The position numbers and the translations under genes are program-made. Shown here one piece after another: positions 1 to 64,000 of a stretch of DNA of 64,000 nucleotides. The number at the start of each line of letters is the position of its first letter. The first letter of the stretch is position 1. The notes under the pieces are model-generated. The model worked only from the letters and a program-made list of their open reading frames with translations, was not told the origin of the DNA and searched no databases. The DNA lies in assembly GCA_034440575.1 (NCBI GenBank), contig JAOTOL010001604.1, forward strand, positions 2,311,001-2,375,000. The letters run 5' to 3'. Origin of the DNA: Imbricaverruca yamaguchii (lineage: Eukaryota > Arthropoda > Thecostraca > Neoverrucidae).

Positions 1-350
1 ACGGTAAATGAATGGAACTGCTGTGATGAGCATTATTTGTTCTATCAGTGTACAGGTTTTTGCCAAAATCGTAGGGGTCGGGTTGAATGACCTTGAAATT
101 CGATTGCCTCTGGAGGTCAAACTTCCCAATGTGATGGAATATAAATGCTACCGCTGTAATATGCACAATTAATAATACATGCGTACAATTTGTCGTCGAA
201 ATCGTAGAGGTCCGAGATGACGACCTTAAAATAATTTGACCTCTGGTAGTCAAAGTTCTTAATGTGATGGGAAGTGACTGACACCGCTGTGATTAGCACT
301 ATTAGTGCTACATGTGTACAAGTTTTTAGCGAAATTGTAGGGATCCGGGT
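1..350. repeat. Degenerate ~133-bp tandem repeat
   Basis: About 2.5 diverged copies of a ~133-bp unit. The landmark GCTGTRAT starts at 20, 153 and 286. Each copy continues into a GTACA motif, then AATCGTAG/AATTGTAG, then a GACCT...AATGTGATGG block. No coding potential is seen. The repeat may begin outside the window. Confidence 0.6.
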
Positions 351-1249
351 TCGAATGTAAATCGGAATATCAATCCGAATATGAAGCTGTCTTGACAGAC
401 GTGCAATAAAGGTCATTATTATTATTATTTGACGAATTTACCGCAGGCTGGAACTAAACCGGCGGCATTCCTTTGTTTGGGAACACTTGGGTTTTCTAGA
501 TTCAAAAATGTTGATAGTTTACCGGCGGATAAATTTGGGAGCATTTTAGAAGCATAGCAAATGCGGCCTGCCATCTGTCGGTACGCAGGTAATCTTTGGT
601 TCCTAATATTTACGATGTCATCTAGCGGTAGAATTCAGAACTATTTTTGGAACTTATGAAACCGGGTGATTCATGTGAATCCGTCCTTTACGCGGGTATT
701 CTGGACGTTATCTGGCAGCTTTGGAACTTATGAATCTTGATACTTATGACTTTGAGTACTTGTGAAAGGGACCCTTAAAACTTCTTTCACCAGGGGGCAT
801 CAGGAGTTTAAGACTGAACTTGTCCATATTTCTGGCAATTTATACCAACGTATCTAGTGCACACCTAAAACGCCTGGAAAATTGTCTAAATTGTTTTCTT
901 AGCCATACAATTGCCGAACTTATGCCTACTTTTTATGGTACGAAATAGGGTACATTTTGGCGGCCCCTGTCAATGTCCATTGGCAGCCGGGGACGTCATC
1001 TGGGCGCTGATTTGGGTTCAGCAGATTATCACGACAGCAAGAAATGGTACTTTTCCGCGTACGTTCCTGACTAAAAAGTATACGTGAGTGGTGCAAATTA
1101 TACGTCATCTGAAAGCTTGTTTCATGGTATTTCGATAATCATGGGAGAATTTCACATGAATGCGTTAGTTATTGTGTAAAATGGTATTATTTAGACCCAT
1201 GTCATATCCATCGACACTATTTAACTTAAGCGGGCCGAGCGACTCAGTG
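351..1249. other. No gene recognised
   Basis: Mixed-composition intergenic sequence. It holds only short open frames without recognisable protein motifs, and no clear repeat. Confidence 0.5.
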
Positions 1250-1322
1250 TTGGTAGCGCAGTTGGTAGCGCGTCGGTTTGCCGACTCGGAGGTAGCCGGT
1301 TCGAGCCTGGAGGCCGGCAGCT
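1250..1322 (+). repeat. tRNA-like head of a SINE or tRNA relic
   Basis: The segment has an A-box-like TAGCGCAGTTGGTAGCGCG and a B-box-like GGTTCGAGCCT (near 1298-1308) with tRNA-like spacing. A proper acceptor stem is not visible, so this is more likely a tRNA-derived SINE fragment than a functional tRNA gene. The flanks to about 2,435 hold nothing recognisable. Confidence 0.4.
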
Positions 1323-2435
1323 TTTTGTGCGCGTTGTGGGAAGTCCTTCTAATAAGCGACAGTAAATTAAGACACTGTTCACATGGGACGATCTTTTTCA
1401 TAAAGTGAAGGGAAATACGCAGATATTCTGCAAGGCTGGGGTTCTGCTACCTTAACTTTATGGTCAAATCAGCCAGGCATAGGAACTATGGAACACGTCA
1501 CCGCTTATGGCAGTGTACAGGCCCACAGTCCCTTCCTGACACGGGCGGCCGACCATCGGGGGTGGGACAGGAGACAGGATCCCCTGAATATAATCATTTG
1601 TGGCACTACGGCAGTGCATTGCAAATATTGAGCAAAAAACTAACGGTTGCCCTTTCCCCTCCCACCAGTACACGCCGACCAACATTAGTCCCTGCTCCTC
1701 GAGGTGTGCAAATAATAACAGTACATGATTATCAAGATGACAAAACCAACAATTGTGCATGCTGCCGAACAGTCAAATAACTAGACCCGAGCTGGAGTCA
1801 GAGCGATGCCAGTTCTAAGCTCGGCTCCACGCCTTTTACGATACACGGCGAACACACGCCACCAGGACTGCGACAAGCATTGCTTTGACAGGAGCAGACG
1901 TTTGCTAAAATATTTCGGTGACAATCCTGAACTTTCTGGAGTGCCGGCGCAAAATAAAAAATCACGCTTTTCGTACCATGAACGCTCGATTTAGATTCGG
2001 CAACAACTTTGTGGAACCCGTAAGCGCTAAGACGGATTTTAGATGCCCGCATGAGGATTTCAGTTCGATTATCATGCATTGTCAAAGGCTTAACGCGGAA
2101 CTTGGCAAGATTGGGGAAGTATCCCCGTTCATTCCCCACCGTGGCTTTGCCCATGTTCGCACACCGTTAATTGGCATTTTCAGTCGAAATGAATCGGCTG
2201 AGTCGCTGACGCATGTGAATCAAACTTCTGTCATGCAATAATGCAGGGGTAACAGCAATTTCTATGCCAGACCAGCTCGGAAGCAACTTTAATCACAGCT
2301 TAATTTGTGGTTGGAATGGAAAATTACCACGTAGTACCATACATCTTTTTAATTAAATGTGTTCTATTTTTAATTAAAGAAAACATTTTCCTTTTAAAAT
2401 ATGATTTCTTTATTCGCGTCGTGCAACCTGAAATG

Positions 2436-2776
2436 CCACCCCGGTAGCTCAGTTGGTTAGAGCGCTGGCCTGTGCTGGTCTCCCCTGTCCTGGCAACACA
2501 GGGTTCGAGTCGCTTCGCGCGCTCGCGTTTAGCCCCCAGCCGGGAGTGTGAGTTGGCAGCTGGCCCGATAAGGCCGAGGACGAGCTACCGGGCGGCCGTG
2601 TCGGTGTATTGACGGCACGTTAAACTTTCGATCAAAATTCTGCCGTTGAAAAGGAATTCGTGGATCGGGTGGCGGGGCGAGGGTTCACGCAACAAGCTCT
2701 GCTTAGCAATAGAACCCTGGTTCCTAAACCCACCCCAGCAACAACTGGGACTAAATTTTAAATAAATAAAAAAAAT
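2436..2776 (+). repeat. tRNA-derived SINE with A-rich tail
   Basis: The 5' end carries a tRNA-like promoter: GGTAGCTCAGTTGGTTAGAGCGCTGG as A box and GGGTTCGAGTC as B box. A tRNA-unrelated body of about 240 bp follows, and the copy ends in an A/T-rich tail (TTTAAATAAATAAAAAAAA). This head-body-tail layout is typical of SINEs. It is a different family from the other SINEs here. Confidence 0.75.
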
Positions 2777-3130
2777 CACACATTTTGCAGTACAGCACGA
2801 CATAAATACTGCAACAAAAGTTGTTTATCAATCAGACTTTAATACGATGAGCATGCATCTGGAAAAGACAAGACTGCCAAGATTGAGGAAGGCCCTCACT
2901 CCCACTGCCGATTGTTTCTCGGTTGTGTACTCTGTGGTGGAAGTGAATGTGCATTTTGGGCGCATGGACTGCGTTCGTCATTTTGCGCACATGAATATAT
3001 ATATTCCGGCGCCCAACAGAGTGCGTATTAAAACGATATATTGAGGAAGCACAACGCAAGACATATATTGGGAGAAGCAAACACATGAAGCAGAAAAAGA
3101 ACCTTGGGTTCATTTACGACGCAATTAACT

Positions 3131-3269
3131 GCTAGACCATATAGCGTCGCCAACTTCACAAACCGATTGGTCGCGGGTGGACTCGGTAATTCCGCTGGTT
3201 GCGGGACTCGAACCCATAATCTTGCGGTCAAAAGCCCAACACCCTACGGACTAAGCTACCGCGGCTCCA
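3131..3269 (-). repeat. tRNA-Lys-like SINE, reverse orientation
   Basis: Read on the minus strand it starts with GGAGCCGCGGTAGCTTAGTCCG, carries an anticodon-loop-like CTTTTGA (TTT, lysine type) and a B box GGGTTCGAGTCCC. A body with GACCAATCGG...GGCGACGC follows, shared with the other SINEs of the window. Confidence 0.65.
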
Positions 3270-3554
3270 CCAAATGCGTGACATAAGAGGTTATCGGTAG
3301 CAGGTGCAGATAAGCCACGGTACTTAATGAGATTGCGGCAATACATTACAATACCTAACATTACAGTACGTGCATATCTGGCACCTCATAAAATCGGACG
3401 AACTGGCAAGAATATATGGAACATCCTCATCGTGACATCTGTGGCTGAGAACAACTCGACATGCATACATACACAGACTACTCACGAGCACCGTAGTGGG
3501 ACGATGAGTACGTGTAAACCTACAGGCTGCGCTCTACCGACTTCACAAACACAG

Positions 3555-3562
3555 GCACATAT
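3555..3562. repeat. Left 8-bp target site duplication
   Basis: GCACATAT lies immediately left of the transposon end and is repeated exactly at 6210-6217 on the right. An 8-bp duplication is the signature of hAT and P-type cut-and-paste transposons. Confidence 0.85.
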
Positions 3563-3746
3563 TAGGGTGGATTGAATGCAACTTTTTTTCGCAAATCAAC
3601 TTTCGCGGGCTCAAAACACGTGCGCGTGCATCTGTAGAGACAAGACAACACGATTGCAAAAATATATAATATGTTCTAGATACCGCGCACGAATCGTTTT
3701 CAAAAATATTTCTTCGCCGCCAGGCGTCGAAGTCTCCATTGATTGA
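3563..3746 (+). repeat. Left terminal inverted repeat
   Basis: Imperfect inverted repeat matching 6030-6209 on the opposite strand. The outer 10 bp are identical, and several subterminal blocks are conserved. Confidence 0.8.
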
Positions 3747-3886
3747 AGCATGGCACGTAAAAAAGATAGCACCACGCGCGTCGGACTCCGCAGCTGGCGC
3801 GGACCCCTCTAACGTGTCGCAACTAACCCCTCTAACGTGACAAAAAGGGCGTGCAGCAGAGTTCAGAGGCGAAGCAGCTCAGTGAC

Positions 3887-5548
3887 ATGGACGCAGACGT
3901 GGAAGAGAGCAGTGAGGACTCTGAAATGGATGGTGTGGAGGAGGCTGGTGCTAGCTATTCTGATTCGCTAAGCTCTGATGACGACGTCTGTGGTAGTGGA
4001 GGACAAAACCGCCGACAGCTTCCCAACTTCTCGCGAATGTGTGATCGGTATGGTACCTCTGACCGCTCCGCTGCCGGCTTGCTGAACGCAGCTCTAGTAG
4101 ATTATGGGATAATCGCACACAACAGCAAGGCTGAGCTGGTTGACCGCAATAAAATCCGGCGACAGAGAGACAAATGGGGTAAGAAGGAAGTGGATGAGAG
4201 CTCAAAGGAAAACCGACGTGATCGCCTGGTGGGATTTTATTATGATGGTAGGGAAGATATAACGCTGAATAGAGTGGGTAACAAGAACAAGATGGTCAAA
4301 GAACTGCATGAAGTAGTCGTTGCTGAACCAGGCCACCGGTACGTCGACCATGTGTCTCCACAGAGCGCCGGTGCTGCGGACATAGCCAAAGAGATGTTGG
4401 CTGTCATTCAGGAAAATGATGCCCATCCAGTGGTGATAGGGTCGGACGGCACATCGGTGAATACAGGCCGCAATAGCGGTGTTAACAGGAGGATTGAATT
4501 GGGTGTTGGTCGTCCTCTCCAGGAAGCTATTTGCGGCATACACACCAACGAACTGACGCTCAGACACGTGTTCAAGGACGCTGATGGCGAGACGAGTGGC
4601 CCGTCCTCCTTCAAAGGGCCGATTGGTAAGGCCATTCAGGGTGATTTGACTGCACTGCCCCTTGCTCAGTTTAAGCCTGTGAGGGGTCAAGTGCCTCCCA
4701 TTCCAGCCGATGTTCTGAAGGAGATGAACAAAGACCAGCAGTACCTGTGCAACATGTGCATGGCAGTCCAAGCAGGACCAGGACAAGTCCTCCAGCGTGT
4801 GCTGTCTGCAGACCCTGGTCCAATCCATCAGGCCCGCTGGGTGACTCTGGCGAACAGGATCCTCCGCCTGTACGTGTCGACGGAGTCGCCAACGCCGAAG
4901 CTAGTGAGGGTGGTGTTCATGATACTGAACCAGTACGTCCCTGGGTGGTTTATGTACAGAGTTCGCCCACACATCAGTGATGGAGCTAAAAACTTGTTCG
5001 AACTGATCCGTCTGTCGAGGAAGTTGCCTGAAGATGACCGCAACATTGTGCAAAAGGTTCTGAAACGCAACGGGTTCTGGGCACACAGTGAGAACATCCT
5101 CGCCGCCATGCTGACCGACAGCCGACAGGAGACGAGGGTGGCGGCCGTGGAGCGGATCAGGATGTGCCGAGCCAAGAGACGCGAGGACGATGACCCGGAT
5201 GACATCAGACAGTTCGTCGTTCCGGACATCAACTTCGATGCCGATGACTACCAAGAAATGATCGACTGGACAAATGCAACAGAGCCACCACTGACCATGG
5301 ACATGTCAGACGAGGAAATCACAGCGGCTGTGCAATGTGAACACCCCATGGACTTCAGCGCATTTCCATGTCACTCACAAGGCGTGGAACGTTGGGTAAA
5401 GGAGGTGACAGATGCGGCACAGAAGAAGGCCGGGTACTCGGCACGCCATGCTCTGATTCTGGCCAAAGCACGGTCCAGAGCCGATCTTCCGGTGATGGAT
5501 ACAAAGAAGGACTTTTACAGCTGGCTTCAGGGAGCCGGTCGTTCCTGA
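3887..5548 (+). CDS. Transposase-like protein of the DNA transposon
   Basis: Single frame of 553 aa from the first in-frame ATG at 3887. The frame is open from about 3851, but only via a GTG, which is not a normal animal start. The N-terminus is acidic and Ser-rich (ESSEDSEMD...SLSSDDD). A central segment has VIGSDGTSVNTG, plausibly the first Asp of an RNase H-like core. It continues with GIHTNELTLRH and, later, QARWVTLANRILRLYVSTE, a layout reminiscent of hAT-type transposases (Asp, then a histidine block, then RW). I recall similar uncharacterised proteins in arthropod genomes but cannot name the family. No BED finger or C-terminal hAT dimerisation block was recognised. Enclosed by inverted ends, it is the presumptive mobilising enzyme. 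Confidence 0.75.
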   Translation: MDADVEESSEDSEMDGVEEAGASYSDSLSSDDDVCGSGGQNRRQLPNFSRMCDRYGTSDRSAAGLLNAALVDYGIIAHNSKAELVDRNKIRRQRDKWGKKEVDESSKENRRDRLVGFYYDGREDITLNRVGNKNKMVKELHEVVVAEPGHRYVDHVSPQSAGAADIAKEMLAVIQENDAHPVVIGSDGTSVNTGRNSGVNRRIELGVGRPLQEAICGIHTNELTLRHVFKDADGETSGPSSFKGPIGKAIQGDLTALPLAQFKPVRGQVPPIPADVLKEMNKDQQYLCNMCMAVQAGPGQVLQRVLSADPGPIHQARWVTLANRILRLYVSTESPTPKLVRVVFMILNQYVPGWFMYRVRPHISDGAKNLFELIRLSRKLPEDDRNIVQKVLKRNGFWAHSENILAAMLTDSRQETRVAAVERIRMCRAKRREDDDPDDIRQFVVPDINFDADDYQEMIDWTNATEPPLTMDMSDEEITAAVQCEHPMDFSAFPCHSQGVERWVKEVTDAAQKKAGYSARHALILAKARSRADLPVMDTKKDFYSWLQGAGRS

Positions 5549-6029
5549 GTTCAGCTTGGCCATTCTGAGGTGACCTGTCGTCATGATTTGGTACCATAAT
5601 CTATTGCCATGCGTTGAAAGTTGAAAGTGTTTCCTAGACAAAACGCACAGCCGATATTCAGGACGTCTGTTGATGATTTAAATGATGGTTTAGTTGATAT
5701 GGTGTGTTTAAATGGTTGCAAGTACAGAGTTAGGCAGACTCGTATTTATGTTCCTACATAGATGGTGGTGATCACAAGTTTCCGAAAACTGCAATGCAAT
5801 AACTGCAATAAACCTCGGTTGAACGTATCTCTTGTTATGCAAAACTGAAAACGTGGCCAAAAATGTAAATATTGTGCACCTCTAATCACGTAATTGTTGC
5901 TGACGGTTCATTACATAATTAAAGCTTCGGTGTTATAGACATGCAGACACTAGTAAGCTTGGCAACGGTAGCCGATAATTAGTGGGGGAATAGCGTGAAC
6001 AAGACTTATGGTGTTATGTTCTTATAACA

Positions 6030-6209
6030 AGGCAAAGACTAATGGAGACTTCAACGCTTGGCGGGGCTAAGAACCGTTTCAAAAACGTTTCGTGCGCGGT
6101 ATCTAGAATATTTTTGAAAAATGTTTAGCCGCGATTTTCCGTCTATGAACATTCACGCGCACGCGTTTTGACCCCGCGGAAGTTGGTTTATAATTTTCGA
6201 TCCACCCTA
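6030..6209 (-). repeat. Right terminal inverted repeat
   Basis: Mirror of the left end; terminates ...ATCCACCCTA at 6209, followed by the right target duplication GCACATAT (6210-6217). Confidence 0.8.
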
Positions 6210-6359
6210 GCACATATCAGTTGTTGAGCTTGACATACACTCGGTGCGACTGCAACACGTACGTTTAGTCTCGTGTAATATTTGTGTAGAAAGTCCTGAT
6301 ATGCTGCTATATGATCAACGGCAGGTGATGCACCAATACGTCCAAACAATGAAAGATTC

Positions 6360-6812
6360 AAACACTGATCTGAATGTGAAGTATCGCCCAAGTGCGGCCC
6401 ATACTTCGCAGTCGCTGAGCAAACTGCTCGGCTTTCCGCAGCTGCCGCTTTGCGAGCTTGGCGACGTTCACCTTGTTCACCAGCCCGAGATGAATAAATG
6501 TCCGGATCCTTGCAAAGCACTCAATTCTATTTTATCTATGGAATTGAATCTGGATTCCAACACCTGGCGGAAACTTTCAATGACCTTTGGATGTCTGCTG
6601 AGATTGTTGGGTTCTTGGGCACGGTGAACACAAAACGCTGCATCCATCTCTCTGAATGTGTGGAAGAATTCCTCGGTGGGAACCGTCAGGCCGCTAAGGC
6701 TTAGGCGGTGAGTCCAGAACGCTTCTCGTGGTTCATCTTCGGTATACGGAAATGGGTGCCCAGCGATCGGTCCGATGGTTTCTTTCTGGCTATGGACCAG
6801 GCCACACATCAT
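6360..6812 (-). pseudogene. Degenerate protein-like fragment, unknown family
   Basis: On the minus strand a protein-like segment runs from about 6812 (HRLSLSGLTVPTEEFFHTF, then HPKVIESFRQVLESRFNSID). It continues after a frame change near 6520 as FARIRTFIHLGLVNKVNVAK...QFAQRLRSMG. The style suggests a mobile-element protein broken by an indel. I do not recognise the family. Confidence 0.35.
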
Positions 6813-9588
6813 TCCCCCTCCCCACCGCCACGCTTAGCATTTAACATTCCTTAAATTCACAGAATTATCTGATGTGACTGAAGGAAGCTGATATTCATTC
6901 CTATGGGAAATTAAATCTCAGCAAATCGGCAGTTCAAGTTCATGTGCCGATATTTAGAAAAAAAAGTAATTTCACTCAAAAGTAATATTAACATCGTTCA
7001 ACTAAGATTTTTCAAACACTAGGAAAACACTAATGTTGACAATGACAGTACATACAATCCCCCACGCCATAAGACATAAGAGGTTATGGAAGGTGTGGAG
7101 AGAATATGGAATAATATGGAAAATATGGAAAGTGTGGGGAAATGGGGTTTTGGTGGCTAACAAAGAACACTGACGTCAAATTACAAAAATATCCTAACTC
7201 AATCTAACCTAAACAACTGATGTTGGACCTCCTAAAACATACTCATGTTCGGTCATCTAAAACCTACTGATATTGTATGCTGGATGTGGAACGTGATTCA
7301 CGAAGGAAATGGTAGATCCATTGTACCTTAATTACACACTCGCATCAATTGTGCACCGTATATTAATTAACCTCGTGACATGGAAACTCAGTTAATGGAA
7401 GCATACATTTTGTATCCTAGGCTGAATCTGTTATCATTACTCCATGTAGAAAGGGCTGGCCATTATTCTGCTGGAATATCATGAAAAAAATGTTAGAAAT
7501 AGCCACATGCAAATATATGTATTCATTTTTTGGGTATAATTAAACATGGTTTTGGCTTTTCGTGCATGACTGCCTATCATGTCTTCTTCCGATCTTTCAC
7601 TACTCCCAGGTAGCCTTGTTCTTCATTCAACACAGCTTATGGAAAATTATTTGTAGGATACTGGGAAGAAGTTGCTAGTGCGCTTCAAAAAGTTCAGTCC
7701 ATACATCGGTCTAAAAAATTGTCTTCATTTGGGCTTCTTATATATAAATACCAAGGTTTTTGGAATTTGGAGGATAGAATAGAAACAAGTGTTTTTCCTG
7801 AAAAAGAGGTAGGTTAGGTTTGGATTGGGGAAGGATTGTGGTGATAACTCAACCAGCATTGTTGCATATGTGATATCAAAGATATTCAATGGATGACATT
7901 GGTTTGGATGCACCGTTTACACATTTAACATTATCCTTCATTACCAGTTACACCACTCAAAGCAACACATTTCGCATTACTTCACTTACGAACTGAAAAG
8001 GATGCATTTGCGCTGGAATACAATGGTCATATCATCTTAATGACATTCAGAAACATGCATTTACAATTTTTTCTTCAAATGCCACCTCAACTAAAATGCA
8101 AATCTTCTTCTGCAGGTGCAATTGCAAAAAAACACACAGCTTCAGCCTTGCCTCTTTTCAGAAGAGAACATAAATTAGCTTCCAATTAAAAAAAATCACA
8201 TTCATGAACAATTCGATCTGAAATTTGAGGAAGCTAAAGAAATACCAAACTTATCCCAACCTCATTTTAGCTTTGCCTAGGTAAAAATGTGCAAAACGCC
8301 ACTTGTAAACACTCAAAACTGCAATAATGAAACCTTAAATCACATCTCACACAGTACAGGTGAGAGTGGTCATATTTTAACCACATCAATCAACTTTGCA
8401 TTGGGAAGGGATATCAAGAATTCAAATATTAACTAAAAAGTAGATATTTCCGAGAAAATTTATTTTAAGGTCTGATATTTTTGGCAATTACACCAGTATT
8501 TTTAGTGGCTACTAATAATTGGTACCACAAGAGCTACAGTGAAGAAATCCTGCACAACCACTTTCATGTTCAGAATATGGCACAACACTACAAAACAATT
8601 ATATGTTTTAAAGTAGCTCTATGTGAGTGGTTAGCTGACTTTGCTAGAGAGAACCATCTGAACATGGATACCATCTTCATTTTTTTAAATTCAGTAAACA
8701 GTATAATTACTGGTTTGGCCACACAAAAAGCAGCAGTAGATTAATTTGTTCCATGCATTCAGTGTTTGGAAACTCCCTCTTACCCTACTACCACTACTAC
8801 CCAGCCATGATACAATGGGCAAGCAATTACCAAATTGTCCACAAGTTGGTGAATGGCACAGTATGGCATAATTACATATAGCACACAGAAACAATATGAT
8901 AACTGACAGGGGACCAACGCATATGCTAACATTAATCACCAGATTGCATCAATGACATGCTGACCAAGTTGACATTGTGGGTATAAGGCCTTAATAAGGC
9001 CATTGTGGGTATAAGGCATCTAAGCTCCAGGTATGAAATGTGTACTTTCTGACGATGAGCCAGGGACTGTTGCATTTTTACGACGTTCGCATTGTTTGTT
9101 AGATAATTTCCACCCTGAATTAACCTATTTCCCAACTTTTGGCCGGTGATTGGCATTAAGCAATGCATTAATGCATAGCAACTTTAACGTGCTTACCCAA
9201 TCACATTAATAAATTGTGTTTACTTTTTTTTTGTACTGTGACCAGGTTTATCCATTGCATTGTATGTTGTCCTTAACATAATGTTAATACCGTAATGTTT
9301 GACGTCCTTAACATTATGCCGACCGTACCGACTTCTCCACCAGTTTTTACAAATTTCGGTTAATTGGCAGCTGTGGCCGAAATAAAAAGTAACGGTTGAC
9401 TGGGAATCCAATTACACTTCTCAATGTGGAGGGTAGATGTCTTCCCACTGCTCTGTTTCGGTGATTACAATTGCATGTCATGATTGTCTTTTTATATTTT
9501 GCTGGATAATGGGGAATTCGTGCATGTCAGTTGTGTGTTTGTTCAATGTTCAGAATCTCTAAGGCGTCAACGGTGAACTGGAAAACAG
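6813..9588. other. AT-rich intergenic region, no gene recognised
   Basis: Low-GC sequence with only short random frames. Small features: GG/ATATGGAA-rich direct repeats at 7,080-7,140, a direct repeat CATTGTGGGTATAAGGC near 8,985-9,020, and paired TTAACAT motifs near 9,265-9,315. Confidence 0.5.
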
Positions 9589-9779
9589 CCGCTGTTCTAT
9601 GAACTGGACGCTGCCATGACCATCGAGAAGCTCTCCGTCGTCATCGCCAGACTGGAGACACTGGGCCTGAAGGTGGTCGCCGCCGTGAGCGACATGGCCC
9701 CTTCGAACGAGGCCATGTGGAAGGAGGCCGGCGTCACTTCGTCCTCAGCCTGGATATCCAACCCAGCAGACCCAATCCG
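9589..9779 (+). pseudogene. P-transposase exon a
   Basis: Acceptor AAAACAG at 9588, donor CG|GTACGT after 9779. It encodes PLFYELDAAMTIEKL, then VVAAVSDMAPSNEAMWKEAG, the RNase H-like Asp region of P transposases. It ends in phase 2; CG joins G of the next exon to make the Arg of RKVWVF. Confidence 0.8.
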
Positions 9780-10144
9780 GTACGTCCATGTCAAACTAGT
9801 TTGATGATGTTGATGGTGTTGTAGCTTTCCAGAGTCCCAAACAACAGTGAGTGTAACGTAAATAGGCAAGCATTTCATTGCTGCATAAAATCGATATTGT
9901 GGCATGTATAAACTTGATATCAGCTCCTCGACCCAAAAGTTTGTTGTACCCCAGGTATTATCATATGTTGATTCCACGTGCACAACAGCTTATTTACCAG
10001 CATGCAGCTTCTTTGGCTGGCATGCAGTAAAAACATTTCATTTCAAGTACATTTCGTTATTTTAGAAAGCCTAGGGGTGGGGTTAATGTTTACCCCCACC
10101 ACACCCGACCCCATGTTAATTAGAAACCTCTCCCATCCCCTCAG

Positions 10145-10342
10145 GAAAGTATGGGTCTTTGCGGACCCGCCCCACCTCATCAAGCTGATGAGAGCCCACA
10201 CAATGGCGGAGAACGGCGGCCTGCTGGTGCCGAAGACCGATGGCGGTACAGCCCTGCTCAGCCGTCAGTGCTTTGAGGAGCTGCTTGCGCTGGACAACGT
10301 CGAGTTGAGGCTTTCCCCAAGTTCACGCGGTTCCACCTGGAG
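10145..10342 (+). pseudogene. P-transposase exon b
   Basis: Acceptor CCCCTCAG, donor GAG|GTAAGA. It encodes KVWVFADPPHLIKLMR and later LALDNVELRLSP. The last codons (KFTRFHLE) are in another frame, implying a one-base loss near 10,315. Confidence 0.8.
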
Positions 10343-11132
10343 GTAAGAAGGGGATTCGGAGCAACTCATACTGCTTGCATAACCTGTATGGACGTCAAGT
10401 GCTTTTCTGTCAGATCTTCTGAATATATGAAAGTTATAACTAATATAATATAGTAGAAAATTATCATTTCTTGGCGCTGAGTGGTAAAAATGGACGGGGA
10501 ATCCAATTCAAAACATGAAATAGTTTTAGGGTTACTGTATACTTAGTGACGAATGTCATCCTGGGGGCAAATTCAGGACAATGACCTCAAAGCCTCAAAG
10601 GACATGGAAAAGGTTAATAACCTACATCATCCTGTTTGTGCAGTCCCCAATTACCATATATCCAAAATAATTTTGGATCGCCATGTTGTGCCAGGCTGCG
10701 TGATACATGGCTTTGTTGAACAAAATTCAATGTTCTCCCTTTTGTGATGTGATCGTTCCACAACCTTGCATAATCTAAGCAATTTTACCAGAATTTCTGA
10801 AAAAGATGAAAAAAATCCTGTGAGGTACCGGAAGTCAGGATGGGTTCCGTTGAACAGTCCGGAAAATACGCGGAAACGCCTAGGGGTGCATCACTCCCGC
10901 CCACATCACCCACCAACACCACCCGCATCCCCCACTCCCATCCCTACTCCCACCAACACCCATTCCACTGGCAATGGCTAAGGTGAACGTTGCTCGATGG
11001 ACTTAGATATTACAACTGCGAGACGGATCACAAATGGACTGAGAAATTGCTTCGCATTAAACAAAACTTCGCATTGAAGCCGTTGGCTATCGTCCAAAAT
11101 GCACTTTGGACATACCTGCCCTATATTTTCAG

Positions 11133-11854
11133 GCCGCTGGTCAGAGTGGCCAGCGGGTGCATCTAGCCACGCAGGCCTTCTCCAACAGCGTGGGGACTGC
11201 GATGGGGCAGCTGCTGCCTCGCCGCCAGCCACAGTCGGCGGCCGTGCTCACCGTCGACAAGTGGTTTGATGTCGCAAACAGCTGTGCGCCATTCAACGAC
11301 CTACTGGAGCGCTGCGGCTACGGCATCAGCCCGGGGGCCACGGGTGTCCAGGAAGCAGCTCTCCGGGACATGTGTGGCTCATCGGGAGTGCGCGGAAGTT
11401 CACACCAAGGCACCCCGGTGGACGGGCAGGGCTGCTCCCGTTCCAGCACGGCATACTGCGGAGCATCGCCTCACTTCGCGGCCTGCACGCGGACCTGCTG
11501 GCCACAGTCCCCGGGTACCAGTACCTGCTGACCTCCAGGCTGAACCAGGACTGCCTGGAGAATGTCTTAAAGACATAAAGACATAAAAGACATAAACGAT
11601 TAGTGCAACTATGAGCCACAAGGGCCCTTGGTTGCACTCTTCTCCCAGCTCCGGGGCATGTGCGGACAGAACACCACCCCGGAGGCTGTGGAGGCGCGGT
11701 CCCGGCTACGCATCCTACTGATGGCGCCGTCCCCGCTGGTGGCCGCCAACAGCCGGGGCCGTGCGGTACAGCTGGAGGCCGACACAGACTTCTTGTCCAC
11801 GGAGAGCCGGCTGGCCTACTCACCAACGATGCCTTCGAGGGCCTCGACATCCAG
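11133..11854 (+). pseudogene. P-transposase exon c, interrupted by LINE tail
   Basis: Acceptor ATATTTTCAG, donor CAG|GTATAT. It holds the DKWFDVANS, LLPFQHGI and SRLNQDCLEN segments and, after the LINE insertion, FSQLRGMCGQNTT, which flank each other in P transposases. Additional frame changes sit near 11,370 and 11,805. Confidence 0.8.
11569..11637 (-). mobile_element. 69-bp 3'-tail-only LINE insertion
   Basis: Minus-strand copy of the last ~70 bp of the LINE at 39,090-41,412: a GTGCAACCAAGGGCCCTTGTGGCTC-like block, then TTTATGTC repeats. TCTT on both sides (11565-11568, 11638-11641) can be read as a 4-bp target duplication. Removing the 69 bp plus one TCTT (73 nt) exactly explains the frame change between the two halves of exon c, so the insertion post-dates the coding state. 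Confidence 0.85.
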
Positions 11855-12395
11855 GTATATATGTGGCCATAGCTAAGCAGTGTTCAAATAATGTTTGTTT
11901 TTCGTTAGTTGTGACATGTCGAAACGGATGCAGCCCAAGGTCATCATTCGCGTTAGATGCAAGGCTGTTGTAAACATCTTCAAATCTTTCAAGCTCAAGT
12001 CTGAGCCAATAAAGCACCTTTTTACTTGTTCTGATAGATCCCAATGTATAAATACCTGAATTCACGATAGGGACAACAACCACAATGCCTGCGTTATCAA
12101 CTGTTCGTGTATAATATGCTGCATCATAGGTAATTATGTAATTATATTCCACCATATTTCGCGAAAAATGTCTCACTGTACCTGAGAACTTGTAACAGGA
12201 CCACGCAGATATCACATAGTGTAGCTGAAGCAAAACATGGGGAAGCTTTGCATTCTGGATTCTGCCAATCCATGTTTTACTGTGAAGCCACCAGTGAAGC
12301 TGACGGTGTTGCGTACGTTTTCACTGAACTGAACGCAAACAAAGCAGTTTTGACTACCATGCTGTGTACTTCAGGGTAATGCTCATCTGTTTCAG

Positions 12396-12872
12396 ATTCA
12401 GGATCTTGACCAACTGGATGCCGCCGAGGAGGAAGCAGACTTCAATCGGGCCTACCAAGCCTCAACCCTGCAGCCTCCGGCGCCCCTCAGCCTGGAGGAC
12501 TCCGCTGGCGAGCAACCGGCAATGCCTTTGGTCGAGGTGATGGCGGCCCGGGACCCCAGCGATGAGGTAGGTATCGAGCTGGAGGCGCTGGCTTTCGTGG
12601 CAGGGTTTGTGGCATGCAAATGCCGGGCCATCGACCCTACACTTGGTCAGGCAACCAGCATAGCGGAGCCCAGTTCTGTGCCCGACAGCTGGCTTCGCGT
12701 AGTGAGCCGTGGCGGTCTCTTGGTGCCCTCGGAACGCTGGGTGGCGGTGGTGCATGGCTTTGAGCTGACATTCAACCTGGTGATGGGCCGCGCGGCGGAT
12801 GACCAGCCCGGCATCGTGAGGCGGCTGATGGCGGAGCTGCTTCTGGCAATTATTGGGGAACGCAATGCATGA
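12396..12872 (+). pseudogene. P-transposase last exon
   Basis: Acceptor TGTTTCAG at 12395, phase 0. It encodes IQDLDQLDAAEEEADFNRAY, then ALAFVAGFVACKC and RVVSRGGLLVPSERWV, and ends at TGA 12870-12872. This matches the conserved C-terminal block of P/THAP9 transposases. Confidence 0.8.
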
Positions 12873-12925
12873 AGGCAATAGGAGAACTCAAATGGATTGA
12901 AAGGTACACTCAATTGGGTCCCATG

Positions 12926-13671
12926 ATATGTGCGGCCCCACTTGGAGTACTCTGTACAAGCATGGAGCCCCTACCTAGAAAAGGATATAGATATGTTAGA
13001 AAGAGTCCAGCGCAAAGCCACTAGACTCGTCAGTGGATTAAGTAACTTAGAATATGGAGAAAGGCTTAATACATTAGATATGTACTCACTCAAGTATAGG
13101 AGATTAAGGGGAGACATGATTGAAATGTACAAAATTGTTAGAGGGCTAGATCAGGTCAATTTGAATGATGCTCTGCAGTTTAGAGTATCCCATAGGGGTC
13201 ATCAATTCAGGTTAGACAAAATGAGGTGCAGGACAGTTAAACGACAACAGGTCTTCAGTCAAATGGGTTGTTGACCAATGGAATAGGCTGCCTGCTGATG
13301 CAGTGGGGAGTCCCTCATTGAATGTCTTTAAAAGTAGGGTGGATAATTTTTTAGACAGGAAAATGTTGTTTTTGAATTCTAACTTGTGATGCATGGGATA
13401 TTGAGTATTTTCACTAGCTATATAGGGTATAACATTATGCTAGTATTATGTTGTACTATATGGGGTGTACCTAGGAGTGGATTTGGCAACTTCCTTTGCG
13501 ATGTCATACTGATGAGATTGGCTGTGGTGGCACAGGTGGAGGGATTGCATGGGTTTGGAATTGATAGGTGTGAACATGTACTTTCTAATATCTTCTAGAC
13601 AGGCTTGACCCAGATGGGCCCTTGTGGCCCTTATTAAGCCTTAACACTTTATGACTTTATGACTTTATGAT
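12926..13671 (+). mobile_element. 5'-truncated CR1/Jockey-type LINE (family B)
   Basis: Nearly identical to the 3' part of the LINE at 42,432-44,747, starting at VRPHLEYSVQAWSPYLEKDI in the post-RT domain. It runs through the 3' UTR to GGGCCCTTGTGGCCCTTATTAAGCC and a tail of TTTATGAC repeats. A one-base shift near 13,265 breaks the frame. It begins 54 bp past the P-transposase stop. Confidence 0.9.
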
Positions 13672-16600
13672 AAGACCTGAAATTATTGGCTGGAAAAATC
13701 GAGATTGAAGGGGAAAGTGTCCCCTCAAAAGTGCATCAAACAAAACCCCTGTATCCTTCCCATAATTTGCGTAAGTTCCACCCCACATTCCTTCCTTATC
13801 ATAATTCGCTGGTGAAAAAAAGCTATGGGACGGTGCCAGCTGGAGACGAAGCCTGCATGATGCGACCACCTGTTTGAACTCCTATATCGCGTTTCTGATA
13901 AGTTTCAGGTAAAAACTGAAAGTATATTTTCGGCAGAGAAAGACGTGTTCTATCACATCGTCTTTATTTTATAGCTGTGGCTTCATTCCTGAAAAAGATA
14001 TTACATTACAAACTACCCCTATATAGCATTGCGAGCAACGAGGGTTTCGGCCGTTGAAAACTTGTGACGTCATGAAAAGTTCCAATTGCCGGACGGCTGT
14101 ACCCTTTGTAAAGGGCCTTGGGTTCGTGTAGGCAATTGGCTGCGCAGGTGGGTAGGTATTTGCGTTTGTTTCTCATATGATTAGCCGGCTTGTACTGAGA
14201 TCAACAGTGAAAGGAGAGCGCATTGCTTCTGTGAGTTATGAGGGACGAAGTTGAGCTGATTATCACTGGTCTGCTTTGCGGTGGCATCCATTGTTCACTT
14301 ATTTGTTCCTATGCTTTAATGTGACCAAACATGACAATGTATATTACTTATGCATATTACGTGAGTAGGTAGGTACGTATGCATTTTGCGTCGGCTATCG
14401 GTAAATATATTTCATGCATCAAAAAGTAATACGTCCATGGAAATGTATTCCGGAAGAAGTTTGTTTACACTCAAACTCCCAGCCCGGAAAGTAAGTTTCC
14501 TACTCTGATGTAAAGGGCCTTGATTTTCAGATCCTTTGTTGCAGATAATTTGGGTGTTGCACGACGTGACTTGTGATATATTTAATTCTGAAGACGAGGA
14601 GTAAACAAGAATCGATATGAAGCCATATAAGTTCTTCACTGGCAGCAGTAGAGGTCAGTATTTGTATACGTATTGATGTGAACTTGCTCAAACAATGGAA
14701 TGTATGCTACATACCTAGTCAGGTATACTACTAAATTTATGCAATTTTTGGAATCATCTTCATAAGGTCATTAATCTCAGAACATGTTCTTACAATATTA
14801 GGTGAATGCTCTGTAGATGAAGACAAAATTTGTGGTAAATAAATTGAGGTAGACATTTATTTGTGATAAAAAAACAATAGTTTTTAACATGAGTAATACC
14901 ATACAATTATTTGTGTCCACTCCACAAAAGATATGTCAATGCTCTTGAAGTGTTCACATGTGTGGATGAACAAGTGTCCTGTTGTTCATGTGTGCATTCA
15001 TCCTCACATGTGACCACTTTGAGAGCATCAACATGTGACTGATGACTGATATATGTATATAGAGATGCACAGGGTAGGTGTATATGAAGGGTCTATAGGG
15101 AAGCAACAAATATTTTGGCTCTGTCAGCGTTGCAGTACATGTACTGTTGTGTTGGAATTTATATACTTTGACTCAGGTGATAAGTTTGTCAATATCAGTA
15201 GACAGCATAATATATGTAGCATGTATGATATCCTGTGCATAAAATGTTTGTGTATTGTCACAGAAAAGTGGCCACCCCAATATACATTATGCTGATTCTG
15301 GATGCTATTTTACTTACTATGAGCATTTGGTTGCTTTTTATGATCATCTTCAATTCAACCCTGCTGAACACAGCTCTCTGCAACATAATCAAGTTTTACC
15401 TTGACCTGCAGTAATACCAAGATGTTCCCATACACTACCTATGTGAGGCATACAATGAGGATAGATTTGATTAATTCAGGTTGGGCTAGTCTTTCATTGT
15501 AGTGAATAGTGAACTTCTTCCTACAGGTGATTTTCCAGGCAAATCATAAAATTTGTGCTCACAAGCTTCCTGTATATCAATACTGAATTTGTGGTTATAA
15601 CCAGAGGATTACAGAAAAGGCCAACTGGGACAATCCTGGTATGGTAGGGCTTGTCAACTGTTGTCACTCTGGTGCTGGAATCTGCAGGCTAGGGGTTTTT
15701 CTGAATAATTTGGAAACATATGGAGATAGTATCTGTGCATGCAGCAATTGCACAGTTTGCAACCAAAAATATAATTATAGCTCAATGTTTGAGTTTGAGT
15801 AACTTCATAGCTGCATGACATCCTACAATTTAGCAACAAACATGTTTTGTAGGAAAAATAAACAATGGTATATTATCAAGTGGTCTGCACCACAAGACAG
15901 ATACTTGAATGGCAAATAATGTTCCTATCTCAGAATTGTTTTTCTTTTAAATATAATGGCCCAAAATTGTATGATTCAAATTATGTATTTTACATTGATA
16001 GGGATCGAAAGTATGGGGCTAGTGGCCAAGTGGTGAACATAACTTTATAAATTCATATTTAATGAGATTGTGAAACAGGGAATCCTGACTTAAACATGCA
16101 AGTGTAGATATGTTTTAATGGTGTAAAGTATAAAAGTAAAATTAAAAGAAGTAACTTTGTTTACTACTTTCTCAAAATATAATTGTTCAAGATATTTACA
16201 AATTATTAGCTGCCAATACAGTTGTGATGTGGTTGCACAATTTGTGAAATTATTGAAAGCCACCAGTGGGAATCACGTTTTTGTCTTGAATTATTTGTCA
16301 TGTAATTGTGAGTAGCACATGAATATAAGGTTTATTGTAGTCCTTGTCATGATTAGAAAAGCAGCTTGGCGGAGGATTTCAAACATCCAAAACATTGTCT
16401 TGCCCTCATAACCATTCTAGAGATGGCAGATCATGTTGTGTGCTGTTTGGCAGAGCTCAAGCTTATTATTCTGTCATAGCATATGTCAAAACTGACTAGA
16501 GCATTTAAAGTGCAGTGCCATATATCACAGAAATATTATCTCCAAGTTGAGGTCAGCTCATTTGGACATATTTTGTATCTTCAGTTACCTGCATCCAAGA

Positions 16601-17640
16601 TATAAGTCAAACCAAGGTTTTGTTGCATGGTTAAATCAGGCCAGTATGCAATTCTTCCAATAGATATCCACCACATCGTAACATTTGTGGGTCAGGTGCA
16701 TATTGTCACATGGGTGCTGTATAACCACTGCAGTTGATGTGCCCTAAAACCCTAATAACTAACTAACTGCACATTGTCACATGGTGTTTCACTGTTAATA
16801 TCCAAGACTCATTTTTGGGAACAATTACAGTTTTCAAGAAGCCAGATGTTTCTACTCTTGGAATTTGAGCTGTGTGCACATATACAAGAAAGTAATAGCA
16901 TGAATTCTGAAGGGACATTAAAAACATCTAGGAGCATGGCTGGATTCATTTGCATTTAACTATGGAATTACTGAGTCATTTTTAATTCTTGAGATTTATT
17001 TTTCCAACAATGTATATGAATGTGGTTAACATTATGTGACCACTCATGCCCACTGCAAATACATACTTTTCAGTGCATGAAAATAAAACCAAAATTAGGC
17101 TTCCATTTGGGTAATCTAGCATGAAGAATGATGCTAAAAATGTAATATAACTTGACCTAACCTGCCTAACCTTACACACAAGAAAAAGTGAAAAGACATG
17201 CCTACACAACTGTTCTCTTTCAAGTAAAACTAATGAAAAACTTACCTTCCCTAACCTTATTTGTTTTGAAAGAAGTCATTTTTAAAGTTTAAAAATCCCA
17301 CTGAAAAGAAAAATCTGACCTAACCTAACCAAACCAAACTTGATCCCTTCGTTGGTTCATGAAGACATATGTAAAATGTGCCTCATTAATTCATAAAGTA
17401 CAGCAATACCCATGACTGAAATCCAGGGAGTTAACCAAAATGGATACAGGCAATTGTCCATTAATATTAATGGCCCCTGGTTAGTGTACATAATGAGAGC
17501 AAAGTGATCGGGCAGAATCGCAGAAGGGCGCCTCCAATGCGCAGTCGTTGGTGCGCGCCTCGTGCCTCTGCCAAGCAACCCCAGGAGTGCGCCTCCACCA
17601 AGCGACCGCAGAAGTGCGATATTAGTAGTTGTACTATTAC
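13672..17640. other. AT-rich region, no gene recognised
   Basis: Low-GC sequence with only short open frames. A GC/CpG-rich island of ~120 bp at 17,505-17,625 stands out, but no exon can be supported. A SINE-tail-like segment (GCAGTTGATGTGCCC...AATAACTAACTAAC) lies near 16,729-16,768. Confidence 0.5.
14939..15028. repeat. Imperfect inverted repeat (hairpin)
   Basis: Arms 14939-14970 and 14997-15028 (32 nt each, few mismatches; ATGCTCT...GGATGAA against TTCATCC...AGAGCAT) around a 26-nt spacer rich in CATGTG. Confidence 0.7.
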
Positions 17641-17659
17641 CCAGCATGTTGAGTTTTCG

Positions 17660-18665
17660 AATTATTTATCTAGCTTTTGAGCAAATAATGGGTTTGTGTT
17701 GACAACGTGACACAAACAGGATAGCTTAGGTCATGCAATCTCCAAGTCTTCATATCTAGTTTTGATATATCCCAAAGATATTGGCACTGTTGGCTAAATG
17801 GCTGTGACATTGCATGGCATGATAGTTCTTCTCCTGTGACTTTAGCTTCTGAGAAAAAAAAATAATGTGTTTGTGTCCACAAATACAACAAAAACTTAAT
17901 AAGCTATCATTTTGTGGTACCCAAGTCCCCATATAATTTTGACCATATCACAAAGATATTACTACTGTTAGATACCGAAATATATATATTAATACCAGGT
18001 ATGAGTTTTTGAATCATGTATCTAGTCTTCTAATGAATAAATGGTTTGTGTCTACCAACACGATAAAACAGGCTAGCCTAGGCATTGTAATGCCCAAGTC
18101 CGCATCTAATTTTCATGATACCACTAGGATATTGGCACTGTTAGAGAGCCAAATAGCTGTGGCATTACATGGCATGATGTTTTTTGTTCTCCCGTGGCTT
18201 TAACGTCTGAGAAAATAGCAGGTTTGCATTCAGAAATACAACAAAAACATGATAGGTTTTCATTTTGTAGTACCAAAGTCCACATCTGATTTTGTTCATA
18301 GCCAGAAGATGCGATCGCCGTTAGATAGCTAAATAAGTATACCATTACCCGGCGCCTTAATTATTACCTGGTGTGCGGTGCCTTAAAATTATGTTTTAAT
18401 TTTCGAGCAAGCAACAGGTTTATGTGATCAAACATACAAAGCCAGGCTACTGTCAGAACTTGCAATGCCCAAGTCCGCACTAGTTTTTTTTAATGATATC
18501 CTGAAGATATTGGCACTGTTAAAAAGCCAAATGGCTGTACCATTGTTTGGCAGTATGTTTTTTTCTACTGTGGCTTCAACTTCTGAGAATATAATGTATT
18601 TGTGTTCACAAATACAATAATTTTGATCGCATCATGATGTTTGTGATACTGGAAGATGATTAAGT
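17660..18665. repeat. ~180-bp satellite, about six diverged monomers
   Basis: The motif GGGTTTGTGT (and variants) preceded by a GAGnAAATAAT-like segment recurs near 17,680, 17,850, 18,030, 18,210, 18,400 and 18,580, spacing 172-192 bp. Monomers also share CCCAAGTCCnCAT, AAGATATTGGCACTGTT and ATGGCTGT blocks. Alternate monomers are more alike, suggesting a ~360-bp dimeric unit. Confidence 0.75.
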
Positions 18666-19076
18666 AACTATATTGTTACTATATTGTTACTTATGTGATG
18701 GTTTTTCTTTAATTTACACTATCTCAGCCCACAGGCAAGCATTTCATTGAGTGACAGCCACAACAAACGGATCTGATGGGCCTCTGACCCCCCCCCCCCC
18801 ACCACATTTTTTAGGTTCCAGGATTTGCATCACTATTTTGTTCAACTTTGTCCATGTTTATTTTTTGCAAGCTCAGTCCAATTTTTCCTAATCCCGGCGC
18901 GATTCTTGAGGACCCCATCCCAAGTTGGGTATTTGGGTAATCCCAAGTTACACCCTCTCATTCGATGGGTTAGTTACTCCCTTGCCCACCTGCCCTCGGT
19001 ATACCACTGGTTAAAGTTGTGTTGCCAGTGCTTTTCCTTACTAATCCTTGATGACGAATTTTATTGTGCTTTGCAG

Positions 19077-19148
19077 CGAGATCCCACCTCAAGGAGTCGT
19101 TGGCTGCGACTGCAATTATTCTCGTGTTCTCGTACATGGGGCTCGTTG
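19077..19148 (+). CDS. Star: Star-like exon: transmembrane helix
   Basis: Acceptor TGCTTTGCAG, donor TTG|GTGAGT. It starts with 2 nt of a split codon and ends with 1 nt. It encodes SHLKESLAATAIILVFSYMG, a single hydrophobic helix flanked by charged residues, as expected for the signal anchor of a Star-type protein. The phase fits the next exon, making a Val codon across the junction. Confidence 0.7.
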
Positions 19149-22058
19149 GTGAGTACCAAACAGGAACGCCAACAGCACAAAGCTGACAGGAGGGGAGTTG
19201 TCTCTCCAGTCTGTAGGCCGACTCCAGTAGAACAACTCACGTTGGTAAAGGTGGCTGCGCTAGTCAGCGCTTGTGACACGCTTCCCGTGTGTAGGTCAGC
19301 ATCAACTCAGTGCTTTCAGCAGTTATATTGCTTGAAGATGAATGTTTGATGTCATCATTGAACCCTGCACGCGTCAATCTGGCTGTAGCTCCTCGAAATC
19401 AGTTTGCCATGTCTCGCACGCACGGACTAGTGTTGTACCACACTGCATGCTGAGAGGACGGCCAACTGCTGTCCTCTGGGGACGGGTCGTCTGTCTTCTG
19501 GGGACGGGTCGTCTGTCTTCTGGGGACGGGTCGTCTGTCCTCTGGGGACGGGTCGTCTGTCCTCTGGGGACGGGTCGTCTGTCCTCTGGGGACGGGTCGT
19601 CTGTCCTCTGGGGACGGGTCGTCTGTCTTCTGGGGACGGGTCGTCTGTCCTCTGGGGACGGGTCCTCTGTCCTCTGGGGACGGGTCCTCCAGCCTGGGCC
19701 AGGTTGCCCTTGTCCACACCATGTCTAGATGACGGCCGACTGCCTGCCTGCGTGTTGACTTGCGGCAGGCTGGCTGTATCGGCCGGCGCTGTGCCTTGAC
19801 CAGTGGTGGCCGTAGACAGATTGGTGCAGCTGACGCCGGAGCAGGACGACCCGGCGCTGGTGGCCGAGATCAGCGGCCGGTTGCTACCGCCCTCCTCCGC
19901 CCCGTACAACCTCAGCAACCCGGAACGTTACGAGTGGGGCCAGGCGGGACAAGTGCGCGTGGTGCAGGCGCTCACCAGGAATAAGGTTGGCGCATGCCGC
20001 GGCACCACCGACTTTCACTGACCATTCTTCGAAGGAGACATGGTGCTCTCATTTGAAATACATCCATCTATACTTCGGATAACATAGTTTCTTTGCATTA
20101 TGTGGCTCGTTGCCATACCATGAAGGTTGACGCTGCTTGATTGATTGTTGATGACGCTGCTTGATGAAGATTGACGCTGCTTGATGAAAATGGCACCATC
20201 GTGCCATTTTCTCTGATCGAGCCTAGTTGCAACGTGAAATATGGAAATGTCTACTCGTGTAGCCCGTACAAAAGTGCCCAGCCAACCCGACGATATAGCC
20301 GCGAGTGTGCGTGGCGCCGCAACTCTGTCGTCTGGCGCAGACTGGTGGCTTCTTCGTGGAGACGGGCGCACACGACGGCGAGGCGATGAGCAACTCGCTG
20401 CTTCTGGAGCGTGTGTTCGGGTGGCGCGGCCTGCTCATCGAGCCGTCTCCCAAGCTGTTCTCCGGCATTCGCAGCCGGAACCGACGCGCCTGGGCTCTGG
20501 AGGCGTGCGTCAGTAATACGGGAGCGCCATTTCAGGTCAGGCTTGCCCCGTTCTGCCACGTGGGGTCTTTGCTGTTTCAACTGAGTCTTTCTAATAGTTA
20601 ACAGAAATGTCGCTTCCAGAAGAGCGCACCCAGTTGGCACTGGTGCTTAATATGCTTTATGCTCGACTTTCTGAGTTGCTGGACTTTTTGCTATTAAAAA
20701 ACTGCGTCGTACGCTCGCGTTGGTGACCGCATTTGTCGTGAAGTTAAAGTCCATTGACCATTAGTTGTGAACGGCAAGGAGCATGGTGGTCTCGATGTCT
20801 GTGCCGCCCTTGTTCTGCCTTTCTCATGGTGCAGCATCACTGCGTGTGCGGCAAACACTGGTCTTGCCGCCCATCTGGTGGCCGTTGGTTTGATCTGGTT
20901 GTCCGCCCTTGCAACAGGCCATGTTACGCGACCAAACCGGCCTAGGACTGAGCGCTGTGGAGGACGGATTTGTGTCGCAAAAGCTGTCCGACATGTTGCA
21001 AAACGCCAGACCCATGAAAAATATTGAGAAGTATCGAGTGAGCTGCTACCCGCTGTACTCAATCCTGCTGGCATGCAACTGTGCTTCCATCGACTTCTTC
21101 AGTCTGGACATTGAGGGCATGGAGATGGGAGTGCTGGCCCATATTCCGTGGGACCGCGTGGATATCAAGGTGTGTATATAGCGTTTGCACTTGCTGCACT
21201 CATCAGGTGTGTGTCACAGTTTGAAGTGCATGAGACTTATGTTCACAAGAATATTCTATTGGGATTCATGGCACGATGAACCATTGGGCATCGAACACTT
21301 CGTGAGTCGAGCTGTCCCTCATCTGCTACCAAGCTGACCTATTTTAAGTAGGATCATTCGCGAGATAGCACAGCATCGGGCTGCCACCAGCCATGCACAG
21401 TGCAGGGTGTGCCAGTAGGAACCGAAGGGCGTTTTTCGGTGAGTGGGTGTGACATTTTCTAACACTGTTGGGGGAGGATTTTGATCGCTGTAGAGCAAAG
21501 CTACTGACTTGGACTAATTGCCCTCTCGAATCACATGCTAACATAGACCCTCATAATGGTCGTCATAGCATAGCCCCTCATTATATCTAATGATCGTCAT
21601 ACTGTATTGTATCTAAGAATGGTCTTTTGTATTTATGTTATGTTCCGAAGTCTTCCTGTGGTGGCTCGTTTTGACTTCTGAAACCGTACGAATGCTTTGA
21701 TCATAAGATTTTATATTAATGGCGGCCTAGCTTCAGTGGGTGTTTGTTCAATAGTTTCTGGTATGGCGTTAATGGGTGTCGTTCACCTCGTTCCGCCACG
21801 CGGCTGAATCACGGCCAACGTCCGTTCCAGATGGTGCTGGTGGAGACACACATGACCTTCATGTGGAATGTGCAGACTGACCAGATGCGCTGGCTCCTGG
21901 AGTCCCACGGCTACCTGGCGATGCGACTGCGGAACGACTGGCTGTTCGTGCGGCGCGACTCGGAGTACGCCCGCGACGCCGAGGCCATCGTGCGCCGGAT
22001 GCGGCACGAGATCGGCGAGTTGTCACAGAAGGCGCTGAGCGACCCGTACAACGACTGA
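19077..22058 (+). CDS. Star: Star-like FkbM-domain type II membrane protein (5' incomplete)
   Basis: Five exons join in phase: 19077-19148, 19804-19985, 20341-20535, 20918-21169, 21831-22058 (TGA). Exon 1 here encodes a membrane-spanning segment (ESLAATAIILVFSYMGLV). The lumenal part has the FkbM-type SAM-binding block GGFFVETGAHDGE, then GWRGLLIEPSPKLF, IDFFSLDIEGMEMGVL and MVLVETHMTF, ending RNDWLFVRRDSEYA...DPYND. This order matches Drosophila Star and its arthropod relatives. Star helps move the EGF-receptor ligand Spitz from ER to Golgi; methyltransferase activity is not established for it. The exon carrying the start codon (which must end in phase 1) was not found, so the N-terminal cytoplasmic part is missing from this model. 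A 22-bp minisatellite sits in the first intron. Confidence 0.85.
19474..19690. repeat. 22-bp minisatellite in Star-like intron
   Basis: About ten copies of GGGGACGGGTCGTCTGTCYTCT, nearly identical. Long open frames across it on both strands are an artefact of stop-free repetition. Confidence 0.9.
19804..19985 (+). CDS. Star: Star-like exon: lumenal stem
   Basis: Acceptor CTTGACCAG, donor AAG|GTTGGC. It encodes VAVDRLVQLTPEQDDPALVA, then LSNPERYEWGQAGQ, the stem before the FkbM domain, and ends in phase 0. Confidence 0.8.
20118..20190. repeat. Short tandem repeat in Star-like intron
   Basis: Three imperfect copies of a TTGACGCTGCTTGATGAAGA-like unit within the intron between 19985 and 20341. 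Confidence 0.7.
20341..20535 (+). CDS. Star: Star-like exon: SAM-binding half of FkbM domain
   Basis: Acceptor TCTGGCGCAG, donor CAG|GTCAGG, 65 codons, phase 0 both ends. GGFFVETGAHDGE is the glycine-rich cofactor motif, followed by GWRGLLIEPSP and a second Asn/Arg-rich segment ending GAPFQ. Confidence 0.9.
20918..21169 (+). CDS. Star: Star-like exon: central FkbM domain
   Basis: Acceptor CTTGCAACAG, donor AAG|GTGTGT, 84 codons, phase 0. It contains KYRVSCYPLYSILLACNCAS, then IDFFSLDIEGMEMGVL, the conserved D-x-E region of FkbM proteins. Confidence 0.9.
21831..22058 (+). CDS. Star: Star-like last exon
   Basis: Acceptor GTCCGTTCCAG. It encodes MVLVETHMTFMWNVQTDQMR, later RNDWLFVRRDSEYA, and ends DPYND-stop. 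The ~70 bp around the stop are partly repeated just downstream. Confidence 0.9.
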   Translation: MVLVETHMTFMWNVQTDQMRWLLESHGYLAMRLRNDWLFVRRDSEYARDAEAIVRRMRHEIGELSQKALSDPYND

Positions 22059-22136
22059 CGTCAGGTTGCAGCGCGAGGTCAGGGAGCTGTCACAGTCGAT
22101 GGTGATGACCGGCTCTTTTGACGACCGACGTCAGTA
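22010..22136 (+). repeat. ~69-bp duplication across the Star-like stop codon
   Basis: GAGTTGTCACAG (from 22016) recurs as GAGCTGTCACAG (22084), and ACGACTGACGTCAG (end 22065) recurs as ACGACCGACGTCAG (end 22135). The end of the last exon, with the stop codon, has therefore been partly copied once downstream, with divergence between. Confidence 0.6.
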
Positions 22137-22225
22137 CGGTAGTGCTACGAGTAGTGGTATTAGGTTTCCTTTTGGGATCCAAGGTTTACCTGTTGTTACT
22201 AACACGTTGTCTATGACAGTATTAT

Positions 22226-22303
22226 TTTGCCCGACAGGTGATTGATGGGCGTTGTACGACCAACGCAGTCGATGCGCTCGTAAGCCCAAATAACCAGCCA
22301 GCA
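22226..22303 (+). repeat. SINE 3'-tail fragment with flanking direct repeats
   Basis: It contains GCAGTCGATGCGCTCGTAAGC and ends AATAACCAGCCAG, matching the tails near 29,965, 51,190 and 52,508. CAGGTGATTGATG before and CAGGTGATCGATG after look like a target duplication. Confidence 0.6.
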
Positions 22304-23936
22304 GGTGATCGATGCTTGTATCGGCGTCTGGGGATTCCGGGTTCAGGTGCGCCCAATCCACAATCGTATACTGTTAGTGCTTAGAGCTGCGCCAGTCGAT
22401 GTTGATGCCGTCATTGAATCTCAACCGCTATGGTTTCAGCATCCCTAATCCAATGCCTCGTTTGGATACGATTGAACCTCACTACGAGTGATGTCTACCG
22501 TGAAGCCGATTTGATTGCCAAATTCACTTTTTCAATTCACTCTTGCATTGATCACGGTCCGAAACTTCTGATCGCACGAATAATTCCGTTGAAGTGTTCA
22601 AATCCCGAGGAATCCTAAGTCAGTAACTGTTCTGTCTCGCGCTGCTGACGCTGTCTGTGCTATTTTTCGATATGCAACTGTTTTACTCCACCTTCAATCA
22701 AAGTGCAAACATCGTCTGGTTCAAATGTGCATATTAAGCCCCGAGCTCAACAATATGCGTATACGCGCTGAACTGAACATGGCTGCATCAACGTTGACAT
22801 GGTACTGCTCTTCAGCCAGTGCTGAGACGCTTGCATGGTCTCGGTGTGCTTCCGTCCAGACTTCCCATGTGTGGGTGGTTCAATTGTGGATCCGTCCAGG
22901 AACTGTGGGCTACTGAAGGGCATATGCAATACTCACTCTGTGGTGTATCCATTGTACAATAGGAAAAGCCAGTGGCAGGATGGCAGCCATTTTGAAGATA
23001 AAGGAATCTGATTGTCACCAGTTCACCGATGAACGATGTTTTCTTTCTTGTTGTATGTTGCTTGTTATCTGTTCGTGATGATATTATCTTTGATATTCAT
23101 CTACGATGGTATACGGTCCGTTTTCGGAAACCGACGTGCATTTACAATTGTCAGCTGTCACTGAGAATACACTCGCTGTACTTTGAACGTATAGATGATG
23201 GATCGACGAGCTAAACATTGTGCGGCCTGTGGACCCATGGTCAGCATGGCCTACACTTCTAAAGTCGAGGTTAGTTGAATATGCGGCCTCACCACAATTA
23301 CCCAGTTTATATGAGTCGAGATCGAGGTCGAGAGATAGCCGAGCAACACTAACAGCAGCAGCCCGCGCTCCGGCGCAAGTCAGACCGTGGTCACTGTGAC
23401 ACTGGTGAACGGCCAGTGTCCGGGTGTCTCGTCTTGCGGCACCATGGTAATGTCAGGTAATGGAGGAGAGGCACCGCTGTATTGTCAAGTAATGGAGGAA
23501 GGTAATGAAGCCGGGAGGCACTGCCGCCAGTTGACACCTGCAAGTGTACGATCAAGTCCCATCTCCACCTAAGTGTAGTCAACCTACCGAGATATAATCC
23601 CAGAGACGTGAGATGGGATATTTATTCGACCGCATGTCGGCGTATAGGTGACCTGACTGATGAAGCCTGAAACCTAGTCACTACCTTGAAGTACGAAGAT
23701 ATCGATACGGTATCGATCGATCGAAATCGATCGAAGTATACGGCTATTATGTCAGTTGGCTATTGGACACAGATCATTAGAGATAAGCGGATAAACAAGC
23801 TATGATTGACGTGGTTAAGCACGATTAATGACATTGTCATGTACGTCAAAGGGTGAACCTTCAGAACACCACGTCGTCCAGTAGACGGCGGCACTCGCGC
23901 ACAGCATTCGACCGGCGAGCACGCCCGTGCGCTCAC
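22304..23936. other. No gene recognised
   Basis: Intergenic sequence with short open frames only. A GATCGATCGA/ATCGAT-rich patch lies at 23,698-23,735. Confidence 0.45.
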
Positions 23937-23977
23937 TTGCGCTCCGCTACAGAAGCACACCGGCTGTCCGGTACAAT
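23937..23977 (-). other. Candidate small exon on minus strand
   Basis: Read on the minus strand, the 22-bp array ends in CCCCTCTCCTGCAG, a strong acceptor. Then come 41 nt (IVPDSRCASVAER in one frame) and a GTGAGC donor. No protein family is recognised and no neighbouring exon was found, so this is a guess from splice signals only. Confidence 0.2.
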
Positions 23978-23987
23978 CTGCAGGAGA

Positions 23988-24410
23988 GGGGTGTCGGGTC
24001 ACGTGGACAGGGGTGTCCGGTCACGAGGACAGGGGTGTCAGGTCACGTGGACAGGGCTGTCGGGTCACGAGGACAGGGGTGTCGGGTCACGTGGACAGGG
24101 CTGTCGGGTCACGTGGACAGGGGTGTCGGGTCACGTGGACAGGGGTGTCGGATCACGTGGACAGGGGTGTCTGGTCACGTGGACAGGGGTGTCGGGTCAC
24201 GTGGACAGGGGTATCGGGTCACAAGGACAGGGGTGTCGGTTCACGATGACAGGGGTGTCGGGTCACGAGGACAGGGGTGTCGGGCCACGTGGACAGGAAT
24301 GTCGGGTCACGAGGACAGGGGTGTCGGGTCACGTGGAGAGGGGTGTCAGGTCACGTGGACAGGGCTGTCGGGTCACGAGGACAGGAGTGTCGGGTCACGT
24401 GGACAGGCAA
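23988..24410. repeat. 22-bp minisatellite, ~19 copies
   Basis: Unit GTGTCGGGTCACGTGGACAGGG with variants (ACGAGG, GGCTGT). 22 is not a multiple of 3, so open frames cycle through three phases; they are not taken as genes. Confidence 0.9.
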
Positions 24411-26164
24411 AGTCGGCGGCCGCAGTCACCAACCATCAGCACAAGGTAGTAATCAGAGGCGAAAACCCTCGGGTGAAACGCGGTGAAAACCACATAACTG
24501 ACACCCTGCGGCGTATGGCCGACGAATCAACACATCGGGAGCCGAAATATCTAGGGATGCCGTTGTCTATCCATCAGACCTGAGTATACCATGTACACTG
24601 TGACAGCCACCAAGAGCCAACAATCTTGCTCATTATGGGAGGACCAAACGCATGGCTCGAGCACCACGAGACTCCTCTCACCACTGGACCTCTAATGTAC
24701 GACATGCACGACATAAGAGGTTAGGCTAGGTTAAGCACGGTGATGTCGGTATAGTTCTTGCGTGACATTAGCCGCACCCAGAAAGAGCAAATACTGCCAG
24801 GGGCGGATTCAACTTCGACATTTCACGAACGCGCAGGAAAATTGGCTTCAGTAACGTTTCGCAATCTCATTCGGAGTCAGTACCAATGAAAACTACAGTG
24901 AGTTCAGACAATCCTCGTGGCTCGATGTATTACTATTAAAACAGCGTCTCGCGCCACCTATGAAAGCCGTGTATATGTATTCGCCAAATGGAACGTGATT
25001 AGGATGGCTTGTGCATGCAAACGACAGGACCCGAGTAGGCTGGAACTCTGCAGGACCACCATGTTAGAATCCAAAATTGTCCAGCTTGGGAAAGATGGGT
25101 TCGAGATCCGTAAAAAATGAACGAAGTTCTACTCCTGTACATACGAACCTTCGGGTAGATGCAGCGCATCGCTGTCCTGAGCCAGGGACGAATTGGTGCA
25201 ACTTTATTCATTGTTCGAGTAGAATCGCTTTAATTCGCCTATAGCACAGGCGCTGCAGGGAGGGGTTCACGGTAAACGCTCAAGGAGAAACAAGTCGGCT
25301 GCACCTGGCTCTCGAGTAACCCCTCAGACAAATGCCTCATGTAGCATCATACTGGACCAGTGCAGACTGCAAGAGCCCTGGTCAGCCTCGTCGTCTCGTC
25401 ACAGGGGATACTGATGGACGACGTCAAGAAATAGCGACGAACATGCATCATGGAGACGATGTTGGGTGAACTGCTATATGAAACCGGCCCTGTGAAATCA
25501 ACCAGAGGTCATCTGGTTGATTATATTCCTTTACGAGTGGTATACAACATAACCACTTATGTGTACTTTTTCCTATTTCACAAAATTGTCGATCACATTA
25601 ACTAAACTATGCTAGTCTTATATTATGAAGTCCGGTATGATACAGAGTGAACGAAATACTGAAAACGTAAGCTACACAAACGAGCAAATTTCGTATCCTG
25701 TGGGGTTTAAAGATCTAGTCTCTTCGATCTGCAAATCCATTGCAACTGCTTATAGCTATCAAATGTAGTGCACTCCATGCCCATTCGTCGTCAGATAGGC
25801 AGCTTTTGCCAGGACACGATCCCACCAGTATCTCCGAGCCCAACCAACAGCCGATCTCGAGCCGAGCACTGACATTCTCACGTCAACTGGCGTCACACCG
25901 ACAAGTTGGCAGCACGACTACGACTCCCAGAGCAGGCGCTCCAATCACAGCGGTGTGCGCGGCGCCCCGAAGAGACGATTACACGCCGCCGCCGCCCCCC
26001 CCAACTCCACTCACCCCCTGCCGCCAGTGTCGTCGCCGGAGAGCATCTCGCCGCCGCCCTCACTGCAGAATACATGAGTGTACTGCTGTGCTTCCACTAC
26101 ACTCGTATTTCTACTCCGCACATCTGTGGTCAGGGAGTGTACACACAGAAGCAGTTTAAATGAC
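24411..26164. other. No gene recognised
   Basis: Unique-looking intergenic sequence. A GACATAAGAGGTTA motif at 24,712 also occurs near 3,283 and 7,073. A CCGCC-rich patch lies at 25,980-26,060. No exon can be supported. Confidence 0.45.
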
Positions 26165-26337
26165 TGGTTGGTTGGTTGGTTGGTTATTGGTTTTACGACA
26201 CATCGACCGTTGAATCATGTAGCGTTGCCAATCTTTCACGCCGATTGGCCGCGGACGAAGAGTAGCAACAGGTGAGACTTCAACCCACAAACTTTCGATT
26301 GTGAGACGAGAAACTTACCCCTAGACTACTCGTCCCC
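26165..26337 (-). repeat. SINE family S2 (GACGAGTAG type)
   Basis: The minus-strand copy starts GGGGACGAGTAGTCTAGGGG, with CTCGTCTCACAATCGAAAG and a B-box-like GTGGGTTGAAGTCTC. It continues GGCCAATCGGCGTGA...CGGTCGATGTGTCG and ends AAAACCAATAACCAACCAACC. The tail is a CCAA microsatellite. Confidence 0.85.
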
Positions 26338-26847
26338 TAGTTAAAATGACTGAAAACTTAACCGAGACAACGAGCTAATAATAACATCTGTGTATTTCAT
26401 AAGTTTACATCTGCGGACAAATTATTCTGAACAGTGTACCTATTGAAACGGAGCAAATAGGGCGACATGCTTATTTCTCTAAATAAAGGGACAGGTCAAC
26501 AAGATAATGATTACGTTTGAAGTGATTTGACCATTTCGAGCACAACCAACGAGATGGTCACGCGGCCTAGCGCACGTGGATAATAACCCACACAGCCAAC
26601 TGTGTGGGTGAGTCCTTTTGCGCACTAAGACAATGCGAAGGAGACTTAATATCAGCGAAGCAAGCCCTCAAACGCCACTAAGGAGTTACACATTACGCTG
26701 AAGGGGTGCCAGGAATGAGGCCATATTCCACGTGAAAAAGTACATGACACGCGACAGACACGACCACAGACACACGATCTACGCCTCATCTGCGGCTGCA
26801 CTAATAAATAAGCGCCGGAGTTCGGCCGACGCCGGCAGACCAGCACT

Positions 26848-27362
26848 CTAGCGATCCTTGGTGCGGCTGTGAGTGCCGGCACTCCCGCGATCCTTGGTGT
26901 GGCTGTGAGTGCCGGCACTCCCGCGATCCTTGGTGTGGCTGTGAGTGCCGGCACTCCCGCGATCCTTGGTGCGGCCGTGAGTGCCGGCACTCCCGCGATC
27001 CTTGGTGTGGCTCTGAGTGCCGGCACTCCCGCGATCCTTGGTGTGGCTCTGAGTGCCGGCACTCCCGCGATCCCTGGTGTGGCTGTGAGTGCCGGCACTC
27101 CCGCGATCCTTGGTGTGGCTCTGAGTGCCGGCACTCCCGCGATCCTTGGTGTGGCTGTGAGTGCCGGCACTCCCGCGATCCCTGGTGTGGCTCTGAGTGC
27201 CGGCACTCCCGCGATCCTTGGTGTGGCTCTGAGTGCCGGCACTCCCGCGATCCTTGGTGTGGCTGTGAGTGCCGGCACTCCCGCGATCCTTGGTGTGGCT
27301 GTGAGTGCCGGCACTCCCGCGATCCTTGGTGCGGCCGCGAGTACCAGCACTCCTGCGATGCT
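26848..27362. repeat. 36-bp minisatellite with palindromic core, ~14 copies
   Basis: The unit contains GAGTGCCGGCACTC, a perfect 14-bp palindrome, followed by CCGCGATCCTTGGTGTGGCT. 36 is divisible by 3, so 12-residue repeats (SAGTPAILGVAV) appear open on both strands. It lies downstream of the TMEM50 stop codon. Confidence 0.9.
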
Positions 27363-27689
27363 TTGTGCCGCCGTGAGTGCTGCCGGACACGACTCTTCGC
27401 GCCTCCGACAGCTGGTGGCTTGTGACGTGAAGGGTCGGCAGCTGCTGCGGCTGGGCGGGAGCCGCTGCCCGCGCGGAGCCAGGGGCGCGGCTGGCCGGGG
27501 TCAGCAGACCAGGCGCGAGTCGAGGGGTCGACGGGTCACGTCGGCGACGGCCCGGTCAGAAGTGGAGACCGTCGCACACGGGCGGCACCACCAGCCCAGT
27601 CCGCAGCTGAGCTCCATGGTTGGACTCGACTTGGCCCATCGGTCCGACTCACCATATCAGCCACTAGATCAGCCCACCAACTCAGCGCA

Positions 27690-27932
27690 CAACCACTGGG
27701 TCCATTCCGCCAGCCATGTCCGTCAGTTTCCCTCGTCAGCTGATCCGTCAGCTCAGCTCCCAGGTCAGCTCAGCTCTGACCGTCAGCTCTGACCGTCAGC
27801 TCAGCCCCCAGCTCAGCTCCGACAGTCAACTCAGCTCAGCTCCGACAGTCAGCTCAGCTCAGCTCAGTTCCGACCGTTAGCTCAGTCACCAGCTCAGCTC
27901 AGCCACCAGCTCAACTCAGCTCCCAGCTCAGC
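27690..27932. repeat. CAGCTCAGCTC low-complexity tract abutting TMEM50 stop
   Basis: Read on the minus strand, GAGCTGAGCTG repeats begin directly at the TMEM50 stop codon (GGC TGA GCTGAGCTG) and run for about 240 bp with interspersed GACTGTCGGA. It would form the start of the TMEM50 3' UTR. Confidence 0.8.
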
Positions 27933-38279
<10,347 letters not shown>

Positions 38280-38940
38280 GGCGCTCGTTGGGTGGCGCAC
38301 GCTGCAACAAAGCGAACAACGGTCCGAGTCTGGACGCCAAGATTGCACATCGCCGCCGAGATGCCGGCCTCTTGCTAAGACTTCTTGCTCTTGCCCCTTA
38401 CCCAACCTCATTATTTGCACCTAAAAAAACTTGCATGGACATAGCCCATATCATGCTGGGAAGAGCCACAACTTGAGGTTTTTAATCAGATACTTATTTC
38501 ATATGTTGAGTAGAGTCCAAGAACTGAACATGGGCTTAGCCCAACTCATTCTGCTCTGGCCCTACTCAGAATTGTCAGCTGGAAGCAGGTAGAAATTTGA
38601 AAAAATACAAATAGCAAAAACAAAACTCCAAAATAGAGACAAAAGGGTACCAAATTTTATTTATGGTGGTCAGTAACAATCATATGCATGTTAGGTATAT
38701 AGCCAGCATAGCAACCATACCTGTGATTGCTACATGCTCAGCATAGAGACCATATGCTCATGGCACATCCATATGCCAACACTGAGCCATCAAGTCATTG
38801 ATTGGCTAGTGGTATATGATGCCATTTACCATTCATTCATATTTTACATTTTTAGCTCAAGGATGGATACAAGGGAAAACGTGGATATGTGTCCCTCCCC
38901 TACCATGGATGGTGGCACCCCTCTCTGAGGGAGTGAGTAC
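38280..38940. other. Region upstream of TMEM50, no gene recognised
   Basis: Expected to hold the TMEM50 promoter and 5' UTR (minus strand). No core promoter element can be asserted. It turns AT-rich beyond 38,400. Confidence 0.4.
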
Positions 38941-38944
38941 ATCA

Positions 38945-39060
38945 CCCTGAAATGTTTCAGTTAGAGGCCACCTCTGGGAGGAAAATGTGTCAGTCAGAGG
39001 CCACCTCAGGGAGGAAAATGTATCAGCCAGAGGCCACCTCCAGGAGGAAAATGTGCACCT
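38945..39060. repeat. 33-bp tandem repeat, ~3.5 copies
   Basis: AGAGGCCACCTC(T/A/C)(G/A)GGAGGAAAATGTGTCAGTC unit, immediately before the 5'-truncated LINE. Confidence 0.8.
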
Positions 39061-39089
39061 ATGTATAGAAGGGCATCCCTCTAGAAGGC

Positions 39090-41412
39090 TCAAGACTTGA
39101 CTGTAGGCGAAACTCTGGGAAAAAGTGACCATAACATAGTTAGATTCAAGGCACATGTAGGGGAAACTATCAAGGATAATTTGGTAAAGGTTCCAAATTT
39201 CAACAAAGCAGACTTTAACGGCATGAGAGCGGCTTTAAGTGCCATCAGATGGGAAGAAGAATTCTCCAATTTAAATGCCTGTGAAATGTGGGAAAAGTTC
39301 AAATCTTACTTAAAGGAAACTCAGATTAGACATGTCCCCCAAAAGCAAAGACGCAAAAGAAGGGTAGGAAAGCCAGCATGGCTTACACCAGACGTGATAA
39401 AAGCAATTAGGGCTAAGAAAACTGCATTTAGAGTTTTTAAAGAAGCCTCAAATGTCATTAATCTAAAGGCGTATCGAAAAGCTAGAGACACTGTGAAGCA
39501 AAAAACCAGAGCAGCAAAGCGAGCAAAGGAACTGGATTTAGCTAGAAACTGTAATGGGGACAGTAAAAAGTTCTTTAGTTTCTACAAGCTGAGTAAAGTT
39601 TCTAACACAATTGGTCCACTGGAAGTAAACGGGACTACATTGGGTGAGGATAGTGAGATGGTTGAGGAGCTGAGCAAGCAGTTCAAATCAGTGTTTACAT
39701 TGGAAGATATGACCAATCTGCCGACCGTACACCATAGTTCAGATACATGGGATCTGACAAATGATGTTGATTTCATTGGTAGTGATGTTGTTTACAATCA
39801 TATCAGGAAAATAAAGCCAAATAAGGCAGCAGGACCTGATGATATTTATGCTAGGGTGTTGCGGGAAACTGAAAAGGAACTGGCATTTCCACTTAGTATA
39901 ATATTTTGTAGATCAGTTTCACATAATGAAATTCCAACCGATTGGAAAAGGGCAAATGTAGTTCCTATTTTCAAGAAAGGAGAAAGAGGGAAAGTTGAAA
40001 ACTATAGGCCAATAAGTCTCACATCCCTAGTCTGCAAGGTACTCGAATCAATTATCAAGGATAGAATAGTTAGTTATCTGGAAGGTAGCAGATTGATTCA
40101 AGATACTCAACATGGATTTAGAAAAGGACGATCGTGTCTCACAAACCTCTTGGACTTTTTGAACTTCGCCACAGAACAATTTGATCAGGGAAATCAGGTT
40201 GATGTAGCATATCTTGACTTTAGTAAGGCCTTTGACAAGGTACCCCATAAACGGTTAATGATACAGCTTCAGTCCCATGGTATTGCAGGTAGCATCTTAA
40301 AATGGATAGAGTTGTGGCTTTCAGATAGACAGCAAAGAGTGATGCTAAATGGTACAAAGTCATCATGGCAAAATGTTCTTAGTGGAGTCCCCCAGGGGTC
40401 AGTACTAGGGCCATTACTGTTCATTATATTTGTAAATAACATTGAAAGTGGCCTAAGCAGTAAAGTTTTGAAATTTGCAGATGATTTGAAGGTCTTTAGG
40501 GCAATAACAGGTCAGGATGAGCATATCTCGCTGCAAAAAGACTTAGACGAACTTGTGAAGTGGTCCGAAGAATGGCAAATGAAATTTAACTTTGATAAGT
40601 GCAAAATCATGCATGTAGGTAAGCAGCATATGAAGGCTCCATACTTGATGGGTGGCCAAGTGCTATCAGTGACTCAACAGGAGAGGGATTTAGGTGTTAT
40701 TCTAAACACAAAATTGGGGGCATCAGAACAGACCAAGGAAGCCAGGAAGAAGGCACTGAGAATGCTCGGGGCAATAAATAGGAATGTATCATACAGAAGT
40801 GAGGAAGTGATCAGGAAGCTATACTGTGCATACGTCAGGCCACATTTGGAATACTGCATCCAAGCTTGGTCTCCTAGCTATGAAAAAGATTGTTGGCTTT
40901 TTAGAGAGAGTACAAAAGAGGGCTACAAAAATGGTTAATGGCATAAGCAACCTGGCATATGAGGAAAGATTGAAGAAATTGAATATGTTTTCACTTAGAT
41001 ATAGAAGGCTGAGAGGAGATCTCATCGAGGTCTTTAAATTTGTCAATGGTCTGGAGAGGGGATACCTTGGGGAAATGTTTGAATTTAACAGAAATGATGC
41101 AATTAGAGGTCATAAATTCAAAATTAAAATTAACCACAGCAGAACAAGGTTAAGGCAAACTTTCTTCACCAACAGGGTAGTGGAACACTGGAACCAGCTG
41201 CCAGAAAACATCGTCAGTAGCAGAACATTGAACATCTTTAAAAACAGCATAGACAATCATTATAAGAATAGAGGGCTTGCTTTTCAGTATTACAGGGAGG
41301 GCTGATTGGCAGATTTGGTGGGCAACTGGTTCAGTGTACAGAGTGCAACCAAGAAGGGCCCTTGTGGCTCAGAGTTGCACTGATCTTTTATGTCTTTATG
41401 TCTTTATGTCAA
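39090..41412 (+). mobile_element. 5'-truncated CR1/Jockey-type LINE (family A)
   Basis: It starts in the end of the endonuclease domain (GETLGKSDHNIVRF) and carries a full reverse transcriptase: NKAAGPDDIYARVL, NYRPISLTSLVCKVLE, YLDFSKAFDKVPH, SGVPQGSVLGPLLF and the catalytic FADD. A single frameshift near 40,880 separates the main frame (39,097-40,938) from the C-terminal part (to 41,305). The 3' UTR has GCAACCAAGAAGGGCCCTTG, TGGCTC, and a tail of TTTATGTC repeats. Such elements retrotranspose by target-primed reverse transcription; this copy is defective. Confidence 0.93.
39097..40938 (+). pseudogene. LINE-A ORF2 (endonuclease end plus reverse transcriptase)
   Basis: 613 codons open but lacking the N-terminal endonuclease catalytic part. 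The RT core is intact with FADD. It leaves frame at SYEKDCWLF; the correct continuation (ERVQKRATKMVNGISNLAYE) is in the next frame from about 40,880. Confidence 0.9.
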
Positions 41413-42431
41413 GTGCACCTTAATTCTCTTGTTTTTTTTTCAGGCAGACACACTCCTCAAAGAGGAAAAGGCAATGTTTCAAGAAGGCTGAGTGCACAAC
41501 CACACCCCTAAGTTTCACAGCCAGAGGTCCCCAACAGGTACTTTTGCCGTGGTGCCCCTCCAGAGAAATGGCCCTCTCAAGACAAGTGCCCCTATGACAA
41601 TTTCTGGATCCACCCATGATAGTTTCACCATAATAATGTGTATTATAACAATAGGGAACAAGTCATTGTTTATCCAATCATGATTCATGTCAAACCATGT
41701 TCAGCACACTCACAAACATTGCATTGAAAAGAAATAACAAGAAATAAGAAATTACCTTCTGCAAATTTACCAAAATTGAGATCATGGATGCCATCTGTTT
41801 ATCTCCCCTCTTGACTACAGAGATGAGGATGGTCATTGATTACATGATTTGGCTTCAATGAAGTATTTTTTCTCCCTATTTCCATACCTAAATATCCATA
41901 TGTCAGGCAACTCATATAATAGTGTATAATAATCAAGTGATCATGAAAGTGCAGCATGAACCAACATCCATGACCCCATATCTGATACTCCTGACATGCT
42001 CACACAACACAAAGAATGCATATTCTCAACACATTTCACAAGTTGGATACTTGTGCACAGACAGATTTGCTACTTCCCATCTACTGGGATATGGTTTTCA
42101 GAATATGAAATAACGGTTTAAGTAAAACTATACTAAAAACAATGTGCCTAAAATATCTTTATTCCCACTGCCAAGTAGCAACCTGTTTTTTAACAACAAA
42201 AAATTGCAAAAATTCATTGAAATATATTCTCAATGATGTCAAATGTTCTCTGATGTACTGTTTTAGTTCATGTCTGGAAAGTTTTAGTTGAAGCTAGGAA
42301 GGACTTGGAAAGATCAAAAGCAACTAGACCAGGGAGCAAACTGCTGCTGTAAAACCACCTACTGTGATTTGAACCATCCACCTCTAGTACTGAAAACAAG
42401 TATGTGAACTGCATTAACCATACACACAGTA
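41413..42431. other. Between LINEs, no gene recognised
   Basis: AT-rich sequence without recognisable genes or repeats. Confidence 0.45.
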
Positions 42432-44750
42432 AGAGTAAAGTCATAAAGTCATAAAGTGTTAAGGCTTCATAAGGGCCACAAGGGCCCATCTGGGTCAAGC
42501 CTGTCTAGAAGATATTAGAAAGTACATGTTCACACCTATCAATTCCAAACCCATGCAATCCCTCCACCTGTGCCACCACAGCCAATCTCATCAGCATGAC
42601 ATCGCAAAGGAAGTTGCCAAATCCACTGCTAGGTACACCCCATATAGTACAACATAATACTAGCATAATGTTATACCCTATATAGCTAGTGAAAATACTC
42701 AATATCCCATGCATCACAAGTTAGAATTCAAAAACAACATTTTCCTGTCTAAAAAATTATCCACCCTACTTTTAAAGACATTCAATGAGGGACTCCCCAC
42801 TGCATCAGCAGGCAGCCTATTCCATTGGTCAACAACCCTTTGACTGAAGACCTGTTGTCGTTTAACTGTCCTGCACCTCATTTTGTCTAACCTGAATTGA
42901 TGACCCCTATGGGATACTCTAAACTGCAGAGCATCATTCAAATTGACCTGATCTAGCCCTCTAACAATTTTGTACATTTCAATCATGTCTCCCCTTAATC
43001 TCCTATACTTGAGTGAGTACATATCTAATGCATTAAGCCTTTCTCCATATTCTAAGTTACTTAATCCACTGACGAGTCTAGTGGCTTTGCGCTGGACTCT
43101 TTCTAACATATCTATATCCTTTTCTAGGTAGGGGCTCCATGCTTGTACAGAGTACTCCAAGTGGGGCCGCACATATGCTAAGTACAGCTTTTTCATGACT
43201 TCCCTGCTCTTATATTTCACACTTCTATTAATGAGTCCCAGCATTCTGAGTGCCCTATTTCTAGCTGAGATACATTGTTTTTCTGCTTTAAGGTCTTTTG
43301 AGACCAACACACCTAAGTCCCTTTCCTCTTCAATAACATCCAGTTCCCTCCCTCCCATTTTATAACTGAATGTCTCACCTGCAGACCCCTATATGCATAA
43401 CCTTACACTTATCATAGTTGAAAGTCATCTGCCATTGATCAGCCCACTCTTTTAAGTCGTCCAAATCTAGTTGAATATTACTAGATTGATCTCTGCTGTT
43501 AGCCACTCCTACCAGCTTGATGTCATCAGCAAATTTGAACACTCTATTCCTCAGCCCTACTTCAATGTTGTTCACAAAGATGATAAAGAGGAGGGGCCCT
43601 AGAACAGAGCCCTGTGGCACTCCACTCAGAACATCTTTCCAACCAGATTTACATCCATTCAATACTACCCTTTGTTTCCTTCCCTGCAACCATGCTTCAA
43701 TCCAATGTAGAACTTTTCCTACAATCCCATGTTGTTGTAATTGATGAATTAACCTTCCATGTGGAACTTTATCAAAAGCTTTGCTAAAGTCCAAGTACAC
43801 AACATCCATCCTGCTTTCATTGTCTACTTCTTTGGTAACATACTCAATGAACTCCAATAGGTTAGTTAAACAAGACCTTTGAGATCGAAATCCATGTTGA
43901 GTATCCCTTAAAAGGTTGTGCCTATCAAGATGAATCTGAACATTCTGTTTAACCAGCTTTTCTAGTACTTTGCAAACTAATGAGGTCAAACTGACTGGCC
44001 TGTAGTTTCCTACACTCTTCCTATTTCCCTTTTGAAAATTGGTACTACACTTGCATTTCTCCAATCTTCAGGTACTTCTGAATACTCCATAGATCGCCTG
44101 AAAATGATACCTAGGGGAGTTGCTAAAGCTTTAGCACACTCTACTAAGATCCTAGCATATATTTCATCTGGTCCGGAAGCTTTATTAGGTTTTATATTCT
44201 GCAACTGCTTCTCTACGGCTTCTGTAGTTATTGTAAGATCCTCCAGCATATCACCTGCCATGGCATGGCCTACAGATGTTCCTATTGAACCAGAATTATC
44301 TTTAGTGAAGACTGATGAGAATTGCTTGCTTAGGGATTCCACAATATCGCAATCATCAACCACTATTTCCCCATCTACCTCCAGTGGTCCTACACTACAC
44401 TTTTTAGCCTTAAATTTATAGAAGCTAAAGAATCTCTTAGCATTACCTGCTGAACATTCTCGAGCAAAGTTGATTTCAGCAAGTCTTTTAGATGCTCTAA
44501 CACACCTCCTAACTTTATTTCTAGCTATTCTATATGATTCTAGGTTTAACCCAGAGTTTGTATCTTTTAGTTTCTTGAATGCTTGTTTCTTTGAGTCCAG
44601 TAATTGCTTAACTTCCCTAGTCAGCCACGAAGGGTGCTTAACCCTGTTTGATCTAATTTGCCTACTGTCTAATTTGCCTACTGAGTAGGAATGTTGATGT
44701 GTGATGTAGAGCATGCTAACTTGAGATCTCAGAAATATAGGTATCAAAAT
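42432..44750 (-). mobile_element. 5'-truncated CR1/Jockey-type LINE (family B)
   Basis: Minus strand. It starts upstream of RT (HPSWLTREVKQLLDSKKQAF) and includes NIKPNKASGPDEIYARIL, NYRPVSLTSLVCKVLEKL, YLDFSKAFDKVPHGRL, SGVPQGSVLGPLLFIIF, FADDIKLVG, then VRPHLEYSVQAWSPYLEKDI and a 3' UTR ending in TTTATGAC repeats. Frameshifts near 44,030 and 43,370 break it into three frames. It is nearly identical to the truncated copy at 12,926-13,671, so the family was active fairly recently. Confidence 0.93.
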
Positions 44751-44859
44751 TGCAGCACTTTACTTCTATTATTTCTCCAATCTTTAACAAAATGAGATAT
44801 TAACAGAATAAGATATCCAACCCATCAATCGCCTTCTTGATGGTACAATGTCTGTGTCA

Positions 44860-45275
44860 GAAAAATATAGTCCAGAAAGTGTAGTCTTCAAGTATAACCA
44901 TCAAACTTTCTTTATATCAACAATCCATCTGAGTCATTGTAAGTTGATTGCCAGTCAGCAGTTGGTGATGTCACCCAAATGTTCACACACACCTCCAGCC
45001 AAATGCAATGAATGACCCCATGGCATCACCAGGAATATTTATAAGGGGGTGAAAACATAACCTAACATAACCCTTATAAATGTTCCTGGTGATGCCCCTG
45101 GGTGCATCACCTGTTCACCCAGCTGGGGGTGTGTCTTGGTATGTTTGAGTGATGTCATCAACAGCTGAGTGGCAGTCAGCTCATGATGGCTTGGATACAC
45201 TTGAGATAAATGAAGTGTGGGGGCAATACTTGAAGAATACCATCAGAAAGTACAGCCTCTGAGTGTGCAAAAGCA
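44860..45275. mobile_element. Fold-back element 1 (long imperfect palindrome)
   Basis: The centre is a 26-bp stem with one mismatch (GGCATCACCAGGAATATTTATAAGGG against CCCTTATAAATGTTCCTGGTGATGCC) around a 23-nt spacer. Similarity continues outward through CAGTCAGC...GTGATGTCAnC...CACACCnCCAGC and TCTTCAAGTAT...AACCATCA on each arm, giving arms of roughly 190 bp. No ORF; it resembles a MITE or fold-back transposon. Ends and target duplication were not resolved. Confidence 0.75.
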
Positions 45276-46365
45276 AGATCCACACTAGACAGGGCTAAAA
45301 AAAAGATCACATGACCTTCGGTCACAGGCTCAAATCTATGATTATGATGAAATTATAAAAACAATGCTGATGCTCATGAAATCGTGACTTTGGCAATAGA
45401 GAGGTAACATTTCATATTTGCATTCAGGAAACAACTAAATTAAAGTATAATTCAAAGAAGCTCATATATGACAAAAATGCCCGTGGCTATAGAGATTGTC
45501 ATGGAAAGCACCATATCATATGCGGGTGGAAAGCTCTGGTGATTTAAATTTGCGTAAGATAACAAAGCATTATTATGCGATAAGCAACAGCATGTCAATG
45601 TGGGATTAGAGTAGGCATCACTGCTGACATCTGCTGAAGGTCTTAAAGAACAATGGTAAGTTGTTAAGATACATAAAATACTTTCTTACTGAACACTGCT
45701 TTCAGAAAAACACACCTTAAATTTCAAAAGTGCAAAACAGAAGATCCGGAAACCACTACGTAACAACGCACGAGCACACCCAATCGACCAAAACAAAGTG
45801 ATTCACTTGGTGATTCGCAATTTTCCTCAGTCATAAACGCCTTTTGTAAGCTACATATGCCTACAATGATTGCTAACCATGCTGACCGCTAAAAGTGAGC
45901 ATCTAATCGAGACGGGATACCAAATTTGGCATTGATTTGCGAGTCACTCATGAAACTATTAATTTTTTAATGCCGACTATTGCGAGGATAAAGCCTATTA
46001 AACGTAAAAAAGAAAAGTAACAGAAAGATGTTTTCGTAGACAAAAGCGGCGCGAATAACACTTTTCGGATTGGTATGCGTTTTCGCCTTGGACAGTAATC
46101 CGGCAGTGATTATATTGAGTTGCTATGCTAGGAAAGATCATTGTTCCGACATGATGAATGGATATTATCTTTTAAGTTTTAGTTGATCTTCTAGCCAGGT
46201 TGTCTCATCAATAAAACGGTAAATATAAAGGAGCCCCTAGACCTTTTTGTCACAAATGTGTTATCTGCTGATCTATGTGATTTTAATGAAGTTGGCATTT
46301 GTTACTTCGGGAAATTAAGGCTTCTGCAAATGAACATATGAACACCAGAATCATTTAAAAAAACA
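45276..46365. other. No gene recognised
   Basis: AT-rich intergenic sequence with no feature I can support. Confidence 0.45.
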
Positions 46366-46700
46366 TCAAGAAGTATGTTAGTTTATTTCTCAGCATAGAT
46401 ACATGTTTCATCAGTATCCTATGATCACCTTTCCCCAATAATTAGAAGAAAAAAGTTTAAAGCTACTTGATCTTGGTGTATATTTGGGTACAACCCTTCA
46501 TCAAACCACAAAAAAATGTACATTGCTTATTTTTGTGTGGTTTGATGAAGGGTTATACCTGAATTTACACCAAGATCAAGTAACTTCCTACTGTTTTTTT
46601 CTTCTTCTAATCATTAAGGAAAGTTCATCATAGGATATCAATGAAATAATATGTTCCTCATAAGAGTGCAAAGTAACTTATATGACTTTGATGCATGCTG
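46366..46700. mobile_element. Fold-back element 2 (long imperfect palindrome)
   Basis: Arms of ~150 bp meet near 46,525. Inner blocks ACAACCCTTCATCAAACCAC and GTGGTTTGATGAAGGGTT, then CTTGATCTTGGTGTA / TACACCAAGATCAAG, TTAGAAGAAAAAA / TTTTTTCTTCTTCTAA, and TATCCTATGAT / ATCATAGGATA. Spacer is about 10 nt. It is non-coding and MITE-like. Confidence 0.8.
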
Positions 46701-47932
46701 TTGCCATTCAACAAAATATTGGAAAAGTGCAGAAAAAGGGTAAGTCCAGGTAAATCTATATAGGGTTCAATGTGACATTCAACATGAAATACCTCTATCT
46801 CCTTACCTGAGGTATTTTCCATCAACTAGATTGTTATTGTGGTGCCTAATGATAACATGCTGAATGTGAACACTGGACATGTTGACTGCAATCAGAATAT
46901 CTGAGGATTTAGTTTTTTTAAATGCAGTACTCCCCTTGCCCCAAAAGTGTATTTATACTCCAAGCAATGTTTTTGTTTGGCTGAATTGTTAATTAAACCT
47001 TTGGCTTAATTGTTTAACTCATTACTGTAACTGGCTAATTAAGAATGTATTCAACCATTCTATGGTTTTAGGCTTATAAGACTACTTCAACCCAAAGTGC
47101 CATTGTTCCTTTGTAGCAGAGCAGAAATGAATGATATGATATGCCAATGAAACAACATCTGATGCACTCCCAGAGCATGTTTGGAGTCAGACTTTGGCCT
47201 GATAATTCTTCTTTTTTTCTGCATTTCCTTGAATATTTCCATACCTTCTATGAGTGAATGTCTGTTAATTCTTTACTCTCATTATCATGTCACAAGATCT
47301 TGGTGTAAGTTCACATTGCTTTGGTGTAAGAACCATATTTGACAGCTTCTTGGCTTGCAGACCATGACAATTGTATGCATTGTATTATTTTACATTTCTG
47401 AGTACTACTTTGTTCATGGAGAATTATACCAACAAACATGAGTGGGGAACTTGTTTTGATTATGCCAAGATCATAAAGGTAATTAGTAAGCCATTATATC
47501 ATTAGATGCTCTGGTGTCAGTAAGTGGTAATTCATGCAATTTGTAGTGTATGTACAATACCATATATGGAGTAGCTCTTCTCTACTTTTACATGATGAAC
47601 TATTATTTTTGCAAAGCATGCATGTGTAGTCACCCATAATTAAACACTGATCTTGTAATTCTTGTAGACTTACTATATATTCAGCTGTGAGAGAAGGATT
47701 GCTTTCCCAGTATGTTACCTAATGGGTAGCATAACATGGTCAATAGCCTGGTGCAAATGCATTTTGCAGCATGGGTAACTGTTACAACACCACTTAAAGG
47801 CCATCTGGGCTATTTATACAGACTTTTACATCCAGAACACACAGGAGTGTATGATGTACATGTAACTTTGTGCTGTCTGTGGGTTTGAACTCAGGCCGAG
47901 CCATCCTGGAGTTTGCAGGCGCAGCTGTGGAG
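46701..47932. other. Region upstream of WASHC2 start, no gene recognised
   Basis: AT-rich. It presumably holds the WASHC2 promoter or a 5' UTR intron (GTTTGCAG at 47,911-47,918 could be an acceptor for a non-coding leader), but this is not demonstrable. Confidence 0.4.
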
Positions 47933-48055
47933 ATGGCGAGCCAGTCCACTGACCAAGATGAGCCACTGACCACTGACGAGATCCGTCAGAGGTCCACCAG
48001 CTGGAATCTTGCTGCCGACTCCCGCCTGCTCGCCACCTTGCAGTCGTTCTCTGAC
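47933..48055 (+). CDS. WASHC2: WASHC2 exon 1 (start)
   Basis: 41 codons from ATG, MASQSTDQDEPLTTDEIRQR onward, with the FAM21 motif TSWNLAADSRLL; donor GAC|GTGAGT, phase 0. The frame is open upstream, but the family starts at a comparable position. Confidence 0.9.
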
Positions 48056-51000
48056 GTGAGTCCCGTTTGTTCTCTATCTCGATTGTGCGTCTGTGCGTGA
48101 TTATTATCCTGGGTGGAAGTTCGTATGCTTTTTTAGGAAGGTGGCACTTGTCTAGGTCTGAGATGTCCTTGCTGAAAACAAACTTAAAATGAATGAGCCT
48201 CATCTCGTTCAATGGTATTCTTGCTCACCGAGTATCAGGTGTGGGGAGGTCGCCCTGTGTCGTCTGCACATGGGGCACTACCACGTCATTCAAAGCTACT
48301 TGGTGTGGGGTCTAAGTATACCAGATGCTACACCTCTCTGATGGTACATCATGTTATGTTCTGTCTGAATTGTGTTGCCAATTTCAACGCCATTTTGGGT
48401 GAACGCAGTTGGTGTCTTGTGGCTGGCAGTGACCGCTACACGAGGGTATATCACGAGGATATGCGCTGCTCCGTTACACCGATAGTATATCACGCCCTGT
48501 TGGGTGTCCCCTGGTGCAAGCCAGGGGCCGAGCAGTAGAGAAGAGTAGGGTGCCATCGCCCAACCGATAGAGTGTGGGTTCGAGTCCCACCTGTCTCTGG
48601 TTTTTCGCCACCGATCGATCGGCGTGAGACCGGCGACGCTTTGTGGCCAAACATTCGACGCGTCGTATAGCCAATAATCGCCACTTGATGAAAGTCTTTC
48701 GTGGACGATGCGTTAGCTTTCGTAGCACCGACATATCCACGCGACCGCTATGTTGTTTGCAGATGACACCAGTTGTAGCTTCGGGCGAAGGTTTGAACAG
48801 TTCGATGCCACATATCGTCCCTCGTAGGCATCAGCTGAGCTTGGAAGAGAAAGAAGTATGCTATGGACGCATAATGACATCGGCAGTGAAGCGTCGTAAG
48901 GCCACAAACCACCACCTGCACCGGCGGTCGGAGACCTGACCCAGACTGCACCAGCAGCACGTATCCGTGATGAGAGGCGAGTCGGTGACACGTCACCTGC
49001 CTGCTGCTGCTCCTGACCACCTGACCCGATCTGATCTGACCTGACCTGCCCCCAGCACGTGAGTGAGCGGGCGGCGGCCGTCGGCTCGGACGTGGACCAG
49101 CTGGTGCAGGATGTGGCCGTGGCCCGCTCCCGGCTGCAGACCACCGGCACCCAGCTGATGCTCATCTCCAACACCCGGTTCGTCGAGTCGCGCGTCTACG
49201 ACGAGGACGTCACCGTCGGCGCCGCCGCCACGAGCTCCGAGGAGGCGGCTCAGGTAGCGGCCCGTACAGGCAATGCCGCACACAGACTCTGTCTCTCTTT
49301 GAGTCACCTTAAAGGAAGTTGTTTAGTAAGACTGCCAGCCAATGAATATGCAACCCTTGCAACTGTTTACTTGGAGCGTCATGATTTAGCGGGCCGTATT
49401 CGCTTATTAGCCAGATTGATGCATTGTAATAATTTTTGTGTGTGTATATTTTCATCATTTTCTTCCCTTGCTATGACCACAAATGTACGTTCCATCCCCA
49501 GATTTCGAAGTAAAAAAAATGTGCCAACGTCTGGTCCCGGGGCAGTAGGAAGGGGAAGCTGACAATTATTCATGTTATTCCACAATTTAATGAGCTAGCC
49601 GAGAAGTCATGCATAGCATCCATGTGGAGCATGAGTCGCTTGAAGTTAATCCAGGTCGTTTATTTATAGTCATTTCGGCTTACTGCACAGTAAGCCCAAA
49701 TGACTGTATGTTGCAGTAAGCTGGCATTTTGAGTCCCTTCGGTCTAATTTACATAGGGTCCTTGGATTATCTTGACCGTAAACTACGTGTTGTATTTCGA
49801 GTCGCTGGAATTTAGTTTATGTTGTATATCTGCATATTGTGTCGGCTGTAACTTGTGGCCCAATACCATTGACCGTCGCGAGTCTAACAAATCCTGGGGG
49901 ATTCTGTTGGGACTGCTGCTGCTGTGGGTACTATTCCCGCTGGGGGGACTCAGCTGCTGCCGTGAGAGCTGCTGCTGTTGTGGAGCTGTGCTGTGTGCAG
50001 CTGCCGCTGCTATGGAGCTGTGCTGTGTGCAGCTGCCGCTGCTGTGGAGCTGTGCTGTGCGCAGCTGCGCTGCCGATAACTCGACAATCCCCACAATACG
50101 TATCTGGTACATGTCACCTGTGATATCCGTGCCGCTGAGTACCAGACTCGACACGACTACGTGTCGGCAGGTGCTCTCCAAAGAGGAGAGCCAGCGGTCG
50201 GCGCACGCGCGGATGGTCGAGGCGCTGGCGGTCGGCTGCCAGCTGCTGGACGACACCTACGACAGACTGGAGGTGTCAGACTCGGACAGTGACGACGACG
50301 CCGACGACAGGTCGGTCGGTCTAGCACGACAGGTCGACACGACAGGACGACAGGTCAAATGGTGCTTAACACGCGCACCGGAGGCGGCCGGGCGAGGAGC
50401 TCCGTCCACTCGGATATGTCGTAGATATGCCGTATCTACGACATGTCCGAGTCGTAGATATTGTCTATCCGAGTCTCTATTGTCTACCCGAGTATATTTC
50501 CTTGCGAAGATATGTCGTAAACGGAGAGGGTCGTTGTGCTGCGATATTGGGACTGTGTTGCAAATCGATAAGCAATTATTTTGCAAGATATCACAGCCGT
50601 TGTAATGTTTGTTTATTTGGTGGTTCACGACACACTTTATGCACATTCACGTCTAATGGCGCCGCCCACTTTTCGGGGGGGTTGTAAATGTCCTGAGCGG
50701 CGCTAGTGTCGAACCGTGGACCTTTGGCCATAGCCGACACCTTAACCACTCGGCCATCCCGCCCCCATCCGTCTGTAAATGTAAGTACCATGGAGGATGG
50801 GGTAAGGTCCGGTTGGTCGGGTAAGGTCGACCAACCGGCCGCCGGTTTGCCGCCTGCCGATCACCTGGCCACCTGGCCGCCTACCGTTCAAGGCCACAAA
50901 GGCTTGGTCGGCCCGGCGGCGTCGTGTGTCGGCCGATCTCGACCTCAGTTCACCAAGAAGGCCTAGGTTGGCCTTGGTTGAATGAGTTGTTTAGATGAAA

Positions 51001-54000
51001 TGAGATAACTTGGAGAAATGAATTGAGTAGTTTAGTATTGGCCTAGAGTCATCAACTGTATACTGTATGGAGTTCACAGGACATAGGCGTCCTCGCAGGG
51101 GGCCCCTATGTGGTGGAGTGTCACGAACAGTTGAACACAAGCACAACTGTTCGTGACACTCCATCACATAGGCGGGCATCCGGCTCTACACGACTGACGC
51201 AGTCGATGCGCCCCTAAACTGCGCCCCTAAACTGCGCCCCTAAACTGCGCCCCTAAACTCCAATAAAAACCACAGGACGTACACGTGAACGCCACTTCCA
51301 AGAAGGGGCCTTCTTTATGTTGCACTAATCTTTTATGTCTTTATCTTTATGTTTTACGTACCAGCAGATGATTCGGTAACATTCATTTTGGAAGCATATT
51401 TCGATAACTGGGTGTTCTGATTTCATGCCATATACTCACCTCGGTAGCACTTCCACGTACTCTGGCACTCAAATGTGCGTTGCGTGCGCCATATAAAAAA
51501 ATATTTTGGTCGAAACGCCCTTAAACCCGGATAGCAAGCAAATGAAACCAGTTGGTTGCCTACGTGACCCTCCTTGATACGCTGCTCTGTTCGACTGTCA
51601 CTGGACCCCAGCTGACGTGACTGACACCCTCCTCCGTCTTACCTCACGGCCACATTCCCCCAGCTGACGTCACTGACACACTTCCCTAGCTGACATCACT
51701 GATGCTCCCCTCCATCTTACATCACTGACAAACTGCCCCCCCCCCCTGCGCTGCATGCGGGTCTCGTCCCTAGACTGTGACTTGTCTCGGCTACATTTCT
51801 CCATGTGCCTGTGAGCTGGGCTCTCCTGGGGCTGGTACGCGCCACCCGGTGTCACCCATCTTTACCACCCCTGGTCTCACCTGGCTTGTTGTCTCCTTGC
51901 AACCCAAGCTGCTGGCAACCATTTTGGCCATGCTGTTGGTGATTTCACATGAGATTATCTAAACACGTGTTTGCAGGATCATGCATTTTATAATGTGTCT
52001 GAAGTTTTTGTCGGCGATGCAGTGATTTTGCAAATCAGTGATTTTGCAAATCTTATCACGAAGTTTGCGATTCGACGGGCGCCGTTTACTGCTTTCCTGT
52101 TGATGGTGGCAATTCATCTTTGAAATTGGTAGCAGCTTTCTGCTCGGAGGCGGCGGAGGAGTCTTCGTTGCGTTTGTGTGACAAAACGTAAGTCCCAGCA
52201 CAGGGTCACGTTTAATTCAGAATGTGCGTCGACGGCGGCGACGATTCTGCTGACGACGTGATCAGGATGTCGCTGACGTGCTGACGACAGTTTTACTGTT
52301 TCGCCGGTGATGTAGCAGCATGCCGCTGGTGGTCGAGCAGCGGGACCCGTACCTGGACCGCCTGCTGCCCTGCATCATCAGCAGCAGACAGTTCGAGGAC
52401 GACGATGCCGTCGGCCTTCAGTTGGGCCCGAACGCCGAGATGCCGCCGCCCGCCACCGACGATGATATCACCGACGAGGTGAGAGGCTGACGATCTCGCT
52501 AACGAGCTTTGGGCGCTAAATGACCTCGCAATCGGCGCGCCCAAATAATCAATCGATTGCTGACGAGCTTAGGAATCGCTGATGATGGAGAAACCATCGC
52601 GTGAGCGTAGTTATGCTGCAGGGGCTGGAGGTAGGGTGGGGCTGCTGCTAAATATTATAGTCTCGTCATGATCTGTACGTCTCCGTTACTGGAGCGTGAG
52701 GTAGGGTGGGGCTGCTGCTAAGTATTATAGTCTCGTCATGATCTGTACGTCTCCGTCACTGGAGCTAGAGGTAGGGTGGGGGTGCTGTTATAGTCTCATA
52801 CGACCTGTATGCTTCCGTCGTACTGGAGCTAGAGGTAGGGTGGGGGTGCTGTTATAGTCTCATCACGACCTGTACCTCTCCGTTACTGGAGCTAGAGGTA
52901 GGGTAGGGGTGCTGTTATAGTCTCATCATGATCTGTACGTCTCCGTCACTGGAGCCACAGGTAGGATGGATGTGCTGAGATAGTTTCTTTACCAGTTCAT
53001 CAAAATTCGGAAATTTTGGTGGGTAGCAATGCACAATAGGACAATTATATAAACGTGAAGTCAGATATTTAGTTTTGCTGACATCTTCCATAGGCCTATA
53101 TCAATGCACCCAATACATTTTAGTAATTAGGAAATGTTAACTTGCATCTGACGCTCCAATGAAGATGAATTCGGACACACCGGTCTACAGTCTGTGCGTC
53201 TGTGCCACAGGAGCTGGAGGAGGACGCCAGCTGCCTCACGGTGCCTCCAGTGGCCGGTGTGCCGGCGGTGGCCCGGGTCGACCCGACCGGCTCAGTGGAC
53301 GGCTCGCCTGACCTTCACGCCGTGGCCAACGGTCAGGTGAGTGGCTGTCGTCTGCTGCCATCTCCGTCCCGCCCGCCATGACGCGGACGAGCCGTGCCGA
53401 GGCCGGGGACATGCTCTGGCTCCTAGCGCGCTGTTTGACGGTCCAGGTCTGAGTTTGTCACCCGTCAGTGGTAAAGACGGTTATAGATATGCACCCTGGG
53501 CGCCAGGTCACTTCGTGCCCTGCACAGGCGCTTTCCGCGGCCATTGTTCTCCCGCGCTGTGGCGTAAAACTGGCGACGCGTTTTGTATCGTGTCTCGCTC
53601 GAGACTCGAGACTGCGCATAGTGGGATAGGAGATATCCGGGTGTGCTCCTCCCTCTCTGGCCGTCGTATGTGTTGTCGCGTTCCCAGAACACTGGTGCCC
53701 GGATCTTGATGCTCGGCAACTCTTGGACCTCGCCATCCGTACTGAGTGTCTGTTCATAGGCCCGCGGAATTGCTAAGGCAATTTATATCTTGTCAAGCGC
53801 CTTCCAGCGACATGCAGTGATTGGTGGTGGTAGGAGGCCTTTCGCCCTCCGTTTGGTATGACGAGCGTGCCGGCGTTCAGGCGCGTTGCTGCTGTAGCCA
53901 GACGGGCGTGTCTCTGCTTGGCAGGGCGAGCCATTGCGCTCCGAAGTCGGAACTCCAAACGCCACCGGCAGGCAGCACGAAAAGCCTCCGCTTCCAGCCT

Positions 54001-57000
54001 CAGGTACTCATCTCGCCGACTGCGTTCTCCTTGGTTGGAGGTGCACCAGCTATGTTACGCCATGCTACCAATCTGAGGGGGTGTTGGGGGTTGTGTACTA
54101 GAAGCACTCCAGCGATTATGCGTCAACGCCCAAAGCAGGTGCTCTCGCACCGAGCAGCTTTCCCCACGACTGTTACCCGTGGGAAGCTCTTCACCGGAAG
54201 CGTACCGGAAACCGAAACATCGCTACCACTTGCACACATGCAACCATGCATCAGAAGCGCATCAACAGCCATGCTAGCAGTACGGAGCGCGCCGATTCTA
54301 GTGCCCCGCTTTCACTAGTAGCAAGCGGTGAATGCGTGCATGAAGCAGCAAATCAGAGATCCTCTGGCACGGCATTGTGTAGCCGCCAGTGTGTGACTGG
54401 GAGAGTACAAGGCTCATCATCCTGTGTGTGCGTTGTCACGGTAAAGCCTGCTGTTCACAAACATTTCTTATCTAGAGTGGATTAATCTAAGCTTGAGCTT
54501 CGCCGGTCCCAGGCAACATCTTCGGTGGTGCGTTTGACCTGGGGTCAGACGACGACGTGGGCGACGGTGACCTGTTCGGCGGCGGAGCCGGGGCGGCTGC
54601 TGACCTGTGGGGTAGCAGCGCCGGTGGAAGAAGGGACAGATCGGCTGCATGGAACGGCCCACCGGACGACCGGTCAGATTCTGGTAAGGTGGTGTACTGG
54701 CTGGACAGAGTACGATGGTGTGTCGGTCGCACACCTACAAGTGTGTCCCTTCCGCTCTTGTCACGTTTCAAGATGGTGTGCAATATTTGGTGTGGTGGAC
54801 AGCGTCCGTGCTCAGTTAGTTAGGATTGGGTAGCAGTCGTCCAGCTCTGGGTCGTCCGAAACTGACCAGTCCAATAGAGAGCTTAGTCGCTGGGAGCAGC
54901 ACGTTAACTCTATGCAAGCGTCTGGCCGTCCTACGACTCTAAGGTCTGGACATTCCATTTTTATTGGATTTTTTTGTTGGTGTGCATGAAAAAAAATCAC
55001 TGAGCCGATCCGAAACGTTTAATCTTAACATGAAAAAGAAGAGCATTGAGTCTCTATGATGCATTGGATTGCTGGATCACATGGCGTCGCCAAACTCTCG
55101 TGCCGATTGGTCGCGGGTGGACTTGGTAATCACACCGGTTGTATTATATGTGGCTATGGTGGCTTCCAATGGGGAAAGTTTGCCTAAACTTGTAAATTTC
55201 GCCGTTTTCAGTTCACCAGAGCTACCAGTCTTAAATAAAAAGTGGGGTATTGTAAAATACACAACTGGGGGACGAGTAGCCTAGGGGTAAGTTTCTCGTC
55301 TCACAATGGAAAGGTTGTGGGTTCGAGTCTCACCTGTCGCTACTCTTTGCCCGCGACCAATCGGCGTGAGAGTTTGGCGACGCTGCATGACTCAACGGTC
55401 GGTGTGTCGTAAAACCAATAACCAACCAAAATACACAACTGAGCGCCGATAAAATAGGACTGCATGGATCAGTAATGTATATACTATATCGGCGGTAGGT
55501 TGTGTCTGGGTGCACCGTCGCTATGAGCAACGGTGCACACAAATTCACAAAATATTCGGCACTTTAATGTCGCATCCACCACGTAAGTCGCACAAATCCA
55601 ATCAGGTGGTGGTTGTCTTGCTCTCGTAAACGAGCCGGCTGTTCGGAACTTATGCAAGTCGATCGGAACGGAAGTGTCTGTTTACGACTGGCCGGGTCAT
55701 ATACTGGCGAGCTGACGCTGGCCAACCGAGAGTCAGAGCGTGGCCTATAGACCTTCCGTGCTGCAGGTATAGACCGGGCACCATACCGTTGTGTGGTGGT
55801 CTACAGACCTTCCGTGCTGCAGGTATAGACCGGGCACCATACCGTTGTGGTGGTCTACAGGCCTTCCGTGCTGCAGGTATAGACCGGGCACCATACCGTT
55901 GTGGTGGTCTACAGGCCTTCCGTGCTGCAGATGTAGACCGGGCGGCACCATATCGTTGTGGTGGTCTACAGACCTTCTGTACTGCAGGTATAGACCAGGC
56001 ACCATGCCGTTGTGTGGTGGCCCACAGACCGTCCGTTCTGCAGGTATAGACCGGGCACCGTACCGTTGTGGTGGTCTACAGACCGTCCGTGCTGCAGGTA
56101 TAGACCGGGCACCATACCGTTGTGGTGGTCTACAGACCTTCCGTGCTGCAGGTATAGACCAGGCACCATACCGTTGTGTGGTGGTCTACAGACCGTCCGT
56201 GCTGCAGGTATAGACCGGGCACCATACCGTTGTGTGGTGGTCTACAGACCGTCCGTGCTGCAGGTATAGACCGGGCACCATACCGTTGTGGTGGTCTACA
56301 GGCCTTCCGTGCTGCAGATATAGACCAGGCACCATACCGTTGTGTGGTGGTCTACAGACCGTCCGTGCTGCAGGTATAGACCAGGCACTATGCCGTTGAA
56401 GAAGAAACTTTGAAGAAGTTCTCCACCGTTGGAGAAGAGTTCTTCGACCGCGACTGGTCTATTTTGGTGCGGAGACAATGGAGGCGGACCGTGACTGTTC
56501 CGTCTTGGTGCGGAGACAGTGGAGGCGGACCGCGACCGTCCCGTCTTGGTGCGGAGACAATGGAGCCGGACCCCGTCTTGGTGCGGAGACAGTGGAGGCG
56601 GACCCCGTCTTGGTGCGGAGACAATGGAGGCGGACCCCGTCTTGGTGCGGAGGCAATGGAGGCGGACCCCGTCTTGGTGCGGAGGCAATGGAGGCGGACC
56701 CCGTCTTGGTGCGGAGGCAATGGAGGCGGACCCCGTCTTGGTGCGGAGACAATGGAGGCGGACCCCGTCTTGGTGCGGAGACAATGGAGGCGACCCCGTC
56801 TTGGTGCGGAGACAATGGAGGCGGACCCCGTCTTGGTGCGGAGACAATGGAGGCGGACCCCGTCTTGGTGCGGAGACAATGGAGGCGGACCCCGTCTTGG
56901 TGCGGAGACAATGGAGGCGGACCCCGTCTTGGTGCGGAGACAATGGAGGCGGACCCCGTCTTGGTGCGGAGACAATGGAGGCGGACCCCGTCTTGGTGCG

Positions 57001-60000
57001 GGACAATGGAGGCGGACCGCGTCTTGGTGCGGAGACAATGGAGGCGGACGCCCGTCTTGGTGCGGAGACAATGGAGGCGGACCCCGTCTTGGTGCGGAGA
57101 CAATGGAGGCGGACCGCGACTGTCCCGTCTTGGTGCGGAGACAATGGAGGCGGACCCCGTCTTGGTGCGGAGACAATGGAGGCGGACCCCGTCTTGGTGC
57201 GGAGACAGTGGAGGCGGACCCCGTCTTGGTGCGGAGACAATGGAGGCGGACCCCGTTTTGGTGCGGAGACAATGGAGGCGGACCCCGTCTTGGTGCGGAG
57301 ACAATGGAGGCGGACCCCGTCTTGGTGCGGAGACAATGGAGGCGGACCGCGTCTTGGTGCGGAGACAATGGAGGCGGACCTTCCCGTCTTGGTGCGGAGA
57401 CAATGGAGGCGGACCCCGTCTTGGTGCGGAGACAATGGAGGCGGACCCCGTCTTGGTGCGGAGACAGTGGAGGCGGACCCCGTCTTGGTGCGGAGACAAT
57501 GGAGGCGGACCGCGACTGTCCCGTCTTGGTGCGGAGACAGTGGAGGCGGACCCCGTCTTGGTGCGGAGACAGTGGAGCCGGACCGCGACTGTCACGTCTT
57601 GGTGCGGAGACAATGGAGGCGGACCGCGACTGTCCCGTCTTGGTGCGGAGACAATGGAGGCGGACCCGCGTCTTGGTGCGGAGACAATGGAGGCGGACCC
57701 CGTCTTGGTGCGGAGACAATGGAGGCGGACCCCGTCTTGGTGCGGAGACAGTGGAGGCGGACCCCGTCTTGGTGCGGAGACAATGGAGGCGCGACTGTCC
57801 CGTCTTGGTGCGGAGACAATGGAGGCGGACCCCGTCTTGGTGCGGAGACAATGGAGGCGGACCCCGTCTTGGTGCGGAGACAATGGAGGCGGACCCCGTC
57901 TTGGTGCGGAGACAATGGAGGCGGACCACAACTGTCCCGTCTTGGTGCGGAGACAATGGAGGGACGGACGTCCCGTCTTGGTGCGGAGACAATGGAGGCG
58001 GACCCCGTCTTGGTGCGGAGACAATGGAGGCGGACCCCGTCTTGGTGCGGAGACAGTGGAGGCGGACCGCGACTGTCCCGTCTTGGTGCGGAGACAATGG
58101 AGGCGGACCCCGTCTTGGTGCGGAGACAATGGAGGCGGACCCCGTCTTGGTGCGGAGACAGTGGAGGCGGACCCCGTCTTGGTGCGGAGACAATGGAGGC
58201 GGACCCCGTCTTGGTGCGGAGACAATGGAGGCGGACCCCCGTCTTGGTGCGGAGACAATGGAGGCGGACCCCGTCTTGGTGCGGAGACAATGGAGGCGGA
58301 CCCCGTCTTGGTGCGGAGACAATGGAGGCGGACCCCGTCTTGGTGCGGAGACAATGGAGGCGGACCCCGTCTTGGTGCGGAGACAATGGAGGCGGACCCC
58401 GTCTTGGTGCGGAGACAATGGAGGCGGACCCCGTCTTGGTGCGGAGACAATGGAGGCGGACCCCGTCTTGGTGCGGAGACAATGGAGGCGGACCCCGTCT
58501 TGGTGCGGAGACAATGGAGGCGGACCCCGTCTTGGTGCGGAGACAATGGAGGCGGACCCCGTCTTGGTGCGGAGACAATGGAGGCGGACCCCGTCTTGGT
58601 GCGGAGACAATGGAGGCGGACCCCGTCTTGGTGCGGAGACAATGGAGGCGGACCCCGTCTTGGTGCGGAGACAATGGAGGCGGACCCCGTCTTGGTGCGG
58701 AGACAATGGAGGCGGACCCCGTCTTGGTGCGGAGACAATGGAGGCGGACCCCGTCTTGGTGCGGAGACAATGGAGGCGCCTTTGAGACAATGGAGGCGGA
58801 CCCCGTCTTGGGTGGGGACAATGGAGGCGGACCCCGTCTTGGTGCGGAGACAATGGAGGCGGACCCCGTCTTGGTGCGGAGACAATGGAGGCGGACCCCG
58901 TCTTGGTGCGGAGACAATGGAGGCGGACCCCGTCTTGGTGCGGAGACAATGGGAGGCGGACCCCGTCTTGGTGCGGAGACAATGGAGGCGGACCCCGTCT
59001 TGGTGCGGAGACAATGGAGGCGGACCCCGTCTTGGTGCGGAGACAGTGGAGGCGGACCACAACTGTCCCGTCTTGGTGCGGAGACAATGGAGGCGGACCA
59101 CAACTGTCCCGTCTTGGTGCGGAGACAGTGGAGGCGGACCACAACTGTCCCGTCTTGGTCCGGAGACAATGGAGGCGGACCGCGGCTCTCTCGTCTTAGT
59201 GCGGAGACAATGGAAACATGTTGTCCCCTCAGATGCCCGTAGATGCCACAGCGGGTGCTGAAGTATCGTTAATAAACCTTGTCTTTGAAATATGATAGTG
59301 AATACTTCATGAAACGAGGGAGAACGATAAGAAATGACATGAAGGCTGGCAATAAAGTGTGAATAGTTGAGTTAAGTATACATAGAAAACGCAAGGTGTA
59401 AGAATATTTTCGGGAAAGAAGTTACGGATGTTTCGAAAGGTTGGCAATTGGACGGGTTCGGGCCGGTTCACTTTTGATCGCTAATGTTGGCTTAGTCGGA
59501 AAACGCAGTGTGTCCCATTCTACTCAAGTACCACGTGAATCACGTCACTCCCGCTGCGTCTTGATTTATCGGACCATGTTAATCTGTGCAAAGCTCATCT
59601 ATCATAACAGCTGAACGAGTTGGTTCCACGCTTGAATGTCAGCGCGTCATACCCCAGCCAGACTGGCAATGTTTATGTAGGGACGTGTTTGTGACGTCCA
59701 TGCTGGCTCAGTGATGCCTGGCTGACTTGTGCCGGCCGGCAGTGGCCTCGACGGTGGGAGTGTCGGAGACCGGCGCCCAGGGCGAGAGTGCCCCGCCTCC
59801 TGAGCAACCGCGGCCTCCGGAGAGAAAGGTCAGCATCGCAGCGCCGGTGAAATAGCCAAGCTCGCTGCCAACACGGCGAAGCTCCGCCACAAATCGCCAA
59901 GATACTGCCACTAATCGGCACCGTTATGGTGACTTATTGCCGTACCGACTGATGCCGTGATGTTGGCTCATGCCTCGCCACGTGTGTTGTGGTGTTGGCT

Positions 60001-63000
60001 GATGGCCCTCCACGTGTGTTGTGGTGTTGGCTGATGCCTCGCCACGTGTGTTGTGGTGTTGACTGATGCCTCGCCACGTGTGTTGTGGTGTTGACTGATG
60101 ACCTGCCACGTGTGTTGTGGTGTTGACTGATTCCTTGTCGCTTGTGTTGTGATGGTGACTGATGCTGCACCACGTTTGTTGTGATACTGACTGATTCCTG
60201 GCCACGCTGCTGTGATGCGCGCTTCAAAATATTAAAATGATTCCAAAGATTGCAAAGTGAGTCCCTGTCGTAGTAGTTGTATGAACAGTCAGACGTTCCG
60301 ATGTCGTGTTGATCCGGTGCACTCTAGGCCGACGGTATGTGCCCAGTATGCTGATGGTGCCATACGTTGCGACGGTCCACAGTCCCGCTTTGTCGGTGTC
60401 TGGCGATCGGTGCTGTGTGCTGAGTGACGTGCTAATCAGCTGATCTTGGCTAGTGCTGACCCGCGTCTTCCTGTGCTGGTCGGACATTCGTGAGGCGCTT
60501 ACGTCCGTGCTCTGTCATACTAGCCGGACCGTTGTATTGAACTATGACGACTTCCGCTACTGTGCTGTTGGGCTGGCTGACGTGATATTGCTGTATGTGC
60601 TGTGCTCACCGGACATCTATTCTGCACCACCATAGTCTGATCTCTGCACTGCGCCACTCCATCCTGGTCTACCATATCACTCCGACGTGACTTCTTTGCC
60701 ACTCTGACCTGCCGTCTGTATCGCCCTGACCTGACATGGTCGCCCCTCTGGACCTTCCTTACCTGGCCTGCGGGCTGTATCGCCTTGACCTGACTTGGTC
60801 ATCCCTCTGGACCTTACCCTGACCTAACACATATGCCTCTCTGTGACACCAGCTGCCTGCCGGAGCCGTCTCCATGTTCTGTATTGTACCGTGCTGACCT
60901 GACCTGACCTGACCTCTGTACCTCTGCGACACCAGCTGCCATCCGGAGCCGTCTCCGTGTTCTGTATTGTACGGTCCTGACCTGACCTGACTTGACCTGA
61001 CCTCTGTACCTCTATGACACCAGCTGCCGGCCGGAGCCGTCTCCATGTTCTGTATTGTACCGTCCTGACCTGACCTGACCTCTGTACCTCTCTGCGACAC
61101 CAGCTGCCGGCCGGAGCCGTCTCCATGTTCTGTATTGTGCCGTCCTGACCTGACCTGACCTCTGTACCTCTGTGACACCAGCTGCCGGCCGGAGCCGTCT
61201 CCATGTTCGGCGGAGTTGACCCGTTTCCGGCTCGACTTCTCGGCCCGGCGCGCTCCTCAGCCGAGCTCGACTCGTCCTCTTCCGACGACGAGCAGCCCGC
61301 CTCGACCCGACGACCGCCCAGGTAGTGTTACCACCGGCCGGTGGTGGTAACATAATGTTACCCGTGGTAATGCTACCGCGGGTCTGCTGGTCCGCCCGGC
61401 CGCCGTTGAATCATGTCTATGCCTGGTTACATCGGTGTGTAGTGTATTATGATATATGCATTTATTCGCCTTTGGTGACCAAACGTTTATGCATCGACGA
61501 ACTTAATCTCATTTGCATTGGGCGGGATTGCCGAGTGGTTAAGTTGTTGAGCTCCGAGTGCGAAGGTTCTGGATTCAACATTCGCACATATCGGGACATT
61601 TCACAGTCCCGTGGTCCACCGGTGGAACAGTGTGGACGGCAGCATTACCCGTGATCGTGCATAAAGTGCAGCATGAACTACCCAATAAACAATCGACCTA
61701 GCCAATGGTAGTTCAGGGTTAATTGTCATTATTCTCTTTTTGCCAAGCGTAAAGATGACTACCCCATAACAACAGCAAACGTCCGTGGGCCCTCACTTCG
61801 ACATATCGCCATGAGCCCTGATACTACGTCATTTTTACTTAGTTTAGCCGACTGAATAAATCCGAATCACCGTAAGTCTAGCGACAATTATATCACAGTG
61901 ACGTCACCTCGTGGTTTTTAGCCTAACTTGAGAATAATCTTACATCCTGTGAAAAGTGCACCACATCATACAAATATATTTTATGCAAAATTAAATATAG
62001 GATAACCTTCGACGTGTTGGGGAGGGGAGGTGAAGCTCTCGGGAGCCTCCCTCAGCGCTTCCCCGTTGGCAGTGGAATGAGTAGACACAGAGACGTCACG
62101 TTTTCAGTGGTTTGTTGTCTTAAGTTCTGGTACCATAGCCGTCATCGCTGAAAAAGTGTAGGAGAGAAGGGGTGATATTGGCATGATTGCCAATGGGGCA
62201 TACTTATGATTCGCACGAATACTTTTTGAAAATGGAGTAGAGACTACGCTGTCCCCTATGACATCGCTGTAGCCTTGACAGTTCGACACACATTGTTTTC
62301 TTCGAATCGTTCTAGTGGTTCTAGAGATATTCATGGAAATTTACAAGGCCTTCCTCCCCCCCCCCCCCCCAGCAGGGTCCGGGTTCAAGCGTCAGCGGTG
62401 TGGCCGTCCTCGTTGCCGTACTGCGTGACCTCGCTCAGTCAAATGCAACTGCGGCGTACAATGAGTTGCACCAGTTGTGTTCCTGGACTCTGATTGTCCG
62501 ATGTGCCGTGCGCATGCGCAGAGTGGCGTCCGCCGTCCAGCCGTGTTGTGCGGCGAGTGTGATTGGCTGACGTCGAACGCCGGCGCTGCTGCAGGTTGGC
62601 CAGTCGTCCGATCAATTCCCGGCAATTGCTGCTGCCGCCGTCCGACGACGACGAGGATCTGTTCCATCCGCGACCGCAGCGCCGCGCTGCGGACGCCGTG
62701 CGAACTTCTGGAGCCGAGCCGACGGCGGCGACGAGGCCCGCCGCGGCCGAGAGCGTCCGCAGCGCCGGCCCGGCCCCGGCCAAAGCCAGCACGACGGCGG
62801 CCTCAAGACCCGCCGCGGCCGGGAGCGGCCGCAGTGGCGGCCCTGCCCCGACTGAAGCCGGCACGCGGCGGCCCACCGCGGCGGCTCTGTTCTCCAGCAG
62901 CGATGACGAAGACCTGTTCCAGCCGTCGCCGGCCCGCCCGCCGCCAGGGGCTCGGGCGTCCACCGGCGGGCGGCAATCGGAGGCGGGCGCGAGTAGGACC

Positions 63001-64000
63001 GCGCCTGCACCGAGCGCACCGGCTCCCGAGCCCCGTCGGCTCGCCGCCGCCGCCGCCGCCGCCAGACCGTCCAAGGGTTTGTTCGACAGCGACTCAGACG
63101 AAGACATATTCGCGGTGGTGTCGCCCTTGCGTCCGGCAGCAAAGCCAGTGGGAAGCGGAGCAGCGGGTGCTGGGGGACACGAGCGAGATGTGTTGACAGG
63201 TGGACAGGAGAGGACAGTGCAGGGTGATGTGGTGGCTGGAAGGTCGGATCGGCAGCCCGCTGATTTAACCCGTAGCGCGTCCTCCGGTGTTGGCGACACA
63301 GTCGCACGTCAGACACTCGCCGCAAATATCCCGGCCAAGGCGTCTGGCGCCTCCCGGGATAGCCAAGAGGCTGGCGCATTCGCCGCCGTCGGCAGGCCAG
63401 CCGGCGAAGGTCCAGTCCAGAAGTCCAGCTCCGCACGCTCTGCGCTGGAAACGCCGGCGGTGGCGCAGAAGAGTGATCGCCTGTTCTCCTCCAGTTCTGA
63501 CGAGGACCTATTCGCGGTGCTGGCCGTCGAGGCGCCGGCGGCGGCAAGCCAAACTGTCCGAGACTCGGCGCCTGCCGAGAGTACCACTCCGTCAACACCG
63601 CCAGACCGGCCCTCGTCCACAGCGAAGGCCGCTCCCGCACCCAAGTCCACCCACTCGCCCGCATCCACTCGCACGCCAGATCCCGCTCCCGTGCCAGAGT
63701 CGGCTCCCGCTCCCGAGTCGCCTCTGGTCTCGAAGTCAGCGCCGGCTCCCGCGGCCCGGTCGTCCGTCGCCTCGAAGTCAGCGCCTGCTGCAGAGCCGGC
63801 CCGGGCGGCCCCGAGCCTCCTCGACTCCGACAGTGACGAGGACGACCTGTTCCACCCGGTAGCTGTGGTCGGCCGGCGGCGCGCCGCCCCCGCTGTCTCT
63901 GCCGGTCGGCAGGCAGCCCGTCGCCGGAGCGGACGACGGCCGGCGCCGGCGTGGGATCGACCGCCGCGTGTCCGGCTGCGCAGCACACTGCTGACGTGGC
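47933..64000 (+). CDS. WASHC2: WASHC2 (FAM21), WASH complex subunit 2, 3' incomplete
   Basis: Nine exons found: 47933-48055, 49056-49253, 50171-50310, 52319-52478, 53211-53331 (or -53336), 54513-54683, 59743-59828, 61182-61321 and 62595 to the window edge. Phases agree at every junction. FAM21 hallmarks in order: DEIRQRSTSWNLAADSRLLA, TQLMLISNTRFVESRVYDED, ALAVGCQLLDDTYDRLEVSD, VEQRDPYLDRLLPCIISSRQ, FGGAFDLGSDDDVGDGDLFG, KLPAGAVSMFGG, then five acidic LF motifs. WASHC2 tethers the Arp2/3-activating WASH complex to endosomes: the N-terminus binds the complex and the LFa repeats bind VPS35 of retromer. The protein continues past the edge. Introns hold very large minisatellites; the longest is 5 kb. 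Confidence 0.95.
48541..48682 (+). repeat. Diverged SINE related to family S2
   Basis: A GTGTGGGTTCGAGTCCCACC B box is followed by GATCGGCGTGAGACCGGCGA, CATTCGACGCGTCGTATAGC and CCAATAATCG, a diverged version of the S2 body, in WASHC2 intron 1. Confidence 0.7.
49056..49253 (+). CDS. WASHC2: WASHC2 exon 2
   Basis: Acceptor CTGCCCCCAG preceded by CTGAC-rich sequence, donor CAG|GTAGCG, 66 codons. SDVDQLVQDVAVARSRLQTT, then LMLISNTRFVESRVYDEDV, match the helical WASH-binding head. Confidence 0.93.
49982..50077. repeat. 32-bp tandem repeat, three copies
   Basis: GGAGCTGTGCTGTGTGCAGC plus TGCCGCTGCTRT, starting at 49982, 50014 and 50046, about 100 bp before WASHC2 exon 3. Confidence 0.85.
50171..50310 (+). 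CDS. WASHC2: WASHC2 exon 3
   Basis: Acceptor TGTCGGCAG, donor ACAG|GTCGGT, phase 2 end. Encodes VLSKEESQRSAHARMVEALA, then QLLDDTYDRLEVSDSDSDDD. Confidence 0.93.
50409..50451. repeat. Hairpin: 19-bp stem, 5-nt loop
   Basis: CTCGGATATGTCGTAGATA and its complement with one mismatch, loop TGCCG. Similar GTCGTAGATA / CCGAGT words repeat to 50,500. In WASHC2 intron 3, 98 bp after the exon. Confidence 0.85.
50607..50766 (-). repeat. SINE family S1, reverse copy
   Basis: The minus strand reads GGGCGGGATGGCCGAGTGGT, TAAGGTGTCGGCTATGGCCA, CGCTCAGGACATTTACAACC, AATGTGCATAAAGTGTGTCG, TGAACCACCAAATAAACAAAC. Inserted in WASHC2 intron 3. Confidence 0.88.
51105..51172. repeat. Strong hairpin: 29-bp stem, 10-nt loop
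   Basis: Arms 51105-51133 and 51144-51172 (CCTATGTGGTGGAGTGTCAC... against ...GTGACACTCCATCACATAGG) differ at one position. Inside WASHC2 intron 3, so the pre-mRNA could fold it. Confidence 0.92.
51188..51357 (+). repeat. SINE tail with 13-bp amplification, then LINE-A tail fragment
   Basis: ACGCAGTCGATGCGCCCCTAAAC is followed by extra copies of TGCGCCCCTAAAC (three to four), then CTCCAATAAAAACC. From about 51,291, CCAAGAAGGGGCCTTCTTTATGTTGCACTAATC and TTTATGTCTTTATC match the 3' end of LINE family A, severely truncated and internally deleted. Confidence 0.75.
52319..52478 (+). CDS. WASHC2: WASHC2 exon 4
   Basis: Acceptor GATGTAGCAG; the first C completes a Ser codon. Encodes MPLVVEQRDPYLDRLLPCII and a Glu/Asp-rich end, donor GAG|GTGAGA. 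Confidence 0.93.
52508..52560 (+). repeat. SINE 3'-tail fragment
   Basis: TTTGGGCGCTAAATGACCTC, GCAATCGGCGCGCCCAAATAAT; same tail family as near 29,968. Confidence 0.5.
52620..52975. repeat. ~63-72-bp tandem repeat, five to six copies, in WASHC2 intron
   Basis: GAGGTAGGGTGGGGnTGCTG, TTATAGTCTCATCATGATC and TGTACGTCTCCGTCACTGG recur at ~72, 69, 64, 64 and 63 bp spacing. Confidence 0.85.
53211..53336 (+). CDS. WASHC2: WASHC2 exon 5, two possible donors
   Basis: Acceptor CTGTGCCACAG. Encodes ELEEDASCLTVPPVAGVPAV and so on to VANG. The stronger donor CAG|GTGAGT after 53336 leaves phase 0, which does not fit the next exon. The weaker AAC G|GTCAGG after 53331 gives phase 1, which does. Either an unseen exon lies between or the weaker donor is used. 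Confidence 0.8.
53337..54512. other. WASHC2 intron, GC-rich, no feature recognised
   Basis: Has several medium-length open frames on both strands, none with recognisable motifs. It may be an old mobile element. A missed WASHC2 exon could be here. Confidence 0.4.
54513..54683 (+). CDS. WASHC2: WASHC2 exon 6
   Basis: Acceptor GGTCCCAG, donor TCTG|GTAAGG. Encodes NIFGGAFDLGSDDDVGDGDL, then FGGGAGAAADLWGSS, an acidic FG/LF-type segment. Ends phase 1. Confidence 0.9.
55063..55143 (-). repeat. Partial SINE (S3-like 3' half), reverse
   Basis: ACATGGCGTCGCCAAACTCTCGTGCCGATTGGTCGCGGGTGGACTTGGTAAT resembles 3,141-3,195; the tRNA-like head is missing. Confidence 0.6.
55268..55430 (+). repeat. SINE family S2, forward copy
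   Basis: GGGACGAGTAGCCTAGGGGT, CTCACAATGGAAAGGTTGTG, GGGTTCGAGTCTCACC, GACCAATCGGCGTGAGAG, CCAATAACCAACCAA. AAAATACACAACTG on both sides (about 55,254 and 55,429) is a clear target duplication. Confidence 0.92.
55745..56395. repeat. 53-56-bp minisatellite, 12 copies, in WASHC2 intron 6
   Basis: Unit GACCTTCCGTGCTGCAGGTA, TAGACCGGGCACCATACCGT, TGTG(TG)GTGGTCTACA. The length varies by a GT-GTG insertion. CTGCAG|GTATAG in each unit mimics both acceptor and donor. Confidence 0.92.
56455..59215. repeat. 32-bp minisatellite megablock, ~80 copies, in WASHC2 intron 6
   Basis: Core unit GGAGACAATGGAGGCGGACC plus CCGTCTTGGTGC (32 bp). A longer 41-bp form carries GGACCGCGACTGTCCCGTC or GGACCACAACTGTCCCGTC. 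The 41-bp form dominates at both edges (56,478-56,540 and 59,050-59,180), while the 32-bp form is highly homogeneous inside, especially 58,200-58,770. The unit lacks stops in nearly every frame, so 800-900-codon frames appear on both strands; these are not genes. Confidence 0.95.
59216..59742. other. End of WASHC2 intron 6, nothing recognised
   Basis: Unique-looking intron sequence between the megablock and exon 7. Confidence 0.45.
59743..59828 (+). CDS. WASHC2: WASHC2 exon 7
   Basis: Acceptor GCCGGCAG, donor AAAG|GTCAGC. Encodes VASTVGVSETGAQGESAPPP, then EQPRPPERK. Phase fits both neighbours, and the final Lys leads into LPAGAVSMF as in other FAM21 proteins. Confidence 0.8.
59950..60195. 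repeat. 32-bp minisatellite, ~7 copies, in WASHC2 intron 7
   Basis: Unit TGATGCCTCGCCACGTGTGT, TGTGGTGTTGGC, increasingly diverged towards the right. Confidence 0.88.
60196..60839. other. WASHC2 intron 7 interior, nothing recognised
   Basis: Unique-looking sequence between the 32-bp array and the CTGACCT-rich acceptor array. CTGACCTG words begin near 60,705. Confidence 0.45.
60840..61181 (+). repeat. 78-88-bp repeat of the WASHC2 exon 8 acceptor
   Basis: GACACCAGCTGCCGGCCGGA, GCCGTCTCCATGTTC begins at 60845, 60928, 61016 and 61096, and the real exon copy at 61174. Each copy contains the AG acceptor and the first 27 nt of exon 8, then TGTATTGTACCG and a variable run of (T)GACC pentamers (CTGAC, branch-point-like), which explains the length differences. 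Confidence 0.92.
61182..61321 (+). CDS. WASHC2: WASHC2 exon 8
   Basis: Acceptor GACACCAG, donor CCCAG|GTAGTG. Starts LPAGAVSMFGGVDPFPARLL, a conserved FAM21 motif, and ends SSSSDDEQPASTRRPPR, phase 2. The acceptor and first 27 nt are repeated four times upstream. Confidence 0.92.
61519..61690 (+). repeat. SINE family S1, forward copy
   Basis: GGGCGGGATTGCCGAGTGGT head, GGACATTTCACAGTCCCGTG, GTGGAACAGTGTGGACGGCA, GTGCATAAAGTGCAGCATGA, CCCAATAAACAATCG tail. In WASHC2 intron 8. Confidence 0.85.
61691..62594. other. WASHC2 intron 8, nothing else recognised
   Basis: Intron sequence with a C15 homopolymer at 62,355-62,370; short open frames only. Confidence 0.45.
62595..64000 (+). CDS. WASHC2: WASHC2 exon 9, LFa-motif tail (runs off the window)
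   Basis: Acceptor GCTGCTGCAG; the first G completes an Arg codon. The frame stays open to 64,000 (over 460 codons). Five acidic LF motifs: DDDEDLF (62644-62664), LFSSSDDEDLF (62887-62919), LFDSDSDEDIF (63079-63111), LFSSSSDEDLF (63481-63513) and LLDSDSDEDDLF (63817-63852), separated by Ala/Pro/Ser-rich linkers. Such motifs bind VPS35 of retromer. An internal duplication is seen at RPAAAESVRSAGPAP / RPAAAGSGRSGGPAP. Very GC-rich. Because it has no internal Met start, the frame is easy to miss among overlapping shadow frames. Confidence 0.9.

Follow-up and report, generated by a model that had tools for sequence, protein, structure and literature searches.

Tandem arrays across three exon-intron borders in a barnacle resemble the mirages of amphioxus genes

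Minisatellite-like tandem duplications that lie over 5' or 3' intron-exon borders, many of them carrying splice signals, have been described in amphioxus under the name of 'mirages', with examples in Adh3, the globin genes BflGb6 and BflGb9, PGBD5, and troponin C (PMC3087553, PMC3902484). In these reports, RT-PCR indicated regular splicing, copy number varied between haplotypes, and a link to new introns was proposed (PMC3087553, PMC3902484). The first-pass annotation of the barnacle DNA studied here had presented exon-border repeats as a feature not described in an animal lineage, a claim that does not hold in general because the same structure was already on record for amphioxus. A search of the literature at the level of main articles found no report of border minisatellites for barnacles or other crustaceans, and the main texts of barnacle genome papers, as covered by term searches, refer neither to minisatellites nor to repeated splice sites. 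What we describe is an amphioxus-type structure in a crustacean, i.e., a known structure in a lineage for which no report was found.

The window analyzed is a stretch of 64,000 nucleotides from Imbricaverruca yamaguchii, and three animal genes were modelled within positions 19077-64000, namely a Star-like gene (+ strand), TMEM50 (- strand), and the 5' part of WASHC2 (+ strand). The Star-like protein is an FkbM-type methyltransferase (Pfam Methyltransf_21, E 8.3e-15) whose best named relatives belong to the barnacles Pollicipes (61%) and Amphibalanus (53-57%). What we take to be TMEM50 matches Pfam UPF0220 (E 5.9e-47) and is 87% identical to Amphibalanus TMEM50 and 88% to the protein P0031, followed by a match group at 60-68%, and the name of what is presumably WASHC2 depends on two fish FAM21/CAPZIP proteins (35-36% identity), which are its relatives among the best 7988 candidates scored. 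The protein similarities thus point, most likely, to a barnacle different from Pollicipes and Amphibalanus. TMEM50 begins with exon 1 (38184..38279, - strand; ATG at 38279; donor CTG/GTAAGC, the slash marking the splice junction). The exons of chief concern, i.e., TMEM50 exons 2 and 3 and WASHC2 exon 9, are 113, 161, and 140 nt long, with introns of 1285-4718 nt; a mean intron of 2,077 bp is given for the Pollicipes genome (PMC8917513).

Three arrays in this region are tandem duplications of exon-intron junctions, and the unit at each of the three repeated borders joins the end of the exon to the splice signal and part of the intron. Border array A (32935..33384, - strand) overlaps the end of TMEM50 exon 2 (33353..33465, - strand, 113 nt; real donor CAT/GTGAGT at 33352) and extends into intron 2 as eight units at 58-bp steps, each composed of exon 2 end, donor, and intron, so that the real donor is accompanied by seven decoys. 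Over their 32 exonic nt, the decoys are identical to the real exon 2 end at 25-31 of 32 positions, GT is present in all seven, the units encode the end of the exon 2 peptide (15 residues), and six intronic copies of the exon 2 end were also retrieved by blastn. Decoys 1-4 carry the real 9-mer CAT/GTGAGT and the last three are weaker; donor score, computed with a weight matrix, drops with depth from the exon (rho -0.90, p 0.008). Use of any of the seven decoys is predicted to introduce a stop directly after codon 70.

Border array B (30503..30971, - strand) is likewise anchored in the end of an exon, in this case TMEM50 exon 3 (30957..31117, - strand, 161 nt; real donor CCG/GTGAGG at 30956), and runs into intron 3. 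Its 15 units of 31 bp, each formed from the last ~15 nt of exon 3, the donor, and 16 nt of intron, correspond to the real donor and 14 decoys, GT being present in 13 of these; by the same matrix, seven of the 14 score at least as high as the real donor, and the score again falls with depth (rho -0.82, p 0.001). No copies of the exon 3 end were reported by blastn at E 0.01, the exonic part of the unit being only ~15 nt. The first decoy, if used, would be expected to give a frameshifted product of 171 residues, and the others a product of 134 residues.

The acceptor counterpart, border array C (60839..61208, + strand), lies downstream of WASHC2 exon 8 (59743..59828, + strand), reaches into exon 9 (61182..61321, + strand, 140 nt; real acceptor CCAG/CTG), and supplies four extra copies of the acceptor together with the first 27 nt of exon 9. 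These decoy acceptors, which precede positions 60853, 60936, 61024, and 61104, are spaced 78-88 bp apart upstream of the real acceptor; the copies match the first exon 9 nucleotides at 24-27 of 27 positions, keep CAG in four of four decoys, and encode an LPAGAVSMF-like peptide, the corresponding end of the exon 9 product. All four decoys, if used, are predicted to yield 375 residues instead of at least 872, and the acceptor units contain no good donor (best score 2.34). Repeats at two TMEM50 donors and one WASHC2 acceptor had been proposed in the first-pass annotation, and these are borne out as the exon 2 and exon 3 donors and the exon 9 acceptor.

Farther upstream in WASHC2, a 63-bp array in intron 4 (52655..52984, + strand) stands 226 nt from the acceptor of exon 5 (53211..53336, + strand) and resembles it, although the AG is changed in the aligned unit. 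The alignment has 27 of 34 columns identical and a score of 31 (p 0.0002; 5000 shuffles, best 29), and among 38 exon-border segments the exon 5 acceptor ranks first, the next scoring 20. The array is probably a decayed relic of that acceptor, a match graded as probable rather than certain because a single segment among 1480 controls outscored it (32 versus 31).

Beyond these arrays, borders were surveyed with a recurrence test based on ungapped 30-mers, in which a match of at least 24/30 within 2 kb was counted. The 35-bp array near the TMEM50 exon 4 acceptor (28049..29202, - strand) ends 6 nt before exon 4 (27933..28042, - strand, with the stop codon), but no border copy was found in the array, and the best match of the border 30-mer was 16/30. 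This acceptor, which the earlier proposal had included among the repeated borders, was rejected as a duplicated border; its low p value in the unit comparison arose because the test segment took in an edge of the array itself. Two tRNA-derived SINE copies interrupt the array, and since these are 98% identical to each other versus 76-85% identical to three other long copies within the window, the array and its SINE were probably duplicated together. At the other end of the exon, the suspected repetition of the TMEM50 stop reduces to its place on the margin of a low-complexity array of GCTGA type (27736..27940, - strand), which includes the stop codon, covers 8 nt of exon 4, and reaches 23/30 in the 30-mer test. 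The Star-like stop region (22004..22134, + strand, coding end and stop), also named earlier as repetitive, does hold a duplication some 60 bp long (p 0.0005; below threshold in the ungapped 30-mer test, at 16/30), albeit a single, diverged, old one and not an array. Two further candidates were not counted: a weak resemblance between the Star-like intron 2 array and the border of exon 2 (one of 30 comparisons, p 0.027) and a short local repeat at the WASHC2 exon 3 donor (p 0.0025, one among many borders; 18/30 in the 30-mer test).

In sum across the three genes, 3 of 32 splice borders, i.e., two donors and one acceptor, are tandemly repeated into the intron, and the same 3/32 recur in the 30-mer test, compared with 290 of 997 intron positions (29.1%), 3 of 208 exon positions (1.4%), and 1.8% of 720 positions at 1000-19000. 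Border recurrence is thereby above that of exon interiors (Fisher p 0.033) and below that of introns (Fisher p 0.015). Tandem arrays occupy 7520 of 25383 nt of intron (29.6%), 82 of 2620 nt of coding exon before WASHC2 exon 10, and 387 nt (2%) of positions 1-19076. In a placement test of the 18 intronic arrays, three overlap an exon, where 0.9, 1.7, and 2.5 were expected at 30, 60, and 100 nt of allowed overlap (P 0.055, 0.22, and 0.48), and under free placement 4.0 arrays would be expected to contain a border. Fourteen of the 18 lie away from borders, with neither exon overlap nor a relic, one of these being the array that adjoins exon 4 at 6 nt.

Unit content gives a similar picture. Each of 15 array units was set against the two borders that flank it: border arrays A-C and the intron 4 relic matched, the exon 4 array matched its own edge only, and ten consensus units lacked flanking-border similarity below p 0.02; units of the two long arrays in WASHC2 intron 7 (55740..59214, + strand; 54-bp and 32-bp units) were without similarity to flanking borders. 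Exon-derived sequence is thereby present in the units of the three border arrays and, probably, of the relic. The duplications recur as repeats beyond chance, and a preference for borders is not supported, although a mild border preference may exist in this one window, with its three genes and three arrays, given that the placement P is borderline (0.055) at the strictest setting. Read most simply, duplication would be frequent in these introns, purged from exons, and tolerable at borders since one copy stays intact.

The explanation that fits best, and one that we regard as likely, is ordinary intronic minisatellite turnover that happens to run across a border and is tolerated through exon definition. 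The introns here are rich in minisatellites of 20-120 bp, and according to this scheme tandem duplication would run over them without marked regard to position; where a duplicated segment by chance spans a border, copies would accumulate on the intron side and leave one intact exon at the edge, thereby giving rise to a mirage. Splicing would keep the exon-attached site as the nearest partner across the exon, and the arrays would be near-neutral, tolerated passengers that lengthen introns, for which a regulatory role is unnecessary. Exon definition joins a 3' site to whichever 5' site lies closest on the other side of the exon. Where exons are short and introns long, pairing should accordingly involve the attached copy, and since that copy is always the nearest, intron-side decoys would lose even at equal strength; it is this favoring of the exon-attached site that would render border arrays tolerable.

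Judged from the sequence, many decoys match the real site in strength, and the protein would be truncated or frameshifted if they were used. Amphibalanus TMEM50 and P0031 are gap-free across the exon 2 and exon 3 junctions, and more distant relatives are gap-free at the exon 2 junction, as are all five relatives compared there, and one residue shorter near the exon 3 junction; the gap-free proteins fit the use of the exon-attached donor. The drop in donor score with depth likewise agrees with decay of unused sites, but could represent ordinary divergence of array ends.

Other readings account for parts of these data. If borders were duplication hot spots, with arrays extending away from the exon in the manner of a conveyor and lengthening intron ends, one would understand why three arrays reach into an exon at one edge, why the exon-nearest units are the most alike and bear the strongest donors, and why a fourth array resembles a relic shifted 226 nt from its acceptor. 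Such growth seeded at junctions, which the first-pass annotation had advanced as a general rule, is nonetheless unlikely, since borders recur less than intron positions do (3/32 versus 29%), placement P ranges over 0.055-0.48, and 14 of the 18 intronic arrays are away from borders. Array ends elsewhere diverge too: in divergence profiles, which left out the arrays at 30503, 55740, 56540, and 52655 on account of indels and a poor gapless consensus, the non-border arrays S1S2 and 36658 diverge toward one end and those at 26843 and 59957 at both. The related idea that intron birth is under way by the route of Rogers, wherein an exonic AGGT segment is duplicated and introns are created or in creation, shares with our arrays the tandem duplication of exon sequence together with splice signals. 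It is nevertheless highly improbable, and the annotation's suggestion of AGGT-segment duplication as a source of new introns finds no footing, because none of the three repeated junctions (CAT/GTGAGT, CCG/GTGAGG, and CCAG/CTG) is AG/GT; in addition, AGGT words number only 2, 2, and 0 in the three border arrays, the repeats sit inside existing introns, and the acceptor units of array C are without a good donor.

A function for the decoys would take the form of clusters that recruit spliceosome parts and tune TMEM50 or WASHC2 output, for example via truncated, degraded transcripts. The TMEM50 introns 2 and 3 do contain 12 of the 19 strong donor-like 9-mers found in 25.4 kb of introns, these 12 matching four strong decoys in array A and eight in array B, and the human IFI6 gene provides a precedent for repeat units as alternative donors (PMC4526556). 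We consider such a role improbable even so, given that the predicted products are truncated or frameshifted, unlike the IFI6 isoforms, that decoys decay with depth, and that amphioxus mirage genes showed regular splicing (PMC3087553); the splicing-buffer role formerly suggested is unsupported on the same grounds of truncation and frameshift. Assemblies often misstate how many copies a long tandem array holds, and the present arrays might by extension be artefacts of assembly, yet the units differ mutually and from the exon in ordered ways that a simple duplication error would not generate, which makes this origin very hard to credit. Ordinary minisatellite turnover at a tolerant border is therefore retained as the preferred reading.

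A broader proposition, which we put forward tentatively and regard as possible though rather doubtful, is that mirages are recurrent in barnacle genomes, independent of those in amphioxus, and are a consequence of exon definition: in genes whose exons are short and whose introns are long, duplication would be safe on the intron side of every border, and units would arise at the constrained border, move inward, and decay, resulting in one-way growth of introns at their ends. If this were true, a natural series of equal-strength decoys would make exon definition directly measurable in the living animal. Studies of splice-site choice usually rely on duplicate sites that have been engineered; arrays A and B offer seven and 14 natural donor copies, respectively, of which four and seven equal or exceed the real donor in strength by the weight matrix, and array C is the acceptor equivalent. 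Should the correct site always be used, context rather than strength would be what decides. Crustacean mirages are thus useful material for the question of how cells select the correct splice site, they suggest that the mirage structure may extend beyond one lineage, and they indicate that gene annotation at mirage borders in such genomes can go wrong.

Comparison with known systems places these arrays closest to the amphioxus structure. Intron gain by tandem duplication (Rogers 1989, ATP2A1, potato RdRp) likewise duplicates exon sequence with splice signals (PMC4974935), but the barnacle junctions are without AG/GT and existing introns are extended. The minisatellite of human IFI6 (6-16) also has repeat units at an exon border that supply donors (PMC4526556); its units make isoforms, whereas use of the decoys in arrays A-C is predicted to truncate or frameshift the product. 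Amphioxus, for its part, is a cephalochordate in which splicing and length polymorphism were tested, whereas the barnacle arrays are read from the sequence of one haplotype. As in amphioxus mirages, the barnacle units span the border, both 5' and 3' borders are affected (two donors and one acceptor), and the signals are kept in the decoys (GT in 7/7 and 13/14, CAG in 4/4), with up to 15 units per array in the barnacle versus the 3-6 given for amphioxus BflGb6.

Two copies of a tRNA-derived SINE (28203-28383 and 28820-28999), which are 98% identical to one another, lie within a single minisatellite, the 35-bp array ending 6 nt before the TMEM50 exon 4 acceptor, and were probably co-amplified with this host array. 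A second tRNA-derived repeat family has copies at 34035-34192, 26178-26337, 48561-48677, and 55267-55427 that are 75-92% identical to the reference copy at 34378-34540; Rfam places a tRNA on the minus strand at 34128-34188, inside the copy at 34035-34192.

Tandem arrays account for approximately 30% of the introns within 19077-64000, the part containing the three modelled genes, versus 2% in 1-19076. At 56400-59261, long open frames of 801-970 aa are left on both strands by the 32-bp array of WASHC2 intron 7, probably for the sole reason that the 32-bp unit lacks stops. The 570-aa open frame at 3836-5548, for which no match was found in Pfam, is perhaps of mobile-element origin, and the reverse transcriptase frame at 39085-40938 (Pfam RVT_1, E 9.1e-38) represents a non-LTR-like element sited between TMEM50 and WASHC2.
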